A stretch of DNA of 64,000 bases from Mytilus galloprovincialis (taxonomy: Eukaryota; Mollusca; Bivalvia; Mytilida; Mytilidae). The DNA lies in assembly GCF_965363235.1 (NCBI RefSeq), contig NC_134843.1:94459795-94523794 (forward strand), given 5' to 3'. The position numbers and the translations under genes were made by a program. The notes under the pieces were generated by a model. The model did no database searches. It saw only the letters and a list, made by a program, of their open reading frames with translations, and was not told where the DNA came from. Positions 1-64,000 of this stretch are shown in pieces (the first letter of the stretch is position 1; each line of letters opens with the position of its first letter).

Positions 1-305
1 GTACGAAGTTAAAGAGTATGAGGACCAAAATTCCTAAAAAATTTGCCAAATATTGCTAAGGTAGTCTATGCCTGAGGTAGAAAAGCCTTAGTATTTCCAA
101 ACATTCAAAATTTTGTAAACAGTAAATTTATAAATATAACCATATCAATGACAATTCATGTCAGCACAGAAATTGCTGACTACTGGGCTTGTGATATTCT
201 CGGGGAAATAAATCTGCATCAGCAGTGACGCTCGAATCCAAAAAAAGTTAAAAAGGCCAAATAAAGTACGAAGTTGAAGAGCATGGAGTACCAAAATTAC
301 TAAAA
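1..305. repeat. Dispersed mussel-type repeat, partial
   Basis: Two related segments (1-40 and 263-304) share the phrase GTACGAAGTT.AAGAGYATG followed by ACCAAAATT. Between them lies text close to a very common mussel repeat (CTACTGGGCT, then CTCGGGG, then GTGACGCTCGAATC). I recognise the family from memory but cannot classify it. It has no coding potential. Short remnants of the same family appear near 32200, 35760 and 47470. Confidence 0.55.
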
Positions 306-639
306 TTAATATCATGAACTGTTTGAAAAATGAACTATGTATAACAGCAGTTGCCCGTACACAAGTTTATACTATCATGTGGTGTTCAATAACATTGGAG
401 CAATATGCGTTCTAATCAATACATGCATGAAGTGCGTTTGCATATCGCCATATACTTTTAATTACTTCTCCTAAGGAGATGATATGCTGTTAAACTTCCG
501 TCCGTCCATGCTACTAAAATGTTCTACTACTGATCATATCTTCCTGTAATTTCATATCAAGTATTATATGAAGATGTTTTCCATTGTTATGCATTTGCAC
601 ACACACATTTATGGAACGCGGGAACTAAATTTATGGATA

Positions 640-775
640 ATCACAATGTATCTCGGATTCTTATAGTTTCTTGGTCGCTCATTTAAGATAGTCGGCGTAA
701 TTTAAACTTAACGCCCGATCATCATAGATGTTTCAATTAATGTGACTCGCGCGCCGATAATGATAGTTACTTGTT
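640..775. repeat. Direct repeat copy 1 (~130 bp)
   Basis: It is nearly identical to 1011-1142; by eye about six differences over ~130 bp, with a perfectly matching core of about 70 bp. It contains a near-perfect 22-bp palindrome (694-715, GGCGTAA...TTAACGCC centred on TTTAAA). Both copies lie just upstream of a Penelope-like element, so they could be its terminal repeats, a tandem 5' duplication, or an unrelated short element. Confidence 0.75.
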
Positions 776-1010
776 TGATTATGCATTTACAGCTGATAAC
801 GTGTAATGTTTCGAGAATGATAGTTAAATTCGACCAAGTGAATTAAAACACGAGTCGTAAATTCGATAATTTAGATAAAACCTGAAATACTTGCCGATTC
901 AAAGTAAAATTTCAAAACTAAATTGAAAGATTAAAATTCAGACTTTACAATTTGGAACATCCTTAAAGTTCCTAGTCTATGTATGCAACAGAATGGACAC
1001 AAAAGAAATG

Positions 1011-1142
1011 TCACAATATATCGCGGATTCTTATAGTTTCTTGGTCGCTCATTTAAGATAGTCGGCGTAATTTAAACTTAACGCCCGATCATCATAGATG
1101 ATCTAATTAATGTGACTCGCGCGCTGATAATGATAGTTTTAG
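1011..1142. repeat. Direct repeat copy 2 (~130 bp)
   Basis: Second copy of the repeat at 640-775, offset by about 371 bp, with the same internal palindrome at 1054-1075. It ends roughly 120 bp before the first sequence resembling Penelope-like element protein. Confidence 0.75.
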
Positions 1143-1563
1143 CCGAACAGGTTTATCATTTTTACGTAACTTAACTCATTGTATGCTGGTTCATATTCTG
1201 GACGCCAGTCTTTGCTCCTTTCTAATATAATTCACGAATAAAATAACAAATATGAAGCTTAGAAATGGAAAAATATTAAATACTAAACTTGTTCAAAGGG
1301 TATCTACACGTCTCAATCTTCAAAATCGCTTATCTAAAAATACGACCATCGCTAATATTTTTAACAATAAAAATCGTGGTTACCCTTCTATCCATAAGTG
1401 TCATGCCAAAATATGACTTACATGTCCTCGGCTTTCCACCAACAATACGGTTAGGTCCACATTTAATGGTTGCACATTTTCTTTAATATTTGAAACTGAT
1501 ATAACTTGAAAAACAAACAGTCTTATTTATTTACTCACATGAAACAAACCGGGATACGATATT

Positions 1564-1850
1564 CGGTACGTAGGTGAAACTGGATGGTATTTATTTAAAC
1601 GCACTCAAAAACATCTGTATCGTTTTAAAAGACCCAATAAATTCAAAAGTATCATTTATCGACACCTTAAGAATCACAATCATCCTATTAAATATTTAGA
1701 AGGTCAACCTTTGGAAGTAGTAAATAAGCAGCCTGGTGAATCTCATTCAAAGTTTGTACGATCACGGAAAATAATTGAATTAAATTGGATTAAAAAATTA
1801 CAGACAGTCTACCCTCTCAGTCTTAATGATAATATCAAGAACAAATTCTG
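1564..1850 (+). pseudogene. GIY-YIG-like endonuclease region of the Penelope-like element
   Basis: This stretch has no in-frame start and is open for about 95 codons. It reads YVGETG, then L-F-K-R-T-Q-K-H, and later RSRKIIELNWIKKLQT followed by VYP. This matches the PLE GIY-YIG pattern: a YVGET core, a conserved Arg and His downstream, and E-x2-WI-x2-L-x-T-x2-P near the end. It supports a nuclease placed upstream of the RT. The identification is from memory of the motif; a profile search (Pfam GIY-YIG) would decide it. Confidence 0.7.
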
Positions 1851-3693
1851 TTAACATTTTGGATATTGTTTCTAAAACTGTTCGAAATAACCGTTCTGAT
1901 GGTCGTAGAAAAAATCGCAATCAAAGAAAATTTTGGACCAATCATACCAATATTTCGGACCTAATTTCTATTTCAAAAAAGAACGGCAGACATTATCTGT
2001 TAACAAAGCTCTGTTCATTACCGATTAATAAGTTAAGTAAAATTTTAGAGGATTGCAACATAATTTCATATAACAGTCCTAAGTATGAAATCTTTCAAAT
2101 TATAATGGCATATTGTTATTCTAAACTGTTTCCTAAAATTGATCGCCCTGAAGATCATAAAAAAACATTTTATTAAAATAAAGTATGTCAATAAAGGTTT
2201 TGATTTTGTTAATATTGCTGGTATTTTTAACGATCATTCTGTTAAAGAACAAATTCCTGGATATTTTGATAATACTGAACTCCCTCTTATTTGTTATATT
2301 TACAAGAAATCTACCCGGAAATTTGTGTTTAATTATAGCCAATTGTGTAAAGATGTTAATATCAGTGAACATACACCTACTTCATGTCATTGCACTAATT
2401 CCAAATACATTTATGGACCCATTTCCCATGTTATAACAGGAGATCTTAACATCGTTCAAGACCGAAAGTTAAAATCATTCCTCAGTAAAGGACCTAAATA
2501 TCGTTCCCCGTCAATTATTAATTGGAATGAGTGTCGTGATATCATCCACGACTCACTCCGTACTTACTGTTTGAAATGGATAAAACGGGAAAAAGCTGAC
2601 AAAAAATCTTTGGACTCTTTTTTTAATTCAGAAATGAACATAGTAGATATACGTATTCAACATTTTTAAAGAACATTTTACTCTTAACAATAACCACAAT
2701 AAACCTATTTCTCGTATCAAACATAAACTAAAAGAACTAGCCAAGGAATTTGTTTTTGTCCCGGCCGATAAAGCTGCTAATAATAATATTATTGTTTGAC
2801 GTAAATTTTACATTGAGGTTCTACAAAAAGAAATCACCAATTCACCCCCATTTCAACTGACTCCATTTTCAGAAAACGACATCTGTTACAAACATAAACT
2901 TTTAGCTACCGCTTTACAAGCAGAACCAAAAACAATGAAAGTCCCAACTATGTATTGGCTTCCGAAACTACACAAAACACCATACAAATATAGATTTTTT
3001 TCGTTTTCTAGCCATTGCACCACTACTAAATTATCTATTCTTCTTACCAGTACACTTGGTACAATCAAAAACCTGATAATAAATTGTTCAAATAAGGCCT
3101 TCGAAATTAGTGAAATTAATTACTTTTGTAGTGTCAAAAACTCGTTGGAAGTTCTTGATAAATTGCATGCTTATATTGGTGATTTTGAATCTGTTCAAAG
3201 TTTTGATTTTCTACCCTATATACCACATTGCATCACATTCTCATTAAGAAAAAATTCACACACCTAATTAAATGGGCATTTAAAAAGTCAGAATGTGAAT
3301 ATATATGTTCAAACTCTTTTATGTCATTTTTAGTAGCAATAAACAAAAAAACTATGTCAATTGGACATGCTTTGATACTATTTCTGCCCTTGAATTTTTA
3401 CTAGATAACATTTTTGTTGGCTTTGGAGATTCCGTATATCGTCAGGTTATCGGAATTCCAATGGGGACTAACTGTGCACCACTTATTGCGGACCTGTTTT
3501 TGTATTGCTATGAGTTACAATTTATGACAAAAATCCCATCGAAACAACATCTGATACACAAATTTAATAATACTTTTAGATATTTGGATGATATTTTGGC
3601 TCTCAATAATGACGACTTCAGTATGTATTTATCCTGTTGAACTTACTGTAAATAAAGCTAACACTAACAATGAGCACTGCCCTTTCCTCGATC

Positions 3694-3696
<3 letters not shown>

Positions 3697-3732
<36 letters not shown>
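3697..3732. repeat. (AT)n microsatellite
   Basis: About 18 AT units inside the reverse transcriptase relic. They create a spurious alternating Tyr/Ile stretch in translation. Confidence 0.95.
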
Positions 3733-3734
<2 letters not shown>

Positions 3735-4299
3735 TTACCGGAAAGCTTAATACTAAAATTTATGATAAAAGAGATGATTTCTCATTTCCTATAGTTAATT
3801 ATCCAATTTTAGATGGTGACGTTCCATTGTCACCATCTTACGGTGTTTACATATCTCAACTTGTACGATTCTCTCGTGTATGTAACAATGTTTTAGATTT
3901 TAACGAGAGAAATTTATGTATTATTGAAAAATGATCACACCAGGGTTTTCGATATCACAAACTAGTCAAAACATTTACTTAATTTTATCATCGGTATAAG
4001 GACATCATTCGTAAATATAGCTCAACATGCAGACTTCTTATACGTTCAGATATTTCACATCCAATATTTTATGGAAATATTCTTTATCAAGCACAAAAAT
4101 GTCAGTATTTACCTCAGAAGCTAACAAAACCTTTAAATAGACTTATTAAGAAGGGATATAGTTACGATACTGTTGTCAAGTCATTAAAGATTGCATATTT
4201 TGGCGTTAATATTGATTCACATTGATTCACTTATAGGGTCTTTGCATCGGAAGTAAACACACTTATTATTAACAAACTAGTTGTTGGCATGACACGGGT

Positions 4300-4900
4300 T
4301 ATGTTGTTCTCATATATGTTATGATGGTATGATACTAAACCCCTCATGGGGAGGATTGTGCCTGATATTCATATGATGAAGACATAACTTTTCAATCAGT
4401 TTAATTGAAGTCTGGAGCTGGCATGTCCGTTAACTGCTAGTAGTCTGATGTTATTTATGTATTATTGTCATTTTGTTTATTTTCTTTGGTTACATCTTCT
4501 GACATCACACTCGGACTTTTCGTGAACTGAATTTTAATGTGCGTATTGTTATGCGTTTACTTTTCTGCATTGGTTAGAGGTATAGGGGAGGGTTGAGATC
4601 TCACAAACATGTTTACCCCCGCCGCATGTTTGCGCCTGTCCCAAGTCAGGAGCCTCTGGCCTTTGTTAGTCTTGTATTATTTTTACTTTTAGTTTCTTGT
4701 GTACAATTTGGAGTTTAGTATGGTGTTCATTATCACTGAACTAGTATATATTTGTTTAGGGGCCAGCTGAAGGACGCCTCCTGGTGCGAGAATTTCTCGT
4801 TGCATTGAAGACCTGTTGGTGACCTTCTGCTGTTGTCTGCTTTATGGTCAGGTTGTTGTCTCTTTGACACATTCCCCATTTCCATTTTCAATTTTATTTA
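4300..4900 (+). repeat. Penelope-like element 3' tail (type 1), full length
   Basis: 3' untranslated tail of the element above. Its last ~150 bp (from GGGGCCAGCTGAAGGACGCC through GTTGGTGACCTTCTGCTG to CATTCCCCATTTCCATTTTC) recurs as solo pieces at 15718-15822 (-), 15968-16034 (-), 47303-47450, 55095-55180, 56381-56577 and 58185-58430 (-). There is no coding potential. Confidence 0.8.
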
Positions 4901-5345
4901 CTGGTTTACCCGAATAGTTTTTTGTCGATTTTTGTTTTGTAAAACTTTTTTAGAATAGATTTTTTTCTCTAAAAGGTTTGATTATTACAGGTAAATATAA
5001 TTACAGGTGACCAGGTTATCAAAGCTTTACCTGTTATATTGATCATAGCCTTTTAGGGGTCAGAAGTTTAATTTCTAGAATAACTGGAAAACAGAAACAA
5101 CAGTAATATAAGGTTTTTTCTTTGAAAAAAAATTAATTCCTGACTGTTCAACAGCCAGATAAAAAAAGTCAACATTCACGAACAAACAAAAATTTTTAAG
5201 GTCTATAGTCTTATGATTGCTATTTTATCTTTTTCTGTGACCTTTTATTCTGATACTCACTTATGACATAAAATCAAGGATAACATCGAAGAAAAGACTT
5301 ATTTTTAACATTTATTTGGGGTTTTATCGTAATGGCTATGCATAA
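4900..5345. other. Intergenic, nothing recognised
   Basis: A+T-rich sequence with homopolymer runs and no protein-like reading frame or known repeat. Confidence 0.5.
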
Positions 5346-5349
5346 TTTG

Positions 5350-5595
5350 ATTCACAGCATATTTTGTTTAAATTATCAATAACGAATATTTTATTATACA
5401 TTTGTAGTCTAAATCATTGCAACGCATGACTAGTTCTTAAATTTTTCCAAAAAGAATTGAACCGTAAGACATGTGTCAAATAACCTAACTGATAACATTA
5501 TTATCTTCAAAGAAATGAGTCATTAATCATTTGCATAAGAAGAGAATTAGATATTAGATATGTTTATTATAAAAATATTTCGGGATTTATTATTG
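5350..5595. repeat. Duplicated unit segment (partner 22987-23240)
   Basis: About 250 bp aligns colinearly with 22987-23240. Shared phrases include CACAGCATATTTT, TTGAACCGTAAGACA, and the stretch from ATATGTTTAT to AAAATATTTCGGGATTTAT. It appears to be an ancient direct duplication and is part of the evidence that a large unit around the Kazal-like loci was copied. Confidence 0.75.
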
Positions 5596-5638
5596 TTTTA
5601 AATTATTTGTTCTAATTCAATATTTATAGTTTAATATC

Positions 5639-6331
5639 TTAAAGGGGCACTAGCTACGATATATATAAAAAAATAAAGTATGATTTTTTTTTATATCAAT
5701 CATTAATCAAATTGGAATAATGAAATAATAATTTGCTTTTAGCTATCAATTTCCTTTAATTTTGTTGAAATAAGCGATTAAACATAATTTTTGACTGATT
5801 CACTTGCAAGTGAAAACGTCATCATCATTCTAACCGGTATTCATGTGAACTTCAAGTTAACCCCTAGCTAGAGATTGACAACGCATGCATTGTACGTGTA
5901 CTGGTTATTTAAAGAAAAAGAATGTCAACAATGAAAGTGAAACTATGGTAAATCATTTGATTACTAATTCGATGCACATAAAATCATTTTTATATGGTTA
6001 AAAACAATGAGAATCATCTATTTTTAATCTATAAAATAAAATCAAACAGACCTATACAAATGCAATTGCACGTGTTGGTTTAATCTATTCGTATCTTTAT
6101 TTTTGTTTACATCGCTTATATGGTCATCCGAGGTCAAATCGATAGTTAATTAGATGGCGTCTGGACTAAAATACACACGAAACGAACCTATATATTATCT
6201 ACCTCATGCTCTGTAAACTGTTTATTTTAGACTTTTGATAGTTTGGATAAATGTTTTACATTGTTATAAACCAAATATGAGAACTTGAGTCAAATCGGTT
6301 ACAATGAATTTGACAGCTAGTGCCCCTTTAA
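5639..6331. mobile_element. Non-autonomous DNA transposon with TTAA flanks (piggyBac-like MITE)
   Basis: Terminal inverted repeats AGGGGCACTAGCT (left, next to TTAA at 5639-5642) and AGCTAGTGCCCCT (right, next to TTAA at 6328-6331) bound about 685 bp without coding capacity. TTAA target duplication is the hallmark of the piggyBac superfamily. It is non-autonomous and would have relied on a transposase elsewhere. Confidence 0.82.
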
Positions 6332-6434
6332 GTCTCCATTGGTTAATTTAATGATAAAATATAAAAATTATTTTTTTTAAGAAAAGAAAAATCATTGTTC
6401 CGAGAGGACACTACTGTTGCCTTTATATATAGCT

Positions 6435-6590
6435 ATAGCAGGTACTTGTTGAATATCCTATCCCTATATTGTAGGAACTAGTTGAATGTTCTACTATTAT
6501 AGCAGGTGCCTGTTGAATGATCTATATCTATATCAATTCTTGTTGAGTATCCTCTTTGTATAGAAGTAACTTGTTGACTTTCCTATTGTA
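6435..6590. repeat. Degenerate ~31-bp tandem repeat, five units
   Basis: GTTGA recurs at 6448, 6481, 6512, 6542 and 6573 (steps of 33, 31, 30 and 31 bp), each within a TTGTTGAATATCCTAT-like context. This is an eroded minisatellite with no coding meaning. Confidence 0.75.
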
Positions 6591-6934
6591 TCTTTATCTG
6601 TTTCTGTATTGGTACATGTACAATCAATAGTTATCTATTTTTGTGATAACGCAATACTAATGATTCAAGATTAGAACCCGACCAAAACATAGAAACTGAA
6701 CACGGAGCAACAAATGCAGTATAAACAACCGGAGTTGATTTCATGTTCTCTGGTAAGGTAACCCGAATCTGCGAACAGCGGTATACTACTGGTGCCTTTA
6801 TTCATAAATGACACCTGTTGTATTTCTCATGTAAATACAAACTGAGTAAAAATAATAATTATTAGAGCATGGTCTACTATGGCAAAATTTAGGGTTCTTT
6901 GCTCATTTGCATAGCAACCATTTTGCCTTATTAT

Positions 6935-7450
6935 GACGACAGAGTTTACAATAAAGGCAACAGTAGTATTCCGCTGTTCAAGACTTATAAATAAGTAGAA
7001 AACAACAAATCCAGGTAACAAACTTAAACTGAGGAAAACGCATTAAATATAAGAGGAGAACAACGACACAACATTAAAATGTAACACACACACACAGAAA
7101 CGGACTAAGCATTAGACAAAATCCGACGAGAATAACACATATAACATCAAAACTAAATACATGCATAGAATTGTACCATGACATATCTTATAATAATGTT
7201 GATAAACACTCAAATATAAACGACACGAAAGAAAAATAACGCTGAAATGTAACACACACAGAAACGAACTATAATATAATAATGGCCATATTCCTGATTT
7301 GGTACAGGACATTTTTTAAAGAAAAAAATGGTGGGTGGAACCTGGTTTTGTGGCATGCCAAACCTCCCGCTTTAATGGCAATGTTTAATATAACATTAAA
7401 ATTACAACACAACATTACAGGACTACAAGACAAATAAATAGGAGAACATA
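6935..7450. repeat. Dispersed repeat, 'GGCCATATTCCTGA' family
   Basis: Similar to 35395-35745. Shared phrases include AATATAAGAGGAGAACAACGA, TAACACACACA, CAATGGCCAT.TTCCTGA and TTGGTACAGGACAT, then GGTGG.TGGAACCTGGTTTTG. Both copies yield the same spurious minus-strand peptide (MSCTKSG.WPLLYYSSFLC). Unclassified family; partial copies lie at 9855-9985, 15228-15360 and 48885-49000. Confidence 0.7.
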
Positions 7451-9850
7451 TTGGATAGAGAATAAGATTACATATTTCCCTTAAATCAAAATGCCAATAT
7501 GCCAGTTCCTATGTCGAATGAAAAAATTGTCCGCATAAAGATGAATTTACATGATCTTAAGCTTCTTTCAGTGTACAAATAAAAATTGTTTACTTTGAAA
7601 TTTTTTGACCTTTTCAGTTTCAAAATTGGAAGCGCTAACGTAGTATAAATTATGTATGACATAATATCAAATGACGGAAAATCGTAAACAAAACAAGATT
7701 CGAAACAGAAATACATATGCAAAAAGATATTGTTCATGATTTGTCATATAAGGAAAAACCATTTTAGAATTTTAAAGTTAAATAACTTCTAGCTTATCTG
7801 CAGCGTTCTTAAGTTTTCTGCCAAATTCTATTAAAAACCTGAGGATATCAACCATACCATTTCGTAAAAAGTCAATTTTTAGCATTTTCCCTTAGAATAG
7901 CAAAATATCCTCCAAAGACACTTTAGTTACAGATCTATGACGGAACAGGACTGAATTATCCGCAAATTTAAAATTACTTGTATTTTCAATCTTAAACTAA
8001 GGAAGTAATAGAATCAAAAGGGACAAAGTCACTTGATGCAAATCATACGAATAAAGTTCCTTTGATGTTGACATATGCATGGAATTGTCCTCAAATCAAT
8101 CATTCATTATTTTCCAGTTTATTTAGCACTTACCGCGGCCTCGTGTACCATCAGTAATCAGAACAAACTAGCATATCGCATTGATTACACTCACAATTAT
8201 AATATACAGCAACAAATGACAGATCCAAATTTGCATTACCCCAAACCATTATAGGCACACACATAACGCAGACATCATATTCAGATTTTAAATATCTTTT
8301 AGAAACATATGTATTTTACTTATATTTTAAACGTTAAATAATGACAAGTGCTACATGTTTGACCATAAGGAATATTATCAATTAATAATATTTGAATAAC
8401 CAGTACTTAGTATGCTGTACATAAACGGCAGAATGGTTGTCATATCAAAAAGCGTTGTTGCAGTTAGTCTCAGTTAGGTTATTATCTCTCCTGAACGATT
8501 TGCTTAGTTCTCTACACTGCTACAAATTAGCCTTTAGAAAGTAGAACAGATGTTTCTTTTTTACGTCAATCTCTCGATCGTTAAATAGTTAGATTCCGGA
8601 AAAAAGTTTCATACAAATCCCAGCAATAATATTTAAATTCGCAGAAACATATGGTAATACTCCTTTGAGGAATATTACTCTATCAAGTTTTGCATACTAC
8701 TTGTAGGAGGAGTCACAATTTTCAGATAAGAAAATCCGTCATATAATTTGTTTTGGCTATTTCTGCCAGGGAGATAACTGCTAAAATCAATATTTGTACT
8801 GAAATTTTTGTACAAATCCTATTTGTCAATCGGGAAATTTTGTTCTACAAATAATAAAACATGTATCTCCGTTCGTTAAAGATACTATATTTCTTCTATT
8901 TATTCATAATCATGCATCGTTATTTACGATCTGTCATTCTAAATGCTCCTTGAGGAATAGTTTTTGATAAGCGTATATAATGGAATTAAAAATATTCACA
9001 AAATGTTTTCGTGTTTAACAAAAGTGCAAATATTTTTTTTCAATTAAACGTTAAACAGTAACTGATATTAAGTAGTAGTACATGTAGTATATCAGGATTG
9101 TTTACTGCAAAGAATATAAGAGAAAAGATACATAAAAGCGTTTTTGCATCTATTAACAAATACCTTTATCTCTTCTTTTTATTGCAATTGATGACCTGTC
9201 ATCGGATACAAGTACTTTTTGTATCGCATAATTTGCTGTTTTGTTATATAATAAAACAAAAAACAAAAAAATCATTTAGTATAATATGTCAAAGTTATCA
9301 AGATATTGAACTTTTGTTTGCATTGATTTAGAGTCCACACATTATTTATTTAATATAAATCATAAACTACCTTTATATCTTAATATATTTTATTCCTTGT
9401 AATGAGTCGCTTTTTATGTTAGTGTAATATTGATATAAGAATAAAGACATTTTTAAAAAGATATGTACTTCTTAATGGTTTTACAATCTTTCTTTTTAAT
9501 GAAAATCACTAACAGTTCTTTGATAAAACAATTTTTGGAATCGTAGTCGTTGTTTTTTATCAAATTTGTATAAGTTTGCAAGTACTGAATCTGTACCTGC
9601 TGTAATCCTATTTTTGATTATTTCATTGTTTTAATAATTTTAGACAGCAAAAAGAAAGATTGATTGGTGACTATGAAATGTCTGAACTCCAAACTACAAA
9701 CACATTACTTGATTTATGATTGCTTAAGGTCACAGCAACAAACCACAAACCATAAGATTAATTGATACTTAAACAGCTTTGCATTTTTTATTTAGTTTTA
9801 TTTCATTGTCTACTTTCTTAGATTGATTATGCAATATTTCGTATTAAAAA
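7450..9850. other. Long non-coding stretch
   Basis: I see no domain, splice pattern or known repeat. Reading frames are short, A+T driven and lack motifs. This may be remnant duplicated-unit DNA upstream of locus A. Confidence 0.45.
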
Positions 9851-9854
9851 GAAA

Positions 9855-9985
9855 GGCAATAGTAGTGTACCGATGTTCAAATTCATAAATCGATTAAAAA
9901 AAAAACAAAACAAATCCGGGTAACAAACTAAAACTGAAGGAAACATCAGAGGAGAACTACGACACAACAGAAACACAACATGATC
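9855..9985. repeat. Partial copy of the 'GGCCATATTCCTGA' family
   Basis: Matches the first part of 6935-7450 (AAGGCAA.AGTAGT, then TCATAAATCGATTAAAAA, ATCCGGGTAACAAACTAAAA and GAGGAGAACTACGACACAAC). Confidence 0.6.
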
Positions 9986-10104
9986 TACGAACAAGTTTGA
10001 CATTTACCTTTGAATTAATCGAGTTTGGAAGCGTAATTTATTTCTCGCAAAGTTCTACTCTCAACTGAACCTTGCTGCCAATGTCTAGGTGTAAGTTAAG
10101 ATAT

Positions 10105-10395
10105 GAAACAGACCTTACATTTTTAACCCCGCCAAATTATGTATGTATGTACCTGTCACAGGTCAAGTCAGGAGCCTGTAATTCAGAGGTTGTGGTTTGT
10201 TGATTTGTAACATATCTGCTTTTCGTTCAATTTTTGTAAATAAATTAACCGTTTTTTCTCAATTGAATTGTTTTACATATTTCATTTCGAGGCCATTTCT
10301 AGCTGACTATGTGGTATGGGCTTTGCTTATTGTTAAAGACAGTACGTTACCTATAGTTGTTAATTTCTGTGTCATTTTGGTCTCTTGTGAAGAAA
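10105..10395 (+). repeat. Dispersed repeat, 'CCCCGCCAAATT' family
   Basis: Carries AACCCCGCCAAATTATGTAT, AAGTCAGGAGCCTGTAATTC, GCTGACTATGTGGTATGGGC and TGTGTCATTTTGGTCTC. The same order recurs at 40340-40680 (+) and, reversed, at 23650-23800. This is a common mussel repeat that I cannot classify. Confidence 0.7.
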
Positions 10396-10439
10396 ATGTA
10401 AGAAATGTAAAAGCATACTTTGTCAATATATAGTATAAT

Positions 10440-11330
10440 ATGGATTATTGATTGCACAGAGAAAAGACATCATTAGGAAAATAGAAGAAGTAAATGATAT
10501 ATATTTTTTTTAATATAACTTTATTATATATACAGCTGTTAAGAATAATTTGTTAAAACATTGGGGTTACATTACGCTATTTTTCTGCAAGTACATAAAT
10601 ACAAAAACAAAACGGTAATTTTTTTCTATTTCTTAATTATTACCCTAAAACGCAGAGCTAAACAATCTAATTTTAGCATATTTTCTTTTTTAGGCGAAAA
10701 AAATATTATTAACTATAACTGGAAATTTTTATTTCTAAAAAATATTTATTTCATTTCTGCATATAAACTCTAACAGCTTTTGCACAATCTTAGATGACAA
10801 AAAAACTATATCATCATTAATATCAAAACAGGAGCTCGAAAGCATTATGTTACAATGTCAGTGATAAAGGCCCTAACCGTGTTTCAACTATCTATCTGTC
10901 TTGTTATTTATTTTAACAACATATATTGAAATGAAATTCCGTGATTTCCTAGTTTAATGAAAAACTATCATTTCATATTTAAAAATTGTATTCATATAAC
11001 TTAAAAAGCAACCAAGGCTGTAGTCATGACCTTGCCAATAATGTTGTATCGGTTTCGAAATGCGTCAAAAAATAGTTTCTTGTTTTAGTTTTCTACTGTA
11101 TTTCCATTAAAAATCCAATGTCCATATTTTAAAAAGAATAAATAATAGAAAAATATTAAACTCGTGATCGATCTGCCAATTAAATCCTTTGCTTTTCGCT
11201 TTCATGAATTCATCGATTGATCGGTCACTCGTGGAATTGTTTTCCACACTTGAAATTTTCAGTAATTGTAATCGTATAATAATCTTTATCATACATTAAA
11301 TACAGCAATTTTTGTATATCTAAAGTTTTT
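10440..11330. other. Intergenic, nothing recognised
   Basis: A+T-rich sequence with short open frames lacking recognisable motifs. Confidence 0.45.
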
Positions 11331-11334
11331 TTTC

Positions 11335-12125
11335 CAGGCTGTATCACTTACCCTGTATCGCATACCCCGTATTGCATAGCTAAATCCGTATCGCAAACCT
11401 GATGTGACGTCATAAATCAAATGACGTCAACGTTTGACATCCAGTTGTTGTATTTCCTATCATAGAACAAAAGTGAGTTCCCACTAAAGAAATGTCCTAT
11501 CATTTCAACTCATATCGATATTTTTGAAAAAAAATATTACCAAGTAACTTTATGAGCGATTTTTATAAAATAGATACAATTAGTCTTTTAGAGGGAACTC
11601 ACTTTTGTGCATTGACTGTGTATAAAGGAATCTCCTGTTTTTATTAATAATCTTTGAATAGATGGTACTTGGTAACTTTGTTGTCCATATTTATGTATAC
11701 AAATGAGCTTAGATTGTAGTAATACGATTAAACTTTACAAAAAATATTGGGAAAGTGTGTTGTATTCTACAGGAGGGAACAGCTAACTGTATCTTAAGTT
11801 TATGCTTTAAATAACATGGCATTAAGACATATTGTTTGCCAGTTTCATAGTTCTATATTGCACATGTAATAAGGTTATAGGGGACTTTACGATGTGGATA
11901 TTTAGCAAATAAGGAAGTCTATAAAAAAAAAGTCAGATGGAAAAATACAAGAAAAATGTTTTTTTCTTGGTTATATTTTCAGACGATTTAAAAAAATGTA
12001 TATCACATGAATCTGATTGTATATAAATATATGATAAACAAATAAACTCGACCAATATCAGCACTCGGGACTATCGGCCCTCGGGAACGATATTGGTTTC
12101 TTGGGGTGATACAGCATGCGATACG
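11335..12125. mobile_element. Possible non-autonomous element with inverted end motifs
   Basis: The left end has GCTGTATCAC and, slightly inside, AAATCCGTATCGCA. The right end has the reverse complements (GTGATACAGC and TGCGATACGGATTTT) in a different order. Inside lies a 22-bp inverted repeat (11467-11488 and 11587-11608, ACAAAAGTGAGTTCCC) and a 9-bp hairpin (12051-12059 with 12089-12097, ACCAATATC/GATATTGGT). No coding frame was seen. The boundaries are uncertain. Confidence 0.45.
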
Positions 12126-12384
12126 GATTTTGACATATATTATTCTTTATATAATCATTTTTTGTATTATTATAAACTTAAGATATTATTGTTATTATAC
12201 AAGTATTGAAATTCATACTCTTATTTGTCTCTATCATATATGACCTTCAATTTACTAAAGTCTAAGCATTAAACTCGATCATCTTTTTTATTGTTTTATA
12301 TTTTATTTGTCTCTAGTACACATAACCTATTCTTTAGTAAAGTTAAAGCTTAAAACTCGATCATCTTTTATGGTTAAACAACAT

Positions 12385-12680
12385 TGCCTATTCCGAGAAT
12401 TGTAAACAAGTTAAACATGCAACTCTCCACGTATTTTAAAAAACTATAGCCTTGAATCCGTGATATGTGTCTTTCTTTTGTCTTTTTTTTTCTTTTTGTT
12501 AACCAAAAGATGGAACTGTTCCTTGACAATTTGTTTTCCTTGGTTTATTTATAATATTACTGTTTTTTTTTATATTCATAATAAAACTTTTACATATCTA
12601 TAAGGTGCTGTTGTTTTGTTAGACAGTGGGTTACATTATCATTCGTTGAAGATAAGTCTCTGTCTATGATAAATAGTTAA
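12385..12680. repeat. Duplicated unit segment (partner 56043-56330)
   Basis: Colinear similarity to 56043-56330: a run with AAACAAGT.AAACATGC, then CCTTGAATC..., TGTGTCTT, CCAAAAGAT, TATATTCATAATAAA, GTTGTTTTGTTAGACAG, and a match around TCGTTGA.G.TAAGTC. It links the 5' flank of locus A with that of locus D. Confidence 0.65.
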
Positions 12681-12953
12681 CAAGGTAAAGACGGCGAATC
12701 CATGATATACGAAAAGAAATTAAGAGAGTTGATACACTAGATAATTACATTAGATGTATGTTTCATTATAATATGTTAGTCTGATTGGTTACACTGCAAT
12801 TTCGAGTTATTCCTTAATCAACTTAATAACACAATAAAATTTATCATTCATGATGACGCAAGGTGCCACAATAAAGTGCACAGTTAAATTAATAAGAACT
12901 TGATAAAAATAGTGTTTTCAGGATCCTAGCTAAAAAATGTAATTATAAGTAAG

Positions 12954-13096
12954 GAATGCTTCTTTTTGTAACTTCATATGGTTGTAAAAGCGTTGACCGT
13001 GCGCACATTTTTATAATGAAGCGCTTTCGCGTTTTATACAAAATGTACTTCGGTCAACGCTTTTACACTCCAATAAAGTTACAAAGAGAAGCATTC
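12954..13096. mobile_element. 143-bp near-perfect palindrome (foldback/MITE-like)
   Basis: The outer arms 12954-12999 and 13051-13096 pair (GAATGCTTCT...GTTGACCG with CGGTCAACGC...GAAGCATTC), and pairing continues through the inner arms (ACATTTTTATAATGAAGCGC against GCGTTTTATACAAAATGT), leaving a loop of a few bases. Such an element would fold into one long hairpin. I recall similar sequence as recurrent in mussel DNA. It has no coding capacity. Confidence 0.85.
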
Positions 13097-13116
13097 AATT
13101 CTTAAGTAAAATGTGT

Positions 13117-14165
13117 CGTTTATTGTTTATTGTTTAAACAATATTTTATTCAAATAAATTGAATTGGATTGGGCAACAGGCATAGCCTATGTAAGCCCTC
13201 TCCACAAAACAAGGTACAATATATTACATTCAAACAAAGCAACACATACACAAACATAAAGACAAAACAGAATTAATTTTTCAAAAATACCTCTTAGCTG
13301 ACTGGAATGATATTTCAAATAGTTAACTCAGATCAAAAGTATGACTATTTTAAAATGCTTCAAATGTTAACTCATAAAAATTATGAAATAATAAATTATG
13401 AAAAAAAAGTTTTAGTATTCTAGGTTATATACTCAAACATTGATTTAGAGGTCTCACATAAAATTAAATGGTCTCCAGTCAGCTGTCTAAAATAATAAAT
13501 TTAATAACTCATTTTTAAAACAACATGTTTGATATCATGTACTTATTTTTACTAAATTATTGCACCTGAAGAAAAACGACAACGAGTAGTAACCATATTG
13601 ATACATTAAAGAATTATAATAATATAAAAAGAATTTAGAATGTTAATAATAAAAGAAAAAAAAATAGATTTAAGAAATTAAAGATATACAAATTGAATAT
13701 ATGAATGATATAGAAATAAAGGTGCATTTATTAGCTTTTTAGCTTTAATAATATTAATTTCAATGTACTGTCGTTTCATTATAACTTTTGTTTCAATTTT
13801 AATTATTTTTCAGCTGGTTCGGGTCTAAGAGCTTAATATAATATAAAATACAGACATACAAAGTAAAAGTTAATTTGGTTTTGGACTATAAAATACATTT
13901 CATTATACAAATCTCTCTGAATTTTTTATATATTCATGAACAGCCTTAACTATCTGCACATTGTCTTCAATACTCATAGATTGATCACCAAATAGTATCA
14001 AGTTTAAATCAATATCAACTCCATAAGCAGACAGTTTATCAAGGAGTGTGATCCTGTTAATAGTGTATGATGGACAATCAAAAAAATAATGTTGGTTGTC
14101 TTCACATTTATATAAACATTTAGGACAGGAAGGTTCTTCTGTCAAAAAATCATGAAACAAGTTTG
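13117..14165 (-). mobile_element. LINE 3' end, 5'-truncated (non-L1 type)
   Basis: Minus-strand open frame 14160-13903 gives an 85-residue C terminus with CPKCLYKCEDNQHYFFDCP, then L-L-x-K-L-SAYGVDI, ILFGDQ and a final IKNSERF. This is the zinc-knuckle plus I-L-F-G arrangement found at the C termini of I/Jockey/CR1-type LINE polymerases. It is followed by a ~780-bp 3' UTR ending in short CAATAAA repeats (13118-13133 on this strand). It is a 5'-truncated, dead-on-arrival copy lacking endonuclease and RT. Confidence 0.75.
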
Positions 14166-14656
14166 TTTACTCCCTGTTTATTAGAGTTATCAGGCACCTT
14201 GACGTTACGGTTGTGACGTTATAAAAACGATTACTTGTTATTTTTTGTTTATTGAAGCGTTTTATTTAAAATTAATGCAGATAAAAAATATTCGTATATG
14301 CAACTGCTAGCTTATATTGCATATATAGAAACGACCACTGCAACAAGTGTTTTACGAGGCTCCACTAGAAACAATTAAATTTTACATTATTTACACTATT
14401 TATATTTCTGCTATGATTCTTGATCTAGATAATTCAATTCTCAATTAAAATTATCATTTTGGGCATCGGATACGTTTATTGATTACTTGATTATAGTAGC
14501 AAACCTATCGTCTTATTCATAACAGTTACAAATTACCCTTTAATGACATGTATCAAACATTATGTCGAGAAAAAAAAAAAAACAACAATCAACAAAACAC
14601 GTAACGGAAGAAGAAAACATACAGTAACAAAACCCAATTAAAACATCGGGGCTTAC

Positions 14657-14930
14657 CTAAAAGAGGGACAAAAGATACCAAAAGGGACAGTCAAACTCAA
14701 TAAACTGACAACGCCTTGGCTAAAAATGAGAAAGACAAACAACCAACAGCACACACGACACAACATAGAAAACTAAAGAATAAACAACACGAACCCCACC
14801 AAAAACCTAGGGGTGATCTCAGGTGCTCCGGAAGGGTAAGTAGATCCTGCTCCACATGTGACACCCGTCGTGTTGCTTATGTGATAACAAATTTGGTAAA
14901 TAGTCGAATTCGGTACGTCACATTAAGGTT
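14657..14930 (-). repeat. Penelope-like 3' tail (type 2), minus strand
   Basis: Reverse complement of the tail seen after the RT at 46779-47082. On this strand it reads from the GTGACGTACCGAATTC-like start through GCAACACGACGGGTGTCAC, the GGAGCAGGAT block and the TTGACAATTTGT-type end near GGGACAAAAGATACC. It is a solo tail with no coding region. Confidence 0.75.
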
Positions 14931-15227
14931 CTACGCAAAGGAAAACTTGCACATTGTTGTTTAGAAAATAAATGTGCATGTGTTTTATTACATCTTTTAC
15001 TAGAAACGACATGTCATTTTTACCACAACACTCACAAAACTCGGTCTACAAGCATTTATTATCAATCAGAATTGCCAATTAAATAATTTGATAATACTAA
15101 TGTGTAGGTATATTAATGTATTTTCTATTACAGTTGTAATGTGACGAGTAATTTATTTGTACTGTATTCCTGTCATGGTATGTTGTCATTTGGTGTCACA
15201 TGACCATTGTTATATTATATTTCGTTT

Positions 15228-15360
15228 CTGTGTGTGTTACATTTGAGTGTTGTGTTCCTGTTGTGTCGTAGTTCTCCTCTTATATTTGATGTGTTCCCAT
15301 AAGGTTTTAGTCGGTAACCCGGATTTGTTTTTTTTTCTCAATCGATTTGACTTTATGTGT
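15228..15360. repeat. Partial copy of the 'GGCCATATTCCTGA' family, opposite orientation
   Basis: Reads TGTGTGTTACATTT, TGTTGTGTCGTAGTTCTCCT, CTTATATTTGATGTGTTCCC and GTAACCCGGATTTG, the reverse complement of the 5' part of 6935-7450. Confidence 0.6.
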
Positions 15361-15587
15361 TCAACAAAATAATAATCTGCCTTAAGTTCTGTGTGTTAAT
15401 TTTGGCAAAACACGGAATCAAATATCCACGAAATTACTATCTTTCTCAGTCAACATATGGTATACAAAATTAATGGATAATATTTATTGAATTTTAAAAT
15501 TTAATATAGGTAAGGGTTGAATAATTTTTTTTATAACAAATAGCCCATGAAAGACGTTGAAGTTATATGTTATACTTTTTATTACAT

Positions 15588-15649
15588 TTGACAAGATTAT
15601 GGCTGCCCTGGTGCCTGTCCATGTCGATTTTAACATGTATCTGACAAAG
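15588..15649 (+). pseudogene. Locus A: orphan exon 3 of the Kazal-like peptide gene
   Basis: Aligned with exon 3 of locus D, this segment keeps the coding pattern D-Y-G-C-P-G-A-C-P-C-R-F then TAA (15631-15633), the following TAACATGTAT, and the donor-like AAAG|GTTAGT at 15649. The acceptor reads CAT instead of CAG and the second codon is a stop, so this exon is dead. No exon 1, 2 or 4 was found nearby. A Penelope-like tail is inserted about 70 bp downstream, and a LINE end and repeat tails occupy the expected upstream region. It is a decayed paralogue of loci B, C and D. Confidence 0.75.
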
Positions 15650-15717
15650 GTTAGTAGATATGTAACATAATTAAGTCTTAGAATTTTGATAAAGGATACA
15701 CAAAATTGTGAAAAAAA

Positions 15718-15822
15718 CGGGAATGTGTCAACCAAAGAGCAGAAAACAGACCAAAGCCTCCAAATGGTCTTCAACACAGAGAGAAACCCCCTGCACCCGG
15801 AGGCGGGCTTCATATGGCCCCT
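15718..15822 (-). repeat. Penelope-like 3' tail (type 1) fragment
   Basis: On this strand GGGGCCATATGAAG precedes the GCACCCGGAGG-complement, GAAGACC and GACACATTC blocks of the tail at 4750-4895. It lies in the intron of dead locus A. Confidence 0.6.
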
Positions 15823-15967
15823 TCACAGAACTATTTTAGAGGCTTTACTGCACACAGTCAGGCTAATTGATCCAATACAAAGGTGTTCAGTTTATTTTGT
15901 ACATAATTCATGTTTACTTTAAGTTATAAATTAGAACATAAATATATGTATAAAGTTATGTACACAT

Positions 15968-16034
15968 AAAATTGAGAATGGAAATGGGGAATGTGTCAAA
16001 GCGACAACAACCCAACCATAGAGCAGACAACAAC
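15968..16034 (-). repeat. Penelope-like 3' tail (type 1), terminal fragment
   Basis: Contains AAAATTGAGAATGGAAATGG and GTGTCAAAGCGACAACAACC, the reverse complement of the end of the tail at 4840-4895. Confidence 0.7.
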
Positions 16035-16039
16035 ATGTA

Positions 16040-16615
16040 TGTAAACATGTCCACGTGTATTTGTTTATAATGATTTTTTTTTTTATTCAACAATATATTG
16101 CTTGCTGTAAACAATTGACTTCACTAGTCCAGCATTCTAGTGAAGGGTATCTTTATTTTAAAATAATAACAAGAAATCAATGATTTCCCTTTGTGTAACA
16201 ATAATACCTTACAATTTATCTAAACTATATTATAAATATTTCATTTTCAACCGTAAATAAATAAGTATATATGAAATTCTAATTTATCAAAATGTATATC
16301 TAGTTTGTTTGGAAAGAAAAAGTTTCCGGAAATAATTCACACTTGTCGTTATCGCTTTTCTATTATTGTATTGATATCTCTTCCTGGTTTGGAACTTACC
16401 AGTTTTTATAGTGATTTATGATTAATATAAGCAATTCACAGGCATGTATGAATAAATATTATAATATATATGTGTATCAATTCTGAAAAAAATAGTATGT
16501 AAATATTTTTTTCTTTTCTTTAACGATAAAAAAACAGTGGATAACAAATACCGTTATCTCCACGCTTATCGGTGATAGGTAAATCAGTTCCGGATCTAGA
16601 ATTTTTATAGAATTA
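16040..16615. other. Non-coding gap
   Basis: A+T-rich sequence between a repeat tail and the LINE 3' end; nothing else recognised. Confidence 0.45.
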
Positions 16616-18337
16616 ACCTTTTTCTTTTCTTTTTTTTTTTGCTAGATTATACATTTTCATACAAAAAAAAATATTACAACAGTTTGACAACTTTATCAAG
16701 TAGACATTTATTCTTAGTATGTTTACTAGTTGTAGTTGCCTGCATTTTGTAGCTGTACATGAATTCTGTTTTAAATACAGAATATACATCTAAAGATTTT
16801 GTTTTCTGTTCAGACATATAATTTGCCTTATATATACAAAACATTATAATTGTGATCAAATAATTAATTTCATAGTATTGCTCATCATTTATTTTATAAC
16901 CCCATACTAAATTTTTTAATGTCAGAATATTATTATTAATATTCAGTTTTTCTAAGAGTATTTTTACTTTACTCAAGAAATTATCAAGAAAGTGACATTT
17001 TAGAAACATGTGATAATAATCCTCTGTGGTGTTGCAATAGTGACAATTTGAAATATCGCATATCTTCCGCTTTTTCAATAAAACTTTACAGGGTAAAATA
17101 AAGTGTAGCAATTTCCAACGGAACACTTTGTATTTGTTATCTTTTAAAAAATGATGAACAAACTTTAACATATTACACGAAAGACTCTTAATGTATTCAA
17201 GGTTAAGCATTGCCTTCCATTTGTAAAAACCAACAGGTATTTCAATTTCATTCTTAATTAATATATTATAAATTTTTCTGGTATCTACATTTTCTAAGTT
17301 TTCTTTTTTATTTCAATTATTATTAATATGTATTGTATAGAGCGTTTTTACTTTAGTTTTCTTTGAATTTTCCTGTTTTAAAATCTTTAACCATTCTCTT
17401 GGAAAAGCTTTCTTTAATTGGTAAAATTCTGACATCCAGTTACTTTTTGTTTTAAGCTTTTGTAAAATAAAATTTTCTTCTATATTACCATTTTCATCAA
17501 TGGTGTCATTGACAAAGATTATATTACTATTTATCCAGTTTTGGAATAAAAGGCATTTATTTTTTATCTTAATAAAATGATTTCCCAAAATAACTTCTTG
17601 ACGTATAGATCTAAAGTTTTTTGGCTGTTGTACTTTTTTGTTAGTTATCCATGCTTTAACAATGTTGAAATAAAATTTTGGCAGCTCCTTTAACTCTGGA
17701 ATAGAGTCAGTGTTATCAATATTCATGTGAAAGATAAGGAAATCTTTTCCAAATTTATTAAAATAAAAAAGTGGAATAATTTTCCAATTTTTTAGATCTC
17801 CATTAATTAACCTTTTGATCCACCCAATTTTGATAGATTCTATGTATTTATCTATGTTAATCATTTTTAAACCCCCATCTAGTTCACCAAAGCTAAATAC
17901 TGTGCGTTTAACCTTTTCTCTTTTGCTTTTCCATAAAAAATTATAGATAATTTTTTTTTAAATTTAACAATATATTCTTTTTCAATATGTGAAACAGATG
18001 CTAAAAAAGTAATGTTTGGTATAATCAATGATTTGATAACTGTTATTTTACCGATCATTGTTAAATGTCTTTTCTCCCAATTTTTGATAATCTTTTCAGA
18101 CTTTTCTATTTGTTTTTCTGCATTAAGTTTTTGACATTCATTTTTGTTACAACCGAAAAAAAATTCCTAAACATTTCACTGGTTTGTTTGTAAAGTTGAT
18201 GTTTTCATATTTTTCTTTGCAATGTTTGTGTTTTCCTAACCAAATGCTTTCTGTTTTTAATCTGTTTAATTTAAGCCCTGATAAAGTTCCAAAAATTTAA
18301 ATCATGTTTAATATTTTTGAAATGTCTTGTTTTGTTT

Positions 18338-19131
18338 TTAAAAAGTTTTGAAAAGTGTGGTGTCATCTGCGAGTTGACTGATTTTTAAAGAATGTGTTTT
18401 CCCATCTATTTTGATTTCAAATCCTTTAATATTTTTGTCTTGTTTTATTCTACATGCTAATAACTCAACAGCAGTAACAAAAATTAAAGCACTGCACGGA
18501 CATCCTTGTGTAATCCCTCGAAAAATGTTGAGGGGTTCAGATATCCACCCATTATTGATCACTGAGCTTTTAATATCTGTATACAAAGTTTTTATCCATT
18601 TGAGCATAGAATCTTGAAAGCCGAATTTTTTTGATGCTGAGAACATGAAATCCCATTCTAAAGAGTCAAAAGCTTTTGAAAAGTCTAAAAATAATAATGC
18701 TCCTTCTATGTTAAATTTTTCTGCATAATCAATTATATCCTGGATCTGTCTGATATTATAATCTATATATCTATTTGTTACATACCCATTTCGATCTTCA
18801 TGGATAATTTTTGGTAAGACATTTTTAATGCGCTGAGCTAATGAATATGCTATTTATTTTGTATCAACATTTAATGAAGTAATTGGTCTATAGTTATCTA
18901 AACTCAGTGGATCATTTTTTTATGGATAAGAGAGATAACTCCTAATTTCTGGGAAGTTGTTAACTCCTCTTTTTTATATGAAAAATTAAATGTGGATACA
19001 ATGAATCCTTTTAATTCTTCCCAAAATGTTCTATAAAAATCTACGCTTAAACCATCAATTCCAGGTGCTTTGTTCAATTTCATCTTAAATAGTGAATCTG
19101 TACATTCATCTATAGTTAATTTTCCTTCCAT
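18338..19131 (-). pseudogene. LINE reverse transcriptase core
   Basis: Two open stretches (19131-18904 and 18646-18338), with coding-like sequence between them, carry RT blocks: KAPGIDGLSVDFY, FLDFSKAFDSLEW, GITQGCPCSALIF and LADDTTLF. The A-D-D pair is the catalytic aspartate motif. Short breaks separate the pieces. Confidence 0.85.
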
Positions 19132-19438
19132 AATATCACTCTCTTGTGTTGTTAATTAATGATCAATATTTGTATCATTAATATAATCATTTATAAATTT
19201 TATATCTGGATTTGTACTTTTATAAATATCTTTATAAAATTCTGTCTCTAATTGTAAAATTTTGGATGAGTCAGTTTGTATCACTCCTTCTTTATCTCTT
19301 AGTGCAGATAGTTTTCCTTGTTTGTCTAGCTTTTTCCAAGCCTAAAACGAATTTCGTATTTTGTTCCCCTTCTTCTACCCATTGAATTCGTGACCTGATT
19401 TGAGCTCCTTTTGTTTTTATTTCATATATTTTCTTTAA

Positions 19439-20110
19439 TTAACTCTCATTATTAATTAACTCTTCATGAAAATGCTTTATTACCTCATCTTTACAATGTT
19501 TATTAATTTTTTGATTTAATTTTCTGATTTTATTTTCCAATACATGTATTTCACTTATGTTCTGTTTTGCTTTTCTTTTACAGTATTCAATGGTGCATTC
19601 TTTGACCTCGATTTTGAATAAGTCCCAATGGTGTCCAATATTTTTGGTAAGTTTTGGATTGTTTTTATATTTATGAATTAGGCCATTTATTATGTTTTTA
19701 TATTCAATATTATCCAAAATGCTGTTATTAATTTTAAAATATCCTTTCCCTTTCGATTGTGATCTCCCTTTCAACTTTAATGATATAGCTTGGTGGTCTG
19801 TGTGAGATATAAGTGCAGGTCTTATATCTGCTGAGTATATATGTGATCTTATTTCTGGGCATATAAGAAAGAAATCTATGCGAGAGGCTTCATTTATATT
19901 GTTTTTGCGCCTCCATGTAAATTGTGTCTTGTTACTATGTGTCTCTCTCAAAATGTCTATCAACTTTAGTGTTTTAATTAGATTTTTTAAACTGTTAACT
20001 GGTTTTTGTGTTTTTTTATTTGTGCTGTATTTTTTTCTGTCGATATTTGATAGAGTATCATTCATATCTCCACCAACAATTACCACCCTTAAGCTAATCT
20101 CTGATATCAT
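19439..20110 (-). pseudogene. LINE endonuclease C-terminal part and linker
   Basis: 224-codon open stretch with GGDMND (usual GGDFN), RRKNNINEASRIDFFLI and SHTDHQAI. These are the metal- and phosphate-binding motifs near the end of the endonuclease fold. A lysine-rich, coiled-coil-like linker follows before the RT. Confidence 0.85.
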
Positions 20111-20115
20111 ATCTT

Positions 20116-20499
20116 TTACTTTTTTGAAAAAAAAACATTTCTGTTTTTTGGTAAATTTGGAGCATAAATATTCACTAAAGTATAAATGCTATCTTTAATT
20201 TCTATATTGAGCAAAATTATTCTCCCTTCTTTATCTTGAAATTTGTCAATAAATGTATATTCTATTTGCTCATTAATATTAATTGACACCCCTCTTGATT
20301 GTGAATTACCATAGCTATTATATATGTCACCTTTGAATTCTTCATTCAAATTTTTCTCTATATTAACAGTGAAATGGCTTTCTTGTATAAATAAAATATT
20401 ACAATGTTGATGCTTTATCCACATATGAAGTCTTCGTCTTTTATCTTTTGATCCTAGTCCCTGACAATTCAATGAACATATATGTATAGTTTCACTCAT
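20116..20499 (-). pseudogene. LINE endonuclease N-terminal part
   Basis: 128-codon open stretch starting MSETIHICSLNCQGLG. The N-C-Q-G-L and I-Q-E-S motifs hold the catalytic Asn and Glu of the exonuclease/endonuclease/phosphatase fold. The domain continues in another frame after 20110. Confidence 0.85.
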
Positions 20500-20706
20500 T
20501 ATTTGTCATTTAATGAAAATACAATGTTTACCCAAATCTAATGTTAACAACATAATAATAATAAATGCAAAGTCAATATGTATTTTTGTAAATCTATATA
20601 TTATATACTTTCTACATACACTTGTTAATTTAATAAAAAAAAATATACCATTATGTAAATGATACATATACAATCTGTAAGTTATGCTTTTAATGTGTAT
20701 CTCATA

Positions 20707-21300
20707 TTATTGTGACTTTGTACTAATTATTGTTTTATTGTCTATTTTCAGTCGGTGTTCGACCTTGACTTTAATATTAGGTTGACCCAGATTCATCTGT
20801 GATGAATTTAAATGCCACATGAAGTTCACAATTGGTTTGATAGAAAATTTATGTGATAGTGGATGTGTAAAATTTCGTAATCCATGTGTTTTTGAAACTT
20901 GAAACCTGCACGTATTATTCATGGATTTACCTAGGAATACTAGAACTGTGTGAACACGTGTTACTATATATGGCCAATGGTTGGCTAAAAATAGAATGGG
21001 ACTTTCCCTTGCTATACATCTTGCACATAGCGAAGACTTGCGATACATACTATCACATTTGATAACAAATGCGTTTTCAGTGAATATTTTAATTATTTTC
21101 AGAAGGAAAAATAAGTATTGGAAGAAGTGATTAATTGTAAACTTCACATCAAGAATTATGCTTCTGCCAGAAAAAGCAGATTGTAGTGTGCTATTTATAG
21201 CATACCTATACCATATAGGAATATTTTCCTTTTTCACAACAAACATTTCTTTGACTTTCAATTTGTCATTTCTTTTTGAATGTATGCAATCTGTAATCAC
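20707..21300 (-). CDS. Unidentified 197-aa open frame, possibly LINE ORF1 region
   Basis: Open frame from the M at 21300, directly upstream of the LINE endonuclease on the same strand. Features visible are a KRNDKLKVKEM start, SAFSGRSIILDVKFTINHFF, a hydrophobic run (FFQYLFFLLKIIKIF), a C-x2-C pair (LCARC) and a basic C terminus. I do not recognise the family. Its length and place fit a damaged LINE ORF1 or an inserted host-like fragment. No intron or promoter signal was seen. Confidence 0.35.
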   Translation of the reverse strand: MITDCIHSKRNDKLKVKEMFVVKKENIPIWYRYAINSTLQSAFSGRSIILDVKFTINHFFQYLFFLLKIIKIFTENAFVIKCDSMYRKSSLCARCIARESPILFLANHWPYIVTRVHTVLVFLGKSMNNTCRFQVSKTHGLRNFTHPLSHKFSIKPIVNFMWHLNSSQMNLGQPNIKVKVEHRLKIDNKTIISTKSQ

Positions 21301-21437
21301 ATCACATTCATGTTTTTGGTTTTTTTTTCAATAATTATAATAAAAATAATAAAAATTATATACAATTTGTACATTTGTTTTTTAGATATTATAATTCATA
21401 AATTTTTGATACAACTTTAATATGGTACAGTCATGCA

Positions 21438-21656
21438 CTACTTTTTACTTGTCTTTTGTGCAGGACCTGTACGTTTGTGGTATTCATCTGTGGGGGTCGT
21501 TGCATTTCTTTTGTCGGTTTTATTTGTAGGCGTCTGATTTTCAGGGTGTACAGTACCAGGTGTGCCATGGAAGTATTGGCTAATACCTCCTTGTGGTGTA
21601 TTTTTTCTTGGGTTTCTTATCCCCATTTTCTTTTTAGGCCCTTTATTTTTTTTCAC
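21438..21656 (-). other. Basic 72-aa open frame upstream of the LINE
   Basis: Very basic, Pro/Thr/Lys-rich frame (KKNKGPKKKMGIRNPRKN, GTVHPENQTPTNKT). Such sequence is typical of ORF1 tails of L1-like LINEs and lies upstream on the same strand, but it has no diagnostic motif. Confidence 0.3.
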
Positions 21657-22214
21657 CTAGAGTATCTTCTGCTGTTGAGCTTTTCTTTTCTTTTTCACTA
21701 TCGTCACTGGTATTTATGTTTGTGGATGTTTGGTTTTGTAGCTGCTGTCTTTTATAAATTGAAATAATCAATTATGTTCACTTAAAAATACTACGAAAAC
21801 CTGAAAAGGAGGGAAAAAAAAAAAAATGTTGTTTAGCTTTTGTGTAAATGTATGTTTATCTCGTTTTGATTTAAGGGCGTATATATCTGTTACTCATTAA
21901 TACAACTATCTTTAGGGTATCACATACATTTAAATTCGGCATTCCTTGTGTTATCATCAAGTAGTTCATTTCATTGACATGTTTTTTTCTTTTACAAAGA
22001 TAGCTATTCATTTCATTTGTTGATAAAAAAAATGATGCATATAGTTATACTGTTTTGTAATTAAGTTTTTTTTATCATTATGGTGTGTTTTAAAGGGCTA
22101 ACCAACATTCTCTTTGTTCTTTTTAGATTAAGCTAGTTTCTTTCAATTATTTGTAGAACATATAGGGTTAGACTAATCAAACTTTTTTTCCTCACCTTTA
22201 GACATTTCTGAAAC

Positions 22215-22500
22215 AATAAATGTGACCTACCGAATAAGACAATTTACCGAATTTGTTATAACATAAGCAACACGACGGGTGCCACATGTGGGGCAGAATC
22301 TGCTTGTCCCTTCGGAGCACCTGAGACCACCCCTAGGTTTTGGTGGGGTTCCTGTTGCTTATTCTTTAGTTTTCTATGCTGTGCCATGTGTTCTATTGTT
22401 TGTCTGTTTGTTTTTCTTTCATTTTTAGCCAGGCGTTGTCAGTTTATTTTCGATTTATGAGTTTGACTCTCCCTCGGTATCTTTCGTCCCTCTTATATTT
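22215..22500 (+). repeat. Penelope-like 3' tail (type 2), solo
   Basis: Shares TGTGACCTACCGAAT, GCAACACGACGGGTGCCACA, GGAGCACCTGAGA, GTTGTCAGTTTATTTTCGAT and TATCTTTCGTCCCTC with the tail after the RT at 46779-47082. No RT sequence precedes it. Confidence 0.8.
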
Positions 22501-22986
22501 ATTAAAATAACTGTTATAAATAGTACTTAACATGAATATATAAATAAAAACTTCACATCTGATAAAATAACGATAACAGGAAAAAAGTCATGGGTGCGTC
22601 TTAACACTGTTAAGGCTTATTTAGTGCACCAAGGACTTATAATATGCCACTAAGGACTTGAAGGGGTACTTTTACATGTAAACAGATTTCATGTCATGGT
22701 AGAGATTGTTATTTTATGCATAAATTTTGATGTATCGAAAAAGAATCGCAGATAAATGAATAATTTAACCATGTTTAGCTTCAAGCTGTCTACTTTTAGG
22801 GTTCTTTAAACACCGCAAAGTTGTACAAGGACTTCAATGAAGCTTTATTAGAGCATAAAGGACATACACATGTGTATGTAATGGGAAATAAGTCATTTCA
22901 TACGATTTTTTATTTTTTACTAGCATTTAATCAGTTGAAAATTTACGAAACCGTGTTTAATATCGAAACGAATCAGCAATATTATG

Positions 22987-23240
22987 ATCACAGCATATTT
23001 TTTTTAAATTATCATAACAAATATTTTATTATACATTTGTATTATAAATTATTCAAAACATGAACATAAAAAGAACAATTCTTCGATTTTGCCCAAAATT
23101 ATTGAACCGTAAGACACGTGTCAAGTTACATAACTGATTACACTTTTATCTCAAAACAAATGAAACCTTAAGCATTTGCCTAAAAAAATAACCAAGACAA
23201 TAGATATGTTTATCATAAAAATATTTCGGGATTTATTATC
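22987..23240. repeat. Duplicated unit segment (partner 5350-5595)
   Basis: Colinear match described at 5350-5595. Here it lies about 1.4 kb upstream of the locus B exon 2 relic and runs directly into a minisatellite. Confidence 0.75.
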
Positions 23241-23520
23241 ACTACAAACTCCTCAGAGTCTGAACTCACCAGTTTTTTTTGCTCGACCAGTAAAATCGAG
23301 CACACATTTTACTCCACTAGTCTCGGCATTGTCTCGACTGTACTTAGCTGTAGGTCTCGACTTTACTTAATCAGTCTGATTCAGTACTTGATGATCTTTG
23401 TGTAGTCTGAAATGTTTTGACCAAGGCTCGACCTGTCTCGACCTGTCTTAACTAGTCTCGACTCAGTCTCAACCAGTCTCGACCTGTCTCGACTAGTCTT
23501 GACCTTCAAATTTAGTTTTG
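23240..23520. repeat. TCTCGAC-type minisatellite
   Basis: Irregular tandem units built on CAGTCTCGACCTGTCTCGAC with a period of about 10-20 bp, most regular at 23425-23510. It begins just after CACTACAAAC. The region 58620-58880 carries the same units in reverse orientation and ends in the matching GTTTGTAGTG, so the two arrays are inverted relatives. Confidence 0.8.
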
Positions 23521-23649
23521 ACTGGTGTGCATTAGCCCATCTAACTAAATTTAATATTGATCTTTCAAAATTCAAGCTTATTGCTGTGAAATGAAAGAAT
23601 TTAATTTTACAATAGGTAAAAATAAAAATGATCATACAAATTCAGATAG

Positions 23650-23800
23650 TATAAAAAAGAAGATGTGGTATGATTGCCAATGAGACAACTATCCACAAAA
23701 GGCCAAAATGACACAGAAATTAACAACTATAGGTCACCGTACGGCCTTCAACAATGAGCAAATCCCATACCGCATAGTCAGCATAGGCATCTTTAATTTT
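23650..23800 (-). repeat. 'CCCCGCCAAATT' family, 3' end, minus strand
   Basis: Starts AAGAAGATGTGGTATGATTG, then CCAATGAGACAACTATCCAC, CAACTATAGGTCACCGTACG and CATACCGCATAGTC: the reverse complement of the right half of 40340-40680. Confidence 0.75.
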
Positions 23801-24627
23801 TTTAATAACTTTTTCAAATAAACTTGGATTTTCATCAAACTATGCAGCTATATTAGATATATATTAAGCTGACTGAATCCCAGGTCAATATAAGATATTC
23901 CTACTGGTGAACAAATGTCGGTTTAACGAACATTTTATACTTATATTTTTTGTTGTCTTTTGGGAAATGAGTTGTCCGTTTAATTATGCTAAACTTGTTA
24001 ACATTCAGTCTATAAAAACATCACATATAATATTATAGAGATAAATCAAAATAGGTGTGTACCTGAAACATCTCCATCATTAGTTTAAACATATTTTATT
24101 GTTCAAAACAAATGGATTAGACACAAGTTTTTCAACTTAGTTCCGTCTTCTCCATAATATACATGAATATACATTATATTTATATAGCACATTACATAAA
24201 TTTGTATCTCCATCATTAACATATATGAGATGTTATGGCCTACTCATTTGTATAAGTAAATAAGTTTGCTAACCTTAAAAAAAGTGTAAATTACAAATCA
24301 CTTGTGAAATATTGTATTGCACGAAGAAAACGTTTCATATAAGTGTGTTTGTTTGTGTTTTTATAAATTCGCAACAATGTAAACTGAATTTGCGATAGTT
24401 CAACCTCAATTTAACGTATACCAAACTTAAAAATGTATAGCAGTTTTATTTATTTTCTTTACTCACATATATTATTCAAGTAATTTTTAAGTGCCGATGG
24501 ACGACGACCGTCGTTACACATGAGTGATATTCCACATTTGCTAACTAATATATAATACTGCTCAAGTTGAACCAGAAATAAGAAAATTATGTATTTGAGA
24601 CTGGAAAAACCTTTTCTTGTTTTTCAG

Positions 24628-26460
24628 ATGAATTCAAAAAGCTATTTTTCATTTTTAGAGAACGTTTCGTAGCATGTCAGTAAGTATGTTTCACAAAACA
24701 AACAATTCATCGATACCAGATATTTGGAAACAAATCATATATTTAGATTCTTTGAAAACAGCATTCGATGCAGAGTGTCTCTTTGAAATTTAAACAGATA
24801 TGTGAGACCATATTTTGGGCTTGCATTTTGTAAACCAAACTCATGAATCTTAAAAATTGAAATAGACATGAGAAATGTTCAAGATTTTTAATTTTACAAT
24901 ATTCATATTCATGATATTTAACAGTATAAATTGCATTACACAAGAAACGCATTGACAACGTTCTTCAGTGATGCTGGTTATCAAAATATTACTTTTTATG
25001 AATTATAAAGATTAACTGAAAGTACATCCGAATAGAAAATAAATCAAAGCTACTTACACATACTATTATTCAAATAATTTCAATAGTTTCACCACTTAAA
25101 ATATAGTTTATCAATATCCGTATTTTCTTGCCAATGTTGTAGAAATACAGTAACGGGATTGTAATTGTTACAGAGACTAACAGCAGAGGTATCCCGACCG
25201 CGTTATAGAAATAACCTAACACGAAATCATTTTTAAAATTACGTATGCTTCATTTGCTTTTTTCCGCTATGTTGAGGGCAAACTAGTAGACTTTTAATTG
25301 TTACCAAATACACTCATAAAGGTTAAAAACGAAAAATGGTCCGTAGAATACTTGTTCTTAAAACAAGAGTTCAGTAAAACAAGTAAAATATTTGTGTTTA
25401 ATGAAAGAAAGTGGTAGGCTGCTTTACAACATGACGTTTAAGAGAAATAGCATTCATTTTACGTAAGTGACTGAAATTGCACCATAGGAAAACTAACTGA
25501 TGTTTTATACTTTTTATTACAGTCTTCAAACTGTTGCTTGCACTGGTGCATGTCCATATCCGACATTTTAACATGTATCAGACATGAAGGGTAAATGGGT
25601 AAGTAGGAATGTTATAGAATTAAGTGGTAAAGGATATGTGAATGGACCTGATTAGCGATTCCATCTGGCAAACAGTATCAAACAGGAATCAAAACAAAGC
25701 AAAGTTGCTGAGCATAATACCCAGATGAAAAAAACAATAAAATCAACAAACAGAACTAAAGAAGCATGTTTTAAAAATAAGGCACAATTTAAACAAAACC
25801 ATTCTAACATCGAAAATCTTATTTTTATACTTCTCAGGAATCCTGGAAATGAAGCCACTTTTAGGAACCAATTAGTTTCAAATTAGAATGATTTATAAAT
25901 AAAGTATAATTCAGATCTTACAAATTCATTTAATCTGTAGGGTGCCAGTTTTTATATATACTATTTTTTTCAGATGTCCTCCAACTTCTTAAATGAAACC
26001 CAAATTGTCCTATGAAAACACATACATAACTCGCATCAAATTGTCTTATATTTGTTGATCTTTTTGATACTTATATTCAATCCTGCAATAAATTGGTCAT
26101 TATATTTTGATGCGTAATATGGTAAAGATGATTAATGCTGGTGTAATTAGTTTTATTGCAACCAGATTGAACAGACTCTCATTCATTACCGCAGAATAAA
26201 TAATGTTTACAGAATAAATTATCTTTCTTTATAACCATACAAAGGACATTATAATGTTCTTATTATAAGTCTTCTTTACAGAGAAACAAGTATAGCAGAG
26301 TAGTATTTACTTAAAGCCCTTTGTTTTTATCAAAAGGAATACAATATCCGAAACATGTACGTTTTGTATGTTATTTACTTCATATTCATTCTAATATTTC
26401 TTTTTCAGCACCACGTGGGACTGGAAATTATAATAAGATTCATTAAAATAAAAAAGAATT
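24628..26460 (+). pseudogene. Locus B: diverged Kazal-like peptide gene, exons 2-4
   Basis: Exon 3 (25523-25571 coding) is well preserved after TTATTACAG: L-Q-T-V-A-C-T-G-A-C-P-Y-P-T-F, then TAA. Exon 4 begins at 26409 (CACCACGTGGGACTGGAAAT), parallel to C and D. Upstream, 24628-24679 has an acceptor (TTTTTCAG), a GTAAGTATG donor and the correct phase for exon 2, with an end (GTTTCGTAGCATGTCA) resembling D. It encodes only 16 full codons with a single Cys, so the whole Kazal core is gone. No exon 1 was identified. It is probably a decaying paralogue, or less likely a peptide reshaped by internal loss. The downstream flank to about 29300 is colinear with the flank of C. Confidence 0.65.
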
Positions 26461-26914
26461 ACATTGTAATTTAGTCTGAATCATGTTTTGGGATTATTTG
26501 AACGAGTAAGATATGAGTACAAATTGTTTAAACTGTTAGTTATAGTTTATGTATATGCCTATATGAAAGTTTGTGTGACAACTCTCCAACATGCATTTTA
26601 CATTAGATAAGCATGAAATATACACGTTTACATCATCATTTACATTGATTTCATCTCAGATTTAGTCTCACGATTCTAGATACCTGTAATCTTTTGGCAT
26701 CACTTTTGTGATATGAAACCATCTTCTATTAACATCTACTTTCACTGTTCACAACGCACTGAACCCCCAGTTCAACTTGGCTGTACAAACATAGAATAAT
26801 TATGTCGAATGTGACAATACATCGTCGGTTTATTCTAAGGTAATACCCTTATCGTGATAATACCGGATTATGGTTGTATTTCTAAAAAATGGCGTAACTT
26901 ACAGATCAGACATT

Positions 26915-27164
26915 TTTACTAGCCAAGTGGTCTAATCAGTTTTACTACTTTAAGTACTAGCCAGTCAACACTTAGGTTGTGAGTTCGAACCCAGCCCGTG
27001 TAGGTGCGCTCTACTCCAATCTTAATTGACTAGGATTTTCAGTTTTCCTATCGAAGGTTGTTGGTTTTCTCTAGTTATCCCGGCTTCCTCAACCAATAAA
27101 AACTGACCACCAAGAAAATAGCCAAAAGGTGGCGTTAAAACATCAACAATCAATCAATCAATCT
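26915..27164 (+). repeat. tRNA-derived SINE (V-SINE-like, possibly RUDI)
   Basis: The head resembles a tRNA: an A-box-like TAGCCAAGTGGTCT (26920-26933) and a B box GAGTTCGAACCC (26981-26992). A conserved central block follows (GGTTTTCTCTAGTTATCCCG, CTTCCTC, CAATAAAAACTGACCACCA, AAGGTGGCGTTAAAACA), and the tail is (AATC)4 at about 27148-27163. Overall ~250 bp. This fits V-superfamily SINEs widespread in molluscs; the family name is from memory. Confidence 0.78.
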
Positions 27165-27177
27165 ACTCAATATCAAA

Positions 27178-27585
27178 AGAAAGCTAGTAAACCAAGAATT
27201 TCAAGTTGAAAACATCACTTTGTAAATTTTACTGACGCCATCATGAGTTGTTTTACCGTTGTGCAATATGCGTTTCACAAATTATATCGGATATGTTCCT
27301 TATGTCGTAACTATAATCATTCCCTTTTTACGAATGTGACCTACCGAGTTTGACTATTAACCGGGTTTGTATTTATATGAGCAACACGACGGGTACCACA
27401 TGTGGAGCAGGATCTGCTAACCCTTCCAGAGCACCTGATATCACCAATAGTTGGTGGAGTTCGTGTTGATTAGGCCTTAGTTTTACTAAAATGTGTCTTG
27501 TGAACTATTATTTGTCTAATTGTCTTTATCATTTTTAGCCATGGCGTTTGCAGTTTGTTTTCGATCATCAAATGACAATACAAGT
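27178..27585 (+). mobile_element. Penelope-like element, 5'-truncated, RT C terminus plus type 2 tail
   Basis: 27178-27330 matches the last ~50 codons and stop region of the RT at 46620-46778 (AAGCTA.TAAACCAAGA, TTTTACTGACGCC, TTTCACAAAT.ATATCG.ATATG, TTCCTTATGTCGTAACTA), followed by the type 2 tail. It is a heavily 5'-truncated insertion. Confidence 0.8.
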
Positions 27586-27614
27586 TTTTGATGACAAGGA
27601 AAACATACGCAATT

Positions 27615-27825
27615 ACTGTGGATTCATTAATATTCGTTGGATACCAATTTTCGTGGATTTTGTTGGTACAGGAGAACCACGAAATCAAAAGATCAACGAA
27701 ACACAAACTTTCTGAAGGAATGTATGCACACTTTGCCAACACCAAGAAATTAAATATCCACGAATATACAAGTTTTCTTCAAACCTCGAAGATTGGTACA
27801 CACGAAAGTAAATGAACCCACAGTA
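27615..27825. mobile_element. TA-flanked MITE with CTGTGGATTCATT ends
   Basis: Left end TA then CTGTGGATTCATT; right end AATGAACCCACAG then TA. The interior also reads inward from both ends (ATTCGTTGG, TTTTCGTGG against CCACGAA, CACGAAAGT). At about 207 bp with a TA target and no coding frame, it is a Tc1/mariner-like miniature element. Similar elements are frequent in bivalve genomes. Confidence 0.82.
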
Positions 27826-27837
27826 CAAGTTATACCT

Positions 27838-29300
27838 GAAAAAGGTTTACCAAGAAAATCGCCTCCAACGAATAACTTTCTAAAAGGTTCAATTTTCAAA
27901 ATATGTAACACGCAGATACATGTTAGGAAAGTAAAACTTTACCAAACTGTCTTAAACCACACTAAAGGATAACTTGGAGTGAATATAGGTGTGGCGAAAA
28001 GGCAAACTACGCTTGGTCAACTGGGAGCATCCAACGTGTTGATCAGTACTAGTAAAGGTCTAGGAAAACATTTAATGAATCGTCAAAAGTGGTGACATTA
28101 GCCAAAACAAGTTTACAAGTATCGAGCAACACCAAATATTTCTATGATTGAATGATAATATATTAGATATGTAGAGGAAGATATCTAAACTATTTTTTCT
28201 CTACCACTAATCTGTCACTCATTTGCCGATAAAACCAAAACAAAAAACAAAAAACAAACAAACCGATATTAAATCTAGAAAATAACAACTACAAAAGATA
28301 TGCTTTAAAACGAAAAAAACAGCTTTTGGTGAATTCAGTCACACATAATTAGCAGTATGAAACACGATACGTTTTTGGCAAGTTGATGTGTATCTGAATG
28401 ATTTTGTTAAATAATTTGAAAATATCATCCATACGAACTGACAGTTCATCAAATTGAACAAATTTGACAATAATTGACGTAACAAATCAATGGACAACTG
28501 GCGATTTGTATATTGCATATATTTATTTTCTTACCTAATACGAAAATTTATTGATCCTTTAAATACATATAAAACCAGGTTCGATTCATAACCGGTGTCT
28601 TTAGATATTTGAGTGACATGACTGGATTTTTGTTAAAGAGGAATGTAAGTGAGAGGTTTAGTTAGCTAAAAACACAGGTTCAATTTACAATTTTCTACAT
28701 AAAAAAATGTCTGCACCAAGAGGTCAACAATTTTACAGTTGTTATATTTTCGTTTGATGTGTTTGACCATTTGATTAGGGACTTTCGTTTTTAAGTTTTC
28801 CCCTGAGTTCAGTATTCTTGTGATTTTACTGTTGACTATATGGTTGTTTTGTTATTGCCCTATAGCTGACTTCTTGTAACTGTAAAGGATGGAAGGAGCG
28901 TATATTACTGCATTTCCTCAACCATAGAAGTTGCTACCACGGATATTACACTGTCTGGCCTTGTCTAGTTTTATGTACATGTAGTAAATAATGAACATGA
29001 ACGAAAAAATTCAAGTTGTAAGATCTATCACCATAAAATTCTTTGTTTAACAAATTTACCAGGTATAATTATATATTGTTATGATTCTTGTCGTCAATTT
29101 TATTCTTTTCTGTCTTTAAAAAAAAACTGATTGATTAATGGCTGCTTAATTAACTGTAAAGTCAGTATAACAAAAACGATTATGAGATAAATGGGTTTTT
29201 GACGTTCCAACCACAAACAACAACAATAGGTGTTAAATCACATTTGTATATTCCGAAAAAAAGTGCACTAATTGCGTTCTTGATAGGACAGACAAGTTCC
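27838..29300. repeat. 3' flank of locus B, colinear with 43198-48640
   Basis: 27838-27965 (AAAGGTTTACCAAGAAAATCGC, then CACTAAAGGATAA) resembles 43198-43330, and 28915-29290 (GAAGTTGCTACCACGGATAT, then ACCACAAACAACAACA, TGTTAAATCA) resembles 48245-48620. The order is the same, so this is the duplicated-unit flank. Repeat insertions (28640-28850) interrupt it. Confidence 0.65.
28640..28850. repeat. Dispersed repeat, 'GAGAGGT...CACCATTTTCTACAT' family
   Basis: Carries AGTGAGAGGTTTAG, TTTTCTACATAAA, GTTTGATGTGTTTGACCATT, TGATTAGGGACTTTCG and GAGTTCAGTATTCTTGTGAT, in the same order as 50985-51180, and reversed at 34060-34330 and 42655-42900. Confidence 0.65.
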
Positions 29301-29501
29301 TTATAAGTTCTTAAGTGCCATGTGCAAACTTACTTAAAATTTGTTTAAATAATTTAACTCTTGTACCATTTTGTCCTTAGAATTATCACTGTTTTCTACT
29401 GTGCCTAACGTTTCCATTATTACTAAATAATAGTTCCAACCTAATTTATCCACTTTTATATTCTTGTACTAAGTAATAAATTCGGAGATACAAACTATCA
29501 A

Positions 29502-32500
29502 TAGGCGAGTGACATTCAGACCTAAAAAATATTTTTAATGCACCTATCTAACACACAGCTATATTATATATCATTCGAAAGGAAAAAATGTGTACATTCC
29601 ATTTTTCCCGGTCGTAAAAGTGAAATATGTTGCATTTTGTTTTTAAATTGGGGTCAAAGGTCATAAAAAATTGAAAGAATAACACTTTTGTAGTATTATT
29701 GTCTTATTTGAAGCAGCTAGTATTAGCAAATTCAAATTTTACTTTACACGATACTATGATAATGTCTCTCTGATTCTTATTTGCCTTTCGTTCATGGTTT
29801 GGCGATAATTGACTTCATTTTGACGTTTTCACTCTGCTCTCTAATCAAAACGGTACTTTCTACTAAAACGACGCATAATAACAAATATTTGACCTTAAAT
29901 GTGTTAATATTTACTATATTTGATGGTGTGCCATGCGAAATAAAAAAAAAACATTATGAAATATTTGTAAGTTGGACGAGTAAAAGGGAGAGAAAACAAC
30001 GCAATCAAGAGAGTAAAAAGTAGACGTCTTTGTCACATCAACAGTGACAATAGTCTCCTGTTTGTTAACAGCCTATAAACCATGTCTACATCGAAAATCA
30101 CTATCTTACATGTATAATACAACCACAAGCAAAGTTAAAGAGGATATATGAATCACATTTTAAGTCTGTTTGTCCGTCAGTCCCCACTTGTTTGCGGCCC
30201 ATGTCGAATTAAATCAGGTAACTTATACATGTATACAGTTCATCCAAAAACTAATGATTTCAAATATAAAATACATTGCCTTGAACTATAGAACTGATGT
30301 TAAACACACTTAGTTCAGAGATGTATTATGGGATTGCACGTGGTTCTTCATGAATTAAATCAGTTCATTTTGACATTGGTATTGACATTTGAGCCGTCAA
30401 GTTTTCAAACATTGTGTGATTCGTCCTTGTCTGGTTTTTGTCCGGTCCATATCTTTTGAATCGTTGAACCTGGGTTTTCCAACCTAAGTATGCATACACA
30501 TCATATAATAGGGGATGGTCATCAACTAATATGGATCAAATCATAATGGAATCCTGTCCGCGACATATATAGCTGCAAAACTAAGGTTTACCAAACTTCA
30601 CAAAAAAACTTAAGACAAGATTAATCGTAAGTAAACTGAACAATTCATGACTTACGACCCTTACGACCAGCTTAAGCTTTAGTCGAAGGATTTGTTGTGA
30701 AACTGACCCTAGAATGCGGTGATTTATTAACTAAAGTTAGGTCCCACGGTGACCTTTATTTTGACGTTTGGGATTGTATACTTTACAAACACTTTTATTT
30801 CTTAACGTGTTTTTTTTTATTAGGACTGCATTTATTTTCACTCACGTTTGTGCAGTCAAAAGGTTTGCAGTTAAAAATGCAAGCATTAATGTCCTACCAC
30901 AGTAACAGTATTCAAAACTTAGATATATATAGATATTTATCAACTAATATGAATTTGTGGGATATAGTTCGGCTCAACCTATATATAGGGTTTTTTTTGT
31001 CATTCTGGAGGAGTTTCTGTGAATAATCTATTTCTATAAAAGATACCAAATAAATTTAATTTATAACAAATAATGTAATTTTCTGTTCTGTGATTGTTAA
31101 CAATATAAGACAGTCGAAATTTATATTTTAAAACTGCGCCTGTGAAGCTTTTGTTTAACTGGAACGATTCCTGATACTTCGCTGTTACTGACATAATTCT
31201 GTGTAACAGATGCTTACAATGATTTTAGTACATGAACAATTTCCCTAATGCATATATTTTTCCTTCACAAGAACAAATTTATCAAATCCTGAAGAAAGTA
31301 TGACGTAATAAGAACACCTTTGTCATCCGTATTTTAAACATACTGCCGTATTTGTTTGTTATGACGCCATGTCTTTGTTTGCCAGCTTTCAGAACGTGTA
31401 GTTTGAATAATGATGCACTTTGTGGTAGGCGTGACACGATGGCAATCTTTTTGGTTGGAAGTCTGATATTATGTAGCTTGCTCAAATCGTCTAATTTAGT
31501 CTTAAACATACTTATTTTTGGTTTCGGACACTTTAGAGTTTTCTTGCAGCACCGATCTACGTGTCAATATGAATTTTGTTTAATTTGTCATAAATCCGCC
31601 ATCTATTGATGATTTCGATATCGTTAAAAGAGAGTTTTCCTAGGAACAAAGATAGATGATGAGCTATAGAACCTGTAAGAGCATGAACTGCTGGTAAAGG
31701 TACATATAAATAATAAAAGAAACTATACATGCACAATAAACATTGTGCATCGCCAACCATAATTCCAACTCGTAAACAGCACACAGTTGTTCCATGTCTA
31801 GAATACAACGAAGTGTCAGGTCATCGTTGATTCTCTAACATTACTCCTCTAAAATTGTTAATCCGTACTTGGAATAAGAAGCCTGATGATATTATACTAT
31901 AAGTCCGGTATCTTTGATAAGTATGATTAAAAGTACACTATAATTTCTGTATACCAGAGACTAAATGCTTTGAGGTAAACAACTAAAGCTTATCGTATGG
32001 TCTAAAACAAGAAGCAATAGCCAACACTGTATAATAAGCTACAAAGGTTCTTAAACAATTTTAATTAGATACCAAAAAGCTTGATTCGTGCTCAAAACTA
32101 CAAACAAAAGCAAAAATCATAAAAAGCAACTAACGACAACCATAATGAATAACAAATCAATTTGAAAGATATTAGGCAAATGATCGATTGTTTACGTAAG
32201 ACACGCGTTTCGCCGACATAAAACTCCTTGGTAACGCTCGAACCAAGTAAAACTTCGAAGAATATTTAAAAACACGTAATCCTATATAAAATACGGCTTA
32301 GGTAATATATACCCCCTGAGATAGATCATTTATTGTATTTCAAATATCTATACGAAGAATTCAAAATTGTCAACTGAATGAATATATATCCCCATATATT
32401 AAAGTATTTATAGTATGTCAACATACAGGCTCTTTGCGTGGCCCTAGCACATACGCTATGCTTCCTCTAAAATATTGATCAAATTTGAACCATCAATAAG

Positions 32501-33436
32501 TCTACCGTATGCGATGGTTAAAACGGTAGGAAATTTAAAAAGTGGACATATCTCACGTTTAAGTTCATGGGGAAATATCAGATTTGACACATTTTTTGCG
32601 TAATTTTAGTTGCAAAACTAAAATGTGCATTGATTCAATTGAGAAAGAAGTATTTTTCAATAATTATTCACAATCTCTGCTTTTTGTAAGTGCAAATTGA
32701 CTAAGAACAATAAGATATTGGTTTTCTACCAAGAAAAACGTTGACATCCCAGCTTCTATGATCCTTTTAATTTTATTTTATATACTGTGCATAATATTGT
32801 ACCCAAACAAATGCCTTCATGGTTATTCATACTATTTTTCGAAGCGTTTAGGTCCGTTAACTTGAGGGAAATTAACAGAGAAAGCGATTTGTGAAATTTG
32901 ATTGAAAAGGGGGAGTGTGTAAAAATGTGTAAAATCCAGAATAATACAGTGATAACGATATGTATTAAACAAGTAATGAACTTTTGAATGATACGAGCAT
33001 CATATATTTGGGTTTCAAGCCGAAAATATCTAAGAAATGAAAAAAAATATGAAAATTGGCACCATTTTTATAAAAAATTCCAAAATTGTTACAAGAAGCT
33101 TCTTTTTTTCGCAAAAATTATTTCTTTTATTTTTGAAAAGTATTTTTTATACATTGACATGTTAAACGTACATAATTTTTGCTTTGTGACAACAGAAAAT
33201 AAATCTACATGTTAATTTTTCACTCTTCAATACTGTTGTTCATTTTTCAGTTTGGAATTATTTCTCGATTTTAATTCAATTTTTACAAAAGTTGCACCGT
33301 ACGAATATTTTACGACCGACCAAAAAAAGAAGTTCAGATATTATACTATAACATATAAAAAAATCAGGTGTGTGTTAGGTGGGTGCATTAAAGTCACTAA
33401 CTAAGCGTCTTTTCTGAAAATGTCACTCGCCTACAA
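29502..33436. mobile_element. ~3.9-kb interval bounded by long inverted repeats
   Basis: The left end (29502 onward: TAGGCGAGTGACATT, TTTTAATGCACCTATCTAAC, CGGTCGTAAAAGTG) reappears as reverse complement at the right end (33436 backward: TAGGCGAGTGACATT, TTTAATGCACCCACCTAACA, CGGTCGTAAAATATTC). Similarity extends about 150-200 bp inward. It could be one DNA transposon with long inverted ends or two inverted copies of a repeat. Inside I see no transposase, only short open frames without motifs. Confidence 0.5.
30060..33180. other. Interior of the inverted-repeat interval, no gene recognised
   Basis: The longest frames (about 109 aa at 30697 plus, 85 aa at 31352 plus) show no motif, signal peptide or splice context that I trust. 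32199-32260 carries an eroded piece of the window-start repeat (CACGCGTTTCGCCGACATAA). Confidence 0.45.
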
Positions 33437-33859
33437 TGAAACAACCTGTTACTGCAGGTCAAACAATAACAATATATTGAACAAAAAGACTCACCAACAG
33501 GAGGTACCAAAACGACAACAAAACAAAAAACCCCTTCGTCTCGATTTGAAACAGCTTATTCATTTTGATCATATCAGGATTTTAACCATGTGTGTTGGAT
33601 CAGATTATGACGATAAAGATTAAACGTTCTTAGTGACGGTAATTGCATAAGAACTTCTCGGACGAACGAAACTTATGAATTGTTACCTTAAAAATACCTT
33701 TATTCATGATTTTCACTTTTTGTACCAAAAGTAACATGTTTATGAATTTTATGTTTAAATTTGTGCATTTTAGTTTTCTGAATAAAAAAGTCGAATGAAA
33801 AGTTTTTGGTCATTAGATGCAAAGATTTGCCGATTTTAATTTTCCTTAGAGTTCGTTTT

Positions 33860-34330
33860 TTTTTCTCGGAAACTCCGTAATCAAATGGCAAACTCATAAT
33901 CTTTAAACACATCAAACAAATGGATAACAATTGTCATAATCTGGACTTTTAATAGATCTTTAGAATATAAACAGTGTAAAACGCTTTAATCTTGCAATAA
34001 TATTAAAACCTTTGACTTTTCTACATTTTACACATGTTCAGCATTACAGACTCATTAGTCATTTTTACAAAACAAATTATTCACAAAAATACTGAACTTA
34101 GAAGAAAATCTAATCGTAAAGTCCATAATCACATGGCAAAATAAAATAACAAAACACATTAAAAACGAATTGACAAGAACTGTCATATTCCTGACTTGGT
34201 ACAGTCATTTTCAAATGTAGAAAATGGTGGATTAAACCTGGTTTTATAGCGCTAAACCTCTCACTTTGATGACAGTCTTGTCAAATTCCGTTATATTTAC
34301 AATGATACGTGAATGCTTCAAAAGTACTAA
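33860..34330. repeat. Two adjacent partial copies of the 'CACCATTTTCTACAT' family, reversed
   Basis: 33860-33945 has AATCAAATGGCAAACTCA and CACATCAAACAAATGGATAA. 34060-34330 has TGTCATATTCCTGACTTGGT, GTAGAAAATGGTGGATTAAA, CCTGGTTTTATAGCGCTAAA and CAAATTCCGTTATATTTACA. They share order with 42655-42900. Confidence 0.65.
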
Positions 34331-35390
34331 TTATTCTAAATACTAAGGATTTTCTTATCCCAAGCATAAATTACCTTAGCCGTATTTGGCACAACGTTTT
34401 GGAATTGGTCAACACTATACTTGTTTGGCTTTCTAACTATTTTGATCTGAATGTCACTAATGAGGCTTATGCCGGCGTCACATATTGACGAATAGACCTG
34501 TGTGCACCAGACGTACAGAGAACATTAGCAAATTCCGTATATGTTAGTTGCACGCTAGATTAACCTAAGCAATGATTCATTTTTTTTATGAGACACGTGT
34601 ATGGCATGTTGTATACGCTTCACGAAGTTCTTGCACGAAGTCTAGATGTAAACCAAAATCCGAAGCAAATGCAACTGTATTCGATGTATCCATTATTTCT
34701 TTATCGGTCAGAAAGTTATCACTGCATTTAACTTAGTTTCACAACAGAATTTATTTATCCTTCAAATTTTTATTAAAAGTTTTAATCATCCTGATTCACA
34801 TCCTAAATCATGTGTTAGTGTCTACAAAATATGATTTAGTGATAGTTCTAAATGCCATCAAATGATTGGCGAGTTTCTTATTATAATAAAATTGAAAAGT
34901 AAAGATTCTACAGCATTAAAAGAGCAAGTAAATCATTTATGTTTTCTAATCACTAATGATTGATGCCAAAACTTTTGTGAAATCTAAGCTTGATTGCATT
35001 TATAACAAACATGAATCATATATTTACATGTAGTCAAGATGAATAGAGAATCACTGATTTACACGTTTATTTTAAATTGTATGATCTTGTCAGACGTTTA
35101 TGCACTCATTTTATAATACATTGTTAAAATTTCTGTGAAGGATTTAAGCCGATAACTGTCTATTCCGTAAAAACATTTGACATATTTGAGGACGAAGGCC
35201 AAGGACAAGTTCAATATTCTACGGCATGAACTGTTAGAGGCGTATATCTTACTTAAAACATTGTACAATAAGGTGTTCTATTGTCATTTCATGTAATGTT
35301 CCCCTCGTAAAATTTTAGAGAATTATGATCCAATTATTATATCTTTAACCTTCAAAAACTAATACTTAAAGTTATATTATACAAATGTTT
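34330..35390. other. Non-coding stretch
   Basis: No gene or known repeat recognised. Confidence 0.45.
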
Positions 35391-35394
35391 CGCC

Positions 35395-35745
35395 ATGAAA
35401 ACAGCTGTTCCAAATTCATAAAACGATTGAGAAAAAGCAAATCCGAATTACAAACTAAAACTGAGGGAAACGCATCAAATATAAGAGGAGAACAACGAAA
35501 GAATAGAAACACAACATTAAAATGTAACACACACAAAAACGAACTATAATATAACAATGGCCATTTTCCTGACTTGGTACAGGACATATTACACAAAATG
35601 GTTGGTTGAACCTGGTTTTGTGACATGCCAAACCTTCTGCTTTTATGGTTATAAGTATAAAATTAAAATGACAACATTACATGACAGGACTACAATACAA
35701 ATAAATGGGAGAACGTATAGGACAGAGAAACACACGAGTAATAGC
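35395..35745. repeat. Dispersed repeat, 'GGCCATATTCCTGA' family
   Basis: Second good copy of the family at 6935-7450 (see there). It is followed at 35758-35800 by a short remnant of the window-start repeat (CACCAGACGTACGTTTC). Confidence 0.7.
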
Positions 35746-35799
35746 TAACAAAAGGTATCAGGTTTAAAATTTAATACACCAGACGTACGTTTCAAGATG

Positions 35800-36540
35800 T
35801 AACCGGAGATCAAGAAATCGATCAAACGTATTCACCTACAATATATATAATCCCACTATGTCCTTCCTCGTTTAGAGAAATTAACATTGATTCAGTGGTT
35901 TTATTGAGACAGTTAGTATTCATGAATACCCCCTTTTCCGATTTATCCGTAAGGTACTTGTATCCCATCCTGAAGAGTATTTTGCGTATTGCTATGCTTT
36001 TCTGATTTCCGTTAATTTCAAGCTTCCAAGATATATTTTTGTCCTTCGATTTTCATCTGCAATCAACGCATTGTTTTCTTTGAAAACAAGCGTGGTAAGT
36101 GTCGATTTCATTTTGTTTTGTGATTAAGGTATGCATATTGTTTTGAATCAATTCCACGTTTGATATCTGCAGTGTTTAAAACTGTTTATAAAAATTTGAA
36201 AATAAACAATTAATTAGAACATATTAAAAATGTTGTTATTGATAATTCCCTATTTTTAATTAATTTGATGCAGAAAAGGTTGTATGTTAGAATTTACAAA
36301 CTACCGAAAAACATATTTAACAAACATATGATTAAATGTTTTTTTTATAATTGTGTACACACGATTAATTTATTTGACTTTAGGTGACGTTGTCCTGTTT
36401 TTGTTTCTCATATTTATTTTCGTTGATAAGCGGATTTTGCACGATATTTCTATACAGGCAATAATACTTGATATTTAAATTTAAAACAAAAATCAAATTA
36501 ACGCCAACAAATCAAAATTTAAAAAAGGTCATCTTCCTAG
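35800..36540. other. Non-coding stretch
   Basis: A+T-rich, no recognised feature. Confidence 0.4.
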
Positions 36541-36599
36541 TTCATGAAAGAGTAATCGATTTGTACTTTATACAAAGGCTGAGGTTTTGGTTGTTGGTC

Positions 36600-37905
36600 A
36601 AATTCTTTATTAGATAATTCGTCAAAGAAATTAAATGTGGCTTGCACATCGACTCTTGGTTAGAACAACTTCTTCAGATGAAAAATGTCTCCCAGTTGTG
36701 GTTATACAATTATTTCTTTGTGGTCCGCGTAATGCGACATGATCTATCAAGGATTTGAAGCATTGTCATTTTTTCTCATTTTCATTGTTTGTGAAAATGA
36801 TGTTACGAAAAATGAGAGTAACACAAATATCGATGTATATTCCAAAGGATATACAAAATCCTGTGCAAAAAGATACCGAAACACAATACTGATGCTAGTG
36901 TTGAAATCAATTCAAGTTTTTTGTTCAAGAACCTGCTTTGGTGTTACGAAATAATGGTATAGATGTGACTTGAATGGATCAAAAATGTGTAATTTTTGAC
37001 TGTTTCTTTGGTAAAATTGTTTTTTTTAAAATGAAGAACAAATTGTGTGACTTGTTGATTTTTATTATTCCTTTAACTAGCCTTGACCTGAAAGAATCAA
37101 TTATGCTACCTTCACCAGTCCAATATGTTTCAAAATGTAGAGGTTTGTTCCTTAAAATATAGGACAGATAAAGGTAACATAATGGTTTCTTACAGGTATA
37201 ACATTGTCCAATAACTGAAATAAATGGAAAAGCTTACATCAATCAAATGTCGTCGCAACAATATTTTAAATAAGAAAAAGGCACAGGAAAAATATATCTT
37301 TTATTCTTGCCAAGGCTCTGTCACCATTTTCTACATTGATAGTCATCGATTTAGGAAAAGGAAAGAGGTATAAGACACCAAGGTTAATTGTTTATACTTA
37401 CATTTATAACAAGACATCAAATTAAAATGCAATAATTCATCTAAAAAGGTAAATCATCGAAAACGCAAAAGATAAAAAAAATGGGCTCTTCTTTGTTTTA
37501 GATACCTTCAGTGTATGTAGAAACAACCTTATATTGTTGATATTTAAAAACGCTCAACAAAACCGCTTTCTTAATCAAAACATTATTATAACATTAATCA
37601 AAGCTTGGCTTGGTGTTTGAATTAGCCTATTCTATAGATGACGTGATTCAGATGTGGACCCTCAAATTATCACGTCCACTTTTCCAAAATTTGACCTTTA
37701 GAATTAAACTTTTTCCCAGGCTTGTATTAACGTGAGGAGCACAACGGGTGCCACATTTGCATCAGAATCTTAGATCACCCCACTTTTGGTAGGGTTCGTG
37801 TTTCTCAGTCTTTTTTGTTTTTTTGTACTATTGTTTGTCTGTTGGTCGTCTTTGTTTTTAACCATTGCATTGGTCAGTCTGTATATTTTGCCCTTTTTAT
37901 AGTAT
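36600..37905 (+). repeat. Duplicated segment upstream of locus C (partners 52940-53260 and 53970-54965)
   Basis: Shared phrases in order: ACTTCTTCAGATGAAAAATG, CAGTTGTGGTTATACAATTA, TTTGTGGTCC, GCGACATGAT, AAAAATGAGAGTAACACA, then TCTATAGATGACGTGATTCA and GATGTGGAC. An eroded Penelope-like type 2 tail follows at 37735-37905 (GGTGCCACATTTGC, GGTAGGGTTCGTGTT), and the same eroded tail is at 54783-54962, so that insertion predates the duplication. Some frames here (e.g. 36739-36954) are open but carry no motif. Confidence 0.65.
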
Positions 37906-37911
37906 ATATAC

Positions 37912-38150
37912 ACATGGAAAAAAGTATTGCAACACCTTGATTTTTTAAAACTTGAAAAATCATCCTCTTTTTTTGGATGAAATATAATAAAATATGTGTA
38001 TAATATTATTGAAACATAGTTTATGATAACATTGGCAGTGAAACGAACAAAAAATGTTTGAAAAAAAAAAAGATTTATATAATCACAATTTTAATAACAA
38101 AATGAAGTGTTTTTTGTACAAAAAAATGCATTTTACAACTTTTACTGTAG
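37912..38150. mobile_element. Possible Tc1-like element end
   Basis: TACACATGGAAAAAAGTATT then GCAACACC, followed by a non-coding A+T-rich stretch. I remember this as a frequent terminal sequence of mussel Tc1-like or MITE copies; no matching inverted end was confirmed. Confidence 0.35.
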
Positions 38151-38248
38151 TCGAACATGTCAGACATTTCAATATTAATCTTCAGATGAATGTTCAAATC
38201 ATGGTCGATCGTTATACGCCAAAGAATTAGTACTGTGTGATCAGCCTC

Positions 38249-38256
38249 TATTTAAA
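38249..38256 (+). promoter_or_regulatory. TATA-like box of locus C
   Basis: TATTTAAA lies 64 bp before the start codon. Locus D has TATATTTTA 58 bp before its start codon, at nearly the same distance, which supports a shared core promoter. Confidence 0.5.
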
Positions 38257-38312
38257 CGGATAACCGCATCTTAACGTCTTCAGATTCCTGCACACGGCCA
38301 TAGGAAGATAAC

Positions 38313-40122
38313 ATGAAGTTCACATTGTTGATGCTGATATTTTTTGTCAAAGCAACAGGTATTAACTAATGAGAAAATCTATGTTAGATTGAGATGGGTA
38401 TATAGTGTGATTTGTAGATTGGTCGAACTTTATCAAATGGTAGCAACTGTATCAATAATTACTTTACGAAATAAGAGTACATGCAATAACACAATTAAAA
38501 TCTCAAAATAACATTTAATTACTAAATTGGTAAAATTTCGATACTAATTCAGACGTCATTATACTTATTCAGGAGTCGCAAAATGAAATATCATTCAATG
38601 CAAGACGCTTAAAGAAGATTAAGCATTCATTCAACTAGTTAATTACAAGCAAGATTTGAGTTCTAATATTGATTAATTCTTTAAAAAAGATTGCATAGAA
38701 CAATTCATCAGACGTCAAGATGATAATATCATTTTTCTGTGGTTACGTAATAAATCAGGCGTAGAAATACGGATTTGGCTAAACAAAAATCGTCACACTG
38801 TGAACATTTCTTAAAGTGATATGAAACCTCAAATTAAAATAAATGATGCATATATTTTTTAAAACAAAATGGATAAATTTCATGATTAAACTTATGTACA
38901 AATACATGTACTTTTTTCTGACGAAAATTCTTTAATTTGTCCCCATTTAGAAGAAGTTTCCTTTTTTTGATTGCTTACTTCCAGAAACAAATTCGCCGAT
39001 ATATTTTCCGTATGCATAGTGACCTTAGAGTGAACGATCTCTTTAAAATCCTGTGATCGCAATACGCATGAATCAGTCACTTAAATAAACAATCATCTTG
39101 TTGTACATGTTGAACACGTGCTCAATAACCATGGTTTTTGTTGATTGTTTGATAAGGTGACAATATATACAATTCGGAGTCAAAACACGGCATTTAATGA
39201 TTGCAATATTTGTTAAATCATAACAGACAGAGAGAAAAAAAAAATTGAAGATTATACGATGTATTTACGTGAAACATGATACAATCGTACACAGAAGACT
39301 AAGTTTATGACATATACATGCATTGGTTCAAGAATTGGATAAATATTATTTTTCATCAGTCACTCGTTTCATATGACTTTATATCCAGCCAAAACATCTT
39401 TTACAGTTATATCTTACACATATGAAAGCTTAAATGTCGACTTATATTCAATTTTGATTCAATGTGTTTTCTTTACGTTTGTATATGATTGAAATAATCT
39501 TTGTTTACCGATTGATAAAGACCATCGTTACAAATTAGGTTCATGTAAAAATAATTTCAGCCTGATATTACTGTTCGAGATCAAATGAGAAATATAAACT
39601 ATTTACTGAAAAATAAATTCTTTCTTTGCTTAAGCATTTCATTTTTTTTTATATTTTTTCAATTGTAGATAATGTCTTTTCCCAATGTCCTAACTGCCCA
39701 TGTTTCCCGACGAACCAATTGGTTTGTTCAACCTATGGTGTGACCTTTAACAATGCATGTTATATGCAATGCTAGTAAGTATTTTCTGAAAACAGAAATA
39801 TGTCAAATTAAATTAAATTATATAATAATATTGTAATATTACAAAAAATTAAAGTTAATTTTATGTGTAGGATTATTCAAAAGATATATATGTTCATTAC
39901 AATTCATTGATTACCAATGTTTTTGTATTTCGTAATAAACGATAGAAAATGAATTTTCGTTTTAAAGAAACCTCTTCTCAAGGTTTGAGGGGTAAAAGTG
40001 CATTTGTTCAATTAACAATACGTATGCAAAAACACTGAACATTCTCCTAGAAACTGTCCATGACCGACGTGATATCTTATACGTTTTAATACAGTTTGCA
40101 AACTTTTGCCTGCAATGGTTGA
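38313..40122 (+). CDS. Locus C: secreted Kazal-like cysteine-rich peptide (59 aa, three coding exons)
   Basis: Coding exons are 38313-38358, 39669-39774 and 40095-40122. Exon 1 encodes a signal peptide (MKFTLLMLIFFVKAT) and ends in phase 1 at ACAG|GTATTA. Exon 2, after TTGTAG, has cysteines at residues 22, 25, 27, 35, 46 and 50; V-C-S-T-Y-G-V-T-F-N-N-A-C shows the Kazal C-x10-C spacing with G-x-T-F-x-N. It ends at TA|GTAAGT. Exon 3, after TACAG, adds Y-L-Q-T-F-A-C-N-G and then TGA, 13 codons before the next stop (40159-40161) and earlier than in B or D, so the last C-P-C is lost. A non-coding exon starts near 42032. It is probably secreted; protease inhibition is a family-based guess. It may be a functional short form or an early pseudogene. 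Confidence 0.72.
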
Positions 40123-40339
40123 TGTCCATGTCCAACTCCACCTCCACCACCAACTGTGTAGTAGATAAAGGTTAGTTAAAATATTGAAGATTTAAATTTT
40201 CAGAATTGTGTTTGAGGATAGGAATATGATTACAGTAATCTATTTCAGATAGCGAACAGTCTCAAACGAAAATCAAAATAACAAATTACAGATTCACAAT
40301 TTTTTTTATAGTCCGTTCTTATGTGTTGTTCTGTCACAC

Positions 40340-40680
40340 CAATGTCACAGGTTAGGGGGAATTTTGGGATCCCGCTAACATGTTTAACCCGCCAAATTCT
40401 GAATGTATTTGACTGTCCCAAGTAAGGAGCCTATAACTCAGTGGTGTCGGTTGTTGACGTGTTACATACATGTTTTTGTTCTTTGTTTGTACATAAATTT
40501 GGTTGTTAACTTTTTCGTTCATATTGTTTTACATTGTCATATCGGGGCCTTTTACAGTTGATTATGCGGTATGGGCATTGCTCATTGTTGAAGGCCTATG
40601 CTTTGTAATGTCTGTGTCATTTGGTCTCTTTTGCAGAGTTGTCTCATTGGCAATCATACCACATCATTTTTTCTCATTTT
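40340..40680 (+). repeat. 'CCCCGCCAAATT' family copy in locus C intron 3
   Basis: GGGATCCCGCTAACATGTTT, AACCCGCCAAATTCTGAATG, GTCCCAAGTAAGGAGCC, TTGATTATGCGGTATGGGC and GTTGTCTCATTGGCAATCAT, ending at ACCACATCA. Confidence 0.78.
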
Positions 40681-40719
40681 ACTTAACTTTGAACTTTGGA
40701 AATAAATCTTATATAAAAA

Positions 40720-40935
40720 AGTAAAGTGATGTGGTAGTATTGCAATTGAGACAACAATCCACCCAAATTCAAATAAAGTGGATGTACGCAATTATAGATA
40801 ACAATTTGAAAAAACATATACGTATAGTCGGCTATTAAGGCCACGTAAGTTACAAATCCTATTGAGAAATCCAACGGCCGTATGCATGTCATACAAATCA
40901 ACTGATGAAAAACAAATATGACACACATGAATCAA
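40720..40935 (-). repeat. Second family copy in inverted orientation
   Basis: TGATGTGGTAGTATTGCAAT then TGAGACAAC (40728-40756) is the reverse complement of 40638-40666, creating a head-to-head inverted pair with a ~60-bp spacer. The remnant at 62826-62945 in locus D matches it in position and direction. Confidence 0.7.
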
Positions 40936-42031
40936 CGGCTGCTAGTGACCTACAGGCTCCTGACTTGGATCAGGCTCATAAGGAAAATGGCATGTTGGAA
41001 CATCTTTGTGACCTATCAGTCCTCTTCATCTAGTAAAGGATAGAAGGACTACAGCACACCATAAGAACATAATATTAAAATCATTTGAAAATGGTTCAAC
41101 CTATTAGATTCTTACATATCAAAATGAAAATATAAAACCAATCACGGACCGCACATACAAATCCATTTATACAGTCGTAACAAAAAAAAGACACAACGTA
41201 CAGTTACAGACAACTATTTCAAAGCCGAATAACAACTAATAATGAAATTGTGTATCTTAAACTTATAAATCAATAAGTAAACGCGTCCAACATGCAATGG
41301 ATTTAAAGACGTCTTTCATAGTAAGAGATATAACATGCATTTGTGCAATGCCAAACTATTGGTATGACAAGATAGTTGTACCTTGAAAGTACATATGTCT
41401 ATATAAGTTCTATTTAGAATGCAAAAATTAATCAGAAATCCGTCAGATGAAGCCAATATTCTGATATCTTGAATTTTAAATTTTAAATGATTTAATGACT
41501 AAAGTATCTTCAGTTGTTACACACTTATCTAACCGGTCTTGTATTGATAGTTGTATATTCTCAATTACCCTGAAGCCCTTTAACATCTCACAAGTACTAA
41601 AATCCAAACTAAAAGACACGAAGAAAATATTTCATTTGAAGGCTTTTATCTCTGATATATAGTTAATAATTTCAAGTCAACGGCTGTTATACTGAAAAAA
41701 GTATATTCGCTTCCAGATATATAATACATAGACGTTTATGTTTAAATTGTTCACATCGATGTAGAAGACTGTAAAGTGATCATGAAATTTAAATACTTAG
41801 TAATGAAATAAGAAGTTACTCTGGTTTGGGGTCTTATATGTACTATGCCGATTTTGGCTCCATGCATTTTATGCAATTTTTATCTGGCAGTTTACAACCT
41901 TAAATTCAATGAGAACGATTCATTTCTTTGTTTTAAGTTGATTCTGTTCTATTCAATATTTACAAGAGTTAATTGGACTTAAAGCAATGTGTTATAATTA
42001 AAATAATCGAAAAGACACATTTCTTTTTCAG

Positions 42032-42090
42032 CACCAAGTGAGACTGAAATATCAGAAAATCTAATTAAATTAAAAAAAATAACATTTAAA
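42032..42090 (+). other. Locus C exon 4 (3' UTR)
   Basis: After the acceptor TTTTTCAG, CACCAAGTGAGACTGAAAT matches locus D (63273) base for base over 18 positions and locus B (26409) with few changes. No reading frame continues, so it is untranslated. Conservation of a non-coding exon in three copies supports a real transcript structure. Confidence 0.7.
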
Positions 42091-42654
42091 TTGTAATTTC
42101 GTCTTGTCTACTGGTTATGGAAAAGAAGAGTAAGATAAGAGTTTGAAGTCATTCAAACTATCTTGCATGTTTGATGTTGATGTTTATATGATGGTTTATG
42201 TGACAACTCTTCGACATTCCCCAAAGTATAACTAAGTAGATACAATTCATTAAAAATATAGTCAAACAATTCTGGATAAATGAAATATTTGATAACATTG
42301 TTTTTTACTCGTTCACTGTGAATTGATCTTCTAATAACTCCGGTGTGTACAACGCATCAGACTACTGATCAACAAGGCGATATACATATACATTGTAGAT
42401 GGGTTATTTTCGTATGTTAAATACAGAGCATACCTTACATACTATATTTTTATCTCAAATATACATATAAAAAAGATGTGGGATGATTGTCACTGAGACT
42501 TATATATTTGCCAACCAAGGGATTTACAGGGTCATCACTACATATAAAGTAGAGTTTTATAATGTATTTAATTGAGTTTCAAAACTTCAAACGATCACAG
42601 TGTGCGTTTCCCTCATTATGAGGTGACCAACTACCTCATTAAAAAGAAAATCAC

Positions 42655-42900
42655 AACAATACTGAACCCCGAGGAAAAATTCAAAACGGAAAGTCTCTGA
42701 TCAAATGGCAAAATCAAAAGCTGAAACACATCAAACAAATGGATAACAACTGTCATATTCCTGACTTGGTATAGGCATTTCCTTATGTAGAAGTTGGGGA
42801 ATAAACTTTGTTTTATAGCTAGCTAACCCTCTCTTTTGTATGATAATAATACAACAGTCATCATTGTGCATTCCGCTTACTATGTATTTTATAAATAAAG
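42655..42900. repeat. 'CACCATTTTCTACAT' family, best copy, reversed
   Basis: ACTGAACCCCGAGGAAAAATT, AAAGTCTCTGATCAAATGGC, AACACATCAAACAAATGGAT, AACAACTGTCATATTCCTGA and CTTGGTATAGGCATTT. Confidence 0.75.
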
Positions 42901-43329
42901 CTTCTGATTCATACATGATTGAACAATTAGAAAGACATTAATCACCACCCTAACATTTAAAAATTATGCATAGCTTTTGTGCCACGTAAAACTCGTCGTT
43001 GTTCTCAAACTAAGTGATACGGCAACGTCAGTAAAAAGTCTTTCTATAATTCGATAGATTTTTTAATTTGTTAAACCATTAGACAAAGATATAACAACAA
43101 TCATAAACAATCGTTACATATAAAGTCTCAACAACCCAAATAATGATTATAAATTGAAATGATACAAAGAAAACCTACGACATCTTCAAAATATCCTGAT
43201 AAAAGTTTACCAAAAAGATCGCATCGGCGAATTGATTTTATAACGTGTTCATGTCGTATGATGCTTATATAAAATTACAACTGAACAAATACGTCGTGAG
43301 CCAAACTAAACCATTGGACAAAATGTGTG

Positions 43330-44880
43330 GTAATCTCTGTTACAGATATTCAATAACGGTCAACAACTTGTTATTGCATAAATGAAACTTTCGAAGGGAT
43401 GTCTACAACTTTACCACTCAGAACCCTTGGTACCATAGTTTTCTCAGAAGTATAAACCCGCTTTTATAACGTGGTATCTCAAATTAGAAAACAAATGAAG
43501 AAATATATACCTCGTATGCAGGTGTTGCAGTAATGTTACTACACAGTAACGGAAAGTTATCAATCATAAATTTTGCCGTAAAGGCTTTCTTTGCAACCTT
43601 CACAATTACTAAATGTGAATGAAGATATGAGAAAGATTTAACTGTATCTGTAATATCCTATGTTCAATAAGGTAAATTTGTTTCACGAAGTTACACTTTT
43701 TCGTCTTTTTAACTTTTTTTATTCAAGCGTCACTAATTAGTCTTCTGTAGAAGAATCGCGAGTTCGGTGTTATTACAAAATTTTAATCCTGGTATCTTTG
43801 ATGAGTTTATTTGATATTTCTGTATATAGAAATCATCTCTATAACTGAAAGTCTTGTGCAGTCAGTTTTGTGACCTAAACATATTATAATTTGTTATATG
43901 GTTGGTTCTGGTTGCTGTTTATATCGTTTTTTTTATCTATCATACTTTCACTTCGTTTGATGTGTTTTATCATTTGATTTTGCCATTTGATCAGAGACGT
44001 TCCGTTTTGAATTTTCCTCGGAGTTCAGTATGTTTGTGATTTTACTTTTTTCAAGATAATCGAGAAAAACGAAACACCGTCCAATAAGGGCACTGGTTCC
44101 GTTTGACAGTGTAAAATAATGGCAATGACCCTTTAGGGATGGATTTGTGGGGAATTTGTGGGGTTTAGACAGTTTCGGTCTATATTTGAGTTTACACAAA
44201 CTTGACGAAAATAGATTATTGTGTATTGTGTTGCTTAGAAATCAACCGTAAAATTTAGAGTTACATTTTTTTGGTTAAGGGTTTTTTTATCTGTCGTATT
44301 AGATAACTATTATTAGCATTTTCTAATATCTTTTATAAGTCATAACATTTACTTATTATATGCTAATATGCTTTAAATTTACGGAGAATCACTTGTATTT
44401 GGGAGTCAATTGGTTGTAATATGGACAGTTTTGTATATCTTTTATTGATGGCATTTGTCCAGTTCATTGTTTTTTTTTAGGTGTAATACCACCAAATCAT
44501 GGTACGTGACATCCGGTTGTATACGAAAATAGGTCGAAAAAAATATTCCCTTGAATTTGACAGTTGTAGGTAATTAATCCAACATTTTATTGCAGTAAAA
44601 GATTTCTGTGTCATAAACGTATGTCTTGGGTATTTCAAAGCACCATTATTTTTTTTATTTTGGATTTTTTGTAATCTTGAGGTTACATGGTGACTAAACC
44701 TTGGTTAACTTCCAGTGATGGTTATTTTCTTAATTGCAATGAAATGTTATTTGAATTTTTTTTTATAGTACTGGACAGGATAAAACTTTACTCATGTCAA
44801 GTATTTCTTTATTTGAAACAACGATAATTTTTTTGAAAAGTGCAAATTTAACAAAAAAAAAATAAAAATAAAAAAAAGAG
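43330..44880. other. Non-coding stretch with a partial repeat at 43955-44060
   Basis: 43955-44060 is a forward copy of the 'CACCATTTTCTACAT' family end (CGTTTGATGTGTTTTATCAT, TTTGATCAGAGACGTTCCG, GAGTTCAGTATGTTTGTGAT). Nothing else was recognised. Confidence 0.5.
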
Positions 44881-44884
44881 AAAA

Positions 44885-46776
44885 GATCTTTCCTTAATCT
44901 TTCCTTTGCCAACAAAGGTATCGATGGCGTCAACTTAGGCAATATTCTTCATCCTATATTAGTTCAATCGAAAATACCTCCTTATTTCAAAGACCAGTCT
45001 GTACCAATCATTTCTTATACCTATACCAAACCTATTGCAACTAAAATTTTCAATTACAAACACGTTTTGCAGGATCTCGATATTGACGACTTCAAGTCTA
45101 AACTCCTGATTGCACTTGTGCTAGTTCAAAATTCACATATCCTGCTGGACACGTTATTATCGGTGACCTCAATATTGTTAATAACACTTCTTTACGAAAT
45201 GTGTTATCGAAAGGTCCAAAATATCGTGAGCCTAAATCCATCAATTGGAAATACAACTTTAAAATTTTGATGGATTCAGTTAAGGATTATGCCAGGCAAT
45301 GGGCTAAGCGTGAGAAGAAAGACGTAGACCCTCTTTCCGAATGTATTAAGGCTGTGAGGTCGTTGATACAAATCAGAATTAAGAAACTGAATGGGTCTAT
45401 CAATGCCCATGCTACGTCAATCTTTAAAGACCCACATGTTGCAAAACACCTATCCTATCTCCACGACAAATATGTTGTAAAACACATTACATTAACTGCT
45501 TGATAAACGAATTAGGTATTGACAATTCACTTGGAAACTCAACATATCACCTAACGACACTTACCAAAGAGGAAATCCAGGATAATCATAGGTCTGTTCT
45601 GTGTTCCTTTGGAATTTCAACCAAAGATGAAGAACTGGATCTTCCATCACTGTATTGGATACCTAAACTACATAAATGTCCTTACAAGCAACGGTATATT
45701 GCTGGGTCTTCCAAGTGCTCCACGAAACCTCTTCCTAAATTATTAACATCTTTTTTATCAGCAATCAAAGACGGTCTTCAAAGTTATTGTGAAACTGCCT
45801 ATTCTAGAGGGGGCGTGAATCAAATGTGGATACTTAACAATTCCAAAGATCTTTTAGAGTACATACAATCTAACACTCTTTCATCTTGTAACAGTATTAA
45901 AACATTTGACTTTTCTACTCTTTACACAAGTAATCCACATTCCAAACTAAGAGACAAATTAAAAGAGTTGGTATTGCTTTGCTTCGTAAAAAAGAATGGC
46001 CACTGTAGATACAAGTATCTTGTCTTAGGGAGGGATAAATCCTACTTTGTAAAGGATCACTCTGATTTAAACAAAAAATTCTCTGAAACTGATATTATCA
46101 AGATGCTTGATTTCTTCATTGACAATATATTTGTTACGTTTGGAGGACGTGTTTTTCAACAGACTGTCGGCATTCCAATGGGAACAAACTGTGTCCCTCT
46201 ACTTGCCGACTTGTTTCTTTATTATTATGAGGCTGACTTCATGCAGGAACTTCTTAAGAAGAAAAATAAGAAGTTAGCAATATCCTTTAACTCTACTTTC
46301 CGCTATATAGATGATGCTCTTTCACTAAATAATTCAAAATTTGGTGACTATGTGGAACAAATCTATCCCATAGATCTAGAGATAAAGGATACTACAGATA
46401 CAGTAAAGTCGGCCTCATATCTTGACTTACATCTAGAAATTGACAATAAGGATCGATTGAAAACAAAACTTTACGACAAAAGAGATGAGTTCAGCTTTCC
46501 AATTGTGAACTTTCCATTTCTAAGTAGCAACATTCCAGCAGCACCTGCATACGGGGTATATATCTCCCAATTGATACGATATTCCCGTGCTTGCGATTCC
46601 TATCATGATTTTCTTGATAGAGTGTTGCTGCTCACAAGGAAGCTATTAAACCAAGAGTTCCAAATGGTGAAGTTGAAATCATCCCTTCGTAAATTTTACG
46701 GACGCCGTCACGGGTTGGGTGACCGTTATGGAATAACCGTTTCACAAATGATATCGTATATGTTCCTTACGTCGTA
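44885..46776 (+). mobile_element. Penelope-like retroelement, 5'-truncated, RT region open
   Basis: The open RT frame 45500-46777 (425 aa) carries LPSLYWIPKLHKCPYKQRY (near residue 50), FDFSTLYTS (near 135), TVGIPMGTNCVPLLADLFL (near 222), the catalytic FRYIDDALSLN (near 270), LDLHLEI and the thumb-like AYGVYISQLIRYSRACDSY. Upstream coding text (44885-45480) holds LSFANKGI, a GHVII-type segment and LSKGPKYREPKSINW, parallel to the element at 1260-4300, but no nuclease region precedes it, so the copy is 5' truncated. It is younger than the first element, with few breaks. The motif set identifies a Penelope-like RT rather than an LTR or LINE enzyme. Confidence 0.88.
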
Positions 46777-46778
46777 AC

Positions 46779-47082
46779 TACAATCCCGTTCCCTTTCATG
46801 AATGTGACCTACCGAATTAGACTATTTACTGGATTTGTTATCACGTAAGCAGCACGACGGTTGTAACATGTGGAGCAGGATCCGCTTACCCTTCCGGAGC
46901 ACCTGAGATCACCCCTAGTTTTTTGGTGGGGTTTGTGTTGTTTATTCTTTAGTTTTCTATGTTGTGTCATGTGTGCTGTTGTTTGTTTGTCTTTTTTCAT
47001 TTTTAGCCATGGCGTTGTCAGTTTGTTTTAGATTTATGAGTTTGACCGTCCCTTTGGTATCTTTCGCCCCCCTTTAACAAGG
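46779..47082 (+). repeat. Penelope-like 3' tail (type 2), attached to its RT
   Basis: Runs from the RT stop (46775-46777) through AATGTGACCTACCGAATTAG, CAGCACGACGG, GGAGCAGGATCCGCTTACCC, TTTGGTGGGGTTTGTG and GCCATGGCGTTGTCAGTTTG to TTTGGTATCTTTCG. It is the reference copy for the solo tails at 14657, 22215, 27340, 37735 and 54783. Confidence 0.85.
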
Positions 47083-47302
47083 ACTAATAGGGGAAAATCA
47101 ATGGTGGTATTACACCTTTATAATATATGCATACATTTAGTTAAACGAATCATTATTTGATGTCAATAATTTTTAGAAAGAGTCAATTCGGGGTTTTAGA
47201 AATATTTACGTTGGAGTAGACCTTTTACATATTGTATTGGTGCCAATTTTTTATGTTATCAGTAGTTGGCTTTTCATCTGAAAAAAAAACATCATTAGAA
47301 TA

Positions 47303-47450
47303 TTTGTTATGGGGCCAGCGGAAGGACACCTCTGGGTGCGGGAATTTCTCGCTACATTGAAGACCTGTTGGTGACCTTCTGCTGTTGTTTGTCTCTATGG
47401 TCGAGTTGTTGTCTCTTGGACACATTCCCCATTTCCATTTTTAATTTTAA
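47303..47450 (+). repeat. Penelope-like 3' tail (type 1), solo
   Basis: GGGGCCAGCGGAAGGACACC, GGTGCGGGAATTTCTCGCTA, CATTGAAGACCTGTTGGTGA, GACACATTCCCCATTTCCAT. A short remnant of the window-start repeat follows at 47468-47515. Confidence 0.8.
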
Positions 47451-47519
47451 AGCGTATAAATTGTAACACTAGAAACACGTTTCGTAAAACAGAACACTCA
47501 TCAGTGGCACTTAAATAAG

Positions 47520-49600
47520 TTACATATAGTTAAATTTTGTATAGTGGAAGTCAATCAAAACTCAATATTTTCAAAATGGAATCCTTTATTTGTTTTTACC
47601 AATGGATTTAATTTTTTTTAGATTGTCGTAAACCATTTTTACTTTGATCTCTTTTCATTTAAAAATGTAAGAAAATTAAGTCGAAATGACCATTTGAGAT
47701 ATTTAGAGTTTAAGTTGATCAAATCTAAGCTATTCTTCATATTTTAACAGTGAAAGCTTCAGTATAAGTAAATAAATGAGACAACTAAGAGAGAAACCGC
47801 TGTTTTTAGAGAATTCAATTGTTTTAATGCAAATTTATCGCAAGCAACAACATATAATTGTTGTTTTTTTTGCATCTGTATTACATTTTTTATGGGCAAA
47901 TTTCATGCAGTGTAATAATTTTTTATCCTTGATATGCTTACACAAGCCTTTAAACGTAATGAAGGTGTAGGACAGCAGCTGTTATTTGTGTATACATTTA
48001 GAATTTTAGGAGATGTGGTATAATTGCCAATGATTCAGTAACTTAGTTGAAGCTCACAATCAAATATGAATTCTAAAAGATGATGTCAACTACGGTTAAA
48101 GTAATCTACACCAAGTAGTACGTAGTAGAAAAACTTAATAAGTTTGAGTATTTATTTTAAAATCTTATAAAAAGTTAATTATAAACAGTTGACCACTTGT
48201 CACTGTAAAATATGAGCAGAGCGTTAACCAGTGAATTTAATTCAATCTGAGAAGTTGCTATCACGGATATTGTACTGTTTGCCCCGCTTCCTTTGATAAG
48301 AAAATAATATACGAAAAAATCTAAATGCAATATCTTTCACCATATAATTTTTATTTTAAGCAAATATACCAATATTAATGAGAATGACTGATATATTCCT
48401 GTTCTAATTTATAGTTGGTACTTTTTTGTCTATATAATGTGTTTTTGCTTATCAAACAACAAAAAAGAGGGTTTGATTGATAGCAGCTTATTTTCAAAAA
48501 CTAGAACACCAAAAAAGATTACGTTATAAATGGCTGTATAACGTCAAAACCACAAACAACAACATCAAAAGATGTTAAATCATATGTATATCTCAAGAAA
48601 AAATAATGTATTATTTGCGTAAAGAAATATTTTAAGTACTTTTATGTTATGTATTAGTTATTTATTTGTCCTGAATGTTCTTGTGTTTATTCTTACTATA
48701 CTTCTGTCACGTACGTGTAATGTTGTCATTTTAGCGGTATTCTTAACATTGCAATCTAAGCGTGAAGTTTTGCTAGCGATTACATCAGGTTCAACCCGCC
48801 ATCTTTCCTTACAATTTCCTGTATAAGTCAGGAATATGGCAGATGTTATAAAATAGTTTGTTTCTATGCAATATTTGCGTTTGATCTTGTTGCAGCAGTG
48901 TTCTGTTTTCCTGTTGTTTTCATTTTATACTTGATGTGTTTGTCTCGGTTTTGTGTTGTAACCCAGATGTTTTTTCGCTAAATTAATCGATCTATGAACA
49001 GATTCATATTGGTTATAAATGATATATGCCAACTTACAAAAACAATGTTTACAACTCTTGTATCATTTAAAATGTTTAATAATTGCCTTAATCTTTTTTA
49101 ATGTGCTGACAGCTTCCATTACATGATTTGATTTTGTTTTCGTACTGATGATTTGGTCATTCTTAGTATGGCTTCAACATTGCATAATTATAAAATAATG
49201 TTTAGAAATGTCATAGTTTTTCATTGCATGATGTGTTTGTTCCCGTATTTGATGTGTTATTCTGTAATATGGATATCACATTACTTAATATAGAGTTAAA
49301 CAACATGGCCATTTAGGAAACATTAGTTCCTTTTTTTTTTAATGTGCATCGGATCGGTATAGCTATCCATAGATTTAAACTGCGAATAAAATTAGAGTTA
49401 CTGTTCAGAGCTATGTTATAACAACAATGAACTGAGGGTCATGCGTATATTACGGGAAATGGAAGACAAGAATAAGGATACAAAATACTAAAAATAACAA
49501 TATTTCAGACAAAAAGGTGATATTCCCTCACCACGTGGTCCGCTCTTTTAAAATGTATGCAGTAATATAGTGAACCCTGTGTCTTCCCTCGTCTTACCGA
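47520..49600. other. Non-coding stretch, including the 3' flank of locus C (48245-48640)
   Basis: 48245-48640 aligns with 28915-29290. 48782-48840 and 48885-49000 carry fragments of two dispersed families. No gene seen. Confidence 0.5.
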
Positions 49601-49639
49601 AAAGTAAAACATGCTACACAGAAGAACCAGTGATCAGTA

Positions 49640-50290
49640 TGCTTGAGTTTCTTATCGACAACATATTTGTTGAGTTTGGAGAGTTTTTCAACGAATTGTC
49701 GGCATTCTGATGGGAACAAACTGTGTGCCTCTTCTTGCCGACCTCTTCTTATTTTCATATGAATCGGATTTCCGTCAGACACTTGCCATAAACAAGAGAA
49801 TCAAAGAAGCCAGATAATTTAATTTCGACTTCAGATATATTGATGATGTTCTTTCCATAAAAAATCCGAACTTTTATGATTGGGTTCCAATAATATATCC
49901 CCAAGAACTAAAAATTAAAGAAACAACAGACACGGCTTCCTTCGCCTCATTTTTAGACTTATATCTCGAATTTGACTTACACAGTCATCTCAGAACCAGA
50001 ATCTTTGACAAAAGAGACGATTCTAATTTTGAAGTTATAAAGTTCCCCAACCTTAGTAGCAAACTACTAACTTCATCTGCATATGGGATATACATTTCCC
50101 AACTTATTCGATATTCAAGAGCTTGCAGCTCCTACTCAGACTTTGTAAAACGTCATCAGTGTCTGAGCCGAAAGTTGATGAACTAGAAGTACGCCAAAGA
50201 ACGTCGCGTCTCGTCCTTTTTTTTTTAAATTCATCGGAAGGTACCAAGACCTTGTTGATAAATATTTCGTATCAACTTTACAAATAATAC
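49640..50290 (+). mobile_element. Third Penelope-like RT fragment
   Basis: Translation gives MLEFLIDNIFVEFGE, a GTNCVPLLADLFLF block, FRYIDDVLSIKNPNF, then TTDTASFASFLDLYLEF and SAYGIYISQLIRYSRACSSY. It is diverged from the copy at 45500 and clearly a different subfamily, with several breaks. The sequence after about 50290 may be its own tail. Confidence 0.8.
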
Positions 50291-50559
50291 ATGATGGTTC
50301 TGATGTATAGATTCTGCGTACTGATGTTGTTTATCATCTTAACAACGTGTTGTATTGTTATTTCATTTGTCTTTGTTTTATTATTAATATTACTTTTACG
50401 TTTGGATTGTTTTCTGTGATATCCATTTAACTTGGCTCGGTACCTATACATCCCACCATTGTTTTTATTATCTTTCATTTTTGCTGGTGTGTTTTGTATA
50501 TGCGACTTATTGTGTTTCGTTGGTTCTTATAACGTGACTCTGTACTTTAATAGATCATG

Positions 50560-50640
50560 TCAGTATGTTATTGTTCTATAATATGTCATTATGTTATATT
50601 TCTTTGATATGTCATTATGTTATATTTCTATTATAAATTA
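50560..50640. repeat. ~26-bp tandem repeat
   Basis: ATATGTCATTATGTTATATT with TCTTTG spacing occurs twice in tandem (50579-50630), preceded by a diverged third unit (CATGTCAGTATGTTATTG). Confidence 0.7.
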
Positions 50641-50984
50641 GAAAATACGTTGAACTGCAAACGTCAAAATTATTTAATAACGTAATGAAATGAACCATTG
50701 TGGATTCTTATAAATTCTATAGAACTTTTGGGCTATTTTAAATCTCATTTCTGAAATTAAATCTTACATACTTTTGATTTTTGAACCCTGTAAACTGAAA
50801 TTGCCCATCTGAAATTTCAATATTGTTTGTATAGTAAACATTGAACGACAAAAATATGTGACGTATAAATTTTCTGACGTCAGACACGATGATGACTGCT
50901 TTACTAATATTTTAACTATTTGATTTATTATGTCTGTTTAGTTCACGCATCAATGTAAATATAACTGAATTTGATGAAACTGTT

Positions 50985-51180
50985 TTACAAAGTGAGAGGT
51001 ATAGCGCTATAAAACCAGGTTTAATCCACCATTTTCTACATTTAGAATACAAATACCAAGTCAGGAATATGACAGTTGTTGTCCATTCGTTTTTATGTGT
51101 TTTGTTATTTGAATTTTGTTATGATTAGGGACTTTCCGATTTGATTTGAATTCAGTATTTTTGTGATTTTACTTTTTTGA
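50985..51180. repeat. 'CACCATTTTCTACAT' family, forward copy
   Basis: AAGTGAGAGGTATAGCGCTA, TAAAACCAGGTTTAATCCAC, CATTTTCTACATTTAGAATA, AGTCAGGAATATGACAGTTG, GATTAGGGACTTTCCGATTT. Confidence 0.75.
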
Positions 51181-51735
51181 TTTTTACGATTGTAAATGAC
51201 CTATGAGTTTGAATATTACTTTAAAACTGATATCAATTATGTGTATGAACATAGTGGAAGAAATCGTGTGTCAGAGGACAAAGGATATGTTCGATTTTTT
51301 CTTTCTTTCTGGCTTGAGTGTCCTTTTTTTGTTTTTCGAATGCCCGAGTAAAAGCTCTGATTCCGTGATATACAATCTAAATAGAAACGCATAACAAAAT
51401 GTTGAAGATATATTGATTCCAGTAAAACAAAAGACAGGTGAAAGATAGCAAAGTGATATTCAAACCCATCAGTCGATTACGAACTTGGTGACTAATTCAA
51501 AATTTAGCTGGAACAGTAACCCAAATTTTAGTTGAACTCGAACATGATGGATAGCCACATTATTTAATGGCCCATAAATGACGTTTATGTATATAAGATC
51601 AGTATAATACGCGAGGATCATTGGTCTTATAGATAGGAAAACAAATAGATATTAATATGTACTTCGTGCATAGTTTTAAATTAGAAATTCTTACATACAG
51701 ACAGCTTTGGAATACAGATATTTATTCAATTTATT
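51180..51735. other. Non-coding gap
   Basis: No recognised feature. Confidence 0.4.
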
Positions 51736-51736
51736 A

Positions 51737-52921
51737 GGTCTTTCCACTTTTCTGTGGAAAGACCGTTTGTTTTTCTTCTGATTATTTTTTTTTTCCGCCT
51801 AATTTTGTTCTTGCGATAAACATTTGTTTCGCAATAAGTCGCTTAGATATTTGGTATATGATATCGAACAGTTTATGCACTTTTGAAATTACCCTGCGTA
51901 AACGAATACTTTTCTTTGTAGGAGTTATCTCCCCAAACACTGTTTTCCTTGTTAGCGCATCTCCTTCGCAACCGTAAAAGATTATGACAAATTTATTTTA
52001 CAAAATTGCTCGTTATATCCTTTGCATGATTTGTCCTATTTTGACCGAAGCGATATGACCGCTCCATATGAGAGTTATTTCCCCTTATGCATCTGATATA
52101 AGTGATATGAATTTCTATCTTATCAATCATAAGTGATAGAGACCTAGGATCTTTTGATTTGAGGTCCTTGGTCCCAAAAAATGAAAATTAGGTCAAGGTC
52201 AAAGGTCAAGGTCATATTCTAATATTTGAATTTGGCTTATTTTCACTTATATCCAAAGACTGTATAAGATATCAACAAATTATTTTTACTGAATTGTTAT
52301 TTGCGACATGTCGTAAGATGTAAATTTTGATTGCAAGCGTACGTTGAATGTAAAAGGGAGTTTTCTCCCCTCTTGTATTTAAAAATACGCGTTTGGTAAT
52401 ATAACTCATTAACTAAATATAATAAAGACCTATGGTCTTTTGATTTGAGGTCCTTGGTTTATGACCTTGAAACTGATCTCAAGGTCATAGCTTAATTTGA
52501 CGTTCTAGATTTTGACCTTTGCTTTTATTCTATATGTATACATGATAAAGATATACAACTTTTAGAAAAAGATATCAAACCATTTAACCTTGTAAAAAAC
52601 AACCGGAAGTGACCTTTTGTAAACCGGAAATAGCTATTTTTTTGTACTTTTTAATATAAAAGTATATAGAACCAGATATTTTTGGAATCAGTGTCAAGTA
52701 AATATTCAAATATAATCGGAAGTAACATTTTTCAAACCGGAAGTAACAAATTATCTCCCTTATTTAAAAAAAAATATATGGAAACAATATATTTTTGGAA
52801 TCAGCTTACTAGGAGCTATCATTTGACGATTGAAATGACATTTTAAACTTAGTTTCACAACTTTTCATATCAAAATACATTGTTTTGATGGAAAGACCTT
52901 CAATTGTTCTCTGAACAATTG
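51737..52921. mobile_element. ~1.2-kb non-coding element with hairpin ends
   Basis: The left end is a perfect 11-bp hairpin (51737-51747 with 51754-51764, GGTCTTTCCAC/GTGGAAAGACC). The right end repeats TGGAAAGACC (52889-52898), giving a 10-bp inverted terminal match, and then has a perfect 9-bp hairpin (CAATTGTTC/GAACAATTG, 52901-52921). A 31-bp internal direct repeat (52141-52171 and 52427-52457) holds TCTTTTGATTTGAGGTCCTT. It contains clusters of AGGTCA and CCGGAAGT motifs and no protein frame. It is probably a non-autonomous transposon of unknown class. Confidence 0.6.
52190..52214 (+). promoter_or_regulatory. Four AGGTCA nuclear-receptor half-sites
   Basis: Half-sites at 52190, 52196, 52203 and 52209, spaced 0, 1 and 0. 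The middle pair is a perfect DR1 (AGGTCAAAGGTCA). In animals DR1 is bound by RXR/HNF4-type receptors. Binding here is inference; the site sits inside a repeat. Confidence 0.55.
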
Positions 52922-52939
52922 GTTTTTAATTATCAATTA

Positions 52940-53790
52940 TTATTGTTTTCAAACAACTAGTTCAGATGAATGATCTCTCCTAGTTGTGGTTATACAATTA
53001 TGTCTTTGTGGTCCTCGTAGGGCGACATGATATATCTGTGGTTTAAAGAATTATATTGTTTTAAGGTGAAAATGATGCTAAGGAAAAATTAGAGTAACAC
53101 AGATGTCAATGTCTATTCCAAAGACGGACGAGATACAAAATTTCGAACAGTACTAAAAACCAAACTTACAACGAGCATTGTAAACAAAATTCTTGCTCCA
53201 GAAGGCAACCAACATTTTGATAATGGCTGTTAAAGAAGTATTGATGACGTCCCCTTTTCCAAAATGTGACAAGGTAACACGAATTCTTAACAAAATCTGT
53301 CGGTCATCATAACTCCACAGGTGGCACCGTCGTCTTTTATTTTTAGTAAATCCAACAAAATCACCTGATCAACGTAATGTTAGTATCAATATTAATACAA
53401 GAGTTGATGCTCGATGTCCAAATGAGTGCTATTTCAATGTCATGTACAACTACTTAAAATAAAAAAATCAGCTTTGATGATCAAGTCTAGAGCAGTGTTC
53501 AAAAGAGTAAGTTTTGTAATTCGTTGAAAACCGAGATGAAATCAAATCAATATTTATCGATAAATTTAAATTTTAAATATATCCTCTGACGCCAGAACAC
53601 TATTATTGATTATATAACTTTGTTGATGATGTTACATTGAAATAAATTAGAAACGCATTGACAATGGTATTGCTCGTCAAATAATCTACTTTATTTCACT
53701 AAAAAAAATACTGTTAATGCTATAAAAATAGAAAAATAATTAATAGGTGTTCGAACAACACAAACGATGAACTGAAGCGTTTTATATATA
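52940..53790. repeat. Tandem duplication, copy 1
   Basis: Colinear with 53970-55840. Shared phrases: TAGTTGTGGTTATACAATTA, TTGTGGTCCTCGTA, CGACATGAT, AAAAATTAGAGTAACAC, CACCTGATC, TTGAAAACCGAGATGAAAT, TATATCCTCTGACG and CGAACAACAC. Confidence 0.7.
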
Positions 53791-53799
53791 TATAATAAA

Positions 53800-53885
53800 A
53801 ACTATAACACAAATTCCCATACGTTTCGGCCATTACGGCCTTCTTCATTGGAATGAATTACAACATTCTATATATATATATATAG
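53800..53885. repeat. Short element within a TA microsatellite, GGCC hairpin
   Basis: ACGTTTCGGCCATTACGGCC then TTCTTCA, flanked on both sides by (TA)n. The GGCCATTACGGCC part forms a 4-bp stem. The CGTTTCGGCC..GGCCTTCTTCA pattern recurs in invertebrate repeats that I recall. Confidence 0.5.
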
Positions 53886-53969
53886 TTTAAAAGTAAAAAC
53901 ACAAAAAATCACATCATAAATCGAACATTGTTTCTGTTAGCGCTTTCACCGCACTTCATGATTCTCAAA

Positions 53970-55840
53970 TTCTCTGTTAGATATTTTGTCAAAGGAAGAA
54001 GCTGTGGTTTGACATCAACTCTTGGTTAAAACAAAAACTTCAGATGAACGATTTTTCCTAGTTGTGGTAGTACAATTATTTTATTTGTGGTCCTCGTAAT
54101 CCGACATGATTTATCATTGGTTTAAAGGATACTTGTTTTTCTCATTTTTATTGAAGGTCAAAATGATGTTAAGAAAAATGAGAGTATCACCAGTGAATTT
54201 TCCAAATACGGAAATACCGAAAAGTACTAAAAACCAAACTTGCAACCAGCATTGTCAACCAAGTTTTTGCTAAAAAGACAACCAATATTTTAATAATGGC
54301 TTCGACAGAAGTATTGACGCTAGCAGTGTTTAAATCATTTCATTTTTTGTTAAAGAAACCAGCTAGATGTTGCGAAATTATTGTATAGACTGGTGACGTG
54401 AGGGAAAAAAATGTGTAATTTTTTATTGTTCATTAGCTGTAATTTTTGTTTCATTATGAACACAACAAATTGTATAACTTGATGATTTTTCAATTCCATG
54501 AACTTTTTTTGACCTGCAAAAATCAATTATGTATTCATCAGCTGTCTAATACGTTAAAGAAAGCAGAGGTTTGTTTTGGTTACCTTCTATTGTTTATATT
54601 TCAAAACGCTCAACGAAACCTCTTTCAAAAGTTTAAACATCTGTTCTTACCGCAATCAAAGCTTGGCTTCAACTTGTTTTTGAAATTACCCATTCTATAG
54701 ATGACGTGATTCAGATGTGGACAAAATATCAAGTCACCGTTTCAAAAATGAGACCTGTAGAATTAAACTTATTTATAGGCTTGTAATAACATGAGCAACA
54801 AATCGGCTGTCACATTTCCATCAGAATCTGAGATCTCCTCCAATTCTGAAGGAGTTTGTGTTGCTCAGTTTTTAAATTTTTCATGTTGAGTTTTTGTACT
54901 ATTATTTGTCTGTTAACTGTCTTTTTTTATCCATGGCATTGTCAGTCTGTATCTTTTGTCCTTTTTTGTATAGTATATACAATCTAAGACTCTTTTACAT
55001 GTAAAGTATTTAAAAAATAGATTTTTTTACAATTAACACAAGTACTGCCCATTTCTTAAAGGTGAATTGAAAGATTCCTGTATGTTTAAAAAAGTCTTCT
55101 TGGTGACCTTCTGCTGTTGTCTGTTCTATGGTCGGATTGTTGTCTCTTTGACATATTCCCCATTTCCATTCTCAATTTTATTCCGTAGTTACAAGTTTCT
55201 TGTCTTAGTGAGGGATGAATTAAAACATTCTCTGTTTCTAACATTTTCAAGATGCTGGATTTTTTTTATGTATTTTAAAGGTTTGGAGGACAGGACGTGT
55301 TTGAAAAAAGACATTAGAATATTGAACAGCTATCCTCAAAAGGAAGCTTTTTAAAAAAGTTTTCCAAGTGATGAAGTTGGAATCATTCCTTTGTATACAT
55401 TTTGGTTAGGAAAAAATACACTAGAGACAAGGCAACACGAACGCTAACAAAACATGTGGATCATTATAACTTCGAATAGGGCATCCGTCGTGTTTTTTTT
55501 TAAGTTTAGTAAAACATACAAAAAAGCACCTGATCTGTAAAACTTAACGCAAAGCTCGATATCCAAATAAATGCTATTACAATTTCATGTAAACTTTTCA
55601 ACAAAATATTCAGCATTGATTTAACAAGTCTAGATCTGTGTTCAATTAAGAGTAAATTTTGTCATTTGTTGAAAACCGAGATGAAATATCGGTATTTCGC
55701 AAATAGTTATCGATGAATTTTAATCTTAAATTTATATCCTCTGACGTCATTACACTATCGCTGTTATAATAGAAAAATAATCGGTGATCGAACAACACTA
55801 ACAGTGAACTCAAGTGTATTCATGAATACAGATGTTGTTC
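53970..55840. repeat. Tandem duplication, copy 2, with insertion
   Basis: Second copy of 52940-53790, also matching 36600-37905 upstream of locus C. A Penelope-like tail and RT fragment (55095-55400) are inserted in it. An eroded type 2 tail lies at 54783-54962. Confidence 0.68.
55095..55400 (+). mobile_element. Penelope-like remnants: type 1 tail end plus RT scraps
   Basis: 55095-55180 is the end of a type 1 tail (TTGGTGACCTTCTGCTGTTG, CATTCCCCATTTCCATTC). From 55190 (TACAAGTTTCTTGTCTTAGT, AGATGCTGGATT, GGTTTGGAGGAC) the text matches scattered parts of the RT at 46010-46150, then 46660-46690. It is an internally deleted fossil. Confidence 0.65.
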
Positions 55841-56042
55841 GGTTACTCATTTTATTTTTATTCTTTCTATATTTGAATTCTTTGATTAATTATTCCAAAA
55901 TGATTAATATTGTGAGAAGTATAATCATAACTGTAATCAATAAAATCATTATACTATGATTGTTATTATTTGATTTGACTTGCATATTTACCATAAAGTC
56001 AAGGCTAAAAACCTAATTGTCTCTTTGTTGAAAAAATAACAT

Positions 56043-56330
56043 TGACAAATATCATTATAGTAAACAAGTAAAACATGCTTTATTTCTTCGAATTCTTGAG
56101 AAAATACCACCTTGAATCAATCACATGTGTCTTATTTTTATCTTTTTCTTTTTTGCCAAAAGATAGTTTTTGCTTGGTTATATGGTTTCATTGTTATATA
56201 TCATCTAATTTTTTTATTTTTATATTCATAAATATAAATATATAAAGCGATGTTGTGTTGTTTTGTTTAACAGTTGAACCTACTGTAAATCGTTGACGGT
56301 AAGTCAGTATTTATGGTTAATAGTTTATAA
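56043..56330. repeat. Duplicated unit segment (partner 12385-12680)
   Basis: Colinear match described at 12385-12680; here it is 3.5 kb upstream of locus D. Confidence 0.65.
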
Positions 56331-56380
56331 CAGTTCATGGCAGCATAACACTCGACCAAAACTCCATGTACTTAGTATTG

Positions 56381-56577
56381 CATGTTGTTAGTCTTGTACT
56401 ATTTCTAATTTTAGTTTCTTGTGTACTATTTGGAATGTAGCTGAAGCTGAAGGACGCCTCCGGGGGCGGGAGTTTCTCACTGCATTGAAGACCTGTTGGT
56501 GACCTTCTGCTGTTGTCTGTTTTTTGGTCGGGTTGTTGTCTCTTTGACACATTCCCCATTTCCATTTTCAATTTTAT
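56381..56577 (+). repeat. Penelope-like 3' tail (type 1), solo
   Basis: GTTAGTCTTGTACTATTTCT, TTTCTTGTGTACTATTTGGA, GAAGGACGCCTCCGGGGGCG, CTGCATTGAAGACCTGTTGG, ending TTCCATTTTCAATTTTAT. Confidence 0.82.
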
Positions 56578-56579
56578 GG

Positions 56580-58180
56580 TGAAGTAATTATAATTGTGAA
56601 ACACTGCATACATTATTGCATCGAGTAGTTCTCAGTGTATTCCCTTCTCATTCCACTTGATTAAAGTTTTTTCTTGTTCCTGTTCTACCGTGTAAAAGCC
56701 GAATATTTTATCATTTTATGGATATTGTCGCGATGTATTCAGTTATTATTATTAATCAGCTGCTGCATTTATATTATCTTCAGTTTACATCAATTATATG
56801 AACACGATTTTGTTGATTATATACAGTTTTGAAGAAAATTGGACATCTTTAAATAATACATATAATAACACCATTACAAACTCAATTCCATTATAACATG
56901 TTCGAAATTGTTAACAGAAACACAAAATAACACTTTTGCAAACGAAATCCCACTTGAATGTTTTTCTTAGTGTCTATAAATAAACTAAAAGTTTATTATT
57001 TTTAGAAACTATATTTTGATAATACAAACCCACAAACAATACGTCTCTTTTTTACGTTAACCCATTTTTGTGACGGACTGTTTTTATTCTTATCATTTTG
57101 GATTGTGCATTTTAAAAAATAATTCAAAACAAATAAACGTACAAAAGAAGCGCAGTCTTGAAAAAAGTTAAAAACGCTTTGTTCCTATCTTTGAAATTTC
57201 AAAAATGTCCTTACTACATAATGAATAACACACATTATATCGTTTGCGGTTGCATCTTAAGCAACTTGCAATCTTATTATGACTTGTAAAAACTGATGGA
57301 TTTTTTTTTAAAGCAATTAAGTTAAGAGACCCATAGAGTTGTACAGTAACCTCTTTTTTCATTTATATAATAGTATTTTCCTACATTTGGGCATTAGTTA
57401 TCATTTTTTTTTGTTAATACAAGGATTTGATATAGAATATCATTTTTGTTATCTATTACTAGTATTCATATTTGTTTGCCGTGCATATTTAATTTCTTGA
57501 ATGGGTGAAAAAGCTCATGTACATGGATATTTGATTTCGTGAATTATACGATCAATTAAATTTGTGGTTTTCATATACCCATGAAATTTATGAAATATAG
57601 TATCAAATGAACATTAATACATCTACAGTATAATGTAGTCTAGACTAGTACCATATTTGTTAATTTTGATATCTAAGCAACCGCGCAGTGGGTCAATATA
57701 TATAAGAAGATGTCACTACAAACCAGTAACTTAATGTTCAAGGCCTTTAGAATTCACTAGATAAGTAATACATGAGTTTAAGAAAAAACAGGCCTTCTTT
57801 TTACCTGAGACCACATAAATTTATAAATTAATGCAAATTTGGAACTGTTCCTGTTTTAAAAGGTTAGCAAGAATTGTTATATGGAAGTTATATTATAATG
57901 ATTATATAAATTCACGGTTTAACAAAAAAATATCATTTTATAAATTTATTAAGTTGCTTTATATACTATTTTACTTGTATATATATTTTATTACAAAATA
58001 AAATTCACTGAATTTAATATTTACTTTACTTAACTAACACCATAAATCTATACTTGGCTCTAGTTTAAATTATGAAAATGTTTCAGTAACCATAAAATAT
58101 ATCTGAAAGATTTAAAAAATGCTGAATAAAATTGAAATTATTAGTCACAATTCAGTTTTGAGATAATTTGATCAGCTTGT
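56580..58180. other. Non-coding stretch
   Basis: A+T-rich; no gene or repeat family recognised. Confidence 0.45.
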
Positions 58181-58184
58181 CTTA

Positions 58185-58430
58185 TTTAAAATTGAGAATG
58201 GAAATGGAGAATGTGTCAAAGAGACAACAACCCGACCAAATAAAAAACAACAGCAGAGGGTCACCAACAGGTCTTCAATTTAGCGAGAAATTCCCGCACC
58301 CGGAGGCGTCCCTCAGCTGGCCCCTAAACAATTATATACTATTCCAGTGATAATGAACGCCATACTAATTTCCAAATTGTACACAAGAAACTAAAATTAA
58401 AATAATACAAGACTAATAAAGGCCAGAGGT
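58185..58430 (-). repeat. Penelope-like 3' tail (type 1), minus strand
   Basis: AAAATTGAGAATGGAAATGG, GTGTCAAAGAGACAACAACC, GGTCACCAACAGGTCTTCAA, TTCCCGCACCCGGAGGCGTC, CAGCTGGCCCCTAAACAA, then AATGAACGCCATACTAA. Confidence 0.85.
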
Positions 58431-58619
58431 TTTATATATTTGTAAGTGTTGACAAATATGGTGTTGAAGTTATTATATGTTTATTTTGAAGTTTTTGTTT
58501 AAATGCTAAAATGAATACCTTAAAAATGTCATATTTGTTGCTAATTTTTTCAGGGGAAAGAGCTGTTGTTATAAACAGTTCCTAAATTGATAAAATATAT
58601 AAGATAACAACAAATAGAT

Positions 58620-58880
58620 TAAGTTGGTAAAGACTTGGTCGAGTATGGTTCAGACTAGGTTGAGTATGGTTCAGACTAGGTCGAGTATGGTTCAGGCTAT
58701 GTCGAGCATGGTTCAGACGAATTTAAAATGCTTAAGTACAAGTTCAGACTATTAAGTACGGTTCAGACTAAAGCCGAGTATTATCAAGTAAATTTCAGAC
58801 CAATTCAGACTTGTCGAGTAAAAATCAGTACCGTCGAGTACAGATATAGGTCATTTCAGAGTTTTGCTGGTTTGTAGTGT
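58620..58880. repeat. GTCGAG/GGTTCAGACTA minisatellite
   Basis: Regular ~22-bp units (GGTCGAGTATGGTTCAGACT) at 58636-58715, then irregular units with GTCGAGTA and TTCAGAC up to 58860, followed by GTTTGTAGTG. Inverted relative of 23240-23520. Confidence 0.8.
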
Positions 58881-58884
58881 GTGG

Positions 58885-59200
58885 TATGAGTGTCAATGAT
58901 ACAACTCTCCATCCAAGTAACAATTTATAAAAGTAAACCATTATAAGTCAAGGCACGGTCTTCAACACCGAGCATTGGCTCACACCGAACAACAAGCTAT
59001 AAAGGGCCCAAAAACAATGTCCAGTGTAAAACCATTCAAACGGCAAAACCAACGGTCTAATCTATATATAAATAAGAAGCGAGAAACACTTATAAACCAC
59101 ATCAACAAAAAAAAACTACCGAACATCAGATTCCTTAATAAGGACAAGTGCAAACAATTGCAGCGGGTTTAAACGTTTTAATGATACCAAACATTCACCC
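58885..59200 (-). repeat. Dispersed mussel-type repeat
   Basis: GTGGTATGAGTGTCAATGAT, CAACTCTCCATCCAAGTAAC, GCACGGTCTTCAACACCGAG, CTCACACCGAACAACAAGCT, ACCATTCAAACGGCAAAACC and TTGCAGCGGGTTTAAACG. I recognise the family from memory. The 65-aa open frame at 58975-59172 is a by-product. Confidence 0.65.
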
Positions 59201-59229
59201 TTATCTGAAACAATAGTTCAACTCAACAC

Positions 59230-59800
59230 ATCACAACATAGAAAAACACACTATAAAATATCAATTGAAATAGCATTACTCAATCAAAAGACTTATTAAG
59301 ACAAATGGACAATAGATTCGATCTCTGATACAATGTAAAAACAAAAGAAATAAAATAAGGGATGATAGTTAAAGTAACGGCTGTGAAATGTGAAACAAAT
59401 TCAGAAAAAAAAGCTTGCACAAAAATCTGTCATTTGCAAGTTGTTACGCATACATGCATAGACCAAACGGAGAGGGGAAATATTTTTACAAAATAAATAG
59501 TTTTGATGTTCATAGTATGAAGAAGAGGACATTTCTTGTTATACCAAACACTTATCAAAGCTTGAATATAGACCAGCTTGAGTAAACATTAAATAACAAA
59601 AAAGCACTACAAAAAGTATTAATAGGTCAAATAAACAGAATAGTCGCATATATGAATGTGTAAATTCCAATTTGTAATATTCGTGTTTTCATGATCAGCA
59701 TTCAAACAATGTTTTTCAATCAAATATATTAATATTTTCACAATCTGCTTAACAGCATCGTCATCAGCAGCATAATTAATACTAACATAACTGGTCATGG
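59230..59800. other. Non-coding stretch before locus D
   Basis: No recognised feature; may hold distal promoter sequence of locus D. Confidence 0.4.
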
Positions 59801-59810
59801 CTGCAAGAAC

Positions 59811-59819
59811 TATATTTTA
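59811..59819 (+). promoter_or_regulatory. TATA-like box of locus D
   Basis: TATATTTTA, 58 bp before the start codon, placed like the box of locus C. Confidence 0.5.
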
Positions 59820-59868
59820 CGCTATTGTAGGAAGTACAGTTTTACTGAAGCGTTCAAAGCCAGATAAA

Positions 59869-61186
59869 ATGAAGTTCGCATTATTGATGTTGGTATTTCT
59901 TGCCATAGCCACAGGTATTACGTAATGAGTAGCTCACTGTCAGGTGCATTGCTTTCAACAGTATCGTGATCAATAAAGAATCATAATTACTAGATTATTA
60001 CAAGCGTTTAAATGAAACTCTACTCGTTTCACTTGCACAATAATTATCAATATATTACAACAAATATACGCTTTAATTCTTCTGTTAACTTTTAATGTAT
60101 GTATGTTTCTATGGTCATAGGTATCGCTAAAGAATTCAACAAGCGTTTCTGACATATTTTTTATAAAGTACGTTAATAAAGAGAGGTATGAAAATTCCAT
60201 TTATAAATCATTTGGAATAAAAGTCAAACAACATGGCTAAATTCAAAATAACGACTATTCAATATATGGTAAACCATCATTAGGTAAGATGCTACATTTT
60301 TCTAAGCAAATTTGCATTATCAAACAACTGGCCACTTTGAATCCTTATGATAATTACCAGCAATTTCCCAAGGGGTATAAAAACCAATGATATGATTTTT
60401 ACAACACTTGCTTTGAAACATTTTTCAATATGTGTATTCGTCAACTCAACTTTGAAAGACACGAAAAATGAAACATTAGAGGCCAATAGGCTATAGACCA
60501 CATTTAAGTGAAAAAAACATATGAAAACGGGCAATCAATGAACTACCAAAACTGTCTATGAAATTTGGCAAGAGAAAGATCAGCGTTGGGTACAGAAAAT
60601 ATTACATTTAACTGCATTTAACATTTAACGTCACACACAGCTAGTACACTTTTAGCATAGAAATCTAAAACAAAACGTACTTTTTGACGAATGACACACG
60701 TAAGAAAAAGAAAGGGAGCATGCCAAACAGAGTAGCTTATACTTTAATAATCATCATGCACAACATATGTTTCATTACTGGTTTGGTAAACTTCAACACT
60801 TTAATTCTTGTTTGGAACGTTAACCTCCAGATGTCCTGATATATGTATTGTTTTTATGATTAGTAAATAGTGTGATTTATAGATCTGTTTAACTTTTACA
60901 AGATGGAGCAAGTTAATGAATGATTGGTTTCCTAACTGAGGGTATATGTAATAACTATGAACTCTCAACATAACATTTCTTAAAGAGCATTTAAACTATG
61001 ATACTTCCGGAAAAATGAAATTAGATTTATTCAAAGCTGAGCACTTAACAGCTTTCTTTTTTATACACATATTTATATTTATTTTTATTTCATATACATT
61101 TCAATACTAACTATATTTAAAGATCTAATATTAACTTATTCCTAGATGAAGAATAAGTAGAACAAGTAATCAGACGTTAACATGAT

Positions 61187-61284
<98 letters not shown>

Positions 61285-62612
61285 GTAACATGACAAAATC
61301 AGCTTTAAAAAAAATGTCGCAATATAAACTTTATTTGCTACAGTTCAACATTACTTTTTCGTAAATCGAGCTCCAAAATATTTTGCAGTTATATCTTAAA
61401 AATACGAAAGCTTACAGATCGACCAATATATTTCAATTTCAATGCAATTCGATTTTTCACGGACATACATTGTATATGATTCACATAATCTTTGTAGTGT
61501 CGATTGACACGGACCTTCGTTAATAACAAATAAGTGTTATGTTACTTATGTTCTCAAAACTTAACTGTTCGAAATCAAATGAAAAAACACAACAATTCAC
61601 TGAAAAGAAAACTATTTGTCTGTTGTTTTAGAAGAATTCTAATGGTTATATTTTTCTTATTTAGATAACGTGTCTTCCCAAACTTGTCGTGACTGCAGAC
61701 ATTGTGATTTCACAACAAGACAATATGTTTGTTCAAGCTGTGGTGTGACTTACTATAATGAATGTTTGATGCATTGCTAGTAAGTATGACCTTCTAAAAA
61801 AGGATCTAAATGCAAGCAGATCATTATTTTATTGATATATTTTTTCCCTTAAACCGCTATTGACGGTTTAAACAAAACATTTAATCATATATAACTAAAA
61901 TCCAACTTATGAATATTAAACAATGAATTGGACATGAGAATTATTCAATGACACTTCCTTTTAAATTTCTCAGTAATAATGTTTAACAATTGTCATTCAC
62001 CAAAAGCACATTGATATTCTTCTTCAATGATGCTAGATACCGAAATAGTAATTACAGGATAAACGTTTAGTCAAACACAGAGGAAGAATAGGAGCTCTCT
62101 ATTAGAAATATATTACATAATTCAATTACTGCAATCGAATTGAAGCGCAATTGAACAAATCATTATTCTTTATTTAATACATAAAGCCAAAATGTTCGGA
62201 ATCAAAACTTAATACATACATTGTACTTGAAGGGCTGATATGACTGTATTTCAATCAAAGTAGAGCAGGTAAACTCATCATAGAAATTATCGTTTCGTAT
62301 TCAAAAGATTCAGCAACAACGCTCGAATAATAAAGTTTCAGAAGGTCTACGTACAAACTGACGTGCAGTTAAATTAATGCATGTTCTATTCCAATTGCAA
62401 TATTACGAGTAATTAAGTGTTGATTTAATTTGTATCATAAAATTATTAAAACAAGAAATCTAGAATCTACGAAAATACTTTATTTGCTCAATCACAATAT
62501 GTATGCTAAAACAGTATGATAACAGGAGTCGAAGTAATATTTTTTTACATTTTATTTCAGTGGTCAAAATTATGGTTGCGGGGGTGTATGTCCATGTCGC
62601 GGTTCACCTTAA
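59869..62612 (+). CDS. Locus D: secreted Kazal-like cysteine-rich peptide (70 aa, complete)
   Basis: Coding exons are 59869-59914, 61665-61779 and 62561-62612. Exon 1 is a signal peptide (MKFALLMLVFLAIAT). Exon 2 begins D-N-V-S-S-Q and carries cysteines at residues 23, 26, 29, 38, 41, 49 and 53. V-C-S-S-C-G-V-T-Y-Y-N-E-C has the Kazal C-x10-C spacing with the G-x-T-Y-x-N core, but a Cys replaces the usual Asp. Exon 3 adds Y-G-Q-N-Y-G-C-G-G-V-C-P-C-R-G-S-P with cysteines at 60, 64 and 66, then TAA. Junctions (ACAG|GTATTA, TTTAG|AT, TA|GTAAGT, TTTCAG|T) keep frame, and the donor after the stop leads to a 3' UTR exon. Ten cysteines predict a compact extracellular disulphide-rich peptide. Kazal proteins usually inhibit serine proteases, but the missing long C-terminal loop makes that uncertain. 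Confidence 0.8.
61191..61284. repeat. (TA)33(TG)14 microsatellite in locus D intron 1
   Basis: Uninterrupted TA repeats to 61257, then TG repeats to 61284. Likely highly polymorphic. Confidence 0.97.
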
Positions 62613-62825
62613 CATGTATGATACACAGGTTAGTACAAATGTTACAGAGTTAAGTTTTCAGAATAGTTGTAAAGGATAAATATATGGAATAAATGACCTA
62701 TTTCAGATGTCGAACCGTCCAAACCGGAAATCAAAATTACATTTACAGATGTATACTTTAAACAAACTATTTTGTTTTGGCAATGTTAAATAACATCGGA
62801 ACTTGATAGACAAATTAAAATAAAA

Positions 62826-62945
62826 ATGTGAAGATGTGGTATGATTTCCAATGAGACAACTGTTCACTTTAGTTAAAATAAACCAGATGTAAGCAAATAA
62901 AGGCAACCCTCAACAATTAATAACACCCATACACAAAATCTGAGA
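62826..62945 (-). repeat. 'CCCCGCCAAATT' family end in locus D intron 3
   Basis: AAGATGTGGTATGATTTCCA, ATGAGACAACTGTTCAC and GGCAACCCTCAACAATTAAT. Same place and direction as 40720-40935 in locus C. Confidence 0.65.
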
Positions 62946-63272
62946 CTACTCATAGTTACTGATAGCTTTTTCAAAGCCACTTAACGCTTATATAGAAATC
63001 ATGTGTCTAAGAATAATACATCAATAATGACACGAACCGGAAATATTATGGATTTAGAGACGTCGTTTACGATCAGAGAAAATATGACCATGTACAATGC
63101 CAAAATTTTGGTATCACTGGATTGTAATACCGTGCATGTGTATTTGGAGAATTTTATTTGTAATATATTGTTAATAATTTAAAGTAAACGACTGTCAAAA
63201 TAAAATAGATTATTCACGAAAGGTACAATGTTTTCTTGATATTGATATTTATATTTCACATTTCTTTTACAG

Positions 63273-63330
63273 CACCAAGTGAGACTGAAAATATAAATAA
63301 ATGAATTAAAATGTTAAAAAAATACTTTAT
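63273..63330 (+). other. Locus D exon 4 (3' UTR)
   Basis: CACCAAGTGAGACTGAAAAT after the acceptor TTTTACAG, with AATAAATGAATTAAA nearby as polyadenylation-like signal. Matches C and B. Confidence 0.7.
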
Positions 63331-63399
63331 TACGTTATAATTTCGTCTTTGCTTAAGTTATGGGAAGATTACAGTTACAACTTAATTAAAACATCTGTA

Positions 63400-64000
63400 A
63401 TAATTGATGTATATGTGTATATGAAGGTTTGGGTGATAAATTTGGGACATGCATTACCATTGAATAACCGTGGGATATACAGCTTTACATCATCAAGTAA
63501 ATGACCCTCATCTAAATTTTATCTAACAATTCTACATATATGCAAATTTTGACTTCAAATTGTTTAACGTGCTCTCTGCGATATAAATTGATCTTATAAC
63601 ATATTGACATTCGGTATTACGGTTTACAACGCATTCAACAACTAGATCAACAAGGCTATATAGATATAAATATTTGATTGTTGGATGAAGTCCTGCTTCG
63701 TATATTTAATCCAGGGTAATAACAAAATTACTAATTCATGGTTGCATTTCTATTAGACGTCATACATTACAAATCATACTTTTTATACGCAGTAATGAGC
63801 TAGTAAAACTTATAGTTTAGTCTCTATATTTTTATCTCATATATTCATATAAAAAGATGTGTTATGATTGCCACTGATACGTATGTTTTCAGACCAAAGG
63901 ATTTATCGCACCGCTGATAAATTATCCCGTAGGGGGATAGTAAATTTCATAGGGGGTTCATGACGCGTAAATGGTGACGTCATCTATTAATGTTTTTGTG
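63400..64000. repeat. 3' flank of locus D, colinear with 42130-42560 and 26500-26800
   Basis: TATATGAAGGTTTGGGTGA, CAACGCATTCAACAACTAGA, TCAACAAGGCTATA and AAAAAGATGTGTTATGATTG parallel C and B. The window ends in GATAAATTATCCCGTAGGGG sequence not seen elsewhere here. Confidence 0.65.

Follow-up and report, generated by a model that had tools for sequence, protein, structure and literature searches.

Kazal domains are recognised by a C3-x10-C4 spacing and by a Thr-aromatic-x-Asn core ahead of C4. In group II Kazal inhibitors, as described in the available text of PMC3082530, the helix motif Cys-x3-Cys is cross-linked by two disulfides. The mussel CRP-I peptides are defined by another cysteine array, given as C(X3-6)C(X1-7)CC(X3-4)C(X3-5)C in the available part of PMC10138031. 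The CC of that array is absent from all nine spliced peptides of the genes described here, and identity with CRP-I was therefore rejected. Judged by profiles and spacing, these genes form a recognisable family of predicted non-classical Kazal peptides with one extra cysteine pair.

Extent of the array and state of its genes

The window, i.e. the whole 64-kb stretch of DNA analysed, is a slice of a bigger Kazal gene array with further loci on either side. A search of a 264-kb region with exon models found 12 loci, all on a single strand and spread over about 200 kb. In nine of the 12 loci exons 1-3 are preserved, with GT/AG at the splice sites and introns of phase 1 and phase 2; the spliced frame is open in eight of these nine. 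Each gene consists of a signal exon, an exon with the reactive loop up to C5 and a short exon that completes the domain, followed by a non-coding last exon in those genes where one was found. As the exons are shorter than 120 bp, the whole gene family is hidden from open-frame lists. The observations of an earlier note on the window were confirmed in part and its interpretation was partly supported: the genes are indeed Kazal-like, tandem and partly decayed. Its picture of graded decay fits the four loci of the window, but across the 264-kb region 8/12 loci have an open spliced frame. A mussel origin is supported by the Pfam family myticin, a mussel family, with 17 matches in this genome (best 6.4e-24) and none in 14 control genomes; as these include at least one bacterium, the control is a weak one.

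The exons in the window were tested by leave-one-out nhmmer on the 64-kb sequence. Matches far above background were obtained for exons 1-4 in C and D, for exons 3 and 4 in B and for exon 3 in A (Table 1), and the rest of the window gave no further match below E = 0.29. The reversed-sequence control of the 264-kb region likewise gave no match below E = 0.29. The exon 1 model had two extra, unassigned plus-strand matches in the real 264-kb sequence (E 0.012 and 0.13); at the former, an open signal-like frame was not found.

Table 1 Exons and exon remnants of the four loci in the window (E, leave-one-out)
Locus	Feature	Positions	Strand	E	Remarks
A	Lone exon 3	15588..15650 (end approximate)	+	1.7e-12	Acceptor lost
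B	Remnant at exon 2 place	24659..24679	+		21 bases between AG and GT; unrecognisable as Kazal exon
B	Exon 3	25523..25590 (end approximate)	+	5e-13	
B	Exon 4	26409..26465 (end approximate)	+	2.7e-7	
C	Exon 1	38313..38358	+	8.4e-17	
C	Exon 2 (Kazal part)	39669..39774	+	8.8e-16	
C	Exon 3	40095..40170	+	3.3e-9	Early TGA 40120-40122
C	Exon 4	42032..42088 (end approximate)	+	8.5e-11	
D	Exon 1	59869..59914	+	1.4e-13	Start codon, signal-like region MKFALLMLVFLAIAT, donor GT, phase 1
D	Exon 2	61665..61779	+	4.9e-17	Kazal N-terminal part to C5
D	Exon 3	62561..62628	+	1.2e-15	C-terminal part C-x6-C-x3-C-x-C, stop TAA 62610-62612
D	Exon 4	63273..63328 (end approximate)	+	1.9e-9	Non-coding 3' exon

In the window, D is intact and the other three loci are damaged. 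Introns 1 and 2 of D have GT/AG borders and phases 1 and 2, the donor GTAAGT of exon 2 lying two bases past the C5 codon (phase 2), and splicing yields a peptide of 70 aa. The layout of C matches that of D, in agreement with the earlier note as far as exons and phases are concerned; the frame of C is, however, not complete, since it stops at the TGA in exon 3 after 59 aa and leaves the last C-P-C beyond the stop. Sharing of exon 3 by four loci was borne out. Of the exons 2-4 ascribed to three loci, B, C and D have exons 3 and 4 in common, but B lacks a recognisable exon 2: it has only the 21-base piece there, which gave no significant match to the exon 2 models (two runs, one of them with a single overlapping match at E 2.8) and was placed because the surrounding stretch resembles D (E 9e-4). 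Exon 3 of A has no AG at the homologous acceptor place; the match between D and A including the flanks reached 4.4e-19. B and A are relics.

The array was not found described in the literature searched. The word Kazal is absent from the available part of PMC7653742, and the primers of a mussel Kazal transcript, as given in the available part of PMC6215123, had no match in the 264-kb region. A genome search with the exon 3 DNA piece of D returned only the self-match, this absence of matches being no proof of rarity. The row of genes itself may be undescribed; the type of peptide is already well known.

Kazal identity and cysteine spacing

Membership of the Kazal families (PF00050/PF07648) was taken as a score above the curated Pfam cut-off, which was reached by the array as a whole and not by D alone. 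Of the nine spliced peptides, U1, F, G, H and J passed the Kazal_1 cut-off, while E (20.7 of 21), U2 (15.8 of 21), C and D stayed under it. Kazal_2 has a cut-off of 22.8 bits; C scored 10.8, and exon 2 of G passed with 28.1 in the genome search. Searched singly against PDB sequences, G matched ovomucoid (1.9e-6) and rhodniin (1.1e-5). A profile of eight family members gave E values of 3e-10 with rhodniin, 6.7e-9 with leech tryptase inhibitor C and 2.6e-8 with infestin. The same profile also matched some zinc-finger chains (best 2.1e-4), and Cys-rich composition therefore raises these scores. The idea of a new peptide family was dropped once the sibling genes outside the window had passed the Kazal cut-off; the earlier note had recognised no named family in the cysteine pattern of D, and the absence of one was not supported.

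The Kazal profile search of the D peptide, which the same note had proposed, gave no Kazal match in Pfam at E up to 10, and the closest solved relative of D is rhodniin (E 0.0068). D is assigned to the Kazal peptides because of its siblings and its exon layout, which together with the sister gene C place it in the array; it reads as a divergent member with ten cysteines. D also scored 25 bits (E 2.1e-5) against the Pfam Cas12f1-like TNB domain, and with C-x2-C pairs that look like a metal site it might be a zinc-ribbon or knuckle-like protein. We regard this as extremely improbable: the score lies under the curated cut-off of 26.3 and was obtained for one of eight members, and D has a signal-like start in addition to its Kazal exon layout and sister. 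The zinc-ribbon reading was dropped; the score is likely a composition effect of the two gained cysteines.

Array peptides carry the Kazal core, C3-x10-C4 together with Thr-aromatic-x-Asn. Counted on homologous cysteines, the C3-x10-C4 spacing is present in seven of the nine (U1, U2, C, D, E, F and G), while H has 11 residues and J is without C4. VC-S, G, T, N and most of the cysteine columns are invariant in 9/9 peptides. The residue after Thr is Phe or Tyr in seven, and His in U1 and H; H and J are also the two exceptions to the C4-x3-C5 spacing. The spacing of D is 2-2-8-2-7-3-6-3-1, exactly as first described. Its C-terminal module had been considered unusual and lacking the final Kazal loop, neither of which was supported, since peptides above the Kazal_1 cut-off are found in the array and the same C-terminal array recurs elsewhere: the whole eight-cysteine array, 1-7-10-3-6-3-1, is found exactly in U1, E and 11 distinct Kazal units on contig C10 (2 of 3 C10 loci scanned).

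Proposed function, constraint and alternatives

We consider it highly probable that the tandem array of single-domain Kazal genes in this Mytilus-like genome represents a set of secreted inhibitors with varied targets that evolves by birth and death. The product is likely a secreted serine-protease inhibitor with a reactive loop varying by copy. Secretion is plausible from the signal-like exon 1, and about 15-21 residues would be cleaved from the spliced product as a signal peptide. The mature peptide would adopt the non-classical group II Kazal fold, with a C4-x3-C5 helix and an extra disulfide tying down the C-terminal tail, and its rigid reactive-site loop would be presented to a serine protease. 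P1, the second residue after C2, would set the target, so that copies differing at P1 would between them inhibit several targets, plausibly proteases of microbes, with a putative role in defence. Birth-and-death evolution would account for the intact, truncated and relic copies.

The aligned P1 column of the nine peptides reads K,T,P,T,Q,A,S,A,R. Lysine or arginine at P1 fits trypsin-like targets, and Lys in U1 and Arg in J, together with the C2-x7-C3 spacing kept in U1, C, E, F, G, H and J, argue for inhibition. The reactive loop is one residue longer in D and U2, and P1 is Pro in C; these three peptides may therefore be non-inhibitors. The loop columns are variable (entropy 2.1-2.95), yet several columns elsewhere vary at least as much. 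It is possible, though less probable than inhibition, that Kazal-fold peptides of the array no longer inhibit and have an antimicrobial or other defence role, with a surface that is free to change on a retained scaffold. The wide variation at P1, Pro included, would agree with this, as would the ten cysteines of D and F with the extra ones at differing places. A conserved signal and a variable mature part, as between D and U2, are also known from mussel CRP-I (available part of PMC10138031), and the available text of PMC3039611 cites bactericidal activity for a Kazal-type inhibitor of Hydra.

The dN/dS ratio of the mature part was defined for 27 of 36 pairs, nine pairs being saturated and dS being high in many others, and was below 1 in 26 of these 27 (0.18-0.75), in favour of constraint. 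The exception was D-U2, with a value above 1 (dN/dS 1.83); as this excess was not significant (p = 0.14), positive selection was not borne out. Non-synonymous change differed significantly between signal and mature part in this pair (p = 7e-6); alone, this contrast shows different constraint and no more. It is doubtful that the Kazal scaffold is being rebuilt for new targets, with D and F separately gaining two cysteines each, a longer loop in D and positive selection after duplication giving rise to five-disulfide mini-proteins, of which D escapes the Pfam Kazal models, and with a repertoire that may differ between individual mussels.

With three damaged neighbours, and with Kazal models matching D weakly or not at all, D itself might be a pseudogene, so that all four loci in the window would be without a product. 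We find this quite unlikely, as the frame of D is open, its first two introns have kept their borders, its cysteines are even in number and all eight cysteines of U2 are present. Alignable intron blocks of D and U2 are 65-78 % identical, and as the blocks were picked for alignability the true intron divergence is higher. At such divergence this retention is unlikely under neutral simulations from U2 and D: starting from U2, with 0.3 changes per site, the eight cysteines were kept without a stop in 0.035 % of 20,000 runs. The array is compact and allows variation of the reactive loop, gain of cysteines and death of genes to be studied next to one another. Should its genes be expressed, they would offer a ready-made panel of small inhibitor candidates rich in disulfides.

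Comparison with known systems

The array shares with mussel CRP-I, as far as described in the available part of PMC10138031, the clustering of small Cys-rich genes, many pseudogenes, and a conserved signal with a variable mature part. CRP-I differs in having a dibasic propeptide site and a C-C-CC-C-C knottin array, for which its fourth exon codes (same source, available part), whereas in the genes described here exons 2 and 3 each encode a part of the Kazal domain.

The C10 Kazal loci, near 4.71 Mb in the same genome, are alike in their eight-cysteine array and in the phase-2 split after C5 in some exons. A GT lies two bases past the C5 codon, as in C and D, in 10 of 22 C10 Kazal matches, among those listed, and the remaining 12 mostly continue in open frame. 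U1 is 49 % identical to C10 Kazal units over 41 aa (E 4.8e-8). Unlike the C6 array genes with one unit each, C10 has many Kazal units in one open frame (365 codons), and in a tree with 10 of 14 inner branches unresolved the eight C10 units included form a group of their own, with support 97/92, away from the C6 genes.

Among inhibitors, leech-derived tryptase inhibitor is matched by the family profile over positions 22-62 of 64. Rhodniin shows two domains, the array peptides one. The non-classical group II inhibitors are alike in the C-x-C ahead of the loop and in the C4-x3-C5 spacing, which is that of the helix motif in the available text of PMC3082530 and is found in 7/9 array peptides. In contrast to them, the array peptides add a C-terminal cysteine pair, and D and F two further cysteines.

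A tandem array of twelve loci

When exon models were run over 264 kb, i.e. the window and 100 kb on each side, 12 loci were found, all on the + strand: U1, U2, A, B, C, D, E, F, G, H, I and J, of which A to D lie in the window. J is close to the edge of the stretch read, and the locus count applies to the 264 kb covered; when U1 was searched against the genome, no match on contig C6 beyond this stretch was listed. Nine of the 12 loci (U1, U2, C, D, E, F, G, H and J) have exons 1 to 3 (signal-like, Kazal to the fifth cysteine, and C-terminal cysteine exon), bordered by GT and AG and split in phases 1 and 2, and the spliced frame was open in eight of these nine, the exception being C, which is stopped by a TGA. 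The non-coding exon 4 was detected in 8/12 loci (B, C, D, E, G, H, I and J). A, B and I are relics. Cys 4 is absent from J and displaced by one in H. Intron blocks of some locus pairs could be aligned at about 65-78 % identity, which shows duplication of whole genes.

Within the window, a repeat search alone found the shared exons 3 and 4, and in leave-one-out model tests on A to D the held-out exon was recovered in 11 of 11 cases, with the next window match no better than E = 0.29. The splicing proposed for C and D in the earlier note was borne out, with phases 1 and 2 in both. The exon layout described there holds for C and D, but not for B, in which the place of exon 2 is taken by 21 bases between AG and GT. 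The earlier observation on the window loci was sound in the main.

Positions of the array, shared exons and other matches (plain numbers are window positions; C6 and C11 are contigs)
Feature	Position	Strand	Remark
Window	C6:94459795-94523794		within 1.38-Gb genome
Array	C6:94423256 to about 94622800	+	12 loci
Shared exon 3	15560, 25495, 40067, 62533		
Shared exon 4	26393, 42016, 63257		
Broken LINE-like frames	16674-20499	-	endonuclease-like and reverse-transcriptase-like, by eye from translations; between A exon 3 and locus B
Open frames resembling reverse-transcriptase pieces	1826-3640, 45500-46777	+	one element type, by eye; both with GIPMGTNC
Unassigned exon 1 model matches past window end	116889, 111441		E 0.012 (no signal-like frame there) and E 0.13
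TNB match in D, just under the cut-off	61665-61779		residues 14-44
Place matching U1	C11:8841435-8842485		at exon 2 (56 %, E 5.5e-12), and a second, weak match (E 0.35)

Family identity

The array consists of members of a known protein kind, the Kazal domain proteins. Five of the nine spliced peptides (U1, F, G, H and J) exceeded the Pfam Kazal_1 cut-off and E fell short of it by 0.3 bits, while U2 and C scored under the Kazal cut-off and D gave no Kazal match with the Pfam models. Among solved proteins, G as a single query matched ovomucoid (1.9e-6) and rhodniin (1.1e-5), and an eight-member profile matched rhodniin (3e-10), leech tryptase inhibitor C (6.7e-9) and infestin (2.6e-8). This profile, whose alignment lacked exon 1 in three of the members and had a typing error in the sequence of E, also matches some zinc-finger chains, more weakly. 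Non-classical group II Kazal inhibitors are described as having a Cys-x3-Cys helix motif (PMC3082530), and this spacing is present in 7/9 array peptides.

D also scored 25 bits against the Pfam Cas12f1-like TNB domain (cut-off 26.3), perhaps by a cysteine gain mimicking a metal site.

Cysteine gains and constraint

In a small tree, C and D group together as sisters (support 95/86), most other forks being without resolution. There are ten cysteines in D and also in F, where the extra ones are placed differently, nine in E, one of them where the signal peptide may end, and seven in C and J, both of them damaged. The reactive loop, usually of seven residues, has one more in D and U2. The array is moderately interesting for these cysteine gains and for the coexistence of open and broken copies.

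The signal exons of D and U2 are 91 % identical and their exons 2 66 %, the latter no more similar than the alignable intron blocks of this pair (65-78 %). In the mature part of the two, non-synonymous change was 0.56 compared to 0.31 for synonymous change (p = 0.14), and of the 27 pairs for which this ratio is defined, 26 gave a value below 1. Taken together, these values point to constraint as the general rule across the array, with no more than a hint of positive selection on D. D retains all eight cysteines of U2; in a substitution-only, single-branch simulation of neutral change, set to 0.3 changes per site, these eight and an open frame survived in 0.035 % of 20,000 runs.

Predicted function and comparison with other Kazal proteins

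The predicted product is most likely a secreted inhibitor of one domain, whose rigid reactive loop would insert into the active site of a protease, the target being set by the P1 residue (second after Cys 2). The aligned P1 column reads K, T, P, T, Q, A, S, A and R in U1, U2, C, D, E, F, G, H and J, respectively; by strict count P1 would be Pro for U2 and Phe for D, and it is ambiguous in these two because of the longer loop. The loop columns are variable in the nine-peptide alignment, and several non-loop columns are equally so. For mussel Kazal transcripts in general, the sources report 14 clusters in Mytibase that carry Kazal-like repeats (PMC3039611), Kazal inhibitors in Mytilisepta foot and digestive gland (PMC5549309), and one Kazal inhibitor upregulated in M. 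galloprovincialis digestive gland after DSP toxins (PMC6215123).

The genome is Mytilus-like, as judged by its 17 matches to the mussel family myticin. It contains at least 93 Kazal_1 and at least 135 Kazal_2 matches, many of them densely clustered on contigs C10, C2, C5 and C13. In the genome search, U1 matched Kazal units of the multi-unit C10 loci with a best E of 4.8e-8, and its exon 2 matched on C11; a second, weak match (E 0.35) lies about 0.8 kb further along C11. The cysteine pattern 1-7-10-3-6-3-1 is common to U1, E and 11 distinct C10 units, which stem from two of the three C10 loci scanned. At the C10 loci, a GT lies two bases past the codon of the fifth cysteine in 10 of the 22 rows listed, identical to C and D, whereas the remaining 12 mostly continue in frame. 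In the leech inhibitor, ten residues separate the fifth cysteine from the sixth, the same number as in the C-x6-C-x3-C of the array peptides. On this spacing, the final loop of the array peptides would be normal, and the extra pair would consist of the cysteine after six residues and the last cysteine.
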